DNA from: Blepharisma japonicum
Lineage: Eukaryota > Ciliophora > Heterotrichea > Heterotrichida > Blepharismidae
Reading direction: 5' to 3'
Assembly (NCBI GenBank): GCA_949751835.1
Contig: CATKHK010000037.1
Span: 1 to 64,000 of the forward strand
DNA: 64,000 nt
Shown here: positions 1 through 64,000 of the stretch, piece after piece
Numbering within the stretch: position 1 is the first letter of the stretch
Layout of the letters: the number at the start of each line of letters is the position of its first letter
Translations under genes and position numbers: made by a program
Notes under the pieces: generated by a model
Database searches by the model: none
What the model was told of the DNA's origin: nothing
What the model saw: only the letters and a program-made list of their open reading frames with translations

Positions 1-514
1 TTAAATCGCTATTGGAAAAATCAGTTCTAATAAAAGAGTTATTTGATAAATCTGCGTAAGGAATTTTAATATTTTGCAAATTTTGATCATCGAAAGAAAA
101 TCCGATTTTATTCAAAATTGTTGCAGCGTTAGTTGAAGCGAAGATAATTTCTTCTGAGTCTCTAGAAAGGAGCATAATTTGATAAAATATTTGTTTATCG
201 TCTTCAGATGAGATCTCTTTAAAATGTCTTGTGATTCTTCATAGTTTTGAAAAATTCAATTTATTGAAATAAGAATATTTAATTGAATAAATATTTTTTA
301 AGTTTCTGATGCCATTGAGAATCTTTTCAGCTAAATAAGTCTCAAGAGCTGATTTTTTACAAAATTTTATTCTTCCTGGTTTTTCGTTAATATGTGTAAT
401 TGAAGGTAAAGCATTTCTTTCGCGTATAGAATTTTGCTTTATAAGAGTTTTAACTCTAAAGCCTGAGTGATTCTGGATTCATCTCTCTGAAGTTTGTCTA
501 TATTTTTCTTCCAT
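1..514 (-). CDS. Pentapeptide/WD40-type protein, 5' part only (copy Z)
   Basis: N-terminal part of the leftmost member of the tandem family; the gene runs off the left edge, so its WD40 part is not in the window. The start is placed at the ATG (minus strand) at 514 because every family member begins with the same M-E-(E/G)-KYRQTSER sequence there. It continues through a charged helical region with the conserved SALE-x-YL and D-IRNL motifs, then LLSRDSEEIIFAS, NAATILNKIGFSFDD and the beginning of pentapeptide repeats (IPYADLSNNSFIRTDFSNSD). UGA must be read as Trp for the frame to stay open (SERW and the conserved LWRITRHFKEI segment). No break is seen in the visible part. Probably cytosolic: no signal peptide or membrane segment is visible. 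Function unknown; the domain order suggests a scaffold or sensor protein. Confidence 0.75.
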
Positions 515-740
515 TTTGATTCTATAAATTATTTGCTTTATAAATTAGGCTAAATAAATGCATTTGACTTTAAGCTTTTGATTGGCACATAAGAAGTTAA
601 ATTCGCTAGTAATGATACAACTCTTGCAGTTAAATTTTATATATTTTTAAAATCCAAAAACTTATATATAGGAAATTAGAATTAAATAAGATAATTTGAG
701 ATAAAAATTGAACTTGCTTTTAATGTGTAATTTCTTTAAT

Positions 741-3222
741 TTAAATCTCGTCGTCTACATAAGAAACTTCAGAGAAGTTATTTTTTGAAAAAACAGTTGT
801 ATGTGATAAAATAGCCTTATTTAGGCTTAAATTGAACCCCAAATCTGTCTTGCTCCTTTTCTCAAAATTTTTAAAATCTTTTTCAACATTCCAAATCTGA
901 ATAACATTACCTTCTACATATGAGGCGATATATTTGCCACATTGAGAATAACAAATTTTTTTAATTTTTAGTTTCAAACCATCTGTTTTCGCAATTTTAA
1001 TCCCAGTGGCAGATTCTCATATTATAATATCATAAAAGCCTGCAGTTGCTAAATAATTCCCACATGGCGAAAAGCATGCAAAGTATTGATAAAACCTTTT
1101 TTGTCCATGCTCAGCTGGTTTATATAATCCAGTATTAATATTAAAGATAATTGCTCCATTTTGATTGTCTGAATCATGAAATAATGCCCATCTTCCGCAA
1201 GGAGAGCATATAATTTTGCTCATATAAAAATCGACCTTTATGTATTTACATTCATCACTTTTTGAATCCCATATTCCAATTCAATTTTTTATCTTAAAAA
1301 TTAAATATTCTCCTGTAAATTTATAGTAGGCTAAATAGTCACCATTGTATTTTATCCTATGAATTATTTTACCTGATTCAATGCTATAAATGAGGAATGA
1401 ATTTTGTTCAGATATTAAAGAAAACTGATATTTTTCGATAGACATTTGTATATCTTTACCTCTCTCAGAAATTTGCAATTTTTGCATCAGTTCTTGATCT
1501 TGCAAACTTCAGATTTCAATTATAGGTCCAAAATTTAAAATAAATATATCGTTAGAAAACGCCATAGATTTCGCATTTATTTGAGATATTTATAAATTTA
1601 CCTGCCCTCGTTTCAATATTTATTATTTTCAAAAGGTGAGGCAGAACAATAATTATATTGTTTTCTTTGAACAGCATATCAAGATTATCTCTTTGACTTT
1701 TTCGTTCTTCAATTGTATTAGAGAAGCTAGAAGAATTTAGGGCTTTTGCTTTGTGTTTCAGTCTTAGAAAGCCTAATTTGAATAGATTTTGTCACCCTCT
1801 ACAATACAAATTATCAACCTTATAATAGTATTTTATAAAACCTTGATTCTGAATATCAATTATAAAAATATCATCCTTCGCAAAAGTAGCTAAAGTCTTA
1901 TCATCTGATGAAATACATGCTATTAAATGCCTATTAGTATATAGATAACTGGCATCTCTTATTTTCCAAATAGGCTCATTTGATCCCATTTTTACTACTT
2001 CTAAGGATTGCTTATAAATTTTAATATAAGCATCGTTACCAATAAGGATTTCGTGTGCTATAATTTTTTTAGATTTGATTCCATAATCAATTGTCCAAAT
2101 TTTGAACATTTTGCTCATATCGTACTTTTTGGAATTTCTTTTTTCACAAAGTAGATATTTTTCATTGATATTTTCTATTTGATAGTATGATTGGCTCCTA
2201 GTCTTAACTTGACTCCTAGTCTTAATTTGGGTTAAAGGTCGGAATGTTAATAAAGATATAAATCTTATAAAATCTCGAACTCCATATGCGAGCATAGTAT
2301 TGCTAAATGCTGATCCAAAATAAGGTATTCTGTCTTCTAACTTTATAACTTTATGCCAGTTTTCACAGAAATTTCATATCAAAAGATCTTCTTTCATATA
2401 TAAAATATAAAGAAGCGATGAGCCTAATGAGAATTTTAAGTCGCTAATGTCGTTTTTATTATTAGCAAGCGGCAAATTTCACCCTTTAACTGACTGAGGA
2501 ACATAAAATATGCTTACAAAGCATCCTTCCTCTAATTGCACCGTTGTATCAAGTCATGCAATATATTTTCCACACTTAGAAATAATAAGTTTTTCTACAA
2601 TTCTTCTATCTTTCGGCTCAAAAATTGCTTTTCAGAGCTTTGATTCACTCATTTTACAGTTAGAAAAATTAGATAAAGCAACAAATGATGAGGTAAAGTC
2701 CACATATCTTAAATCGCTATTAGAAAAATCAGTTCTAATAAAAGAGTTATTTGATAAATCTGCGTAAGGAATTTTAATATTTTGCAAATTTTGATCATCG
2801 AAAGAAAATCCGATTTTATTCAATATTGTTGCAGCGTTAGTTGAAGCGATATTAATTTCTTCTAAGTCTCTAGAAAGAAGCATAATTTGATAAAATATTT
2901 GTTTATCGTCTTCATTTGAGATCTCTTTAAAATGTCTTGTGATTCTTCATAGATTAGAAAAGTAAAATTTGTTAAAATAGGAATATTTAATTGAATAAAT
3001 ATCTTTTAAATTTCTGATATCATTGAGAATCTTTTCAGCTAAATAAATCTCAAGAGCTGATTTTTTACCAAATTTTATTCTTCCTGGGGTTTCTTTAATA
3101 TGGGTAATTGAAGGAAAAGCTTTTCTTTCGCGTATAGAATTTTGCTTTATAAGAGTTTTAACTCTAAAGCCTGAAAGATTCTGAATTCATCTCTCTGAAG
3201 TTTGTCTATATTTTTCTTCCAT
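741..3222 (-). pseudogene. Pentapeptide/WD40-type protein, frameshifted (copy A)
   Basis: Full-length homologue of the intact neighbour (3775-6333), from the conserved MEEKYRQTSER start to the same VDDEI-TAA end. Order: helical N-terminus, pentapeptide block (about 2632-2760), then the propeller-like part with motifs such as CSPCGRWALF, FSPCGNYLATAG and YSQCGKYIAS. Many in-frame TGA codons sit where family members keep Trp. Relative to both other copies there is one extra base in the stretch at about 1561-1575 (the intact copy reads catggattcgc, this one catagatttcgc). The frame of 1792-3222 therefore does not match that of 741-1505, and no 15/16-nt GT...AG intron explains the change. Either a young pseudogene or a sequencing/assembly error; everything else reads as a functional gene. 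Confidence 0.75.
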
Positions 3223-3774
3223 TTTGATTCTATAAATTATTTGCTTTATAAATTAGACTAAATAAATGCATTTGGCTTTAAGCTTTCGATTGACACATAA
3301 GAAGTTAAATTCGCAAATAATAATACAACTCTTGCAGTTAAATTTTATATATATTTAAAGAGGTTAAAATATCGAGAATATTGTTATTTTACCGATATTA
3401 TTTTTCAATTTAAAGGGCAGTCAAAACAAAAATATCTAAAAGAAGAGCAAATGAATGCTGAAGAGCTAATTTTTTTAAGATTTGTCAGCAGCCCGTGCTT
3501 TTTAATCCATCTAAAAGTGAAGCATTAAAAATTATGAATTAAAATAGAAGTATTATTTACGAATCCAAAATATTTTATATTTTAAATGCGTTTGGTACTT
3601 AAATCCAGAAAAAAGATAAAATTCAAACTATTTTTTGTTATTGAAATGCAAGTAAAAGAAAAGATAATAAAGAAAAATTCAAAAATAGGATTATCTATAT
3701 ATAGAGGAAATGAGATTTAATTAGAAAACTTGAGATAAAAACTGAACTTGCTTTTAGTGTGTAATTTCTTTAAT
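3223..3774. other. Spacer between tandem copies A and B
   Basis: About 550 bases, AT-rich, between the start of one family copy and the end of the next. The first 130 bases after the start codon are conserved among the copies (promoter/5' flank, including the ctataaattatttgctttataaatta segment of which parts recur at 521, 3229, 6341 and 9111). The middle has no counterpart at the other spacers, and no open frame or RNA gene is recognisable there. Confidence 0.5.
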
Positions 3775-6333
3775 TTAAATCTCATCGTCTACATAAGAAA
3801 CTTCAGAAAAGTTATTTTTTGAAAAAACAGTTGTATGTGATAAAATAGCCTTATTTAGGCTTAAATTAAACTCCAAATCTGTCTTGCTCCTTTTCTCATA
3901 ATTTTTAAAATCTTTTTCAACATTTCAAATCGGAATAACATTACCTTCTACATATGAGGCGATATATTTGCCACATTGAGAATAACAAATTTTTTCAATT
4001 TTTAGTTTCAAACCCTCAGTTTTCGCAATTTTAATCCCAGTGGCAGATTCTCATATTATAATATCATAAAAGCCTGCAGTTGCTAAATAATTCCCACATG
4101 GCGAAAAGCATGCAAAGTATTGATAAAACCTTTTTTTCCCATGCTCAGCTGGTTTATATAATCCAGTATTAATATTAAAGATAATTGCTCCATTTTGATT
4201 TGCTGAATCATGAAGTAATGCTCATCTTCCACAAGGAGAGAATATAACTTTGGGCACATAAAAATCGACCTTTATGTATTTACATTCATCAGTTTTTGAA
4301 TCCCATACTCCAATTCAATTATTTGTCTTAAAAATTAAATATTCTCCTGTAAATTTATAGCAGGCTATATAGCCACCATTGTATTTTATCCTATGAATTA
4401 TTTTACCTGATTCAATGCTATAAATGAGGAATGAATTTTGTTCAGATATTAAAGAAAACTGATATTTTTCGATAGACATTTTCATATCTTTACCTCTCTC
4501 AGAGATTTGCAATTTTTGCACCAGTTCTTGATCTTGCAAACTTCAGATTTCAATTATAGGTCCAAAATTTAAAATAAATATATCGTTAGAAAACGCCATG
4601 GATTCGCATTTATTTGAGATATTTATAAACTTGACTGCCCTCGTTTCAATATTTATCATTTCCAAAAGGCTAGGCAAAGCAATAATTATATTGTTTTCTT
4701 TAAACAGCATATCAAGATTATCTGTTTCACTTTTTCATTCTTCAATTGTATTAGAGAAGCTAGAAGAACTTAAGGCTTTTGCTTTGTGTTTCAATCTTAA
4801 AAAGCCTAATTTGAATAGATTTAGTCACCCTCTACAATACAAATTATCAACATTATAATAGTATTTTATAAAACCTTGATTCTGAATATCAATTATAGAT
4901 ATTCCACCCTCAGTAGAATTAGCTAAAAATTTATCATCTGATGAAATACATGATACTGTATACTTATATAAATAATTTGCATCTCTTATTTTCCAAATAG
5001 GATCATTTGATCCCATTTTTACTACTTCTAAGGTATGATCATAAGTTTTAATATAAGCATCGTTACCAAAACAAATATCGTCTGCTATAATTATTTTAGA
5101 TTTGCTTCCATCGATTGTCCAAATTTTGTACATTCTGCAATCACCGTACTTTTCGGAATTTCTTTTTTGGCAAAGTAGATATTTTTCATTGATATTTTTT
5201 ATTTGATAGTATGATTGACTCTCAGAATAAGAGGGAATTTGGCTCCTTAAGGAGTAATAACCATACATATTATTATAGTATGATTGACTCCCAGTCTTCA
5301 CTTGGCTCGCAGTCTTAACTTGACACCTAGCCTTAACTTGAGTTAAAGGTTGGAATGTTAGTAAAGATATAAATCTTATAATATCTGGAACTGCATATGC
5401 GAGCATAGTATTGCTGAATGCTGATCCTGAATAAAGTATTTTGTCTTCTAACTTTATAACTTTATGCCAGTTTTCACAGAAATTTCATATCAAAAAATCT
5501 TCAAACATATATAAAATATAAAGAAGCGATGAGTCTAATGAGAATTTTAAGTCGCTAATATCACATTTACTATTAGAAAGCGGCAAATTCCATTTTTTAA
5601 CTAACTGAGGAACATAAAATATGCTTACAAAGCATCCTTCCTCTAATTGCGTCATTGGGTCAAGTCATGCAATATATTTTCCACACTTAGAAATAGTAAG
5701 TTTTTCTACAAGTCTTCTATCTTTCGGCTCAAAAATTGCTTTTCACAGCTTTGATTCACTCATTTTACAGTTAGAAAAATTAGATAAAGCAACAAATGAT
5801 GAGGTAAAATCTACATATCTTAAATCGCTATTAGAAAAATCAGTTCTAATAAAAGAGTTATTTGATAAATCTGCGTAAGGAATTTTAATATTTTGCAAAT
5901 TTTGATCATCGAAAGAAAATCCGATTTTATTCAATATTGTTGCAGCATTGCTTGAAGCGAAGATAATTTCTTCTGAGTCTCTAGAAAGAAGCATAATTTG
6001 ATAAAATATTTGTTTATCGTCTTCAGATGAGATCTCTTTAAAATGTCTTGTGATTCTTCATAGATTAGAAAAATACAATTTATTGAAATAGGAATATTTA
6101 ATTGAATAAATATCTTTTAAATTTCTGATATCATTGAGAATCTTTTCAGCTAAATAAATCTCAAGAGCTGATTTTTTACAAAATTTTATTCTTCCTGGTT
6201 TTTCTTTAATATGTGTAATTGAAGGAAAAGCTTTTATTTCACACATAGAATTCTTCTTTATAAGAGTTCCAATTCCAAAACCTAAAAGATTCTGGATTCG
6301 TCTTTCTGAAGTTTGTCTATATTTTTCTTCCAT
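3775..6333 (-). CDS. Pentapeptide-repeat/WD40-like protein, intact (copy B)
   Basis: An uninterrupted 853-codon frame (852 aa) with UGA read as Trp; stop TAA. Residues 1-110 are a charged, probably helical region without signal peptide. Around 125-145 lies NAATILNKIGFSFDD followed by NLQNIKIPYADLSNNSFI and further pentapeptide (A/S-D/N-L/F-x-x) repeats to about 197. The rest is WD40-like, with repeated (F/Y)S-x-CG-x-(Y/W)-(I/L)A motifs and Trp at strand ends, several encoded by TGA (e.g. IIIWES, IWNVEKD). The join of an 'A-T-xLN-x-G-F-F-xx-DL' segment to pentapeptides and WD40 repeats resembles the C-terminal half of NACHT-pentapeptide-WD40 (STAND) proteins, but no NTPase P-loop is present. 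A linker near residues 330-360 contains short KTxSQ repeats that vary in number between copies. Role unknown; protein-interaction scaffold is the safest inference. Confidence 0.85.
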
Positions 6334-6607
6334 TTTGATTCTATAAATTATTACTTTATAAATTATACTCAATAAATGCATTTGACTTTGAGCTTTCGAT
6401 TAACACATAAGAAGGTAAATTCGCAATAATGATACCTCTCTTGCAGTTAAATTTTATATATTTTTACAATCCAAAAATCTTAATAAAAAACACAAAATAT
6501 TTTATTAAACTATTATGCTTACTATTTACTAATTAAATGAAAACTATTTATAAGGAAGGCTTAAATGAATAAACTTTTAAAATTTGAGATGAAATTGAAT
6601 ATTTAGT

Positions 6608-9107
6608 TTAAACCTCATCAACATAAGAAACTTCAGAAAAGTTATTTCCTGAAAAAATTGTTGTATTTGATAAAATAATCCTATCCAGACTTAAAATAAT
6701 ATCTAGATCTATTTTTCTTCTTTTCTCAACCTTATTAAAAGCTTCTTCAATATTTCAAATTGCAATTAGATCTCCTTCTGCACATGTGGCAATATATTTT
6801 CCACATTGAGAAAAAGAAAATGCTGTAATTTTCAATTTCAAATTTTCAGTTATTGCAATTTTAATCCCAGTTGCAGACTCTCATATAGTATGCAATCCCA
6901 ACTGAATTTTTTACCAAAATATTTATATATAAATGCAATATCTTAATAATTTATTTATTGAAAACATTTAACTTCAAAATAGCCTATAGTTGCTAAATAA
7001 TTCCCACATTGCGAAAAGCGTGCAAAATCTTCATTAAGTCCCCTTTTTCAATGGGAAACCACTTTATATAATTTAGTTTCAATATTAAAAATAATAACAT
7101 CATTTATTATAATATTGTGAAATGCTGCTCATCTTCCACAAGGAGAACATATGATATTTTGATTATAAAAATCAGTCTTTATGTATTCACATTGATCAGT
7201 TTTTGAATCTCATATTCCAGTTGAATCATTTGTGCAAAAAATTAAATATTCCCCTGTAAATCTATAGCAGATTATATCGTCATCATCGTTGTATTTTATC
7301 CTATGAATTATTCTTCTTAATTCAATGCTGTAAATGAGGAATGATTTTTGGTCAGATATTAAAGAAAACTGATCTTTTTTGAGAGACATTTGGATATCTC
7401 GACCTTGTTCAGAGATGTAAAACTTTTTTACCAGTTTTTGAGTTTGTAAATTTCAGACTTCAATCATATTTTGACAATAAAAATGCATATGTCGTCAGAA
7501 AGTGACATAGATTTGTCTTTATTTGGAATATCTATATATTTGACTGCTTTTGTTTCAATATTTATCAGTTTCACGATGCCTGATAAAAAAGCGATTATTG
7601 TGTTTTCTTTAAATATTATTTCAAAAATATTAGTTTCGTGTTTAATTGCTTCAATCATATTAGAGAAATTAGAAGAATTCAAAACTTTTGCTTGCTGTTT
7701 CAGTCCCAAAAAGCCTAATTTGAATAGATCTAGTCACCCATTATAATAATATAAATTATCATTTATGTAGTGATTTTTCATAAAAGTTTGATTCTGAATA
7801 TCAATTATAGATATTTCATCACCATCGAAAGAAACTAAAACTCTATTATCTGATGAAATATATGAATAATTGGCGTCTCTTATTGTTCAGATAGTCTCAT
7901 TTGATTGAATTTTTACTATTTCTAGTTCACCTTTACAAAATTTTATATAAATATCATTACCAAAAATAATTCTATCTGCAGTAATTTTTTTAGATTTGAT
8001 TGCACTATCAACAGCCCAAATTTTGTATTTTCTGGTATATCTTTTTTGGACAAGTAGATATTTTTCGTTGAGATTTTTTATATGATAGCCTGATTGACTT
8101 TCAGCTTTTACTTGAGTTAAAGTTTGAAATGTTAATAAAGATATAATTCTTATAAAATCTGGGACTGAATATGCTAATATAGTATCGCTTAATGCTGATC
8201 CTAAAGTAGGTATTTTGCCTTCTAACTTTATAATTTTATGTCAATTTTCACAGAAATTTCATATCAAAAGATCTTCTTTTACATATAAAATATAAAGAAT
8301 TGATGAATCTGGTGAAAATTTTAAGTCACTAATGTCGTTTTTATAATTAGAAAGTGGCAAAACTCATTTTTTAACTAGCTGAGGAGCTTGCAATATGTTT
8401 ACAAAGCATTGTTCCTTTGATCGCTTCATTGAATTAAGCCATGCAATATATTTTCCACACTTAGAAGTAGTAATTTTTTCAATAAATTCTTGATCTTTCT
8501 GCTCAAATATTACTTTTGCCAGCTTTGGTTCGCTCATTTTACAGTTAGAAAAATTAGATATAGCAACAAATGATGAGGTAAAATCCACATATCTTAAATC
8601 GCTATTGGAAAAATCAGTTCTAATAAAAGAGTTATTTGATAAATCTGCGTAAGGAATTTTAATATTTTGCAAATTTTGATCATCGAAAGAAAATCCGATT
8701 TTATTCAAAATTGTTGCAGCATTGCTTGAAGCGAAGATAATTTCTTCTGAGTCTCTAGAAAGAAGCATAATTTTATACAAAATCTGTTTATCGTCTTCAG
8801 ATGAGATCTCTTTAAAATGTCTTGTGATTCTTCATAGATTAGAAAAGTACAATTTATTGAAATAGGAATATTTAATTGAATAAATATTTTTTAAGTTTCT
8901 GATATCATTGAGAAACTTTTCAACTAAATAAGTCTCAAGAGCAGATGTATTACCAAATTTAATTATTTTTGGTTTTTCTTTAATATGTATAATTGAAGGA
9001 AAAGCTTTTCTTTCACACATAGAATTCTTCTTTATAAGAGTTCCAATTCCAAAACCTAAAAGATTCTGGATTCGTCTTTCTGAAGTTTGCCTATATTTTC
9101 CTTCCAT
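6608..9107 (-). pseudogene. Pentapeptide/WD40-type protein with inserted AT-rich block (copy C)
   Basis: Third copy. Start MEGKYRQTSERRIQN at 9107; end VDEV-TAA at 6608-6610. The N-terminal and pentapeptide part (8364-9107) is almost identical to copies A and B, while the propeller part is much more diverged. Inside the C-terminal part, between the conserved ATIGYF and the (I/L)WES segment, about 80 bases of AT-rich sequence (about 6888-6975) are present that A and B lack. They contain stops in all readings and shift the frame, so the two ends of the gene are not in the same frame. If the block is removed from the somatic genome or transcript, the gene could be functional; otherwise it is a pseudogene. 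No 15/16-nt intron accounts for it. Confidence 0.65.
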
Positions 9108-9261
9108 TATAATTATAAATTATGTGCTTCATAACATTAGACTAGGATAAATGCATTTTCCTTAGGAGCTAAAATTATACAAGAAAAACCTAATTATAAG
9201 GAAAGTATGTATTAAATAAGAAAACTTAAAAATTGAACTTCTTTAAGTATTTCATTTTTTA

Positions 9262-10262
9262 ATTTAAATCTAATTTTCTATATAAGAAAGTTCAGAAAGG
9301 TTATTTCCTGAATAAATAGCTGAATTTGATAAAATAACCCTATCCAGACTTAAAATAATAATCTTTTTCTCAAACTTTTTAAACCTTCTTCAACATTCCA
9401 AATTACAATTAGATTATTCGCTACACGTGAGGCCATATATCTTCTACATTAAGAATAGCAAAATTATTTAATTTTCAATTTCAACTGCTCAGTTTTTGCA
9501 ATTTGAATCCCAGTTGTAGACTCTCATTTTGTATGCAATCCAAATTAAATTTATGACAAAATTATTTAAATATAGCATGATATTTTAATGATTTATTTAT
9601 TGAAAAGCATTAATTTCGTAATCTTTTGCAGTTGCTTTATAATTTCCTTATGGAGAAAAGTATTTGAAATTGCAATATATACCATTAGAAACCACTTTAG
9701 ATAATTTAATTTCAATATTAAAGATAATAGCCCTACCTTTAGTGCAATTTAAAGATAGCATCAAGCAAGTTAAATCAGATGATTGCATGAGCATAAGTTT
9801 TGTGAATAATTTTAATTAAGCTAGTTTACTTCATCGAAAAAGAGGCAAACTGTGATTTTCGTTCAATAAAAGCTGTGACTTACCAAATATATACATCTAG
9901 TAGGACTATTCAAGTTAAATATGCATATTTGAAATATCTATATATTTGAATACCTTTGTTTCAATATTTATCATTTTAATGACATCTCATAAAAAGCGAA
10001 TATAGCGTTTTCTTTAAATATTATTTCAAAAATATTAGTTTTGTCTTTACTTGCTTCAACTATATTAGTGAGGTTAGGAGAATTTAATACTTTTGCTTGC
10101 TGTTTAAATCCAAAAAGCCTAGCTTGAACAGATCTGCTTGCCCATTATAATAATATGGATTATCAGTTATGCAGGAATTTTTCATAAAAGTTTGATTCTC
10201 TATCAATTATAGATATTCCTTCACTGAAAGAAACTAAAGCTTTATCATCTGAAGAAATATAT
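9262..10262 (-). pseudogene. Decayed 3' remnant of the pentapeptide/WD40 family (copy D)
   Basis: Recognisable only by alignment to copy C: the C-terminal end (…SYIEN-type terminus at about 9262), the AATTACAAT…CACATTG-like WD40 strand region, the same AT-rich inserted block followed by tgcaatcc (about 9530-9620), and matches up to about 10262 (gatattccttcactgaaaga). Many indels and lost segments; the N-terminal half and pentapeptide block are absent. It is clearly dead and closes the array on its right side. Confidence 0.65.
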
Positions 10263-11064
10263 ACTATTTTAAATAGTTAATAATTATTTAATTAATTATT
10301 TCTTTAATTCTATAAATTTTTTATTTAATTCTACAGAAAGCATGTCATTGACTCCTTATAAAGAATATGATTTTATTTTATAAATTTGATTTTTGACATA
10401 ATAGATTAGTTTAAAATATGAATAATCACCCCCTAGTAATTCTTATTTTCTAGATAGGATCTTTTGATTGATATCTTAGTCAACTAAATTCTATCTACTC
10501 CTACTTAAATATGCTCAATTAAAAAATTTATAAATTTGCCTAAGTATTGACATAAATAAAAGCATCTAAAAGCCAAAAATTAATAAAAGAGATGAAGATT
10601 AATTTTTTTACAATTTTGAATAAATAATTGTTTAAATTCATCAGGCAGAAAGGTGATGACTTTTATTACAAATATAAATTCAAACTATAATATAAGCGAA
10701 TAATTAAAATTTTGTATTTAGCTCGATAGTTTTAACTTAGGCCAAATAAATGGAGAAAAATGGCTAATAAAAAAGGAATTTTAAAAAAATATAAAAAGTG
10801 CCGATGTGATAAAATAGATAAAATAGCGAAATTTGAAAACTAGAATTGTGTTCATGAAACTTTCTTTTGTCTAAACACCTAAAAAACAAAAATATTTGCA
10901 ACTTAAAAATTGAAGGAAAAATTATCACTTTATATTTAAATTTCAAGCGAAGATCTGCAGATAAGATAATGTAAATGAAAGAATCAGAGACTAGTGTTAA
11001 AATCGAATTTATAAAGGCTTTGAAAGATCAAGTAAGCTAAATTTCTAATTTTTCGGAATATAAA
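10263..11064. other. AT-rich spacer, no gene seen
   Basis: About 800 bases of low-complexity AT-rich DNA between the decayed WD40 remnant and the upstream module of the first giant surface-protein gene. The longest open frame (10764-10946, minus) has a Phe/Leu/Lys-only composition and no homologue in the window, so it is not annotated. Confidence 0.5.
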
Positions 11065-11631
11065 ATGCTTAAGACATTGTATTTTTATTTAACTATATTC
11101 TGTTTATCAGTTAATAATCATTAAAAAGCCTTCCCTTAAGCTCATGAAAGCATTTTCAGCTTGATTCTAAGCTAAATGCTGTCATATTTCTTCCATATTT
11201 CTTCAACTTTCATATCGATCAAAAGACCTAAAAGTTGAATTTATTCGCCTCAGTCCTTTCATAGTAATAGTAAGCTCATTTTCATTTCTGATCACAAATT
11301 TAAGCTTATCTCTTCATCCTTTCAATGGGATTCAAAAGTTTTCTAGTAAAAGTAAGTCCTCATGATTTTGAGCCAAAAACCTGACTTTCGATTGTGAAGT
11401 ATTATCTGTCAGTTCCAATTCCAATTTAAACCATCAGCTGTTTCAATCAATAGCTTCTTTATTCCCTTTTCTTATCTCTTGGATTCTTCTTAAATCAGAA
11501 TTTACAAAATTTTACCCTTATTCAGGGCATAAAACTTATAAAATTTTTCCTTATTTCGATTTTTGTTCAACTTTTTCCTAATATCTTATGTAAAACACAT
11601 TCCCATACCTTTCATCCTCTTTCCAGGAGCA

Positions 11632-11698
11632 GGAGCTTAAGTTTTGCCTCCGGCATCTTTATAATTATAGACTTGCTCAGAAAAAGTCCTTATATATA
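11632..11698 (+). promoter_or_regulatory. Conserved upstream block of giant surface gene 1
   Basis: A roughly 65-base block starting about 175 bases before the ATG, containing ttttgcctccggcatctt followed by the palindrome tataattata and agactt, then tatata. It is nearly identical at 26474-26540 and 40808-40868, better conserved than the sequence on either side. A second conserved stretch, tttttgtaacgcacttaagc, lies about 40 bases before the ATG (11763-11790). Probably promoter/5'UTR elements shared by the family; a short RNA gene cannot be excluded. Confidence 0.6.
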
Positions 11699-11806
11699 TT
11701 GAAAAGTGAAAAAGGTCCCATACGCGCAAAAAAAAAAATCGTTAAAATTTTTTCCATCTAAATTTTTGTAACGCACTTAAGCGAATTTGAATTTCTAAGC
11801 TCAAAA

Positions 11807-14800
11807 ATGAAAAGTCTTATAAGCTTTCTAGCACTTATATGACTAGCTATTGGAGATCCTTCAAGAACTGCGAAAGACGGATACTTAGATCCTGGAAAAA
11901 TAAGATGGTGGAAAGATTCTTGGGCTCCTAATCCTATTGAGCTCTCGCAAACCAACTCTGGGTCCACTAATGTTGTGGTGACTGTCCATTTTAGGCCTCA
12001 AACATCTTTGCCGACAACTAATAACATGGGATATGTTACTGTTACTGTGCCATCAACTTTTGCAACCACAACAACTTATACCTCGGCTTCCCAGGCACTT
12101 GTTGCAAATAAAGATACTTCATTTTCATTTACTGTGACAACAGCTTTACCTTCTGCAGGAGTCTATGGGCCTTTCAAAATAGTGACTAAAACTTCATCAA
12201 CTGGACAAATCTACGACGCAAACTACGTTTTTGGTTGTGTCGCAGTTTCAGCCTCAGTTTCTTCTCCTTCTTCTAGCTCTTTGACAGTCAATACAGTCAC
12301 TTTAACCGCTACAACAGCAATTGTTGGCTCATCAGATGGACTCTATTTTACCTTTACAATTCCTTCAGGCACTAATCTTTGGAAGCATGATATTATTGAA
12401 ATAGTACCTGACAAGTACTGGACAATTCCTTCAAGCCCAACCTGTGCTTCTATAGATATTTCAGGTACTACTAACTATATCAAAGGTCCTAAAGGAGACA
12501 ATAGCCTACCTTGTGCTGTTGCTCAGTCTGGAGGGGCTAATGGAGGATATAACACTGCTAAATCAAGCTCTACTCCTGCTACAAACAGTATTTATATATA
12601 TGGACTTTCTCAAGACGTGATTATAAATTCAAGCTACCAAATCAAGCTTCAAGTTTCCAGCTTTACTCTTCCTTCTTCAGCTATTTCAACATCAAGTTTT
12701 AGTTGGAATCTGAAAATATGGAGATGGGGAACCACCAATTTGCTTGCTCAATTTGCTGGAAGTGGGCCATTGACACCAGTTGCAGGCGCTGTAACAATTA
12801 GTTCATGGGCTCCATATAATACTAATATTGTTTCAACAGATATCCCAAGTACTGGCACAACTACTGTTTTTACTAAGCTCACTTTTCAAGTAGCCCATGC
12901 CATTGCAAGTGGATCAATAGTTATTACATTTAATAATAATGCAGATATTTATAGTGGTATCTGGTGGACAGATCATTCAGACAGTGCATATGTTTCAGCT
13001 AAAGCCAAATGTTATCTGAATAGCTACGTTAAAGGTATTTCATGCAGTGTTGATACTTCTAGCTCAAAAGCAACTATAACTATAGCCTCAGGCACTACTG
13101 TGGCGGCTAATTCACCAATCTCAATTACCTTATTAACTAAACTCAGCTCAGGGGCTGGAATTACCTCAATAGTGACTACTGATGGAACTTCTTCTACAAC
13201 AATTGACCAAATTACTTCTACAACCTTATGGTCATTTAACTCTGGAGCTTCTTCAGCTTATACAAGTATGACTACTTTCCAGTTCTTTGCAGCTGCTTCG
13301 CTCACAATACCTAAAAATGCTGCATTCACTGATTCGGGAAAACAAATCGGAGGAAATATTGCTTCATCCTCTAATCAGTATTTAATGTGGTATATTCAGC
13401 CATCAACTAGCTGGTCTACATCAACCACCTTAAAAGTCAATTTGCCACTTTCTACTTCAGGTGTACAGCTGACCCAAGCCTATATTAATAGTGGTGCCAC
13501 TTATTATGACACTGAATTTTCGAGTACAGATTTAGCTTCAAGCTCATCACCTTCATCACTGATACTTGCGGCAGGTAAAAACACCCCCACCCTTGGTACT
13601 GGGACTTCAGGCCCTATTTCAATAGTTTTTACTGGAAGCTATTACCCTACAACTGGAGGTAACCAATATTTTGCTTTTGCATATGGAGATAATTCAGTCA
13701 GTACTAAACAAAACGCGCTGCCATTTGTACAATCGAACGTTGCTACTTTCTATGAGTGTTGGGCCAAGGCTACATCTACGGTTAGTTCAGCAGCTACTGA
13801 ATTCGCCAATTATGTTTTCTCAGTAATTACTTCGCAAACAGATTCTAGTTTGACTGCTGCTCCATTGTGCACTGATAATTATGCTGGAATTCCGATTTCT
13901 GTAAATTTTCACGCTTTGAATATGAAATTTAATTTTGGAGATACAACAAATTTATATTATCTAGATTTAGCATTTAGTGATGTAGGAACGAGCAATCTAG
14001 GAACAGGTGCACTTGATGGTGACCAAATCCCTGCAGTCTCTACATCGTCTGGAGTAACTCCGAAGGTGACAATCAGCTCAAAAACAGTAACTATTTCTGG
14101 ACTTGGATCTGTTAATGCTGGTGATGCAGTTGTGACATTGTTACCTTATGGAGGAGATATAAGTTCAGCTAGCTATACAGTCACTCCAACTTTCTATTAT
14201 CTTGTAGCTGGAGCTGATCCAAGCATTAAAATGGTTCTATACTCAAATGCCCAGGCTACAATCACATTTACTGCATCAAGTCTTGTAAAATTTGATGCAT
14301 CAACAGTAATAGCAAGTCCTTCAAGCCCTTCAGTTGGATATTACACTGTTGGAGGAACTTCTGTTACGACATCAATAACTTTAAAACTTGATAGCACATT
14401 AACGAGTGATGTAGTTTCAGGTTGGATCGGAATTGGGATACCTACAGGTTTTACAACTTCGTCTACTAAACTGTCCTTAGCCTCAGCTTCAGCAACAGCT
14501 TATAGCGTCGCTAAAGCAAGCAGCTCTTTTAAAGGAGGATTTATAGTTGCGCAGCTTTCCAGCAGCGTAAAAGTCGCAGGCTATTCGTCAACTCCGGCAA
14601 CAACGTCCCTCTCAATGGATCAAGGCCTCAATGCTCCTTTATCTACAGGATCAACATCAGGGGTAGGATCAGGAACTCCCACAGTATTCATAGCAGGCCC
14701 CTCAACAGGTAGCAAATGTACATGCGCATCATTAACAGCCCCATTATCAGTAAGTATAAATCCTGGAAAGATTACTTCCGATAGCTGCACATTAGATAAA

Positions 14801-17800
14801 CTCTTCACTCAAGGCTCAGACTCAGTCGATTCCACCCTTACCTTCTCATTTACAACTGCGAATCCTATTCCTACAGGTGGAAAAATTGTGATTACTCTAA
14901 CTTCAAGCGCCTGGACAGTACAATTATCAGCTCCTCTTTTGAGCTCCTGCCAAGGAGTCGGGTTTACTGATCAATCCTCATCTAAGGTACAAACGTGTGT
15001 TGCATCAGCAAGTACAGTCACTTTGACTCAATTTTCTCAGATTGCCACAGGACAGGTCAGTGTAAAACTGTCCCATGTAATCCCGACTGCCACCACTGCA
15101 GGCGCAGTAGCTTGCTTTTCATCTGTTATGACTTATGATGCAAATGGCAATGTTATAGATTCTATATCTAGTAGCTTAGCTAACACAGTTACTTTAGCAG
15201 CTTCAACTGCAGCAGGCACCACAAACACCAATTCTTTTTTATCTAAACCCTATCCAAATGTAGCTGGGGCTATGGCTGATATATATCTTACCTTTTCTTT
15301 ATCAAAAGCAGTACCTCAGTATGGTATAATATCAATTAACCCAGGATTTGTCAGCTCATTATTATACACTTCTACTGACATCTCAAGTTCCTGCTGGACT
15401 GACCAAGACTATTACTCTTGCCAATATTCAGGCAACTCAATTCAGATACAATTAAGCACTGCTCTTCCTGCAAACCAGGCAATAAAAGTATATTTAGATA
15501 TGCCTTTTACCCTTCCTACGTCCAATTCTACAGCATCAGGCTGGACAATTTCATCCTCATGGGGAGGAGTTCCAATTACAGCTGATTCTACTTCTGTCTC
15601 ACCTGCAACATTCCAGCAGACAATAGGAACTGCTGTTACCAACAAGATTTCATTCACGTCAGTCACGGCTGTTAATTCACAAACTGCAGATGAGACGACC
15701 TCCTATACATTTACTTTTACATCAGCTGTTGTGGTGGCTACTTCTGATGCGTTTGTTATTGAATTTCCTACTGAATTCAGCCCTCTTCTTGGGTTAGCCA
15801 GTGTTGTATTTCCTGATTGCTCGCCTAATAACTATTATACTACTTGCAGCTCTACAGCTTTAGGAATTGCAAGTGGGACATATTGCAGTGCTGATCATTG
15901 GAAACTTACTGTAACTGGAATTACTAAGGCGACAACTTCGACTACTGCAAGTATTGATATTACTGTGGATGGGATCCAAAACCCAGTAGCAGGAACTACA
16001 AAAGGAAAATTCAGTTTATACCAGTATGGGTCAGATGGATCAGTCAAGGCTTATTTACAGGCAGCAAGCACAATAACTATTGCAAGTCTTGCTTCAACAA
16101 CGGTTTCACTTAAAGATGCTATGGTTGATACTGCAACCTTGTCGAAATCAGCTACTTATACATTTGATTTCTACCTTTCTGCATCTACCACCTTTACTAC
16201 AGATCACACAATTTCCATCTACTTCCCCCCACAATTCAACAACAAATTAAGAAACGGAAGTACAGTACCTTGCAAATCTGTCTACTTCGACGAATCATCC
16301 TCATCTGCCAGCACCACAACAAGCAATTCTTTAAGTTCTGCAACCTCATGCACAGTATCAGGGAGCAATGTCAGTATTGGTTTCCCAAGTTCATTGACAG
16401 CTGCCACTGCAACTACCTCAAGAATCCAAATTCAGCTGACAGGTTTCTACAATCCTGAGTCAGCTATAACAAGAACAGCAGGCTGGGATGTGACTGATTA
16501 TTCCTCTTTTAGCTCAACCAAGTTTGACCAATACAGCAATAAGTTTACTATAGCAGTTAGTCAGGCGAGTAAAACTCAGATATATGCAGAAAGCTGGCCA
16601 AACCTTAACTCAGCTTATATTGGGTACACTATAGGCTCAGGTTCAGGATCTTCAACTTCTAGTAGTTCTAGTTCATCAAAAATCAACTTATTACCTGGGC
16701 AGCAGAGCTCTGATATTACTGTTTCGGTTCTTGATAGCAATAATTGGCCGATGAAATCAAAATCATTTAAGCTGACCCCAACTTCAAATGCAAATTACCC
16801 TGATAGTGGCAACCTCAAATATACATCAACTTACTATAACTTCTCTGTTTATCAGATGATTTCTCAGTTTACTTTCAGAGTATCAGCGTCAAGCAGTACT
16901 GCAACTGGAATTTATTATATCGATTGGGGAACACCTGTTGAAAAGCTTCAAGATGGAGTTTCTAGTGCTTTATATACAGCCCCAACAAGCGTGATGATAC
17001 AAGTCTGCAGCTCTTTGACTGCTATATCTATTACTGTTGACACTCTACCAACCTTTTATCAATACTATACCAGTCTTCCAATCAAAGTTTCTCTGGCAAA
17101 TGCTCCTGCTTCACAATTAATTGTAACCCCAACATTTTCTGTGGGAGGATTCACAATAACTCCTACTTCACTTACCTTTGGCCCTGATGCCAATGCTCTT
17201 TATTTCCAAGTGCGTGTTGGCTCAACCTATGTAGCTTCTACATCTACACAGCCAACCCTTAGTTTTGCATTGTCAGGAACAGATGCTGCTGCTTTTACAG
17301 CACCAGCTAAACAGACAGCAACCGTTACTACAAATTATCCTAATACCGTGGCAGTCACTCCAGTATTATCGGTCACCAAGGTAAGTGCTTCTGAAGTAAA
17401 AGTTTCAGTTACATCAACAATTGCTGGTGTTTTGTATTGGGGACTTGGGTGTCAGGGTTCTCAGGTTCTTACTTTTAATGGATTGTCATCATTGATTTCT
17501 GATCTTGTTACCCCATCTAAATCTATTCAAACGCTTCAGGAGCAATTAGCTTATCAGTATCAACATACAGAAACTGATATAGACACAACTAAAGGGGACA
17601 CTGACATTAATTCATTTTTCAGGAGAATGCATTCTCAGCATTGCCAAGAATATTGGGCTTCTTCACAGGTTATCACTACAGCAGGAGCAGCAACAATTGA
17701 TTTTAATTGGCTGATGGCAGGAACTAGCTATACTTTTTCTGCTTATATCGCCACGCGATTAACCAATAATACATCTGCTTATCCTCTAAGCACATTCAAC

Positions 17801-18592
17801 TTTACTACAGATGCAGCTGGACAATATTATAGCACATCTGTCACTTTCTCAGGAACTGTTGATTCAAGCTCAAGCAATAACATTGCTAAAGTTCTAGCTA
17901 AGAATATGGGTGTTAACCCTTCATGGCTGACTTATGTATCCTCATCCAAAAGAATGTTGGCTGATTCTTCTTCTACTTCTACGACTACAACCTTTAATTA
18001 TAATGTCCTTTCTGATAGCAGATATCCAGCCTATACTTCTTCAGGTATGATTGCTAATCTCAATACTAATCAAGCTCAGGCAACTTCTGACTTCTCTAGC
18101 ACATTATCATTAACTGCAACAACTCTAGGGACATCAACAGCTATTTCGGCTGGAACAACTCCATCATGGTCTACTGCTCCAGCAAAAACAGCGCTAACCG
18201 ACACCTCTGCGACCTTCACTGCAGCTTCTTCACAGGCTGGGACGATATATGTGTCTTGCTCTAATAATGATATCACAAACCGCATTACTTATGCATGGCA
18301 AGTCACTAACGGACTAGACGCAACTACTGAAAAAGTTCCATCAGCAAATGTAGTCAGTGTAGCTGCTACCAGTGAGACCCTTAAGGTTTCTGGATTGACT
18401 GCAGGGACTTCTTATGCTTGCTACTTCACAGCTTGCAATAATTATCCAGTAACACCTGCTTGTATTGACTATAGTTCAACTACTCCTTTGCAAAGCATAT
18501 CAATTAAGACTACTGGATCTTCAAGTAAAGATAGTGCAATTATGATGGGAGCAAGCACAGCTTTTGCCTTAATCTTAATCTTACTTAACTAA
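11807..18592 (+). CDS. Giant GPI-anchor-like surface protein 1
   Basis: A 2,261-residue secreted protein. The start is the ATG at 11807, 168 bases before the first ATG downstream of the in-frame TGA: it adds the signal peptide MKSLISFLALI-W-LAIG, in which the Trp is TGA (11840-11842) and which aligns in all three paralogues. The ectodomain is Ser/Thr-rich with regularly spaced, probably beta-sandwich segments of the type 'TFxFT...VP..G.I.I.FP', a few conserved Cys pairs (FPDCSPNNYYTTC), many N-x-S/T sites, and a conserved C-terminal region (GVLYWGLGCQGS, FFRRMHSQHC, SVTFSGTV, KNMGVNPSWLTYV). It ends GSSSKDSAIMMG followed by a hydrophobic tail ALILILLN with no cytoplasmic part, the layout of a GPI-attachment signal. 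Role: cell-surface coat or antigen, inferred. No family name recognised. Confidence 0.85.
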
Positions 18593-19560
18593 AGAATTCT
18601 CTTAAATATGTGTTATTAATATTTAATTTTAAAAAATAATTTAAAATAGAGGATTTTAAAAGAAAATATTCTTACTAAGTTGCTTGAATAGGAATGAGAA
18701 ATAAAGCTGTATTTATTAATAAGCTTTACATAAAAAGCTTATCATAAATATTCAAAATCTATCATGCTATCCGAAAATTTAATTTGGTAGAGTCTGACGA
18801 GTAGAGCAGCTTACACTTGCCCCATTTTTTAAATCGTTATCTATCTTCTCTCATATTCTCTGGACTTTCTCAATTTCCTTTTTCTTATAGATCATTTTTT
18901 TTTCTCGCCTTCTTATCTCATACTTATTCTCTTATTAGTCTTCCACTTTTTCTTGATTTTAAACGCAGTTCACAGTTCTAAAGCATTTTTCTTATATTTC
19001 ATTTTAGATATGGCAAGATAATTCTCTAAGGTTCACGAATTGATTATTTCTTCAACGGGGGATGGAAAATACGGACTTAGGAAGATAAGGACACACCCAA
19101 CAGCTGTATTTTTAAAATTGTCTATTTAGCTTTTTCTTCCGTTTTCTTGATTGCAATTATCTTTCTATTTTATCGAGATTTTTGCTACAAGATTGTGCCT
19201 GATCATAATAAGAGTGTCTGGTTCATATTTCTATCAATTCTTCACACCAGTGCCTTTTATTGTTCTCATTTGAATGCCATTTATTGTCTATTATTGCTAA
19301 TATTAAAATGATAATTGCCAATTTTAATTTACTTCTCTTAATTATCTCTCTTGATGTTCGATTATCTAGGGTACAATTATTATTAGATTTGCAATAATTT
19401 TCGACAAAATTTTAGATTTCTTTTATTTTTATATTTTATATTAAATGCTTTGATTTCCTTGCTTGTACAAGAAGCAAAACCCTATTATTAATTTTTTTTC
19501 ATGCAAAACTGACTTAAGATATTTTCAAGTAATATTTTATTGATAACCTCTATTAATAAA
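18593..19560. other. AT-rich spacer between convergent genes
   Basis: Holds the 3' flank of the surface gene, including cttaaatatgtgtt a few bases after the stop; a similar CTTAAAT(A/G)TGT string follows the stop of the second family member (26650-33414), so it may be a 3'UTR or polyadenylation signal. The rest is TC-rich and AT-rich without a supported gene. Confidence 0.45.
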
Positions 19561-21948
19561 TTATATTCTTTCTACATAAACAACATCAGACAATTTATTT
19601 TCTTTAAAAATTGTAAAGTCTGACGCTAAAATATGCTCAATGCCCAAATTATAATCTTTATTTTCTTCATTAATTTTAAAAGACCCTTCCACATTTCAAA
19701 TCATAAATATATTGCCTTCTAAGCATGAAGCAACATATCTTCCACATTGAGAAAAAGAGATATTTAGAATTGCCAAGGCACATCTATCTGTTTTTGCAAT
19801 TTTCAAGCATCTTTCTGTATCCCATAAAATAATATCAAAATCACTTGCAGTTGCTAAATATTTCCCACAAGGTGAAAAGCATGAATCAAAAGAGTTACTA
19901 GCTTCAGCTTGGTGCCTTATTAATGTGAATAATTTAGTATCAATATTTAAAATGTAAATCTTTCCTTCGCAATAATATCCATGCAAAGCTACTCACTTTT
20001 TACAAGGAGAGCAAGTAATTTTTGATATTCTGTATCCAATATCTATTATTTCAGTCTTATTGCTGCTTTGTTTTCATAGTCCTATAGCATCGTCTCATTG
20101 AGTTAAAACCAAATAATCTCCTGCAAATTTATATGAGTCGCCATATTTTTTGTATTTTATTGAATAAATAATTTTTTCTGTATTAATGTCAAATATGTAA
20201 AAATAATAAGAGTCTCATAAGCAAAGTTGACTTTTTTCATGAGAAATTTGTAAGTCCTTTAATTGAAAGCCAACAAAAATTGTTTTGATTTCCTTTACTG
20301 TTTGAATGTCTCAAATATGAATCATATTTCCATGTGTAAAGCATATTAAACTGCCAGAATTTGCATAACAATTATAATTGGCGCCGTTTGGAATATTATA
20401 AGATTTAATTATTTTTCTAATTTTATAGTCAAATATTTGGACACAACCTTCTGCAAAAGTTGTTATAGTGCTACATGCCACAATTATTGAAGAAACTTTT
20501 CTTTCATTTAAATCAAGGTTATCAGTAAAATAATGAGGTCTCAAAACTAATCTATAGTTATTCATTCCAAAAATCTTATTTTTCAAAAAATAAAAGTGCC
20601 TGCAATCAATTTCGCCAAAAATAAATTTAGCTTGGAGCTGGTTTTGAATGTGAATTATTCGCAATTTTTTATCACTATAGCAAGCTAAAAAATTTTTGTT
20701 TAATAAGGCAATTTTATAATCAGCTGGAATTCCTAATGAGAGCATTGGTTCGTTTGTTTTTAAACTTTTGAGCTCAATTTTATATCTGTCTAATTTAATA
20801 TAAAAATCGTTATGGAGAGTTAAAATTCCGCTGGGGATGTATTGGCGATGTCCAGTCTTAAAGAATCAAGCTGTGTGTCTTTCATTTTCTAAATTTCTTC
20901 AGATCAGATAATTATTTGTAAAGACAATTAATTTGCATCAGCTTGAACTTAAAAATTTTAATCTGTGAATAGTTTGAAATGTTATGATTGATTTAATCAC
21001 CAAAAATCCTTTCACAAAATATGCTATTCTATCTTCATTTAAAATTAAATCAAAGTTTTCCATATCTCTAAGTTTACAAACTTCACTTGAATTTTCAATA
21101 AAATTTCATATAACAAATTCTGATTTTCAATATAAAATATAGATCTTTGAGGAGTCTCCTGGAAATTTAAAGTCTGCAATATTTTTATAGTAGTAATTCA
21201 ATAATTCCAATTTATTGATAATTTTTGGAGGATTGACAGTAAATACCCTAAAGAAATGTTTGCCATTCATGTCTGCTGTTGAGTTCAGAGTTGCAATATA
21301 TTTTTCACATTTTGAAACTATAATTTTAATTGGCTCAGCCAATTGATTTGACTCAAAAATAAATTTTTCTAGCTTTAATTCGCTCAGTTTACAATTTGAA
21401 AAATCAGAAAATGCTACTATTGATGATGTAAAATCTGCGCAACTTAAGTCGCTATTAGAAAAATCAGTTCTTATGAAAGTATTCTTTGTTAAATCTGCAT
21501 AAGGTAGTTTAATATTTTTGAGATCTTTATTATCAAAAGTAAACCCAATTTTATTCAAAATTGTTGCAGCATTGCTTGAAGCTAAAGATATTTCTTCTGA
21601 AACTCTTGAAAATAGCATAATTTTGTATAGCAGCTCTTTATCATCTTCAGATATAATTTTTATAAGCTCTTTTGTAATTAGTCAATGATCAGAAATATTT
21701 AAAACATTGAGATACAAAGATTTAATTGTATCAAAATTTTCTAGTTTTCTTAAATCATTAAGGATTTTTTCAGCTAAAAATGCCTCAAGAGCAGATTTTT
21801 TGCTTACTTTTAGGGAAATTTGTTGATTTATTGATTCTTTTGAATTCATTAAAAATAATATGAATCTCCTTCTGAAAATAAACTTTGGCTGTGTAAGAAT
21901 CCTGAAGTTTGGTGGCATTTTGAAGTTCAAATTATAGTTAGTCTCCAT
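19561..21948 (-). CDS. Pentapeptide-repeat/WD40-like protein, divergent intact paralogue (copy E)
   Basis: A clean 796-codon frame (795 aa) with UGA as Trp; TAA stop. Related over its whole length to the array at 1-9107 but clearly diverged and with a different N-terminus (METNYNLNFKMPPNFRILT). Shared landmarks: KKSALEAFLAEKILNDLRKL, SEEISLASSNAATILNKIGF (about residues 115-135), NLKNIKLPYADLTKNTFI and pentapeptides to about 200, then the WD40-like region with CFSPCGKYLATASDFDIILW and SFSQCGRYVASCLEGN, ending VVYVERI. It lacks the KTxSQ linker repeats of the tandem copies. No NTPase, signal peptide or TM segment is visible. It is the best preserved single-copy member and the best outgroup for the array. 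Role unknown, likely intracellular scaffold. Confidence 0.85.
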
Positions 21949-22600
21949 ATATAAATTTTATTAATATAATTTATTCCTCAAGTAATTCATTTTGAAATTT
22001 AATAAATATTGAGATAGCTTTATATAAAAACTTAAGCTTCAAAGTATCAATAAAATTTTTTTTTGCCACCTAAGGCAATTAAATATTCACAGAATAATTA
22101 TGGCACCATTACCGTTTTCACCTCAAATAATAACTGGCTATTGTGACTTTGCTAAAATTTACTTAGAAAATTGCTTATAAAGCCATTTACTATTATTTCA
22201 AGAATCATAAATGAGCTGCTTTATCTTGTTTTCTCTTTTTATCTTTTTTGAATATGGACTTTATGGGGCATATTGAAAATTTCAACAGAAGAATGCTGAA
22301 TATTTTATCACCTTCTTCTGCAGAAAAACTTAAAGACTTCAGCTTTTTTTTTATTTTTGGGCACCATTGTTGCTTTTCTATTTTAATAATTTTTTTATCT
22401 CCAAAAGGGCGTATATTAAAATTTCAAATCAAATGATATTAAGATTTCCCCTTTTCCATGCACTGAAGATTCTACAGCATTACTTTATTTCTTAAAATAT
22501 ATTATCTTAGATATAATAAGGAGGCAATAAATAATCTTATTCTGAGATTATATTTAATTGAATATTTTAAGGCTAAATTATTTATTTACTAGGATAATTA
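21949..22600. other. Spacer between two minus-strand genes
   Basis: About 650 AT-rich bases containing the 5' flank of copy E and the 3' flank of the small basic gene. The 62-codon frame at 22248-22436 is Phe-rich and lacks any homologue in the window. However, this segment is distantly similar to 35620-35830 and 57170-57360, the 3' flanks of the other copies of the small gene (cctt(ct)tatctnttttgaa; ttctgcagaaaa/cctacag; cttttctccaaaaggg), so it was copied together with that gene. Confidence 0.45.
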
Positions 22601-23065
22601 TTAATCGATATCACATTTCAAGCAACTGCAATTGATTTTATTTGCTTTATACTTTTTTGCCCTTGATTCATATCTTGATTGTTTTATTTCTTTTATTTTT
22701 TTAATTTCAACAATTTTCTGTAGCTTATATTCCATAGCTTTATGTTCCTGAATAATAATTACATTCAATGTTCAAATTTGATTTTGATCTTCAATGAAAA
22801 TGTGCCTATTAACTACTAGCTTTGATAGAGCTAGCTTTTCAATATTTTTATTGCTATATTTTTTTGAATGTTTTGTTCGAAGGTTCTTGTTATTAGCTAC
22901 ATGCTCTATTAATTCTTGCAAAGTGGCTTTACAGCGTCTTCTAAGGTATCCAATTAAGGTTCCTTCAATGGTGCTGTAAAATTGATAGGCAAAACTGCAG
23001 AGGGATGGCTCAGGAGATCTTTTTCTTGCTATTTCAAGTTCCATTTTTGATTGTGAGAACTGCAT
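22601..23065 (-). CDS. Small basic protein, possible winged helix (copy 1)
   Basis: 149 aa after removal of one 15-nt intron (22748-22762, gtaattattattcag on the coding strand). Order: short variable start, SLCSFAYQFYSTIEGTLIGY, LRRRCKATLQELIEHV, LRTKHSKKYSNKNIEKLALSKL, HIFIEDQNQIWTLN, then a Lys/Glu-rich coiled tail. The Trp of IWTLN is TGA here and TGG in copies 2 and 3, direct evidence for the code. The helix - helix - basic helix - strand - x-W-T-L pattern resembles small winged-helix domains such as HARE-HTH, but this is pattern judgement only. The tail ends with a C-x-C-x-x-C motif (CSCLKC) not seen in the other copies. Nuclear DNA-binding protein is a guess. Confidence 0.75.
22748..22762 (-). 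other. 15-nt intron in small basic gene copy 1
   Basis: Coding strand gtaattattattcag: GT...AG, 15 nt, phase 0. It is at the identical position in the three other full-length family copies; in the copy at 62039-62053 the same element ends in TTTAG, giving an in-frame stop unless it is spliced. Introns of 15-16 nt are typical of heterotrich ciliates. Confidence 0.75.
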
Positions 23066-25907
23066 TAATAAATATAATCTATATGAAAATAGACAGAATT
23101 AATCTATTATGCCTATTGCAATTAGCTATTTTATAGAATTGGCTATTTATCTGTAAGATTGTAATTACGATTTTGTAAATTTTTTACTTAAAAGAAAAAG
23201 TATCATCATTGCTTGATTTTTGATCTATGCATTTTATTTTCCATAAAAAAATTGAGTAGCAGGGCATCATTCTTAATTTAAAAGCATCATTTTTATGTGT
23301 CCATTTTAGATCGAAGAAGGTAGTTGAATCTTTGTTATAAGATATATAGCATATCAAAATGGAATCCGTTTTAGCTTAATAAACCTTTTTGGTATCTTTT
23401 ATATTTCTTATAATTTTATTATATGAGAATTTTATTAATTCAAATTCTCTTTCCTTATCTATTCTTCACAGATTTATTTATTGAGTGAAGCCATTTTTGA
23501 TTTATCTCTGTGCATTTGTGTGCTTATATACTCATTCATTTTACTGCCAACAAAAAGGGCTAATTATGCACTTGCTATTAGTGCTTATTTTTATGAAATC
23601 TGCTTAATTCCATCTAGTAAATTTTCAGCTTCACATAAATATCATCAAAGCTAATTCTTAACCTTATGGTTTATTTTTATAATTCTAGAAGGGAAAGGGT
23701 CACTGATTTTTCATAAATAATGAAAAAAGTATAAAAATTTATTAGCTTATTAATTAGAGATATATCATGAATTCACTAGTTTATGATTGATAAATTCAAA
23801 ATTGTAGAGGAAAAGATTAATTGAAAATTCAGTTTTTCAAAAAAATAAAAATTAGCATTAAACCAGGAAGTATAATTAAATAAGTTCAGCATCTGAAAAA
23901 TTAAGTAATAAAATTTGGCTAATTTCCTATATGCTTTTTTACTCATCTCTTTACTATATATATTCATTGCACATTTAGAATATATTATTTCCGTTTCTTA
24001 AATATTGGAAATATAATTTTTCCTACCAAGATTATTATATCTTAGCTTCATTACCAATATGAAACTCTTGCTTATAATTCTAGTTTTTAGTTTTGATTTT
24101 AAATCCTAATGTCTTCATCTTGTTCAATTTTTTTAAGAAAATTGATGTGAGTGTTTAATTGGTAGGCATCTGCCTTTTCTATTTAGTTTAGCTTTAAATA
24201 ACCTTAATTTCTATTATTAAAACTTCAGATTTTTATAATCAATATTTTCTTTATTTATATGAGGCTTATTGAACGCCTTTCAATAAAAAACCTATTACAA
24301 AATTGCAAACTGAATGCGTTGCTTTGAATTTATTTTTGGATAGAGATTCATAAAAAAATCCTAAATTTGGCGAAATCTTTATGCATGCTTCGAAAATGAG
24401 ACCTCAATTATTTTCCTGCTTAAAATACAGGAACAAAAATCTATTTATTGCACTAACCAATATTTCAGGACTGCACCCAATTATAGTTTTTATTTTGAAA
24501 GTCCTTCCTCTTTCTGAAGATTTCAATAGTTCTTTGACAGACTTTGAAAGATCTCAAAATCATTTCTTAAATCAATTCTTTCCTTATTTGACACCAAAAT
24601 TGATTTTGGTAAAATATAAGTAAATTCATTATTTAAATATTTATACTCAGTAATAAAAATTCTCCTAAAGAGCTTTATTTATAATAATCGCTAATCAATC
24701 GTGAAGTTTATATTTAATATAGTCAGAGTTGGTACCACTTTTTTCTTAAATAGTTTATGCTTTTAATTTAGCTTTTTTTTGAATATCCACAAATAAATAA
24801 TTTTTAACTTTTCATATGGTTTAAATTGGACTTATCAATAGATTATTGTTATTAGGCTCTGAAAGCAAGCATTAAAAGTAAATTAAAAGCAAATTAAAAA
24901 TAATTAAAAGATTAAAAAGTTTAAAAAGTAAGCGAAAGTCTCAATTAGCAAACAGTTCTTATCTTAAAGAATTAAACAAAAAATGAGAATTTTGATAAAA
25001 ATTAACTTCAGAAATATGATAAAAAACAATTTAACTTTAATTTTCCAATTCATTACAATTATTCAGTCCTGATTGATAATAACTCCAGTAAAATGGCGGT
25101 TAAATGGCTTAAAATGGAAAGACATATGGCATCAGAAAATAGAGGAAATGATAAGTATTGACAATAAATATATACTCAGAAAGCTCAATCTGGTCTAATG
25201 CCTTATAAAAGACGAAGAAACTTTCAATCTAAAATTGTAGAAGAATGCCAGATAATCACGTTCAAAAGTTGCAGCAAAACTGAATTGAATCACAGCTTTA
25301 TTCAATAATATAAAACTTTGTAATAAATTTAAGATTTTTAAATTTTATCTCCTTATTCTCTTCCGTGGACAAAAAAACGATCAGATAATTAAATTTTGAA
25401 AATTACATACACTTAAGTACCTCTGCTTTTAAATTTTAATCTAATATGTATATTTAAAGTATTTAGGTCTTTTATATGTGCTTATAATTACAGATCTTAG
25501 CCACTTTTCGGGATAAGAAAGGATCATAATTTTTATACAAATTTATTTAACCATTTAATACAAATTTAGGAATTTCCCAAATTTCATTTTTGAAATTTAT
25601 TTGCCTTTATGTCAGCTACTTGTAAAGATAATATAAGCATCTAAAATCATCTAAAAAATCTGCTAGTTAAATTAATATTCCACGAAATCTTGAAAAATAA
25701 TTGAATTTCTAAAATATTAATGAGCATCCTTGCCATAAAGAAGTAAAAAATGAATTATTAAGGGATTGTCTAGATTCTTTTGGTGATTTTTTGTCTGATA
25801 TCAATTAATTATTACAAATCTTAATGCTAAATACAACATCAATTTTACTCAGAGCTTTAGCTGCCAAAGATTTCATTTAAAACCTTAATTTAAATCTTTG
25901 GACTTAA
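23066..25907. other. Long AT-rich intergenic region
   Basis: About 2.8 kb without a supported gene. The 80-codon frame at 24381-24623 has a plausible composition but no relative in the window and no neighbour context; it is left unannotated. The last part merges into the upstream module of surface gene 2. No structured RNA or repeat was recognised. Confidence 0.5.
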
Positions 25908-26473
25908 AGTGCTTAAGACGCTGTATTTTTCTTTTGTAAAGCTATTTTTTATTTATCCTTAATTTATCCTCTCTGTAAAGGCATGCTTCATGAGTTTTTT
26001 GGGGCAAATAAAATATGTAGCTGGCAAAAAAACGCCATATTTGGTCAGCTTTATGATGGGTTGACGACTTAAAAATACAATTTCTTCGCCTTGCACTTTT
26101 CTCAAGGATTGTAAGCTTCTTATTATTTCTGAGTCTAAAGGAAGTCTTATTTCTCCAATTCCTTTAAAAAATTTTAAATTTTTTTGTTAAAAATGAGTCC
26201 TTATGATTCTCAGCCAAAAATCTGAATTTAAATTGTAAGGTTTTAGATGTCAAATCAAAGTCAAATTTAAATCATATAGTCTTTTAGTCAGTGGTGTCTC
26301 TTTGTGCTATGCTTGCACTTTGAATCCTTCCTGGATCAGAATTTTCAAAAATTTTCGTAAATTTCAGGGCTTAAAATGTATATAATTCTTCCTTATTTTG
26401 ATTTTTTTACTTCTTTTTTCCAAAATCTTACTTAAAATACAATCACATACCTTCCGTCTTCTTCACAGGGTCA

Positions 26474-26540
26474 GGAGCTTAAGTTTTGCCTCCGGCATCT
26501 TTATAATTATAGACTTGCTCGGGAAAAGTGCTTATATATA
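26474..26540 (+). promoter_or_regulatory. Conserved upstream block of giant surface gene 2
   Basis: Second copy of the block (ttttgcctccggcatctt, tataattata, agacttgctc, tatata) starting 176 bases before the ATG; spacing to the start matches copy 1. The secondary element gtaacgcatttaagc follows at 26605-26632. Weaker homology to the other two genes continues about 700 bases upstream, so the whole 5' region was duplicated with the gene, and this block then stayed constant. Confidence 0.6.
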
Positions 26541-26649
26541 GTGAAAGATGGTGCTCATCCTTTAGGCGCAAAAATAAAAATCGTTAAAATTTTTTTGGGC
26601 TTTTTTTTGTAACGCATTTAAGCTGATTTGAATTATTCAAAACTCAAAA

Positions 26650-29600
26650 ATGAAAAGTCTTATAAGCTTCTTAGCCCTTATATGACTCGCAATGGGAGAT
26701 CCTTCAAGAATTGCTAAAGATGGATACTTGGATCCTGGAAAAGTCAGGTGGTGGAAAAATTCTTGGGCTCCTAATCCTATTGAGCTCTCGCAAACCAATT
26801 CTGGGACAACTGGTGTTACTGTCACTGTACATTTTAGACCTCAGACATCTCTCCCAACTACTGGAAATATGGGACTTGCTATTGTGACTGTGCCATCTGC
26901 TTTCTCAACCACAACAACTTATACTTCTAACTCAATGGCAATTGTGGCAAGCACTGATACTTCGTTCTCATTCACTTTATTAACAGCTTTACCTTCTGCT
27001 GGAGTCTATGGGCCTTTCCAGATTGTGACTAAAACTTCATCAACTGGGCAAATCTACGACGCAAACTACGTTTTCGGTTGTGTCGCAGTTTCAGCCTCTG
27101 TTTCAGCTTCGAGCACTTTGACAGTGAGCACAGTCACTTTGACGCCAACAACAGCAATTGTTGGCTCATCAGATGGACTCTATTTTACTTTTACAATTCC
27201 TTCAGGCACTAATCTTTGGAAACATGATATTATTGAAATAGTCCCTGACAGTCGCTGGACAATTCCTTCAAGCCCAACCTGTGCTTCTGTAGATCTTTCA
27301 GGTACTACTAACTATATTAAAGGTCCTAAAGGAGACGATAGCCTACCCTGTGCTGTTGCTCAGTCTGGAGGGGCTAATGGAGGATATAACACTGCTAAAT
27401 CAAGCTCTGCTACAGGAAACAGCATTTATATATATGGACTTTCTCAAGATGTTATTATAAATTCAAGCTACCAGGTCAAGCTTCAAGTTTCCAGCTTTAC
27501 TTTGCCTTCTTCAGCTGTTTCAGCTTCAAGCTTCCAATGGTCACTGAAAATCTGGAGATGGGGAACCACCAATTTGCTTGCTCAATTTGCTGGAAGTGGA
27601 CCATTGGCAGCAGTCGCAGGAGCTATAACAGTAAACTCATGGGTTCCATATAATTCTAATGTACAAACAACAGATATCCCAAATGCTTCTAATGCTTTTT
27701 ATATCTTTACCAAGCTTACCTTACAAACAGCTCATCCAATTTCCTCTGGATCTATTACTATTAACTTTTCTAATGCCAATATTAATGGCGGTAACTGGTG
27801 GCAAGACGCCTACAGTCCTTCAACTACAGGAACTAAAGGGTTATGCTATTTGAATATATATATAAAAGGCGTGACTTGCAGTGTGAGCAGCTCAAATCAA
27901 GTAGCAACTATAACTATTTCTAGTTCAAGCTCTGGCCTTGCTGCTAATACAGCAATTTCTATAACTCTTTTAACCGGTCTTAGCACAGGTGCTAAGGTTT
28001 CTTCAATAACTAGTAATGATGCTACTAGTTCAACCAATGTTATTGATCAATTCACTGCAGGATATTCTTGGGCGTTTAGCAGCTTATCTTCTACATCTTA
28101 TACTTATATGAATGATTTTCAGTTTTATGCAGCTGCTGGAACTTCTCCTGCAACTGGTAGTTCAGCTGGATCAATCAAATATAAAGATTCATCATCAAGC
28201 AATTGGAAATTAGGCTTGCAAATAGGTGGTAATCTTGCTGCTTCTCAATTTTTGATGTGGACTGTGTCGCCACAAACTACCTGGGTAGCCAATTATAATT
28301 TAGTTGTAAGCTTGCCCATCTCAGGATCAGGAGTGACATTGAATCAATCCTATATTAAGTCGACTGCACTGTTTTATGATGTTGTTGCGACCAGCTCATC
28401 TTCAAGCGCAGTTTCACTTAACTCTCCCTCAACCTCTACTTCTTCAGGACCAAAATCAGGAACCCCAGGATCAATTAGTATTACAATTTCTTCAAGCTAT
28501 ACTTTTTCATCAGGAAATGTTTATGTATTTGCATATGGAGACCCATCAAGCACTGATACTCAGGTAACTGCTTTGCCATATGTTACTTCAAATGTTGCCA
28601 CTCTTTATGAATGCTGGGCAAAGGCAACACCTCCTTCAGGATCTTCATCAGCAGTCACTGAATTTTTCAGTTATCCTTATTCAGTCTTTCCTGGATCAAC
28701 AGTGGATACTTCCTTAACATATGCTCCATTATGCTCAGATAAATACGTCGGAGTTCCAATTTATGCAACTTTTCATGCACTTAATCTTGCATTTAACTTT
28801 GCTGACACAACGCACCTTTACTATCTTGATATTTCTATTACAGGATCAGCAGGGTCGTCAATCCCTACTAACTTGGGCAGTGGCTTAGCTGATGGAAGTA
28901 TTTTCCCTGTAGTCTCGACTACAAGTGGGATTACTCCAAACGCCACTATTACTGGCAATGTGGTGACTATTTCAGGACTTGGGTCTGTTAGTGCAAGTAC
29001 AGCTGTCAATCTATTGATACCAAACGGAAATAAAGTATCTTTGGAAGGGAATCTGAATTTTTATTATCTACAAGCTGGAGCTGATCCTTCAATCAAGATG
29101 GTCTTATATACAAATCTCATTTCTGCAGAACCTCTTAGTTCTTCGTCTTCAACAGCATTCTCCTCAGCATCAGTTACAAGCCCTTCAGGCTCAGCTTATA
29201 CTGTAGGAGGTGCTTCTGCTACTACTATGAGTCTCACATCATCAAATGCAGCATCTAATTGGATTGGAATCGGCTTGCCTGGAGGCTTCACCTTGCCGAG
29301 TAGCTATTCTCTAACTTTAGGAACCGCATTAACACCATATGGTGTTTCTTCATCAAGCAGCACCTTTACAGGAGGATTTGTCGTTGGTTTGTTGGCAGCC
29401 TCAACCACTCTTAGTTCAACTAGCTTTACTTTAAGCAGCTTAAATGCTCCATTATCAACCGGACAAGCTGCAGATGCTAATACAAACAACAATTTTGTTG
29501 TCTACGCAACATCAACAATAGGAGCACAATGTGTAGCAATAAGCACCATTTCTAGTATTAAGGTAAGTGCTGCTACGATTACTGCAGATCAGTGCTCAAT

Positions 29601-32600
29601 TACAAATCCATACACCCAAGGGCCAGATTCAGTGGACTCAACTCTAACACTTACATTTACGACTGTAAATCCAATCCCTGCTGGTGGTAGCATTGTTATT
29701 ACTCTTTCAAGCTCATTCACTTTGTTCACCTCAAGTTCATCATTACCATTTACAACCTGCCAAGGTGTAGGATTCACTGATCAATCCTCAACTGCTCCAC
29801 AAAAATGTGTCATAAGCTCGACCACAGTTACTTTGTCTCAATTTTCTCAGGTTGCTGCTGGATCTGTGTCTGTAAAAATATCCCATGTAGTTCCTGCCTC
29901 AACTTCTGGAACCTCATTAGCTTGCTTTACAGCGGTGAATACTTATAATGCTGTAAATGGTTATCTTATAGACTCTGCGACTGGCTTGACTAATTCTGTT
30001 GCTATTTCAGCTTCTAGTGCAGTAGGCACCACAAATGGTAGTTCTTTTATATCTAAAGCCTATCCTAATATAGCAGGGGCAGCCGCTGATATATACCTTA
30101 CTTTTTCTTTGTCAAAATCAGTCCCTCAGTATGGTCTAATAACGATTACCCCAGGATTTGTAAGTTCATTAACTTCCTCCAATGGGGATCTCTCAAGCTC
30201 CTGCTGGACTGATCAAGATTATTTATCGTGCCAAGTGGTTAATAGTAACGGAATTCAGCTACAATTAAATAATGCTCTTCCTGCTAATCAGGCAATTAGA
30301 GTTTATTTGGATATGGCTTTGACCCTTCCTACCTCTAATTCTACGACTGCAGGCTGGACAATTTCATCCTCATGGGGTGGAGTTTCAATAACAGCTGATT
30401 CTACTTCTGTATCCCCAGCAACGTTCCAACAGACCATAGGAACGGCAGTCAGTAACTCTATCTCGCTAACCTCAGTTTTGCCTATTAACTCGCAAACTGC
30501 AAATGAAGCGACCTCTTATATCTTTAATTTCACTTCAGCTGTTGTGGTGGCTACTACTGACACCTTCGTGATTGAATTTCCTAAAGACTTTAGCCCACTT
30601 CTTGGACTTGCTGATGCTGTATTTCCTGATTGTTCACCTAACAATTATTATACTACATGCAGCTCGACTGCTTTAGGAATCGCAAGTTCTACTTTATGTA
30701 GCGTTGACCATTGGAAACTTACTGTGACTGGAATTACTAAGGCAACAACTTCAGCTTCTGCAAATATTGATATTACTGTGGATATGATACAAAATCCAGT
30801 AGCAGGGACAACAAATGGCAAATTCAGCTTATATCAATACGGGTCAGATGGATCTATCAAGGCTTATATACAGAAAGCAAGCGCAGTGACTATCGCAAGC
30901 CTTGCTTCAACGAGTGTTTATCTTAAAGATTCTACAGTTGATGTTGCAACTCTTGAGAAATCAGCTACGTATACATTTGATTTCTACCTTTCTGCATCTA
31001 CCACCTTTACTACAGATTACACTATCTCCGTCTACTTCCCACAGCAATTCAACAATAAATTAAGAAACGGAAGTACAGTGCCTTGCAAGTCAGTCTTCTT
31101 TGACGAATCATCCTCATCTACAAGTACAAATACAAGTCAACCTTTAAGTTCTGCAACCTCATGCTCAGTGTCAGGCTACAATGTTACTCTTGGTTTCCCA
31201 AGCTCACTCACGGCAGCGACTGCGACAACCTCTCGAATTCAACTCCAGCTGACAGGATTTTACAACCCTGAGTCAGGCATATCAAGGTCTGCAGGATGGG
31301 ATGTGACTGATTATGGCACTTTTAGCTCAACCAAATATGACCAATTCAGCAATAAATTTGCAATCGCAGTCAATCAAAATAGTAAAGTCCAGATATATGC
31401 AGAAAGCAGTTTTAATCTTAATTCAGCTTATATTGGTTACAGTATAGGTTATGGCTCAGGATATTCAACCTCTGCTAGCTCTAGCTCATCAAGAATTGGC
31501 TTGCTGCCAGGGCAGCAAAGCTCTGATATTACTGTTTCAATTCTTGATAGCAATAATTGGCCTATGAAGTCAAAATCATTTAAGCTGAGCCCAACTACAA
31601 ACCTAAATTATCCTGATAGTGGTAACCTCAAATATACCTCAGCTTACTATGGCTTCACTGTTTACCAGATGGTTCCTCAGTTTAATTTTAGGGTTGCAGC
31701 CTCAAGTAGCACAGTGCCTGGAATTTATTATATCGATTGGGGAACGCCTGTAGAAAAGCTTCAAAATGGAGTTTCCAATCCTTTATATGTTGCTCCTCTA
31801 AGTATGATGATAGAAGTTTGCAGCTCCTTGTCTGCTATATCTGTTATAGTTGATCCTCTTCCAACCTTATATCAATACTACACCAGTCTTCCAATAAGAG
31901 TATCTCTGCCAAATGCTCCTGCTTCTCAATTAATAGTCACCCCAGCTTTTTCAGTCGCAGGTATTTCAATCAGTCCTGCTTCCCTTACATTTGGCCCTGA
32001 CCTCAATGTTCTTTACTTCCAAGTTCTAGTGGGTTCTTCTTATGTAGCCTCAACATCCTCACCAACCCTCAGCTTCACATTATCAGGGACAGATGCTGCT
32101 GCCTTTATAGCACCAAGCAAGATGACAGCTACTATTTCCGCGACTAATCCTTCTATTGTTACAGCTACTGCAGGATTATCAGCCACAAAAGTAAGCTCTT
32201 CTGAGTTCAAGATTTCAGTCACAACTACAGTTCCTGGAGTTTTGTATTGGGGACTTGGATGCCAAGGTTCTTGGGTTCCTACCTTTGCTGGCCTTTCAGG
32301 TATGGTTTCTGATCTTGTAAATCCATCTAGTAGTATTCAAACTCTGCAGGAGCAATTAGCATATCAATATCAGAATACGGAGACTGATATTGATCCAACA
32401 AAGGACGCTGATATCAATGCGTTTTTCAGAAGAATGCATTCTCAACATTGCAGTGAGTATTGGGCTTCAGCACAAGTTATCAGTACATCAGGGGCTACTA
32501 TTGATTTGAATTGGCTGATGGCTGGAACTAACTATACTTTTTCTGCTTATATCGCTACAAAATTGACAAATAATACAAGCTCTTATCCTCTAAGTACTTA

Positions 32601-33414
32601 TAACTTCACTACAGATGCGGCTGGACAATATTATAGCACATCTGTCACTTTCTCAGGAACCGTTACTGCAAGCTCAAGTGGCAATATTGCCAATGTCCTG
32701 GCTAAGAATATGGGTGTCAATCCTTCATGGCTGACTTATGTATCCTCATCAAATAGAATTCTCCAAACTTCCTCAGGTTCTGGCTCGACATCTGGCTCTA
32801 CAACGACAACATTTACTTATAATGTTCTTTCTGATAGCAGATATCCAGCTTATACTTCTTCAAGCATGATCTCAAATTTAAATGCCAATCAGGCTCAAGC
32901 AACTTCTGACTTTACTAGTCTATTATCATTAACTGCTACAACTCTAGGGACATCAACAGCTATTTCAACTGGAATAACTCCATCATGGTCAACTGCCCCA
33001 GCAAAAACTTCAGTCGCTGATACATCTGCGACCTTTACTACGACTTCTTCACAAGCTGGAACAATATATGCAACTTGCTCGAGTAATAATCTCTCCGGTT
33101 ATAATACTTATGCATGGCAGGTTACTAATGGGTTAGATGCAACTACTGAAAAGGTCCCTTCAGCAAATGTAGCTAGTGTAGCTGCTACAAGTGAAAATAT
33201 TACAGTTTCTGGTTTGACAGCAGGCACTGCTTATGTGTGCTACTTTACAGCTTGCAATAATTATCCAGTGACACCTTCCTGCATTGACTATACCTCAACA
33301 ACTCCTTTGCCAAGCATATCATTTAATACTACTGGATCTTCAAATAATGACAGCAGTGCAGTAATAATGGGAGCAAGTGCAGCTTTAGCCGTTATTTTAA
33401 CGCTACTTAACTAA
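26650..33414 (+). CDS. Giant GPI-anchor-like surface protein 2
   Basis: 2,254 residues from the ATG at 26650, which gives the signal peptide MKSLISFLALI-W-LAMG; the Trp is TGA (26683-26685), the only TGA in the gene. Conserved ends with the paralogues: DPSRIAKDGYLDPGKVRWW at the mature N-terminus, TNLLAQFAGSGPL near residue 315, then a divergent central part, and a conserved C-terminal half (SVDSTLTLTFTT, FPDCSPNNYYTTC, STTFTTDYTISVYFP, FFRRMHSQHCSEYW, MGVNPSWLTYV). It ends NNDSSAVIMGAS plus a hydrophobic LAVILTLLN tail, a GPI-signal layout. In the first 300 residues it alternates between resembling copy 1 and copy 3. Likely an abundant surface-coat protein; function not shown. Confidence 0.85.
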
Positions 33415-35199
33415 AGCTTTTACTTAAATGTGTCTTAATTTATCTAATATTTTAATAATAGATATTCTAAAATTGATTTAAAGAGCATCCAGTTGATAAT
33501 AATGCTAAAGTATAAAATCATTTATCATAGTAAAACTTTAATCTTGAATTTTTTGATTTATCTGCATATGGATTTTTAAAAAGGATAAAGATTATTTATG
33601 TATTGATAGCTGCTAAATTTTTTCTTATATCTAAAAGATGATAAAATCTCTATTAATATTCTTTTAAAACTAATTTCTAACCTTTTAAAATTTAAGGGAT
33701 TTTTTAAATTATTGAAGGATGAGAAAAACTGTACCAGCTTCTTTAATCTTTCATGATTTTTGGCTTAATAAACTTCGGGCTGTCTTATTAAGAAACTCTA
33801 GATTGATTTTCCCAAGAAGCACATAAATAAAGAATTGGAGCTTGGCTAAGTTTGCATTTTAGCTTTATATTGATTCTGAATCATAAACCAAAACTTGATC
33901 TTTCAAAGTTTTGTGAAAGGCTATTTTCTTTCATTTTTACGATTCAAAAATTACTTTAGGGTAATAATAAACTCCAATTTAAAAAACTAATTATTTAAAT
34001 TTTAGAAGTTATAATTAGCAATGTAGCTTACTCTTTAGAGTTTTGCCCCTATTTTATATATTTTATTCAAATAAAAATCTGACGATAATATTCCATTCTA
34101 ATTTTGGAAAAGAAAGCTTTATAACCAGCAAATTTATTTAAGTAAAATAATTGAAACACAAAAAGAACAAAGATAATGAAAATTTTTTACGATAGATTGA
34201 TATATAAACAAGTAAATTAAATTAATTCATGCGATTATTCACAAGCATAAAATTTTTAAATCCTACAGGACTGGCTTCTTGTGTTTCAATTAAGCTCAAG
34301 CTATCATAAAGAGATCCTTGAATTTTAGAGTTAAATGTTTTACACTATTCAGATCTCTTTGTAATGATAATCTTTTCTCATAATCACTCGCTTTAAGCCT
34401 TTAATTTATTTTTTATCATTTCGGCACAAAAAGGTGTTTGATCAAGGATAATGAAAGGAGAGAGGTTCTTAATTTTTCATCAAAATCTAGCTATAACATT
34501 TTAAGCAAAATGCTGAGTTAGTGTAGAGATTTTTTAAGATTGAAAGCAGCATATCTGAAAAAATATAGTCTAAAAGTGGAGCAATACAAAGATTTACTGA
34601 ATATATGAGGATTTTATTTGAGATTTTGTAAAGCCTTTCTGAATAATTTTCAAAGACTTCTATATGAAACCTTGACTGCAATTAAAACCCAAGACGGCAA
34701 CCCTGTTGGAATTATAAATTTTATAATAGCCAATCCAATATGGCATATTTCCTTGATTCGATAAAAATATTTTTTATTCAAAGATATTTTGCAATGCGAT
34801 AACAAAGAAAATCCAGATCCTCTCTTTTAAAGGAAAATTTTGAAAATAACCTCAAGATTAAATCATATAAAAATTAATTGAATTATCTAATAATTGTCCA
34901 CTTTTAAGATTCAGAAAGCTATTTAATGCATAGAAAATTAACTAAATTCAATTAGAATTAAAAATAATTATTTGAATAAAACATTAATAGGTTAATGCAA
35001 TTAGACATATTAAGACGTCATAAAGTGAAATTAATTATGAATTTTAATCAGGAAAGAAGTCTAAGTTTTTAAATATATTGCATTAAATAAATATTTATTA
35101 AACATCATTCTTGATGAGTTCGACTATCATATGTCTAAATATAAAAATAATTTTCCTTCACTCAAGTAAGAATTTGATAAAAGTGGATTATTAGCATTT
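33415..35199. other. AT-rich intergenic region
   Basis: 1.8 kb between surface gene 2 and the left edge of the segmental duplication. Starts with the family 3' flank (cttaaatgtgtctt). No supported gene: the 64-codon minus frame at 34487-34681 has no relative in the window. No repeat or RNA gene recognised. Confidence 0.45.
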
Positions 35200-36007
35200 T
35201 AAACTCTAATTGTATTTTTTCTTTGTATTAAATTAAAGAATTTTGTTTGTGACTTCTTAATTCAATTACTCTAAATATCTTAGAATTAAATATAAGAATT
35301 ACTAAAGAAATAATAATTTAAATAAATTATCAAAATTTGCAAAGTTGAAACTTTTAGTTGAAAATTTTCTAATGATTATAATTTTTTAATTCTAATAAGG
35401 CTCTAAATTGAAACAGGATTTTATAATGAGAATGCTATTGAGCGAAAATTATAGCATAATTTGCAATTTATTATTCCTCTATATGGAGCTATAAAATATT
35501 TATAAGTGGGTTTCATATTCTCAACTATATATAAATAAGATAGGATTAACTTTGTTTAAAATATTTATACCTCAGACAATTGCATTTATTTAAAAAATAG
35601 AAGATGAGTCGCTCCACTATTGATTACCCTTTTTATCTGTTTTGAATTTTCGATTATATTTTTTTGTTGAAAATTTCAAGCAGAAGTCATGCTAATGGTT
35701 TATCTACCTCTCCTACAGCGCAGCCTTCAATATTGCAAGGTTTTATATTTTTGGATGACAACTTGCTTTTGGCAAATTAATAATTTATCTTTTCTCCAAA
35801 AGGGAGATATTAAAGATTGAAATATATCAGAAATTGAGGATTTTCTCATTTTGCAACACCTAAAGCTCATAATCAATCGGATTTTATATAAGTTAAATTC
35901 TTGTCGAGCTTTTGTTAGGTTCAGAGTTATAAAGCATTCTTAATATTGAAAAATTATATTTATTTGTATGGACTAAACAATATTTAGTTATTTATGAAAT
36001 TAGTAAT

Positions 36008-36433
36008 TTAATCAGATTTCAAGCCATGACACTTGATTTTATCTTTTTCATATTGTTTTGCCTTTAACTCATACTTCTTTTCGCTTCTTTCTTTTATTTT
36101 TTTAATTTCAACTATTTTCTGTTGCTTGTATTCCATAGCATTATTTTCCTGAATAATAATTACATTAAGTGTCCAAATCCCGCTTTGGCCTTCGATGAAA
36201 ATGTGTTTTTTGGTAAGAAGCTTTGATAGAGCTAGCTTTTCGATATTTCTATTCCTATATTTTTTTGAATGTTTTGTCCGCAGGCTACTATTGTTAACCA
36301 CATGCTCTATTAGCTCGTGCAAAGTTGCTTTACCATGCCTTCTAAGGTGACCAATTAAACTTCCTTCAATGGTCCTATAAAATTGATAGGCAAACATACA
36401 GATAGAAGGCTCTTGAATTATGCCAATTTCCAT
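36008..36433 (-). CDS. Small basic protein, possible winged helix (copy 2)
   Basis: 136 aa after splicing of a 15-nt intron (36149-36163). Starts MEIGIIQEPSICMFAYQFY, continues IEGSLIGHLRRHGKATLHEL, SLRTKHSKKYRNRNIEKLAL, HIFIEGQSGIWTLN, and ends in a Lys-rich helical tail (KKIKERSEKKYELKAKQYEK) followed by CHGLKSD-TAA. Here the conserved Trp is TGG. If the intron is retained the frame stays open, adding VIIIQ, so cDNA is needed to prove splicing; the case rests on copy 4, where the same element carries a stop. Almost identical to copy 3, since both lie in the segmental duplication. Fold assignment is tentative. Confidence 0.8.
   Translation of the reverse strand: MEIGIIQEPSICMFAYQFYRTIEGSLIGHLRRHGKATLHELIEHVVNNSSLRTKHSKKYRNRNIEKLALSKLLTKKHIFIEGQSGIWTLNVIIIQENNAMEYKQQKIVEIKKIKERSEKKYELKAKQYEKDKIKCHGLKSD
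36149..36163 (-). other. 15-nt intron in small basic gene copy 2
   Basis: Coding strand gtaattattattcag, the same sequence and position as in copies 1 and 3. Confidence 0.7.
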
Positions 36434-36621
36434 TTTTTAATTATAAGGAAATTACGAAAAATATTCTCCATGGGAATGGCAAGTAAAAGTAAGAAATATC
36501 TCTTTTCTAATATAATAATTATTTCAAGTGCAATTTTTAAAATTCAAGAGCAAGCAGTTTTTAAGGGCTGACAGATTTCTCCTCTGCCACTTTTTAGTTC
36601 CCACCAGCAAATCCTTTATTT

Positions 36622-36960
36622 ATGTCATTAGGTCTGGGTTCTTCGAACAGCTTGAATAATACATACACTGAAGTTTCACAGGACACGAAAAGTGGAAGTC
36701 GCTTAATCATTATGTCTCAGCAAATGATTGATAAGGTGGGTTTCTTAGACAAGTAGATGGATAAAGATCTTAGTCCGAGATTCAATAAGCGACAAAAAGA
36801 AATTGTCATAAACATAATGAAAAATCAATACAAGCCTTGCTCTTTTAGGAAGATACTTATATACATATATAGATCCAACAGGTTTAGAAAAAAGCCACAT
36901 GATGTCTTAATGACCAAATGTAAACCTATCTTAACCGAAATTAATATAAAAATTATTTAA
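36622..36960 (+). CDS. Possible small basic protein, interrupted by TAG
   Basis: Divergent to the small basic gene. The frame MSLGLGSSNSLNNTYTEVSQ... runs to FLDK, meets TAG (36754-36756), and continues in the same frame as MDKDLSPRFNKRQKEIVINI... to TAA, with a strongly basic, protein-like composition. A GT...AG segment spans the TAG (gtagatggataaag, 14 nt here; 15 nt in the second copy near 58290), but splicing at either site leads into another stop, so a simple 15-nt intron does not rescue it. The second copy at about 58150-58490 lacks the ATG and has further indels. Either two short peptides, a decayed gene, or non-coding. Confidence 0.25.
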
Positions 36961-38088
36961 TAATTACCGTATATGCTATTTCATTTGTATGATTTTAATG
37001 TGCTAAATATACTCTATTCAATTCCTTTAATTTTTATGTCTTTTCTCGCTTTATTATAAAATGGTTTTTCCTTTTTGTTTTCTTTCTTAAACGTCGTCTC
37101 TTATTTTTCATATACAGTTACTCTTCGAACCTTAATTTACCTTTAAAAACGCCATCATAATGTGAATTTTTCATTCATAATTAAATATATTAACTTCACT
37201 CTATCTATTGCTCTGCATTCATAATAATTTTGAACTTTTTATGAAAAGTTAGGAAAATTGTCAAATAACGAACGCCTCGTTTTATTTATGTCAGTTTTAT
37301 ACTAGCTTAAATTGAGAACAGATTAGTTTTTCCACTTTTCATGAAATTTTATTAAAAGGTTATTTTTTGACATTGGGCTTCTTTTATTCGCCCTTGAAGT
37401 AATTAATGTTTCTTAGTTTTAAGGCTTATCAATATTCTAATAATTGTAAATTATAAAATGAATTTAGTAGGTTTGTTTAAAAATGAAATACAGAATATAT
37501 TAATTCGAAATTCAATTTTTAATATTGAAGACAGAATTAAAATTCAATTTCCTAAAGCATTAAATGGCATAATTTGAGTTTGAGAAAACCAAATTTATCC
37601 ACTTTCGTCTTTTTGAATTTCCCTTTCTCTCATTATTGTGGATTTTACTATTGATATTTTTGCACCTCTATTTTAAAATGATGACATACAACATACTCAA
37701 GATATTTTATTATACTCTGCTAAGAGGAAAGCCTTAGCAGTCTCAAATCTCAATAAATATAAGGCAAAAAATCTTAAAGATGCCTATAAATGTTTAAATA
37801 TTATACTATTTAAAAAGAATAAGTAGTTTATAACAGAAAAGTTATGAATAGTCGTTTTTTAATTAATAGTGAAATCATTTTTGCATAATCTCATTGGAAA
37901 CTATTTAATTATATCGATGAAAATAAATTGTGAAAAGAAATATTTATTAAATACTTTAATTTATAATCCATCAATATGTCTAAGCTCAGGCTATATTTTT
38001 ATATCAAATTTTTAATATTAAAATTAAATTAAATTAATTTAATAAAATTGAGGTATTTTTTTTAATGCCATTATATAATAATAAAAAT

Positions 38089-38998
38089 ATGGACTCTTTG
38101 CCCAAAAAGCGCTTAAGAAAAGGAACCAAAAGAAACTCCAACGCACTCCAGCGCTCTCCACTAGTTATTTCTTCCAGCACTTCTTGCATTTTCCAAGAAA
38201 CATGATGAAGCATTTGTTGAAGGATGCTTAACTATTAAAGAAGGTCGTAAAATTAATGTTTTGGGAAAAAACAAATGAAGAGACGTCTTAAATGTAACAA
38301 TTTTTTTGAATAGTAATTTTTCTGTTACCAAGATGAAAAAGAAAACATGAAAAGTTGAAAATATTGAAGAAACTAACTCCATATTGAAGGGTTTATTGAA
38401 TATTATCTACCTGGATGATTAGTTGCTTATATAATAAATTCTCATTGTAAAAGCACTCAAACTATTCAGGAAGGAGCAGCTTCAGATTATGACGAAGGGA
38501 TTAATATCTTCAATAATGAATGAATGAATGAATTCTAGAACTGAAAAAATAATCTCGATAGACCAAAAAATCGGTGAAGACACTTGCAAGGAATGCACAT
38601 TTATTGCAGTAGCGTGCGGAATTCAAAAGATTATTACTAAAAGCTTTTTAACTCCAGTGTGATCTCCATATTTGTCCTTAAATAAAGCTATGATGAAAAT
38701 AGATGCCAAGGCAATTGAATTGTTTGTAAAAAATTTGCATACTTACATCAAAGCATTTTTCAGCAAAGGACTCACTCATGCATATTATGTTATACTTGAA
38801 GAAAACAAACAGAATTGAAGGCATTACCTTCAGTACAAAAAGACAAGCTCATTATTATCATGCGCAGGTAAAACCTGATAAATTTATTCTCTACAACTCA
38901 TGGAGAAAAGAGGAAGTTCTCTATAAAGATATCAATACTTTAAATTTGAAGGGCCCGATTTCTATTTACAACTTAAGAGATAATAAAATAATAAACTA
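38089..38998 (+). pseudogene. Unrecognised broken coding region
   Basis: This stretch is less AT-biased than its surroundings and reads as protein in pieces. It opens with MDSLPKKRLRKGTKRNSNAL at 38089. A 147-codon open stretch at 38438-38881 needs four TGA read as Trp (parts: KIISIDQKIGEDTCKECTFI, SFLTPVWSPYLSLNKAMMKI, GLTHAYYVILEENKQNW). A 73-codon frame at 38778-38999 (KTNRIEGITFSTKRQAHYYH) overlaps it in another phase and may be its true continuation. No family was recognised and no catalytic motif can be claimed. The segment is absent from the second duplication unit. Most likely the relic of a host gene; coding status uncertain. Confidence 0.35.
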
Positions 38999-40309
38999 AA
39001 TTGAAATTTAAAGTTGAGAATTTCGAATTTTATAATTATTGTTTGAAAATAAACATCCTCGGGCAATTTGTATATTTAAGAATGAAAAAATCATCGGAAA
39101 ATGCCTATTTTGAAAAAATTAAAGTCTTTTGAAAGAGAAAACAAATTTTTTGAAAAATTTGTTTATTTATAATTTTTTAAATACAATAAATATTTTTTAT
39201 AGTAAGATTCTGGTTAATTAAATTACCTTGAAATGAAAACCATGAAAGAGCACTTTGCTTTATTCTCTTAGGTAAGGTAATGAAATTTATGTTTATAATG
39301 AAGGTTAAATTCTTTATCAACCTTTAATTCCTATTTCAAAAATTTAATTTTTTTTTGACTTCATAATTTCATTAATATAGATTGTCTTTAAAAAAGATTT
39401 TATCATTTCAGAATTATTTTAGATAAGAAAATTAAATAATTTTTTAATTAAAAAGATTCTCCTCTAAAAATTCAAAATCAATTTTTTTTAGGTTTTGCTT
39501 TAAGCAAATTATTTATATATTTACTTATTTTCTCTTTTAAATTTTAATTTATGCACTTCAACTTATCTTTACTATACAAGTAATTAGCATTTGCTATTCA
39601 GCTAGACTTAAATGATTTGTTTCCTGGCCAAAGAAAATTATTACATTTGCTAAATAATTTTCGAGTCTATTTTAATTGTCTAAACGTTGATATTGCGATT
39701 TGGCTTTAAAAATCTTAAGCAAAACACTTCAGCATTTCATGAAGGATCATTAAAATTTGATTTAAATATTTTATAAATATTTATTGGAAACTAATTATAT
39801 CTCCTTTTAGTGCTATTTTTGGTATTTTCAGAAAAAATAGAAGCATCTAAAGCATTAAGAAACATATAAAAGTTAATTAAAAACACAATTTTGGCAAAGA
39901 TTCAAATAATGATTAAATGATACTTATTCCAAGTTATAGACTAAAAATTACGAATATTGATGACAATGATCAAGGCCAAAAGATTAATTGAAAAATTTAA
40001 ATTAGATTTCCAAGTTTTTTAGGTTTTTTAAGTCGCTTAGACCTATGGATAGAGAAAGATGGCGTTGATATAAAGATTTTTAAAAAAATCTAAAAAGTTC
40101 TGATGCAAAAATATAAGCAAATTCATTGATATTTACCACTTTTATTACGTTCGGAAAGTCTTCTCATATCAAGATTTCTAAAAATTCAAAAAAATACTCT
40201 AAGCTAGAAAAATAACTCTCCATCTCCGAAACGGGAAATCCAATCAAAATTTTTATTGTGAGTAAATTAATTTTAATTAAATTATTCTTTAATCCATCCT
40301 TACTAAAAA
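38999..40309. other. AT-rich intergenic region
   Basis: 1.3 kb of AT-rich sequence with long T and A runs, no open frame with protein-like composition, leading into the upstream module of surface gene 3. Nothing recognised. Confidence 0.45.
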
Positions 40310-40807
40310 GGCTTATTTTAAAGTTTTAAAACAATTTCGGAATACTAATCTGATTAAAAGTCGCCATATTTGCTCTACGATTCTTGTATGCATCGACGAC
40401 CTAAAAATTGAATTTCTTCTCCTCGCTCTCATCATTAGTTTAGTAAACTCCTTATCATTTCTTAGCCTGAAGAAAGACTGATTTCTTCAAATTCCTTCAA
40501 TAATAAAAAAAAAAAAATCGTTAAAAATGAGTTCTCATGATTCCATGCCAAAAATCTGACTTTCAATTGTAAGGTTTTAAATTTCAAATTCAAGTCAAAT
40601 TCAAATCATTAAATCTTTTAGTCAATAGTTTCTTCTTGACCTTTTCTTCAGTCTTAAACCCTTCCTAAATCAGAACTTCATAATTTTTTCATGAGATTCA
40701 ACGCATTAAATGCATACAATTCTTCCCCATTTCGATTTTTCTTCAATTTTTTCACAAAAATACATTTAGAAAAAATTCCCATAGCTCTCATACTCTTCTA
40801 AGGCACG

Positions 40808-40868
40808 AGAGCTTAAGTTTTGTCTCCGGCATCTTTATAATTATAGACTTCCGCAGAAAAGTACTTAT
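40808..40868 (+). promoter_or_regulatory. Conserved upstream block of giant surface gene 3
   Basis: Third copy of the family element: ttttgtctccggcatctt, tataattata, agactt; it has one C-to-T change in the GCCTCCGG core and lacks the tatata string at the end, carrying ttatttta instead. The companion element gtaacgcatttaagc is at 40936-40964, close to the ATG at 40982. Confidence 0.6.
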
Positions 40869-40981
40869 TTTAAGTAAAAGATAGAAAAGGTCCCATAGGT
40901 GCAAAAAACAAAATCGGTAAAATTTTTTCAGGCCAATTTTTGTAACGCATTTAAGCGAATTCGAAGTGTTCTAATTCAAAA

Positions 40982-43900
40982 ATGAGAAATATTATAAGCT
41001 TTCTAGCTCTCATATTGTTTGTTTCTGGAGATCCTTCAAGAATTGCTAAAGATGGCTACTTGGATCCTGGAAAAATCAGATGATGAAAAGATAATTGGGC
41101 TCCTAGTCCTATTGAACTCTCTCAAACCAATTCTGGGTCCACTGGTGTTACTGTCACTGTACATTTTAGACCTCAAACATCTTTGCCGACAACTGGGAAC
41201 ATATGAATTGTTATTGTGACTGTACCATCAGCTTTTTCAACCCCAACAATTTATACTTCTAGCCTAATGGCAATTGTAGCAAGTACTGATACTTCTTTTT
41301 CATTCTCTTTATCAACTGCTTTACCTTCCGCAGGAGTCTATGGACCTTTTCAGATTGTGACTAAAACTTCATCAGCTGGGCAAATCTATGATGCAAACTA
41401 CGTTTTTGGTTGTGTCGCAGTTTCAGCCTCAGTTTCTTCTCCTTCTTCTAGCTCTTTGACAGTCAATACAGTCACTTTAACGGCTACAACAGCAATTGTT
41501 GGCTCATCAGATGGACTCTATTTTACTTTTACAATTCCTTCAGGCACTAATCTTTGGAAGCATGATATCTTTGAAATAGTCCCTGACAAGTACTGGACAA
41601 TTCCTTCAAGCCCAACTTGTGCTTCTGTAGATATTTCAGGTACTACTAACTATATCAAAGGTCCTAAAGGAGATAATAGCCTACCTTGTGCTATTGCTCA
41701 GTCTGGAGGAGTTAATGGAGGATATAACACTGTTAAATCAAGCTCTGCTACAGGAAACAGCATTTATATATATGGACTTTCTCAAGATGCTATTATAAAT
41801 TCAAGCTATCAGGTCAAGCTTCAAGTTTCCAGCTTTACTTTGCCTTCTTCAGCTGTTTCAGCTTCAAGCTTCCAATGGTCACTGAAAATCTGAAGATGGG
41901 GAACCACCAATTTGCTTGCTCAATTTGCTGGAAGTGGACCATTGACACCAGTCGCAGGAGCTATAACAGTAAACTCGTGGGTTCCATATAATTCTAATGT
42001 GCAGCCAGCAGATATCCCAAACACTTCTAACTCTTTTTATATCTTCACCAAACTTACTTTGCAAACAGCTCATCCAATCACTATAGGATCCATAACTATT
42101 ACCTTTTCCAATACAGATATTAATAGGGGCAAATGGTGGCAAGACGCAGCAAATGAAAACTTAGGGTCAAATAATCAAGGGCTATGCTATTTGAATACCT
42201 ATGTTAATGGTGTAACTTGCAGTGTAAGCAGCCAAACTGTAGTAACTATCTCTTTTGCTAGCCCAAGTTCTGGTCTTGCTGCTAATACAGCAATTTCTAT
42301 AACTCTCTTAACCAAACTCAGTGCAGGTGCAAAGGTTTCATCAATAGTAAGCACTGATAATGTTTCTTCTAAAAATATTGACCAATTTACTTCAGGGTAC
42401 TCTTGGACTTTTAGCAGCTTATCTTCTTCGTCTTATACGTCAATGGTTGATTTACAATTTTATGTAACAGTTGGGACTTCTGCTAATAGCACAGGTTATG
42501 GAACAGTCAATTATGAAGATTCAAATTTTGTAGCAGGTCTACAAAAAGGAGGCTATCAATCTACTTCGCAATATTTGATGTGAGAATTGTCGCCGCAAAC
42601 AACTTGGGCAGCCAATTATAATTTGGTGATAAGCTTATCTTTTTCAGGCTCAGGGGTGCAATTGAACCAACCCTATATTAAATCAACAGCTCGCTTTTTA
42701 GACGCTCTATGGAAAAACGGCGTTTCCACTCCACAAGCACTGAGTTCATCTGGAGGCTCAACTTCTTTAGGGCCAGCATCTGGAACTCCAGGATCAATTA
42801 CCATTCTAATGTCTCAGAGTAGGGCTCCAGCATCAGGAAATTATTATATATTCGCATACGGAGATCCATCAACCACTGATACTCAGGTAACTGCACTCCC
42901 ATTCGTCACTTCAAATATTGCAACTTTCTATGAGTGTTGGGCCAAGGCAACACCTCCTTCAGGAACCTCAGGAAGCTCTGAATTTTTCAGCTACGTTTAT
43001 TCAGTATATCCTGGATCAACAACAGATAGCAGTTTAACTTATGCTCCATTATGCTCAGATGGCTATGCCGGAGTTCCAATTTCTGTAACTTTTCATGCAC
43101 TTACACTTCCTTTTAACTTTGCTGACACAACTCGCCTTTACTATCTTGATGTTTCAATTAAAGGATCATCATCTTCAATCCCTTCAAACTTGGGCAGTGG
43201 CTTAGCTGATGGAAGCAGCTTCCCTGTAATCTCGACTACAGCTGGTATTACTCCAAACGCAGCTATTTCTAGCAATGTGGTGACTATTTCTGGACTTGGC
43301 TTTGTCAATGCTGGTGAAACTGCCAACGTAATGATACCGAACGGAAATACAGTATCTTTGGCAGGGGGTCTTACTTTTTATTATCTGCAAGCTGGAGCAA
43401 ATCCTTCAAATAAGATGGTATTGTATACAAATACCATTTCTTCAGATCTTCTTACTTCTACAAGCACTTCAAAAGCATTTAGCACAATCTCAGTTTCAAG
43501 TCCTTCAAGTGCAGCTTATACTGTAGGAGGCTCTTCTGCTACTTCTATTAGCCTCACAGCATCAAATTCAATATCTAATTGGGTTGGAGTCAGTTTGTCT
43601 GCAGGATTCACCTTGCCTAGCGGTTATTCATTGAGCTTAGGAGGTAGCACATTAAAATCATATAGCATTTCTTCATCAAGTAGCACCTTTATAGGAGGGT
43701 TTGTAATTGGCTCGGTTTCAGCCACAACTAGTCTTAGTTCAACTAGCTTAAGTTTAAGCAGCTTAAATGCTCCATTATCTACAGGACAAAGCTCAGACAA
43801 TAATAGCAATGGAAAATTCACTGTCTTTGCCACAGGAGCGCTAGGAGCAGTATGTGTAGCTATAAGCCAAGTTTCTAATAAAGTAAGCTCTGCTAAGATT

Positions 43901-46900
43901 ACAGGAGATCAGTGCTCAATTAGTAATCCATACGCCCAAGGGCCAGATTCAGTTGACTCTACTCTAACACTTACATTTATGACTCTAAATCCAATTCCTG
44001 CTGGTGGTAGCATTGTTATTACTCTTTCAAGCTCATTTAATTTATTTACTTCAACTTCATCATTACCATTTACAACCTGCCAAGGTGTAGGATTCACTGA
44101 TCAATCATCAACTACTCCACAAAAATGTGTGATAAGCTCATCAATGGTTACTTTGTCTCAATTTTCTCAGGTTGCTGCTGGATCTGTGTCTGTAAAAATA
44201 TTCCATGTTGTTCCTGCCTCAACCTCTGGAAGCTCACTATTTTGCTTTATAGCTGTGAATACTTTTAATGCTGTAAATGGCTATCTTATAGACTCTGCGA
44301 CTGGCTTGACTAATTCTGTCTCTATTTCACCCTCTAGTGCAATAGGCTCCACAAATGCCAGTTCTTTTACGTCTAAAGCTTATCCAAATATAGCAGGGGC
44401 AACCGCTGATATATATCTTACCTTTTCTTTATCAAAAGCAGTGCCTCAGCATGGCCTCATAACAATTACTCCAGGATTTGTAAGCTCATTAACTTCCTCA
44501 AACGGAGATTTCTCAAGTTCCTGCTGGACTGATCAAGACTATTTATCTTGCAATATTGTTAATACCAATGGAATTCAGCTGCAATTAAGTAATGCCCTTC
44601 CGGCAAATCAGCCAATAAGAGTTTATTTAGATATGGTGATTACCCTTCCTTCCTCTAATTCTACGACTACAGGCTGGACAATATCATCTTCATGGGGAGG
44701 AGTTTCAATAACAGCTGATTCTACTTCTCTAACCCCAGCAACATTCCCACAGACTATAGGAGCAGCTGTGAGCAATACTATTACGTTAACCTCAGTTTTG
44801 CCTATTAACTCACAAACTTCAGATGAAACGACTTCCTATACTTTTAATTTTTCGTCGAGTAAAACAGTGGCGAGTTCTGATGTATTTGTGATTGAGTTTC
44901 CTAAAGACTTTGGCCCTCTTCTTGGACTAGCATATTTGGTTTATCCAGATTGTTCGCCTAATAATTATTATACTACGTGCAGCTCAACGGCTTTAGGAAT
45001 TGCAAGTGGGACTCTTTGTAGTGTGGATCATTGGAAGCTTACTGTGACTGGAATTACTAAAGAGACAACTTCACCTTCCACAAATATTGATATTACTGTG
45101 GATATGATCCAGAACCCTGCAGCAGGAACTACTAATGGAAAATTTAACTTATATCAATATGGCTCAGATGGATCAATCAAGGCTTATGCCCAGAAAGCCA
45201 ATACAGTGACTATTGCAAGCCTTGCCTCAACGATACTTTATCTTAAAGATGCGATGGTTGATGTGATAACTCTTGAGAAATCAGCTATATATACATTTGA
45301 TTTCTACCTTTCCTCTTCCACTACCTTTACTACTGACTACACCATCTCCATCTACTTCCCACAACAATTCAACAATAAATTAAGAAATGGAAGCACAGTG
45401 CCTTGCAAGTCAGTCTTCTTTGATGAATCATCCTCATCTGCAAGTACCACAACAAGCCAACCTTTAAGTTCTGCAACCTCATGCTCTGTATCAGGCTACA
45501 ATGTCACTCTTGGTTTCCCAAGCTCTTTGGCCTCAGCCACAGCAACGACATCAAGAATTCAACTTCAGCTGTCAGGCTTCTACAACCCTGAGTCAGGTAT
45601 ATCAAGGACTGTAGGATGGGATGTGACTGATTATGGCACTTTTAGCTCAACCAAGTTTAGTGTATATAGTGATAAGTTTGCAATAGCTGTCAATCAGAAC
45701 AGCAAAAGCCAGATATATGCAGAAAGCAGCTTTAACCTTAACTCAGCTTATATTGGATATATAATCGGTTATGGCTCAGGATATTCAACTCTTAGCAACT
45801 CTAGCTTATCAAAAATTAGCTTATTACCTGGCCAGCAAAGCTCCGATATCACTATTTCGATTCTTGATAGTAATAATTGGCCTATGAAATCAAAATCATT
45901 TAAGCTAAGCCCAACTACAAACGCAAATTACCCTGATAACGGTAACCTCAAATATACATCAGTCTTCTCTAATTTCACTATATATCAGATGGTTTCTCAG
46001 TTTAATTTTAGAGTATCAGCTTCAAGCAGCTCAGCGTCTGGAATTTATTATATCGATTGGGAAGCACCTATAGAAACACTGCAAAGTGGAGTTTCCAATC
46101 CTTTATATGTCGCCCCTATGAGTATGATGATAGAAGTATGTAGCTCCTTGTCTGCTATATCTGTTAATGTTGACCCTCTACCAACCTTCTATCAATACTA
46201 TACCAGTCTTCCAATCAGGGTATCTCTGCCAAATGCTCCTGCTTCCCAATTAATTGTAACTCCAGCATTTTCAGTCGCGGGATTTACAATCACCCCTGCT
46301 TATCTATCCTTTGGCCCTGATGTTAATTCTCTTTACTTTCAAGTCGTCGTTGGCTCTTCCTTTGTATCCTCAACAACCACACAGCCAACCCTTAGTTTTA
46401 CTTTGACAGGGACAGATGCAGCTGCTTATGCAGTACCAAGCAAGATGACAGTGACTGTCACTACGGTGTACCCTACTACTGTGACAGCTACCCCAATATT
46501 ATTAACCACCAAAGTAAGCGCTTCTGAGTTCAAAATTTCAGTCACAACTACGCTGCCTGGAGTTTTGTATTGGGGACTTGGATGTCAAGGCTCTCAGGTT
46601 CCTACCTTTTCTAGTCTTAGATCTTTGGTTTCAGATCTTGTGAATCCATCTAAATCTATTCAAACTCTTCAGGAGCAATTAGCTTATCAATATCAACATA
46701 CGGAGACTGATATTGATCCAACTAAAGGTGATACTGATATCAATTCATTTTTCAGAAGAATGCATGCCCAACATTGCGGTGAATACTGAGCATCTTCACA
46801 GGTTATCAGTACGTCTGGTGCAACTGTAGATTTAAATTGGTTGATGGCAGGAACTAATTATACTTTTTCTGCTTATATTGCGACAAAATTGACTAATAAT

Positions 46901-47719
46901 ACAGCTGCTTATCCTCTAAGCACTTATAACTTCACTACAGATGCGGCTGGACAATATTATAGCACATCCGTCACTTTCTCAGGAACAGTTACTGCAAGCT
47001 CGAGCAGCAATATTGCTAATGTCCTGGCTAAGAATATGGGTGTCAATCCTTCATGGTTGACTTATGTATCTTCATCAAGTAGAATGCTCCAAACAACCTC
47101 TGGCTCTACAAAGACAACGTTTACTTATAATGTCCTTTCTGATAGCAGATATCCAGCTTATACTTCTTCAGGAATGATCGCAAATTTAAATACAAATCAA
47201 GCTCAGGCTACTTCTGATTTCTCTACTTCATTATCATTAACTGCTACAGCACTTGGGACATCGACAGCTATTTCAACTGGAACAACACCATCATGAATAG
47301 CTTCTCCAGCAAAAATTTCAGTCGCTGATACATATGCGAATTTCTCTGCATCTTCTTCACAAGCTGGAACAATTTATGCTACTTGCTCAAGTAATAACCT
47401 CGCAGGCCACATTACTTATGCATGGCAAGTTTCGTTAGGAATAGATGCAACTACTGAAAAAGTTCCTTCAGCAAATGTCGTTAGCGCTGCTTCTGTAACT
47501 GAAAGCATTAAAGTTTCAGGATTGACTCCTGGGACTGCTTATATTTGCTACTTCACAGCTTGCAATACATATCCTGTTTCACCTTCTTGCATTGATTATA
47601 CCTCTACTAATCCTTTGCCAAGTATATCTTTTACCACTACTGGATCTTCAAATAATGATGGTGCAACTATGATGGGTGCAAGCGCAGCTTTGGCTTTAAT
47701 CTTAATACTGCTTAACTAA
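40982..47719 (+). CDS. Giant GPI-anchor-like surface protein 3
   Basis: 2,245 residues in one frame, provided UGA is Trp: seven in-frame TGA (41081-41086 twice, 41204, 41891, 42581, 46787, 47294). Five align with TGG of the paralogues (KIRWW, KIWRWG, LMW, EYWASSQ, PSW); no in-frame TAA/TAG was found. Signal peptide MRNIISFLALILFVSG, then the same Ser/Thr-rich beta-type ectodomain, conserved Cys pairs (PDCSPNNYYTTC), FFRRMHAQHCGEYW, MGVNPSWLTYV, and a GPI-type tail (NNDGATMMGAS then LALILILLN). It uses TGA for Trp far more than copies 1 and 2. Its closest relative is the deleted copy at 59551-60641. Surface coat or antigen role inferred. Confidence 0.85.
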
Positions 47720-49580
47720 AGCGTTATCCTTCTTAAATGTTGTTTTAAATTTAAATTTAATTTAATATTAGTCTATATGCCATAAATGAAACTGCATCTA
47801 ATGTTTTTTCTGATATGCCTGAATAGAGTCAACTTATAATTATTTTGAAGAAATTAAAAAGCTAATTAAAATGATTATTTATCTTATGTAAAGAATATTA
47901 TTTGTGTTAAAATTTATTAAATAATAATAATAATAAATAGTCAAAACATAGAGCTTTAAAAAGTATATTTGCTATTAAATCCAAATATAATTACAGTTAT
48001 TAGATTTTTTATTTATATTAAAAGCAAAAAAACTTTAAATTTCCTAAAATGATCATACATATATATTTTGAGCATAAATACCAAAGGATAGCGTTTCAAT
48101 GAAATTTAAATCTTCGTTGGAAAATGAACTCTTTAAATCAAAAAAAGTATAAATGGGTTTTAAGCATAATTGAAAACAAGTTTAAATGCATTCCAAACAA
48201 AAAATTCAAACTGATAATAACTTTTACTATTGATAAAGTATTGACATATTGATTTAGTATGCAAACTAAGCTTCAAGAATAAATAAAAGGAGTTAAGAAA
48301 CAGGAAAATTATCCATGTAGCAAACTAATAATAATAAAAAATAACCAAGAGAATGCAAACCAGAAACAAGCTATGAAATGCTCAAAAGTGCTACAATGTG
48401 TGCGCAAAGCATTTTCTAGAAAATATGTGTCCATTTCTATTTATAGTTATCAATTAGGTAAGTCCATGGATAAATAAGATTTTAAATAAATTAGAATTTT
48501 ATTTTAAATTCATTTATTCTAACTTATGCTGAAAGACGATCAAAATTATAGATAAATAAAAATGATAAAATTATAGTATCAGAATTAAAGATAGACAATA
48601 AAAATTAAAACTTTTCTATTAGCTAAATTAAAATATGATCCTTGGTAAAATAACAGTTCATTTTGGAAAGGAAAATAAGAATGATTATAAAAAAACAATT
48701 TTGGTAGTTAAAAATATTTAACTTTCTGTTTTGCCCTAATAATTAAAATGGAAATTTGCATAAAAAAGAATTCTCGAGAGCCTTTACTTTGCAGTTTTGC
48801 CTATCAGTTTTATTGCACTGTTGAAGGAAGCTTAATTGGGTATCTTAGGAAAGCAAGGCTATGGAGTATAAACTACAAAAGATTGCTGAAATTAAAACAC
48901 TAAAAGAAAAGAAGTATGAATCAAAACTATATAAATAAAGATGTTAAAGTCAACTGAAGCAATGAAGGAGCTGATAGCAATTAGTTATTTATTTATTAAC
49001 AGCTTAGAGTCTTAAATCTATATAATTAATATATTTTTATATATTGACTTGCATAAAGCAAGCTAGGGAATAAATTTGAGACATCCAATTTTTTATTAAG
49101 AAATTTATAGAGGAGCTTTATAATTAATGCTAATATTTAAGGAGCCAATTCAAACTAATTTCCCTTTAATTTCACCCATACAAAGCAAAAATGTGTCAAG
49201 AAATTAACTATTAAAAGGTGCAATCGAATAAGTCAAACTGTCAATTTTAGTGCTTTGCGAAAGAGAAAATACCTAAAATCCTAATTAATTCAAGTCTTAA
49301 ATATATGATATTAGTGAAAACAATATAATTAGAATTCCAAAATAAAATTAAAAGGACCTTGAAAATTGAAGTTTATTCTGCAGCAAAAAGAGATTAAATG
49401 ATTAGTATACTTTTGTTTCTTGCGTTAAATAAACGCCTTCTATTTAAAATTATATGAAAAGCCTAAACTCAAATGCCTGAAAACCCTTAAGAGTTCGGGC
49501 CAATCTGCCTCGACATTTTAGCGTATATATACGTCCTTCAAGTCAAAATCCAAACAAATAAAAAATAAAAAATCAATATA
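47720..49580. repeat. Duplicated 3' flank of surface gene 3, left copy
   Basis: Aligned with 60642-62735 in the same orientation (agcg(t/c)tatccttcttaaatgttg onward). Contains the deleted copy of the small basic gene (48748-48990). Similarity fades after ttcaagtca (about 49540). A 12-base perfect palindrome cgtatatatacg lies at about 49521-49532. Otherwise AT-rich without genes. Confidence 0.75.
48748..48990 (+). pseudogene. Small basic gene with internal deletion
   Basis: Starts MEICIKKNSREPLLCSFAYQ exactly like copy 4 (61760), but after LIGYL the sequence jumps directly to GAAAGCAAGGCTATGGAG, the codons that follow the intron in copy 4. About 190 bases, including the putative DNA-binding core and the intron, are missing. 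The junction falls on a shared TTAG in both flanks, so a microhomology-mediated deletion is likely. The tail has further changes (an in-frame TAA after the ESKLYK-like segment). Confidence 0.75.
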
Positions 49581-50094
49581 CCCAAAATTGCTTATGAATC
49601 ATCCTGAGTGTTAAATTCTCTGAGACAAATATAGAAAGATAAAAAAATGCATAGGATATGGGTACATTACTTAAAGCATTGTAGTGTGATAATAAAAGTA
49701 TTTTTCTACTATAAAGGATAAATTTCTCACACTAGTAAGAAATAGGGCTAAAAACTAATCGTTTTATTTGGCCAGTAGGTTGATTTTCTATTAGAGCAAA
49801 GCTCTCAATACATCACGCTCTATTTTTCATAAGACAGCTAACTTGTATTGCATCTCAAGCCTTTTTTTAATAATTACTCTTAAAAAGAACCAGTAGTTAT
49901 GAATTATCTATAAATTTTTATAGGGATGATATATTTATAGGTTTTTAGCAAGTCTGATGAGGATCTTGTTATTCAGATTTATAAATCTATTGATAAATAT
50001 GGAATCTCCATCATCTTATTATAGTAACTATTATGATTTTTGCTGCTTATATTATTTAGCATCATAAAAATTGATCTTTAATATCCTCCTTCAA
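49581..50094. other. AT-rich spacer
   Basis: No gene recognised. Partly may be decayed upstream sequence of the receptor-like fragment that follows, but no convincing alignment is visible. Confidence 0.4.
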
Positions 50095-51035
50095 TGAGTT
50101 TTATTTTTTATTGATAAAAGTAAAAACTATTCTCGATATTATCAGGCAAGAAAATATGGGTATGATAATTATTTAATTTTTGTAAATATTATAGACGATT
50201 TATGTGCTCTATTTGGTCTTATAGCTGTATTTCCTCTGGTTTATTGCCTTTCTGAATGCTCTCAAATACTTATTTCAAAGAAATTTAGAAAAATACTTAG
50301 AGATTATGAATTTTGCAATTTTTTACGATTTTGGACAGTATGCGATCTTGAAATCAGTTTTGCCTCTATAATTGGAGTTTTAAGCACAAAAGATAATAAA
50401 ATATTCGAAAACCCTATAAATTCCACTAATTATATTTTTTGCTGATTTTTCATTGTAAAGATAATTTAGATTCTAATATCAATTACTCAGTTTCTTCATG
50501 CATATTTTAGCTTCAAAAATTTGACGAAAATTATAAATAGAAGTGATAAAAAATGATTGGCTACTTGAAAAACCTTTTTCTACGAATTCAAGAACAGCTC
50601 AGGATTTATGAGCACGCAATTTTATACTCTATATTTTATAATTCATTTGCTATTTTACTAATCTTTTCATTTATTAAAATTCATTTTATCTGCAAACATC
50701 TGACTTTTCTGAATTCCCTTGTCAAATAGATTAGGCAATATTTGACATATGGAATAAATCGACTGTAGATGATGCAAGCGATTAGTTTTTATTGATGTAA
50801 AAGTATTTTTAAATGATTTTCCTCAGTCCTTATTTTTTTGATCTAGAGCCAATCAGCATTAAAATAATGGACAATTTAATTATTTATTTTACTACTTTTC
50901 TCATGGCAGTCCAAACAGCTGGTCCAATTATAAATTCTTTAAAAGAAATTTATTTAATTGCTAAAAGAAGCAAGAAAAAGGTATTTATCCACAATACCTT
51001 CAGAGGTGCCATGGTCGTCAACTTTCAGGAGTAGC
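50095..51035 (+). pseudogene. 3' fragment of a receptor-like membrane protein gene
   Basis: Aligned with the last third of the intact gene at 51669-56267: starts at the FIDE-like segment before YYQAR(T)YGYD, includes the C-L-I-A-V-F-P-L-V-Y-C membrane segment, the 15-nt intron (50455-50469), the W-L-A-T-W region and the C-terminal MDNLIIYFTTFL...NSLKEIYLI..R end. A stretch of about 150 bases around the FGRR(L)IF region is disrupted, and other indels occur. The entire extracellular part is missing. It is the tail of an older tandem copy lying directly upstream of the intact gene. Confidence 0.7.
50455..50469 (+). other. 15-nt intron retained in the receptor-like fragment
   Basis: gtaaagataatttag, positional equivalent of 55587-55601. 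Conserved GT...AG ends and length in a decayed copy support a real intron that predates the duplication. Confidence 0.75.
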
Positions 51036-51668
51036 AATTTAAAAATTAAATTTTGAATAACTTTGGTCACCAAGCACCTTAGATAATGCATATCAAATTC
51101 TTCTATAGGTTAAAAAATTAATTATAAATAATGCTTAATAAAATTTTTCTTACTTCATAAAATAATATATTATAATTCAGATGGCAATTTTCAAAGTTTG
51201 ACAAAGTTTATATGCTAGTTCATATTTCTTCGCCACTTGGAATAAAGAATTTCATAATAAAAATGTAAAAATATAGTGTTGAAGTTTTATATTATGCTAT
51301 TCGAAATGCAAAAGCAAAGCTCAATTTATGTTTTTGACAGATATTTTTTGATGCGAGATTTTCTAGCTTGAAAGAAAAGCAAAAACTAAAGCATCAATTC
51401 ATATAGTAAGTAATTAAGCACAAATAAAGTGTAATAAATTTTGTTAAAAATAGCCAAGCTACAGAAGAAAGTGAATAAATTTGACTCTTGATATAAATAT
51501 TAAGTATATAAAAATAAAATATCCAAAAAAGATTAGCACTTCTGAGATTTTAATCAAGCATTAGTTTCAAGAATGCTATTGAGATTAAATCCAATCTAAT
51601 AATTTATTAGTTTGCATCATATTAACTTCCATATATAACCTAAATTTACACGATTGTTATAAATTAAG
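51036..51668. other. 5' flank of the receptor-like gene
   Basis: AT-rich. The last about 250 bases (from about 51410) are conserved upstream of the second copy (62815-63007), including ttgcatcatattaacttccatatataacctaaattta immediately before the ATG, which probably contains the promoter and 5'UTR. No gene within. Confidence 0.5.
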
Positions 51669-54600
51669 ATGAAAGTTCGCCTACTTTATTTTGCTCTGAT
51701 TTCTTTGAGTTTACTATTTGTAAACTCACTTGATGCCTCAGATGTTGTTTTAGCTATCAATTCAGGGGATGTAGCATATACATCCTCTTTAGGTTTTTCA
51801 TACTCTAAAGATGAATATTATACTTCAGGAAGTAAAACTTCCCATAAAATAGTAGTAAATATTAAGGATACAGCAAATGAACCTATTTATCAAACTGAAA
51901 GATGAGACAATAAAACTTGAGGATATGATATTCCTATTAGCAATGATGGAAGCTACGTGCTTATTCTCCAATTTGCTGAAATTTTCATATCATCAACCAA
52001 TACCAGAGTTTTTACTGTGAAAATTGGAGATTATATTGTTGCTGATCATTTAGATCTAATCGCTGAAGTAGGACCAAATACAGCATATGATATATTTAAA
52101 CCTTTCGATCTTTCGAATGGAGAAGTTTCTATCAATGGAAATACCATATCAGGAGCTTACTCAGGTGGCATTTTATCAATTCGATTTTATTTAAATATTG
52201 ATAACCCAAAACTTTCAGGATTAATTTTGGTAAGAGGGGATTGTAGCGTAGCTGATAATTGCAATATGTGTTATCAAGCAAGATGCTCGCAGTGCAATGT
52301 TGCAGATTTGACTTGTAAAACTTGCATCACTAATGCGAGCCCTACAGATGGAGTATGTTATTGTAATGCAGGCACTTTCTGGATAGTATCATCAAGATCG
52401 TGCGTCTTTTGTGACAATTTATGCATAGCATGCAGCTCAGATAATTTTGTCTGTTCGGCTTGCTCAGGGACAAATGTTTTAGTTTCAAATGTTTGTTTAA
52501 GAGCGTGCCCATATGGATTCGATTCATCTTGTGGTTCAGTTTCAACACCAGTTATTGATCAAAACTTTGCAAATTATTTTTATGGGTCCTATGGGCTATT
52601 CCAAACAGGGACAAGCTCGAGCACTTTTTATTTTTTTAATACCCCTGAAACTGTAGATCCCATTCCAGCCAAAAATCGAGGACTATACTTTTCTGATGGT
52701 TCCTATCTTCAATCTACATCAGCTGTCTATATTTCTTTTAATTTTTCTATTGGGATGTGGGTTTGGATATTATCTGGTTCAGGAGATATCCTGTCAAAAG
52801 GAAATAAAATAACGATAGTTGCAAGTGGAACTATGACTATTATATTAGAGAGCAAGGCAGAAACTATGACTACAGTAGCAACAGCAGCACTCAATCCTTC
52901 AAATTCAGTTTGAGCTTATATTTCATTTATTATTTTATTTTCATCATCAACAGTTTCTACAACAATTATTCCTTTGCTCAACAGTTCTCAGCAAATCTCT
53001 ATCTCATCGAGTGGGTATATATTTAGAGACGCTATTGATAGTATTCTAATTCTTGGGAAAAGCTCATCCGGCAATTTTTTAGGATATTTATATCAATTTA
53101 CACTGTGGAATACAGCTTTTTCAAACTTTAATACCCAATACTCAGATCAAATATGTGGGACTGGAGCAATATCTAGCTGTCTTTGGACGTGTCCTTTAAA
53201 CCAATGAATGAATGGAGCAACATCTGCAAACTGTAAATCATGTACAAATGGATGTGTCAGGAGTGTATCCTGCAATGTTTGTGATGACCATCTTTGCAGT
53301 GTATGCACAGGATTCTTAGCAGGCCTTTGCACCCAATGTATTTCTAATGCATCTGGAACTCCTTGTGCTTGCAATGCTGGCTATTATTTAGATTCAGTTA
53401 TAGAACAATGTAAAAATTGTGATTACACATGCAAAACTTGTATATCGCCAGCAGCCAGTGACTGCATAACTTGTGCATCTGGGTATTATATGTACTTAGG
53501 ATTGTGCATTTCTGAGTGTCCAAATGGATTTATAGAAAGTGGATCAGCTTGTGTTGAAAATGATACTTTCATATTTTACCTCTCATTTGATACTTTAGAA
53601 GGGGTTGTTTATGACAAACAGAGCAAAATTCCAGCATTAACTGGAAATAGCACAGATTTTTATCCTGACTATGATGAATTTGATCCAGTGGCAGCTTTTT
53701 ATAGAGGATTTTATTTTAATGGAGTTAGCTCAGTAATGCATCTGCCTATTTATTCTGGATACAGTAGTCCAGTTCTGAGCTTTGGCTACTCTTTCACTTT
53801 TTCTATATGAATTAATATGGAAAATGGCTTTGGAACTATCGTCTCAAAGCAAGATTTGCTTTATAATCCAATCTTTTCTCTCCAATTATCAGCTGGGATT
53901 CCTCTTATTTCTTTAAACTTTAAAACCAATGGATTGAATCCCTTCTTTTATTTGCAAAGTCTTGAATCATATGCATGAGCCCATATTGCATTCGTAGTAG
54001 AATATACAAATTTGAAAGAGACCAAAATTATCTTTTACTTAAATGGAGTAATAGACCATCAGCAAGATTTTGGATCTGACTATTTTAAAGATATCAAAAC
54101 TGATATCACTTTTACAATAGGAGCAGAAAAAGACTCATCAGGCTATAAGAGTTATTTTAAAGGGTTCATTTATGAGATCAAGAGCTATAACTCAATAATG
54201 AGTATATCATCACTTGTATCTCCTGCAGAGAAATGCACAGAAAATTGCAAAGCATGTCTTACAAATGGAATTTGCATTCCAAATTGTCTGATTAGTCAAT
54301 ATTGGAATGGTCCACAATATAATAAATGCTACAATTGTAGCAGTGGATGCCTAAGCTGTAGGGATTCCAGTAATTTTTGCAATCTTTGCAATAACCCAAA
54401 ATGTGCATCCTGTTATGATTTTACCTCAGAATCTTGCCTTAAATGTACGTCTGGTACTTTCAATGCACCAAATTGCCAATGTGACTATGGTCTTGCTTGA
54501 AACTCTACTTTAGGAATCTGTGAAGCTTGCGATCAATGGCAATTCGAAGCGAACGATTCCTGTTATGACTGTCCTCCTCTTTGTACTCAATGTGATAACG

Positions 54601-56267
54601 AAGGTCAGTGCACATGATGTATTAACAATGCTACACTGAGTTCTGGAAGTTGTATTTGCTCTCCTGGATATACAGGAACAACAATATGCACACATATCCC
54701 CTTTGATGTTTTTCTTAGCATTAACAAAAATGACACCTTAGTTTTAATTTTTAGTGACTCCTTAAAGCAGGATTTAAGAAATGAACAAATTTTGATACAA
54801 ATTCACAATAATACAATTCCATCATGATCAATTTCCAAACTCTCAAGCTCAGAATATTTAATATCATGCAGTTTTGATGGAGAAATTTCAGAAGGCACGG
54901 TCATTGCAGTGCATTTTATAAATTTGACAAGTATTGTATCTATTTCTGGAGGCGTAATTCATGAACAGTTTTTATTAGGCTCTTTATACAGCTCTTCAAT
55001 GAGCACTGTAGAGCAAGAAGCCGTTCAAATTAAAAATTTATTTTCTTCAGGAATTTTGGTTATCATAAGTGTTGCTTTGTCAATGTTTAATAAAAATCCT
55101 TCATTACTGTGAACTACTCTGAATAGTGTTCAATTACTCTCTTATATACCTTATGCAAACTACCCTTTGACAGATAATGTTTCTAAGTTTTTTAAGTCGT
55201 TAGGCGACTTCAAAATTATTCCGAACTTGTTTTTATTTTTTATTGATGAAAGTCAAAGCAATTCTCCTTATTATCAGGCAAAAACATACGGGTATGATAG
55301 CTATTTGATAATCGAGAATATTGGAGATTATTTAGGCGTTTTGTGCGGTCTTATAGCTATAATCCCTCTGGTTTATTACTTTTCTGAGTGCTCTCAAAGA
55401 TGCATTACAAAGAGGTTTAAAAAAATGCTTAGGGATTATAAATTTGGGGTCTTTTTAAGATTTTGGATTGTATGCTATCTTAAAATTAGCTTTGCCTCTA
55501 TAATTGGAGTTTTGAGCACAAAAGGAAATAAAATCTTAAAAAACTCTTTCGGCTTTGCAAACTATTTTTTTTGCTGATTTTTAATCGTAATGATAATTTA
55601 GGTTCTTATAGCTATTACTCCATTTCTTCATGCATATTTTTGCTTGAAAAATTACAAGAAAATTATAAATAAAAGCGATAAAAAATGATTGGCTACTTGA
55701 AAATCCTTATATTACGAGTTTAAGAACAGCTCAGGATTTATGAGCACACAATTTTATACTTTTTATTTTGGAAGGAGATTAATTTTTGTTTCTGTTCAAA
55801 TATTTTTAAATGACTTTCCTTATGCTCAGCTCACAATAAATGCAGTTTCATCTTTATGTGTAATCTTTATATAGATCGCTATATTTTTAATTTTTTATCG
55901 GCCTTTTGATGATTTTGTTAATCAATTAATTAACTTAATTACTGAGCTTGGGACCTTTGCTATATTTATATTCCTTAGTCCATATTTTTTTGATCAAGAA
56001 TCATTTAGCGTTAAAATCATGGACAATTTAATTATTTATTTTACTACTTTTCTCATATTAGCTCAAATAGCTGGGCTCCTAATAAATTCTCTAAAAGAAA
56101 TTTATTATGTTATTAAAAGAAGAAAGAAAAAAGACGTTCACCTGAGTTCGATGGAGTCTCCTAAGAATAATAATTTTATTATAAGCACTCAAACAGAGCC
56201 TTTGGAAGCTCCACGGTCACCAACTTTCAGAAGTAATGGGAAAACTTATATCAATTTAGGAACCTAA
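51669..56267 (+). CDS. Receptor-like protein: malectin-like, Cys-rich, LamG-like, polytopic membrane C-terminus
   Basis: One frame of 1,533 codons, about 1,522 aa after removing two 15-nt introns; about a dozen TGA read as Trp; TAA stop. Signal peptide MKVRLLYFALISLSLLFVNS. Residues about 23-180 resemble malectin (VVLAINSGDVAY, YVLILQFAEIF, RVFTVKIG, ILSIRFY). Cys-rich furin/GF-receptor-like repeats follow (about 190-300), a LamG-like module (about 300-510), more Cys-rich repeats (514-640), a second LamG-like module (640-850; FYLNGVIDHQQDFG), and Cys-rich repeats to about 1020. After a beta-type spacer come several hydrophobic segments (about 1120-1480), with GRRLIFVSVQIFL and FYRPFDD resembling the membrane part of TRP-like/ciliate polytopic proteins. 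A basic cytoplasmic tail (KRRKKKD) ends it. Likely plasma-membrane sugar-binding receptor or channel-like protein; function inferred. Confidence 0.85.
55587..55601 (+). other. 15-nt intron 1 of the receptor-like gene
   Basis: gtaatgataatttag between FCWFLI and VLIAITPFL. Contains the only in-frame TAG of this region. The decayed sibling has gtaaagataatttag at the same place (50455-50469). Length 15 keeps the frame. Confidence 0.85.
55860..55874 (+). other. 15-nt intron 2 of the receptor-like gene
   Basis: gtaatctttatatag between SSLC and IAIFLIFYRPF; again the in-frame TAG is its last codon. Removal leaves a continuous hydrophobic segment. Confidence 0.85.
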
Positions 56268-56639
56268 TAAAATTTATTTCAATATTTTTATAGTTAAAAG
56301 TATATTTTATAGATTTAATTTGAAAACTCTTTTTATACATTTTAATATAAAAACACCATTTAAACTAGATCAAAATTTGTGTTAATTTAGTATTCGCACA
56401 AGATGATGATAAAATGTGTGACTGACCACTATAAGAATTCTAGGCTTTTTAAATTTAGTGGTACAAATTTTCAAAGACTTGTGAATAATTATTATTTATT
56501 TCATAATTAGAAATTAACAAAATATTAATATTAATAATGCTACTTAGGTGAACCAAAAGGCCATTCTCAAAGCTAATTCTCCCCATCAGCAATGTTAAAT
56601 TGCTGCATATGGTGAGGATTAGGCAGTATATATATTTTA
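56268..56639. other. 3' flank of receptor-like gene with a strong hairpin
   Basis: AT-rich, except for a structured element at 56578-56616: CAGCAAT/ATTGCTG 7-bp stem with a 5-nt loop (gttaa), extended by an 8-bp stem with one mismatch (ctccccat/atggtgag) and a 3-nt bulge. It lies just before the start of the duplicated segment. May be a terminator-like or RNA structure; no RNA family recognised. Confidence 0.5.
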
Positions 56640-57550
56640 TACTCTAATTGCATTTTTTCTTTGTATTAAATTAAAGAATTTTGTTTTTGACCTCTTAATT
56701 CAATTACTCTAAATATCTTACAATTTTTCAGTTCATACTTTAATATATTGTTTATAAACTTAAAAATAATATGGTTAAAAGCACAGAATTAAATATAAGA
56801 ATTACTAAAGAAATCATAAATTTAAATTAATTATCAAAATTTGCAAAGTTGAAAAATTTTCTAACGTTTATTAATTTTTTAATTCTAATAATGATCTAAT
56901 TGAAATTGGTAGCATGCTTAACCAACTCTTAAGTATTCCTATATGCAGTACCTAGCAGGATTTTATAATGAGATGGTTATTGAGCGAAAAATTATAGCAT
57001 AATTTACAATTCATATTCCTCTATATGGAGCTATAAAATATTTATCATTGGGTTTCATATTCTCAACTATATATAAATAAGAAAGGATTAACTTTGTTTA
57101 AAATATTTATAGCTCAGACAATTGCATTTATTTAAAAAATAGAAGATTAGTCGCTCTTCTACTGATTACCCTTTTTATCTGTTTTGAACTTTCGATTATA
57201 TTTTTTTGTTGAAAATTTCAAGCTGAAGTAATATTAATGGTTTATCTACCTCTCCTACAGTACAGTCTTCAATATTGCAGGTTTCAATATTTTTGGATGC
57301 CAACTTGCTTTTGGCAATTTTAATAATTTATCTTTTCTCCAAAAGGGATATTAAAGATTGAAATATATCAGAAATTGAGGATTTTCTCATTTTGCAACAC
57401 CTAAGTCTTATAATCAATCGGATTTTATATAAGTTAAATTCTTGTTGAGCTTTTGTTAGGTTCAGAGTTATAAAGCATTCATAATATTGAAAAATTATAT
57501 TTATTTGTATCGACTAAACAATATTTAGTTATTTAGATGATATTAGTAAT

Positions 57551-57976
57551 TTAAGCAGATTTCAAGCCATGACACTTGATTTTATCTTTTTCATACTGTT
57601 TTGCCTTTAGCTCATACTTCTTTTCGCTTCTTTCTTTTATTTTTTTAATTTCAACTATTTTCTGTTGCTTGTATTCCATAGCATTATTTTCCTGAATAAT
57701 AATTACATTAAGTGTCCAGATTCCACTTTGGCCTTCGATGAAAATGTGTTTTTTGGTAAGAAGCTTTGATAGAGCTAGCTTTTCGATATTTTTATTCCTA
57801 TATTTTTTTGAATGTTTTGTCCGCAAGCTACTATTGTTAACCACATGCTCTAATAACTCGTGCAAAGTTGCTTTACCATGCCTTCTAAGGTGACCAATTA
57901 AACTTCCTTCAATGGTCCTATAAAATTGATAGGCAAGCATACAGATAGAAGGCTCTTGAATTATGCCAATTTCCAT
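57551..57976 (-). CDS. Small basic protein, possible winged helix (copy 3)
   Basis: 136 aa after splicing (intron 57692-57706). Differs from copy 2 by only a few residues (CMLAYQFY for CMFAYQFY, HELLEHV for HELIEHV, YRNKNIEKL for YRNRNIEKL, KSA for KSD at the end). The substitutions are conservative and the frame is intact, so both copies appear to be under purifying selection since the duplication. Conserved IWTLN with TGG. Same Lys/Glu-rich C-terminal helix and final CHGL motif. It lies immediately downstream of the receptor-like gene, in opposite orientation. Function unknown; DNA-binding inferred only from the pattern. Confidence 0.8.
   Translation of the reverse strand: MEIGIIQEPSICMLAYQFYRTIEGSLIGHLRRHGKATLHELLEHVVNNSSLRTKHSKKYRNKNIEKLALSKLLTKKHIFIEGQSGIWTLNVIIIQENNAMEYKQQKIVEIKKIKERSEKKYELKAKQYEKDKIKCHGLKSA
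57692..57706 (-). other. 15-nt intron in small basic gene copy 3
   Basis: Coding strand gtaattattattcag at the family-conserved position after TLN. Confidence 0.7.
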
Positions 57977-59550
57977 TTTTTAATTATAAGGAAATAACGA
58001 AAAATATTCTCCATGGGAATTGGCAAGTAAAAGCAAGAAATATCTCTTTTCGAATATAAAAATTATTTCAAGTGCAATTTTTAAAATTCAAAAAGCAAGC
58101 AGTTTTTAAAAGCTAACAGATTTCTCCCCTGCCACTTTTTAGTTCCCACCAGCAAATCCTTTTATTCAGGCCATTAGGTTTAGGCTCTTCGAATAGCTTG
58201 AATAATGCATACACCGAAGTTTCACAGACCACGAAAAGGGAAGTAACTTAATCATAATGTCTCAGCAAATGATTTCTAAGGTGGGTTTCTTAGACAAGTA
58301 GATGGGATAAAGATCTTAGTCCGAGATTCAATAAGCGACAAAGAAATTTTAATAAACACAATGCAAGCCTTTCTCTTTTGGGAATAGACTTATATACATA
58401 TAGAAATCCAACAGGTTCAGAAGAAAGCCACTTGATGTCTTAATGACCAAGTTTAAACCTATCTTAACCGAAATTAATATAAAAATTATTTAATAATTAC
58501 TGTATAGGCTATTTCATTTGTATGATTTTAATGTGCTAAATAAGCTCTATTCATCTTCCTCTAATTTTTTATGTCTTTTCTCGCTTTATTATAAAATAAT
58601 TTTTCCTCTTTCCTTTTTTGCTTTTCCTTGCTTAAGTATCGTCTCTTATTTTTCTATACAGTTACTCTTCAAACCTTAATTTACCTTTAAAAATCGCCAT
58701 CATGAAGTGAATTTTTCATTCATAATTAAATATGTTAACTTCACTCTATCTATTGCTCTGCATTTATAATAATTTTGAGCTTTTTATGAAAAGTTAGGAG
58801 GATTTTCAAATAACGAACGCCTCGTTTTATTTACGTCAGTTGAGAGCAGATTAGTTTTTCCACTTTTCATGAATTTTATTAAAAGGCTTTTTTTCGACAT
58901 TGGGCTTCTTTTATTTACCCTTGAAGTAATTAATATTCCTTAGTTTTAAGGCTTATCAATATTCTAATAATTGTAAATTATAAAATGAATTTAGTAAGCA
59001 TTCTTAAAAATGAAACACAGAATATACGAATTCCAAATTCAATTTTTAATATTGAAGACATAATTAAAATTCAATTTCCTGAAGCATTAAATGGCATAAT
59101 TTGAGCCTAAGATTTTCAAAATCAACCAAATTTATCCACTTTCGTCTTTTTGAATTTCCCTTTTTCTCATTTTTGTGGATTTTACTATTGATATTTTTGC
59201 ACTCTATTTTAAAATAAAGACTTACAACATAGTCAAGATATTTTATTATACTCTGCTAAGAGAAAAGCCTTAACAGTCTCAAATCTAAATAAATATAGGC
59301 AAAAAATCTTAAAGATGCCTATAAATGTTTAAATATTATACTATTTAAAAAGAATTAGCAGTTTATAACAGAAAAATAAGGTAAATTATAGGATTTTGTA
59401 CTTAAATCTCAAACTTTTCTTATCTTTGATATAAATATTTATTAATTAAGCGTCTAAGAAATTATTTTTAAAATGATATTCCATTATTGCTACTTCAGGG
59501 CATTGATAAATAAATTAAAATATCTAAAAGGACAAAAAGAACTTATAAAA

Positions 59551-60641
59551 GTTATATCGATTAGGGAACACCTGTGTTGGAAAAACTGCAAAATGGAGTT
59601 TCCAATCCTTTATCTATCGCCCCTATTAGTATGATGATAGAAGTATATAGCTCCTTGTCTGCTATATCTGTTAATGTTGACCCTCTACCAACCTTCTATC
59701 AATACTATACCAGTCTTCCAATTAGGGTATCTCTGCCAAATGCTCCTGCTTCCTAATTAATTACAACTCCAGCATTTTCAGTCGCGATTTACAATCACCC
59801 CTGCTTATCTTTTTTTGGTCCTGATGTTAATTCTCTTTACCTTCAAGTCGTCATTGGCTCTTCCTTTGCATCCTCAACAACCACACAGCCAACCCTTAAT
59901 TTTACATTGACAGGGACAGATGCAGCACCAAGCAAGATGACAGTGACTGTCGCCACGAATGTATCCTGCTACTGTGACAACTACCCCAATATTATTAGAC
60001 ACCAAATTAAGTGCTTCTGAGTTCAAAATTTCAGTCACAGCTACACTGCCCAGGCTCAGGCAACTTCTGACTATACTAATCTATTATCGTTAACAACTAC
60101 TACTCTAGGAACATCAACAGCTATTTCGTATGGAACAACTCCATCATGGATAGCTTCTTCAGCAAAACTTCAGTCGCTTTAGGTAACAATAAAAAATATT
60201 TATATTTAAAGCTATAAATAACTAAAAATTTAATAAAAAAATTTTATTAAAATTATATTCATGCTTACTCATGGCTGATACATATGCGAATTTCTCTGCA
60301 TCTTCTTCACAAGCTGGAACAATTTATGCCACTTGCTCAAGTAATAACTTCGCAGGCCACATTACTTATGCATGGCAAGTTTCTCAAGAAATAGATGCAA
60401 CTACTGAAAAAGTTCCTTCAGCAAATGTCGCTAGCGCTGCTTTTGTAACTGAAGCATTACGCCCTTATTCTGTGTCTGATAGAGAATTACATATCCTGTT
60501 TCGCCTTCTTGCATTGATTATACCTCTGCTACTCCTTTGCCAAGTATATCTTTTACCACTACTGGATCTTCAAATAATGATGGTGCAATTATGATGGGTG
60601 CAAGTGCAGCTTTGGCTTTAATCTTAATACTTCTTAACTAA
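59551..60641 (+). pseudogene. Deleted copy of the giant surface protein gene (copy 4)
   Basis: Starts at the segment equivalent to YIDWG-PVE of copy 3 (about 46045), so some 5 kb of 5' coding sequence is missing. The middle is deleted again: it jumps from the SVT-TLP region (46557 in copy 3) to the QAQATSDFS region (about 47204). An AT-rich insertion of about 90 bases (about 60180-60272) splits SVA-DTYANF. Several frame changes and stops; the GPI-type tail (MMGASAALALILILLN) is still recognisable at 60590-60641. Nucleotide identity is highest to copy 3, consistent with origin by the 21.5-kb duplication. Not expected to be functional. Confidence 0.85.
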
Positions 60642-61759
60642 AGCGCTATCCTTCTTAAATGTTGTTTTAAGTTTTAAATTTAATTTAATATTAGTTTATA
60701 TGCATAAATGAAACTGTATCTAATAGTTTTTCTGATATGCCTGAATAGAGTCAATTCATAATTATTTTAAAGAAATTAAAAAGCTAATTAAAATGATTAT
60801 TAATGTTTATTTGTCTTATGTAAAGAATATTATGTGTGCTAAAAATATTATTAAATAATAAAGTCAAAATATAGAGCTTCAAAAAATATATTTGCTATTA
60901 AATACAAATAATTAAAGTTATTAGATTTTTAATTATCTTAAAAGCAAAAAACTTTAAATTTCCTAAAAATGATCATACATATATATTTTGAACATAAATA
61001 CCAAAGGATAAGTGTTTCAATGAAATTTCAAAAATGAACTCTTTAAATCAAAAAAATGTATAAATGGGTTTTAAGCATAATTGAAAACAAGTTTAAGTAC
61101 ATTCCGAACAAAAAATTCAAACTGATAATAATTTTTACTATTGATAAAGTATTGATATATTGACTTGGTAGGCAAACTAAGCTTCAAGAATAAATATAAG
61201 GAGTTAAGAAACAGGAAAATTATCGATATAGCAAACTGATAATAATAAAAAATAGTCAAGAGAATAAAAGCCTGAAACAAGCTATGAAATGCTCAAGAGA
61301 GCTACATTGTATGCCCAAAGCATTTTCTAGAAAATGTGTGTCAATTTCTATTTATAGTTATCAATTAGGTAAGTCCTGGGATAAATTAGATTTTAAATAA
61401 ATTAGAATTTTACTTTAAATTCATTTATTCTAACCATGCTGAAAGATGATCAAAATTATAGATAAAAAAAGTTAAAAATTGTAGTATCAGAATTAAAGCT
61501 AGATAATAAAAATTCAAAAACTTTTCTATTAGCTAAATTAAAATATGATCCTTGGCAAAATAATTATTCGTTTTGGAAAGAAAAAATAAGAATGATTATA
61601 AAAAACAATTTTGGTAGTTTAAAAATATTTATAATTTTACAGATAAATAACATATGTTATAAAACTTTATTTTGGCTTTGAGAATTATTGATTATTTCTT
61701 ATTTTTACTAGTTAAATATCATGGAGAGAATAACTCTCTGTTTTGCTATTATAATTAAA

Positions 61760-62221
61760 ATGGAAATTTGCATAAAAAAGAATTCTCGAGAGCCTTTACT
61801 TTGCAGTTTCGCCTATCAGTTTTATTGCACTGTTGAAGGAAGCTTAATTGGGTATCTTAGAAGACGTGGGAAAGCCACTTTAAATGAATTAATAGAGTAT
61901 GTGACTAATAATAAGAACCTTCGTACAAAATACTCAAAAAATTACAAAAATAAAAATATAGAAAAGCTGGTTCAATCAAAGCTATTAGCTGAAAAGCGAA
62001 TTTTCATAGAAAGCGAAGCCGGAGTTTGGACACTTGATGTAATTATTATTTAGGAAAGCAAGGCTATGGAGTATAAACTACAAAAGGTTGATGAAATTAA
62101 AAAAATAAAAGAAAAGAAGTATGAATCAAAACTATATAAAAAAAAGATGTTAAAGTCAACTGAAGCAATGAAGGAGCTGATAGCAATTAGTTATTTATTT
62201 ATTAACAGTTTAGAGTCTTAA
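61760..62221 (+). CDS. Small basic protein, possible winged helix (copy 4)
   Basis: 148 aa after removing the 15-nt intron (62039-62053), whose last codon TAG would otherwise stop translation; the conserved Lys/Glu-rich tail (AMEYKLQKVDEIKKIKEKKY) continues in frame to TAA at 62219-62221. Start chosen at 61760 (MEICIKKNSREPLLC) by alignment with the other copies; an in-frame ATG at 61721 is possible but not conserved. Core: YCTVEGSLIGYLRRRGKATL, LRTKYSKNYKNKNIEKLVQS, FIESEAGVWTLD. Its tail differs from copies 2 and 3 (…KELIAISYLFINSLES), closer to copy 1 in the core. Winged-helix/HARE-HTH-like nature is a tentative pattern call. Confidence 0.75.
62039..62053 (+). other. 15-nt intron in small basic gene copy 4
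   Basis: gtaattattatttag after VWTLD. Differs from the other three copies by a single C-to-T (CAG to TAG 3' end), which turns the intron into one that must be spliced for full-length protein. Confidence 0.8.
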
Positions 62222-63007
62222 ATCTATATAGTTAATATATTTTTATTTATTGACTTGAATAAACAAGCTAGGGAATAAATTTGAAATATATAATTTTTTA
62301 TTAAGAAATTTATAGAGGAGCTTTATAAGTAATGCTAATATTTAAGGAGTCAATTCAAACTAATTTCACTTTAATTTCATCCACCCAAAGAAAAAATGTG
62401 TCAAGAAATTAACTATTAAAAAGTGCAATCGAATAAGTCAAACTGTCAATTTTAGTGCTTTGCGAAAGAGAAAATACTTAAAATTCTAATTAATTCAAGT
62501 CTTAAATATATGCTATTAGTTAAAGCAATATAATTAAAATCCCAAAATAAATTAAAATGACTTTGAAAATTAAAGTTTATTCTGCAACAAAAAGAGATGA
62601 AATGATTATTATATTTTTCTTTTTACCTTTAATAAATGCCTTCTATTTAAAATTATATGAAAAGTCCAAACTAAAGTACCTGAAAGCCCTTATCTCTTCC
62701 ATAATGATTTGTAACTTGCTTTCAAGTCAGAACACAACCTTGGTCTGTGTACTCCTTACGGATAAAAGCTCCACTCGGCTCCTAGTACACAAAAGGTTTA
62801 TTTAGTGTTAAATTCTCTAAGTAATTAAATTTAGTTAAATATAGCTAAGCTACAAAAGAAATGAATAAATTGGACTCTTGATATAAATATTAGGATTTTA
62901 ATCGAGCATTAATTTCGAGAATGATATTGAGATTAAATTCCAATCTAATAATTTATTAGCTTGCATCATATTAACTTCCATATATAACCTAAATTTATAA
63001 AATTAAA
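62222..63007. other. Spacer with an imperfect hairpin, then promoter region of next receptor-like gene
   Basis: 62736-62798 forms an imperfect inverted repeat: aacctt...aaggtt (6 bp) and tgtgtact...agtacaca (8 bp) around a 30-base GC-richer loop. This sequence is replaced by unrelated AT-rich DNA in the left copy. From about 62815 the sequence matches the 5' flank of the 51669 gene. The frame at 62557-62805 is not conserved in the left copy and is not annotated. Confidence 0.5.
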
Positions 63008-64000
63008 ATGAAAGTTCGCCTTCTCTATTTTGCTCTGATTTCATTGAGTTTACTATTTGCAAACTCACTTGATGCCTCAGATGTTGTTTTAGCTATCAAT
63101 TCAGGGGATGTAGCATATGCATCCTCATTAGGTTTTTCATATTTTGGTGATGAATTTTATACTTCAGAAAGTCGAACTTCCTCTAGAGTAGTAGGAGATA
63201 TTAAAGACACAGTAAATAAATCTATTTATCAAACTGAAAGATGGGACACTAAAACTTGAGGATATAATATTCCTATTAGAACTGATGGAAGCTACGTACT
63301 TATTCTCCAATTTGCTGAAATTTTTATGTCATCAGCCAATACCAGAGTTTTTACTGTGAAAATTGGAAACTATATTGTTGCTGATCATTTAGATCTAATC
63401 GCTGAAGTAGGACCAAATACAGCATATGATATATTTACACCTTTCGACCTTTCGAATGGGGAAGTATCTATCAATGGAAATACCATATCACGAGCTTACT
63501 CAGGCGGCAAATTATCAGTTCGATTTTATGTAAATATTGATAACCCAAAACTTTCAGGATTAATTTTAGTAAGAGGGGATTGTAGCGTAGCTGATAATTG
63601 CAATATGTGTTATCAAGCAAGATGCTCGGAGTGCAATGTTGCAGATTTGACTTGTAAAACTTGCATCACTAATGCGAGCCCTACAGATGGAGTATGTTAT
63701 TGTAATGCAGGCACTTTCTGGATAGTATCATCAAGATCGTGCGTCTTTTGTGACAATTTATGCATAGCATGCAGCTCAGATAATTTTGTCTGTTCGGCTT
63801 GCTCAGGGACAAATGTTTTAGTTTCAACTGTTTGTTTAAGAGCATGCCCATATGGATTCGACTCATCTTGTGGCTCAGTTTCAATGCCAGCTATTGATCA
63901 AAATTTTGCAAATTATTTTTATGGGTCCTATGGGCTATTCCAAACAGGGACAAGTTCAAGCACTTTTTATTTTTTTAATACCCCTGAAACTGTAGATCCC
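63008..64000 (+). CDS. Receptor-like malectin/Cys-rich/LamG protein, 5' part (second copy)
   Basis: Second copy of the 51669-56267 gene, cut by the window edge after about 331 codons. Signal peptide MKVRLLYFALISLSLLFANS, malectin-like domain (VVLAINSGDVAY, YVLILQFAEIF, RVFTVKIGNYIV), the Cys-rich block (GDCSVADNCNMCYQARCSEC) and the start of the first LamG-like module (NYFYGSYGLFQTG). One Trp is TGG where the first copy has TGA (ERWD), and one is TGA in both (KTWGY). The frame is open to the edge. Differences from copy 1 are concentrated in the malectin-like part, for example around residues 45-75; the Cys-rich part is nearly identical. A candidate for ligand diversification, or for gene conversion of the 3' part. 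Confidence 0.85.

Follow-up and report, generated by a model that had tools for sequence, protein, structure and literature searches.

A multigene family of putative giant GPI-type surface proteins with a central block of separate ancestry in a Blepharisma-like macronuclear genome

The stretch of DNA analysed here (the window) comprises the initial 64 kb of contig C37 (423,575 nt), which belongs to an assembly of 45.2 Mb in 224 contigs. Three giant genes, referred to as w1, w2 and w3, are placed on its forward strand, each behind a conserved upstream flank (the two centre types are described below):

11207..11806, forward strand: conserved 5′ flank of w1, candidate promoter region (72% identity to w2 and w3 over 600 nt)
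11807..18592, forward strand: w1, intact gene for a putative giant GPI-type surface protein of 2261 aa with a type I centre (open reading frame, homology)
26050..26649, forward strand: conserved 5′ flank of w2, candidate promoter region (72% to w1, 73% to w3)
26650..33414, forward strand: w2, intact gene for a putative giant GPI-type surface protein of 2254 aa with a type II centre (open reading frame, homology)
40382..40981, forward strand: conserved 5′ flank of w3, candidate promoter region (72% to w1, 73% to w2)
40982..47719, forward strand: w3, intact gene for a putative giant GPI-type surface protein of 2245 aa with a type II centre (open reading frame, homology)

The full frames of w1–w3 are open when TGA is read as tryptophan; under the standard code the leader is lost in w1 and w2, and w3 falls into pieces. 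A search for three units of the telomere repeat CCCTAACA gave 77 forward and 91 reverse matches in the genome, with none for the reversed control, and the forward matches listed were situated at most about 420 nt from a contig start or, on C4, at the very end. Both the reading of TGA as Trp and the telomere repeat agree with the report on the 41-Mb macronuclear genome of Blepharisma stoltei (PMC9942806). An incorrect genetic code was rejected as the explanation for the broken frames, and we treat the genome as a heterotrich macronuclear one, Blepharisma-like and with TGA read as Trp.

The original prediction of three intact paralogues of about 2,250 aa was borne out. The proteins are homologous end to end, with amino acid identities from first to last residue of 71% (w1/w2), 68% (w1/w3) and 80% (w2/w3). 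The predicted leader, Ser/Thr richness and GPI-like tail were also seen in all three. Ser and Thr together account for 29.9–31.5% of residues, and each protein has 26–27 Cys (about 1.2% in w2). The N-terminus carries a hydrophobic run that, read by eye, resembles a signal peptide, while the C-terminus consists of a small-polar stretch and a hydrophobic tail closed by a single Asn. This tail is the sole strong run common to the three hydropathy profiles, which show one borderline internal run in w2 and one in w3. Taken together, these features point to a putative surface location and GPI anchor. Profile self-comparison of w2 revealed diverged internal repeats with a spacing of ~150 aa at residues about 350–450 and 1000–1560 (hhalign probability 85–97% for the best seven pairs). 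In Pfam, w2 and w3 showed weak fn3 matches close to the C-terminal end (15.8 and 18.8 bits, cut-off 25), and the structure model of the C-terminal region had a low pLDDT of 41. As the 600 nt upstream of the genes are 72–73% identical in w1–w3, they constitute a candidate promoter region common to the copies; the 3′ flanks show 50–52% identity (shuffled control 45–46%).

Downstream of w3, blastn comparisons revealed the remains of a further copy within a larger duplication:

59551..60641, forward strand: 3′-end relic of a w3-like gene, made up of three pieces with two internal deletions (89, 80 and 87% nt identity to w3)
56785..64000, forward strand: segmental duplicate of blocks of 35282–52661, most of the surface gene missing (blocks 88–92% identical)
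35282–37840 and 56785–59375: duplicated block (within the 88–92% range)
47324–48720 and 60274–61631: duplicated block (within the 88–92% range)
48845–49489 and 62050–62692: duplicated block (within the 88–92% range)
51431–52661 and 62821–64000: duplicated block (within the 88–92% range)

What had been predicted to be a dead copy at 59551–60641 is indeed the 3′ end of a w3-like gene lying inside this segmental duplication: its pieces match the final quarter of w3, and the ~5 kb before them are gone. The duplication of the w3 neighbourhood also carries a small-protein gene and a malectin gene. Four small proteins of 110–154 aa are encoded between the surface genes, at 22601–23065 (−), 36008–36433 (−), 57551–57976 (−) and 61721–62053 (+); identity to the first of these is 68–70%, and at least one pair was duplicated together with the surface genes. 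They look winged-helix-like by eye, and gave neither a Pfam match over the cut-off nor a PDB match by sequence. The window further contains duplicated genes with WD40 and pentapeptide repeats (2–9107 (−) and 19561–21948 (−); Pfam on two, copies with 70–94% nt identity), as well as a gene with malectin and laminin-G-like domains and Cys-rich stretches at 51669–55601 (+) (Pfam), whose second malectin copy at 63008–64000 (+), with 90% nt identity, is located in the same segmental duplication as the relic.

To estimate the extent of the family, we used seven protein searches of the genome and retained the best-scoring candidates of each. Together with the relic, and after merging by hand, these correspond to about 43 places on 18 contigs. 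Arrays are found on C37, C144, C21 and C96. Dispersed copies show 34–44% identity to w2 and, within what was searched, one full-length copy each is present on C99, C77, C4, C124, C11, C68 and C49. The remainder includes copies truncated at contig ends (C144, C186 and C213 have one each), two places on C116 with longer-than-usual frames, and fragments, of which those on C66, C62, C12 and parts of C96, C144 and C162 are known from the search with the centre alone. For alignment we used 22 nearly full-length ectodomains; 232 positions are invariant among the first 17 aligned members. A hydrophobic leader and a hydrophobic C-terminal tail were present in the 21 GPI-type members whose ends were read (17 + 4), and in two of the four read later the leader starts after a downstream Met.

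Searches with these sequences returned no name for the family. For w1–w3 and the ectodomains of C116, C162 and C49, no Pfam family exceeded its cut-off, fn3 at 18.8 bits being the best; w2 and the copy on C99 had no NCBIfam match over the cut-off. Searching PDB by sequence gave no match at E ≤ 1 with an 8-row profile and one match at E 0.038 with a 3-row profile. Two short peptide patterns matched 73 times in GTDB contigs (none confirmed by tblastn) and 52 times in IMG/VR contigs (none confirmed), a type of search which distant relatives can escape. In the openly available full-text literature on surface proteins and antigens of Blepharisma, heterotrichs and Stentor and on REJ domains in ciliates, no published description of the family was found by title or start of abstract among the matches listed, and a full-text search for Blepharisma together with "GPI-anchor" found no paper. 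These data support the original prediction of an unnamed multigene family of giant proteins, putatively secreted and of GPI type. Both its genome-wide extent and the ancestry of its centre, described below, go beyond what could be seen from the window.

One relative differs in architecture. At C116:73858–86307 we found a 4149-codon open frame that begins with the family ectodomain (about 2,100 aa), continues with ~970 aa containing 137 Cys in Cys-rich repeats, and then has a REJ domain (PF02010, E 2.7e-30, 105.8 bits, cut-off 25). The frame also shows a PKD match below its cut-off and several hydrophobic spans; in the Pfam scan of a longer version of the protein, REJ was not among the matches. 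The second place on C116 (60.8k) has an open frame of 2767 aa, which is likewise longer than usual. In w1–w3, Pfam detected no REJ at E ≤ 1, and Cys-rich repeats are also absent. REJ and Cys-rich repeats are extracellular in polycystin-1-like proteins. If the same holds here, the family ectodomain joined to them would be extracellular too, and the fused relative thus lends support to such a location.

The paralogues had been predicted to combine conserved ends with a divergent centre, and this description proved correct. Its basis is a block with an ancestry of its own:

27625..29949, forward strand: central cassette of w2, about codons 326–1100, with counterparts in w1 and w3 (informative sites in 25-codon bins, sliding identity; uncertainty of about 25 codons at the 5′ edge and about 50–75 codons at the 3′ edge)

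Type I centres are carried by w1, C144_41k and C144_21k, and type II centres by w2, w3, C186, C144_57k and the rearranged C144_30k, so that both types are present in the arrays on C37 and on C144. Comparison of type I with type II in three cross-type pairs gave 48–51% amino acid identity in the centre and 76–88% at the ends. Between C144_41k and C186, nucleotide identity is 76–99% up to codon 350, 47–67% over codons 351–1100 and 83–95% over codons 1101–1750. We then scored synonymous sites in quartets, using only codons with the same amino acid in all four sequences, and counted those grouping the sequences by array, by centre type or in the third way. For the main quartet (C144_41k, C186, w1 and w2) the N flank gave 10:2:7, the centre 5:47:3 and the C flank 30:6:8. 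Grouping by centre type was thus supported by 47 of 55 sites in the centre, as compared with 2 of 19 in the N flank and 6 of 44 in the C flank; in the N flank, grouping by array was only modestly ahead of the third grouping (10 vs. 7 sites). Three further quartets, covering codons 1–1000 only, gave 17:1:7, 8:2:4 and 13:1:5 in the N flank and, in the same order, 5:50:2, 2:42:3 and 5:48:3 in the centre. Convergent amino acid selection as the origin of the two centre types was ruled out, since codons for identical amino acids show the same switch at synonymous sites.

One breakpoint maps close to codon 326, the other to the interval of about 1075–1175. Both are not far from module borders (325 and 1124) that had been set by hand earlier, which is a suggestive coincidence. 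Maximum likelihood trees of the N block and the centre are in conflict (delta lnL 127 and 905). KH, SH and RELL rejected the exchanged tree both ways, with values of 0 for the N-block tree on the centre data. AU rejected it for the N block, and gave p 0.055 for the N-block tree on the centre data, a value that is odd beside the delta lnL. The exchange test covered one subclade. The centre of C37_129k is more distant, groups with type II in the tree of this block and may represent a third, older form; "two types" therefore applies to the recent copies. Synonymous divergence, with site totals back-calculated from Nei-Gojobori counts, was lower in the centre than in the flanks for two of the recent pairs, at p 1.5e-9 and 0.0016 (p 0.15 in the remaining one), as if the centre had been copied more recently, which would agree with a separate ancestry. 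C144_30k (C144:30000–38500) contains an extra inverted piece of codons about 548–759, 90–94% identical to C144_57k and C186, and lacks codons about 1134–1985. As further centre fragments occur elsewhere on C144, the region has been rearranged in other ways too. These analyses show a mosaic ancestry, with the centre as a block of separate descent.

To compare protein change in the centre and the flanks, we determined pN/pS from Nei-Gojobori counts with our own script:

C144_41k/C144_21k, recent pair: centre 0.91 vs. flank 0.22, p 5.6e-7
C186/C144_57k, recent pair: centre 1.39 vs. N flank only 0.52, p 0.0033
C144_57k/C144_30k, recent pair (C144_30k is broken downstream): centre 1.47 vs. N flank only 0.28, p 5e-10
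w1/C144_41k, older pair: centre 0.50 vs. flank 0.29, p 3e-5
w2/w3, older pair: centre 0.51 vs. flank 0.24, p 4.5e-9
w2/C186, older pair: centre 0.49 vs. flank 0.31, p 0.0007

The centre exceeded the flank in all six pairs, i.e., the centre block of an otherwise constrained giant protein changes faster at the protein level. In the three recent pairs the estimated ratio in the centre was near 1 or nominally above it.

Codon use was compared on a scale set by the four tubulin genes themselves. Codon adaptation was 0.43–0.44 in w1–w3 and in the three WD40 genes of the window, and 0.71–0.77 in the tubulin genes. High expression of w1–w3 thus found no support in codon adaptation, which is not raised above that of the neighbouring WD40 genes, and the avoidance of TGA is therefore the only hint of it. 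TGA makes up 1/32 of the Trp codons in w1, 1/32 in w2 and 7/31 in w3, between 0 and 18/43 in other family members, 30/39 in the three WD40 genes, 11/19 in the malectin gene and 0/16 in the four tubulin genes. These differences are a weak hint that long-term expression might vary among the copies. The sole TGA of w1 and of w2 is codon 12, within the leader (11840–11842 and 26683–26685). All 10 copies read with a Trp at this place have TGA there, and six of them (two partial) have TGG at all 164 other Trp codons seen. The codon-12 TGA may be tolerated since stopping there wastes little, or it may act as a translational gate.

In our reading, which we regard as probable, the family encodes giant, secreted, GPI-type variable coat or recognition proteins, with a centre diversified by point change and non-allelic exchange. 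The proteins would be built partly of diverged, beta-rich modules of ~150 aa and most likely be GPI-anchored at the cell surface. The N-terminal ~325 and C-terminal ~1150 residues would form a constrained scaffold, and the middle ~775 codons would encode the variable, probably exposed part, presumably the recognition face. Point changes, under selection that is diversifying or very relaxed, could supply new variants, as could non-allelic exchange (by gene conversion or crossing over) in which the centre passes as one block from a copy in one tandem array to a copy in another; such exchange would result in two deep centre types common to the arrays. The whole may function as a variable coat or recognition system analogous to the ciliate immobilisation antigens. 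GPI anchoring, exposure of the centre, the coat or recognition role and any switching of expression are what we infer from these patterns, and the codon adaptation of w1–w3 argues against a very abundant coat. The original interpretation, in which variant expression was a suggestion, is supported in part.

The same data have to be weighed against other explanations. Instead of a switching coat, the proteins could be receptors for adhesion or recognition, in mating or in contact with prey or partners, with many members acting together, the variable centre binding partners, the REJ relative as the signalling form and the GPI forms as co-receptors or decoys. The 4149-codon frame, in which the ectodomain is joined to Cys-rich repeats, REJ and hydrophobic spans, would fit such receptors, as would the second longer-than-usual frame on C116 and the 232 invariant positions among 17 members, a scaffold that suggests a maintained common function. 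Yet recent tandem duplicates, relics and exchange of the centre are equally expected of a coat family, and we hold the receptor explanation to be possible, though somewhat doubtful. A mating-type or gamone-receptor role was also considered (PMC10892320); the evidence speaks neither for nor against it.

Constitutive structural proteins of the cortex, cyst wall or secreted matrix, whose centre has a relaxed constraint and changes place through ordinary ectopic recombination between repeats, are an unlikely explanation. Ser/Thr-rich beta modules and the single full-length copies on seven contigs (within what was searched) would suit them, and the centre pN/pS of about 0.5 in the three older pairs also fits relaxed constraint. 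However, pN/pS of 0.9–1.5 over about 680–775 codons in the recent pairs exceeds plain structural need, and so does the block-wise sharing of two deep types across arrays. That the mosaic is an assembly artefact, produced by similar tandem copies being collapsed or made chimeric in the contigs, is highly improbable. Tandem arrays are hard to assemble, and copies on C144, C186 and C213 are cut by contig ends; yet type I and type II centres differ by 33–53% of nucleotides (C144_41k vs. C186), too much for ordinary mis-joining of reads, both types occur on each of C37 and C144, and w1–w3 reside on a 424-kb contig. The variable coat or recognition system remains our preferred reading. A bolder version of it, which we offer as speculation with little expectation that it holds in full, is that a heterotrich lineage possesses a variable-coat system of its own, with no sequence relationship to the Cys-rich antigens of Paramecium and Tetrahymena, with a ~775-codon cassette moved between arrays that lie on different chromosomes, perhaps while the new macronucleus develops, and with the ectodomain used also in a REJ/polycystin-like receptor that could read it.

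Fixed ends with a fast-changing middle third that is exchanged as a block are a pattern usual in recognition or antigen molecules, and the sharp edges of the cassette provide a direct handle for expression and binding tests. Polycystin-1/REJ-type receptors are resembled by the C116 relative in its combination of ectodomain, Cys-rich repeats, REJ and hydrophobic spans; w1–w3, in contrast, have a GPI-like tail instead of REJ or Cys-rich repeats. According to PMC9788069, the surface antigens (SAgs, serotype proteins) of Paramecium are high-mass, GPI-anchored products of a multigene family; their N and C ends are conserved, their centre is less so and has high dN/dS, and they show cysteine periodicity throughout, with more than 10% Cys. 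The present family is similar in its conserved ends and its variable centre with higher pN/pS in six of six pairs, and differs from that account in having 1.2% Cys (w2) and a beta-rich module of ~150 aa as its repeat. Tetrahymena, a free-living ciliate, has Ser proteins with a GPI-type tail encoded in tandem arrays of related genes (PMC4136848); the tail, here predicted, and the arrays are points of likeness. A Ser-type block (six Cys within 120 aa) was found in none of the three window copies and in 3 of 22 members, one block each. The mismatch with Cys-periodic immobilisation antigens anticipated in the original prediction is therefore confirmed, and with this periodicity absent the family may work like the Paramecium and Tetrahymena antigens without being a member of either. 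The role of antigenic variation in free-living ciliates is called an unsolved question in PMC9788069. A second family with fixed ends and a fast, exchangeable centre, lacking Cys-rich repeats and placed on the heterotrich branch, would suggest that this signature is convergent and selected.

A parallel for the exchange comes from Plasmodium falciparum DBLMSP and DBLMSP2, for which PMC10919680 describes a segment that falls into two deep lineages; one lineage is common to the paralogues, a pattern explained by non-allelic gene conversion. Here, too, two deep centre types are spread among paralogues. The two cases are likened by pattern, a relation in sequence not being expected, and they differ in that the Plasmodium work, as given there, concerns population variation of two genes, whereas ours concerns paralogues of one assembly on several contigs and ~775 codons of a 2,250-aa protein. 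The family thus has an evolutionary signature known from variable surface antigens on a sequence basis for which no name was found.
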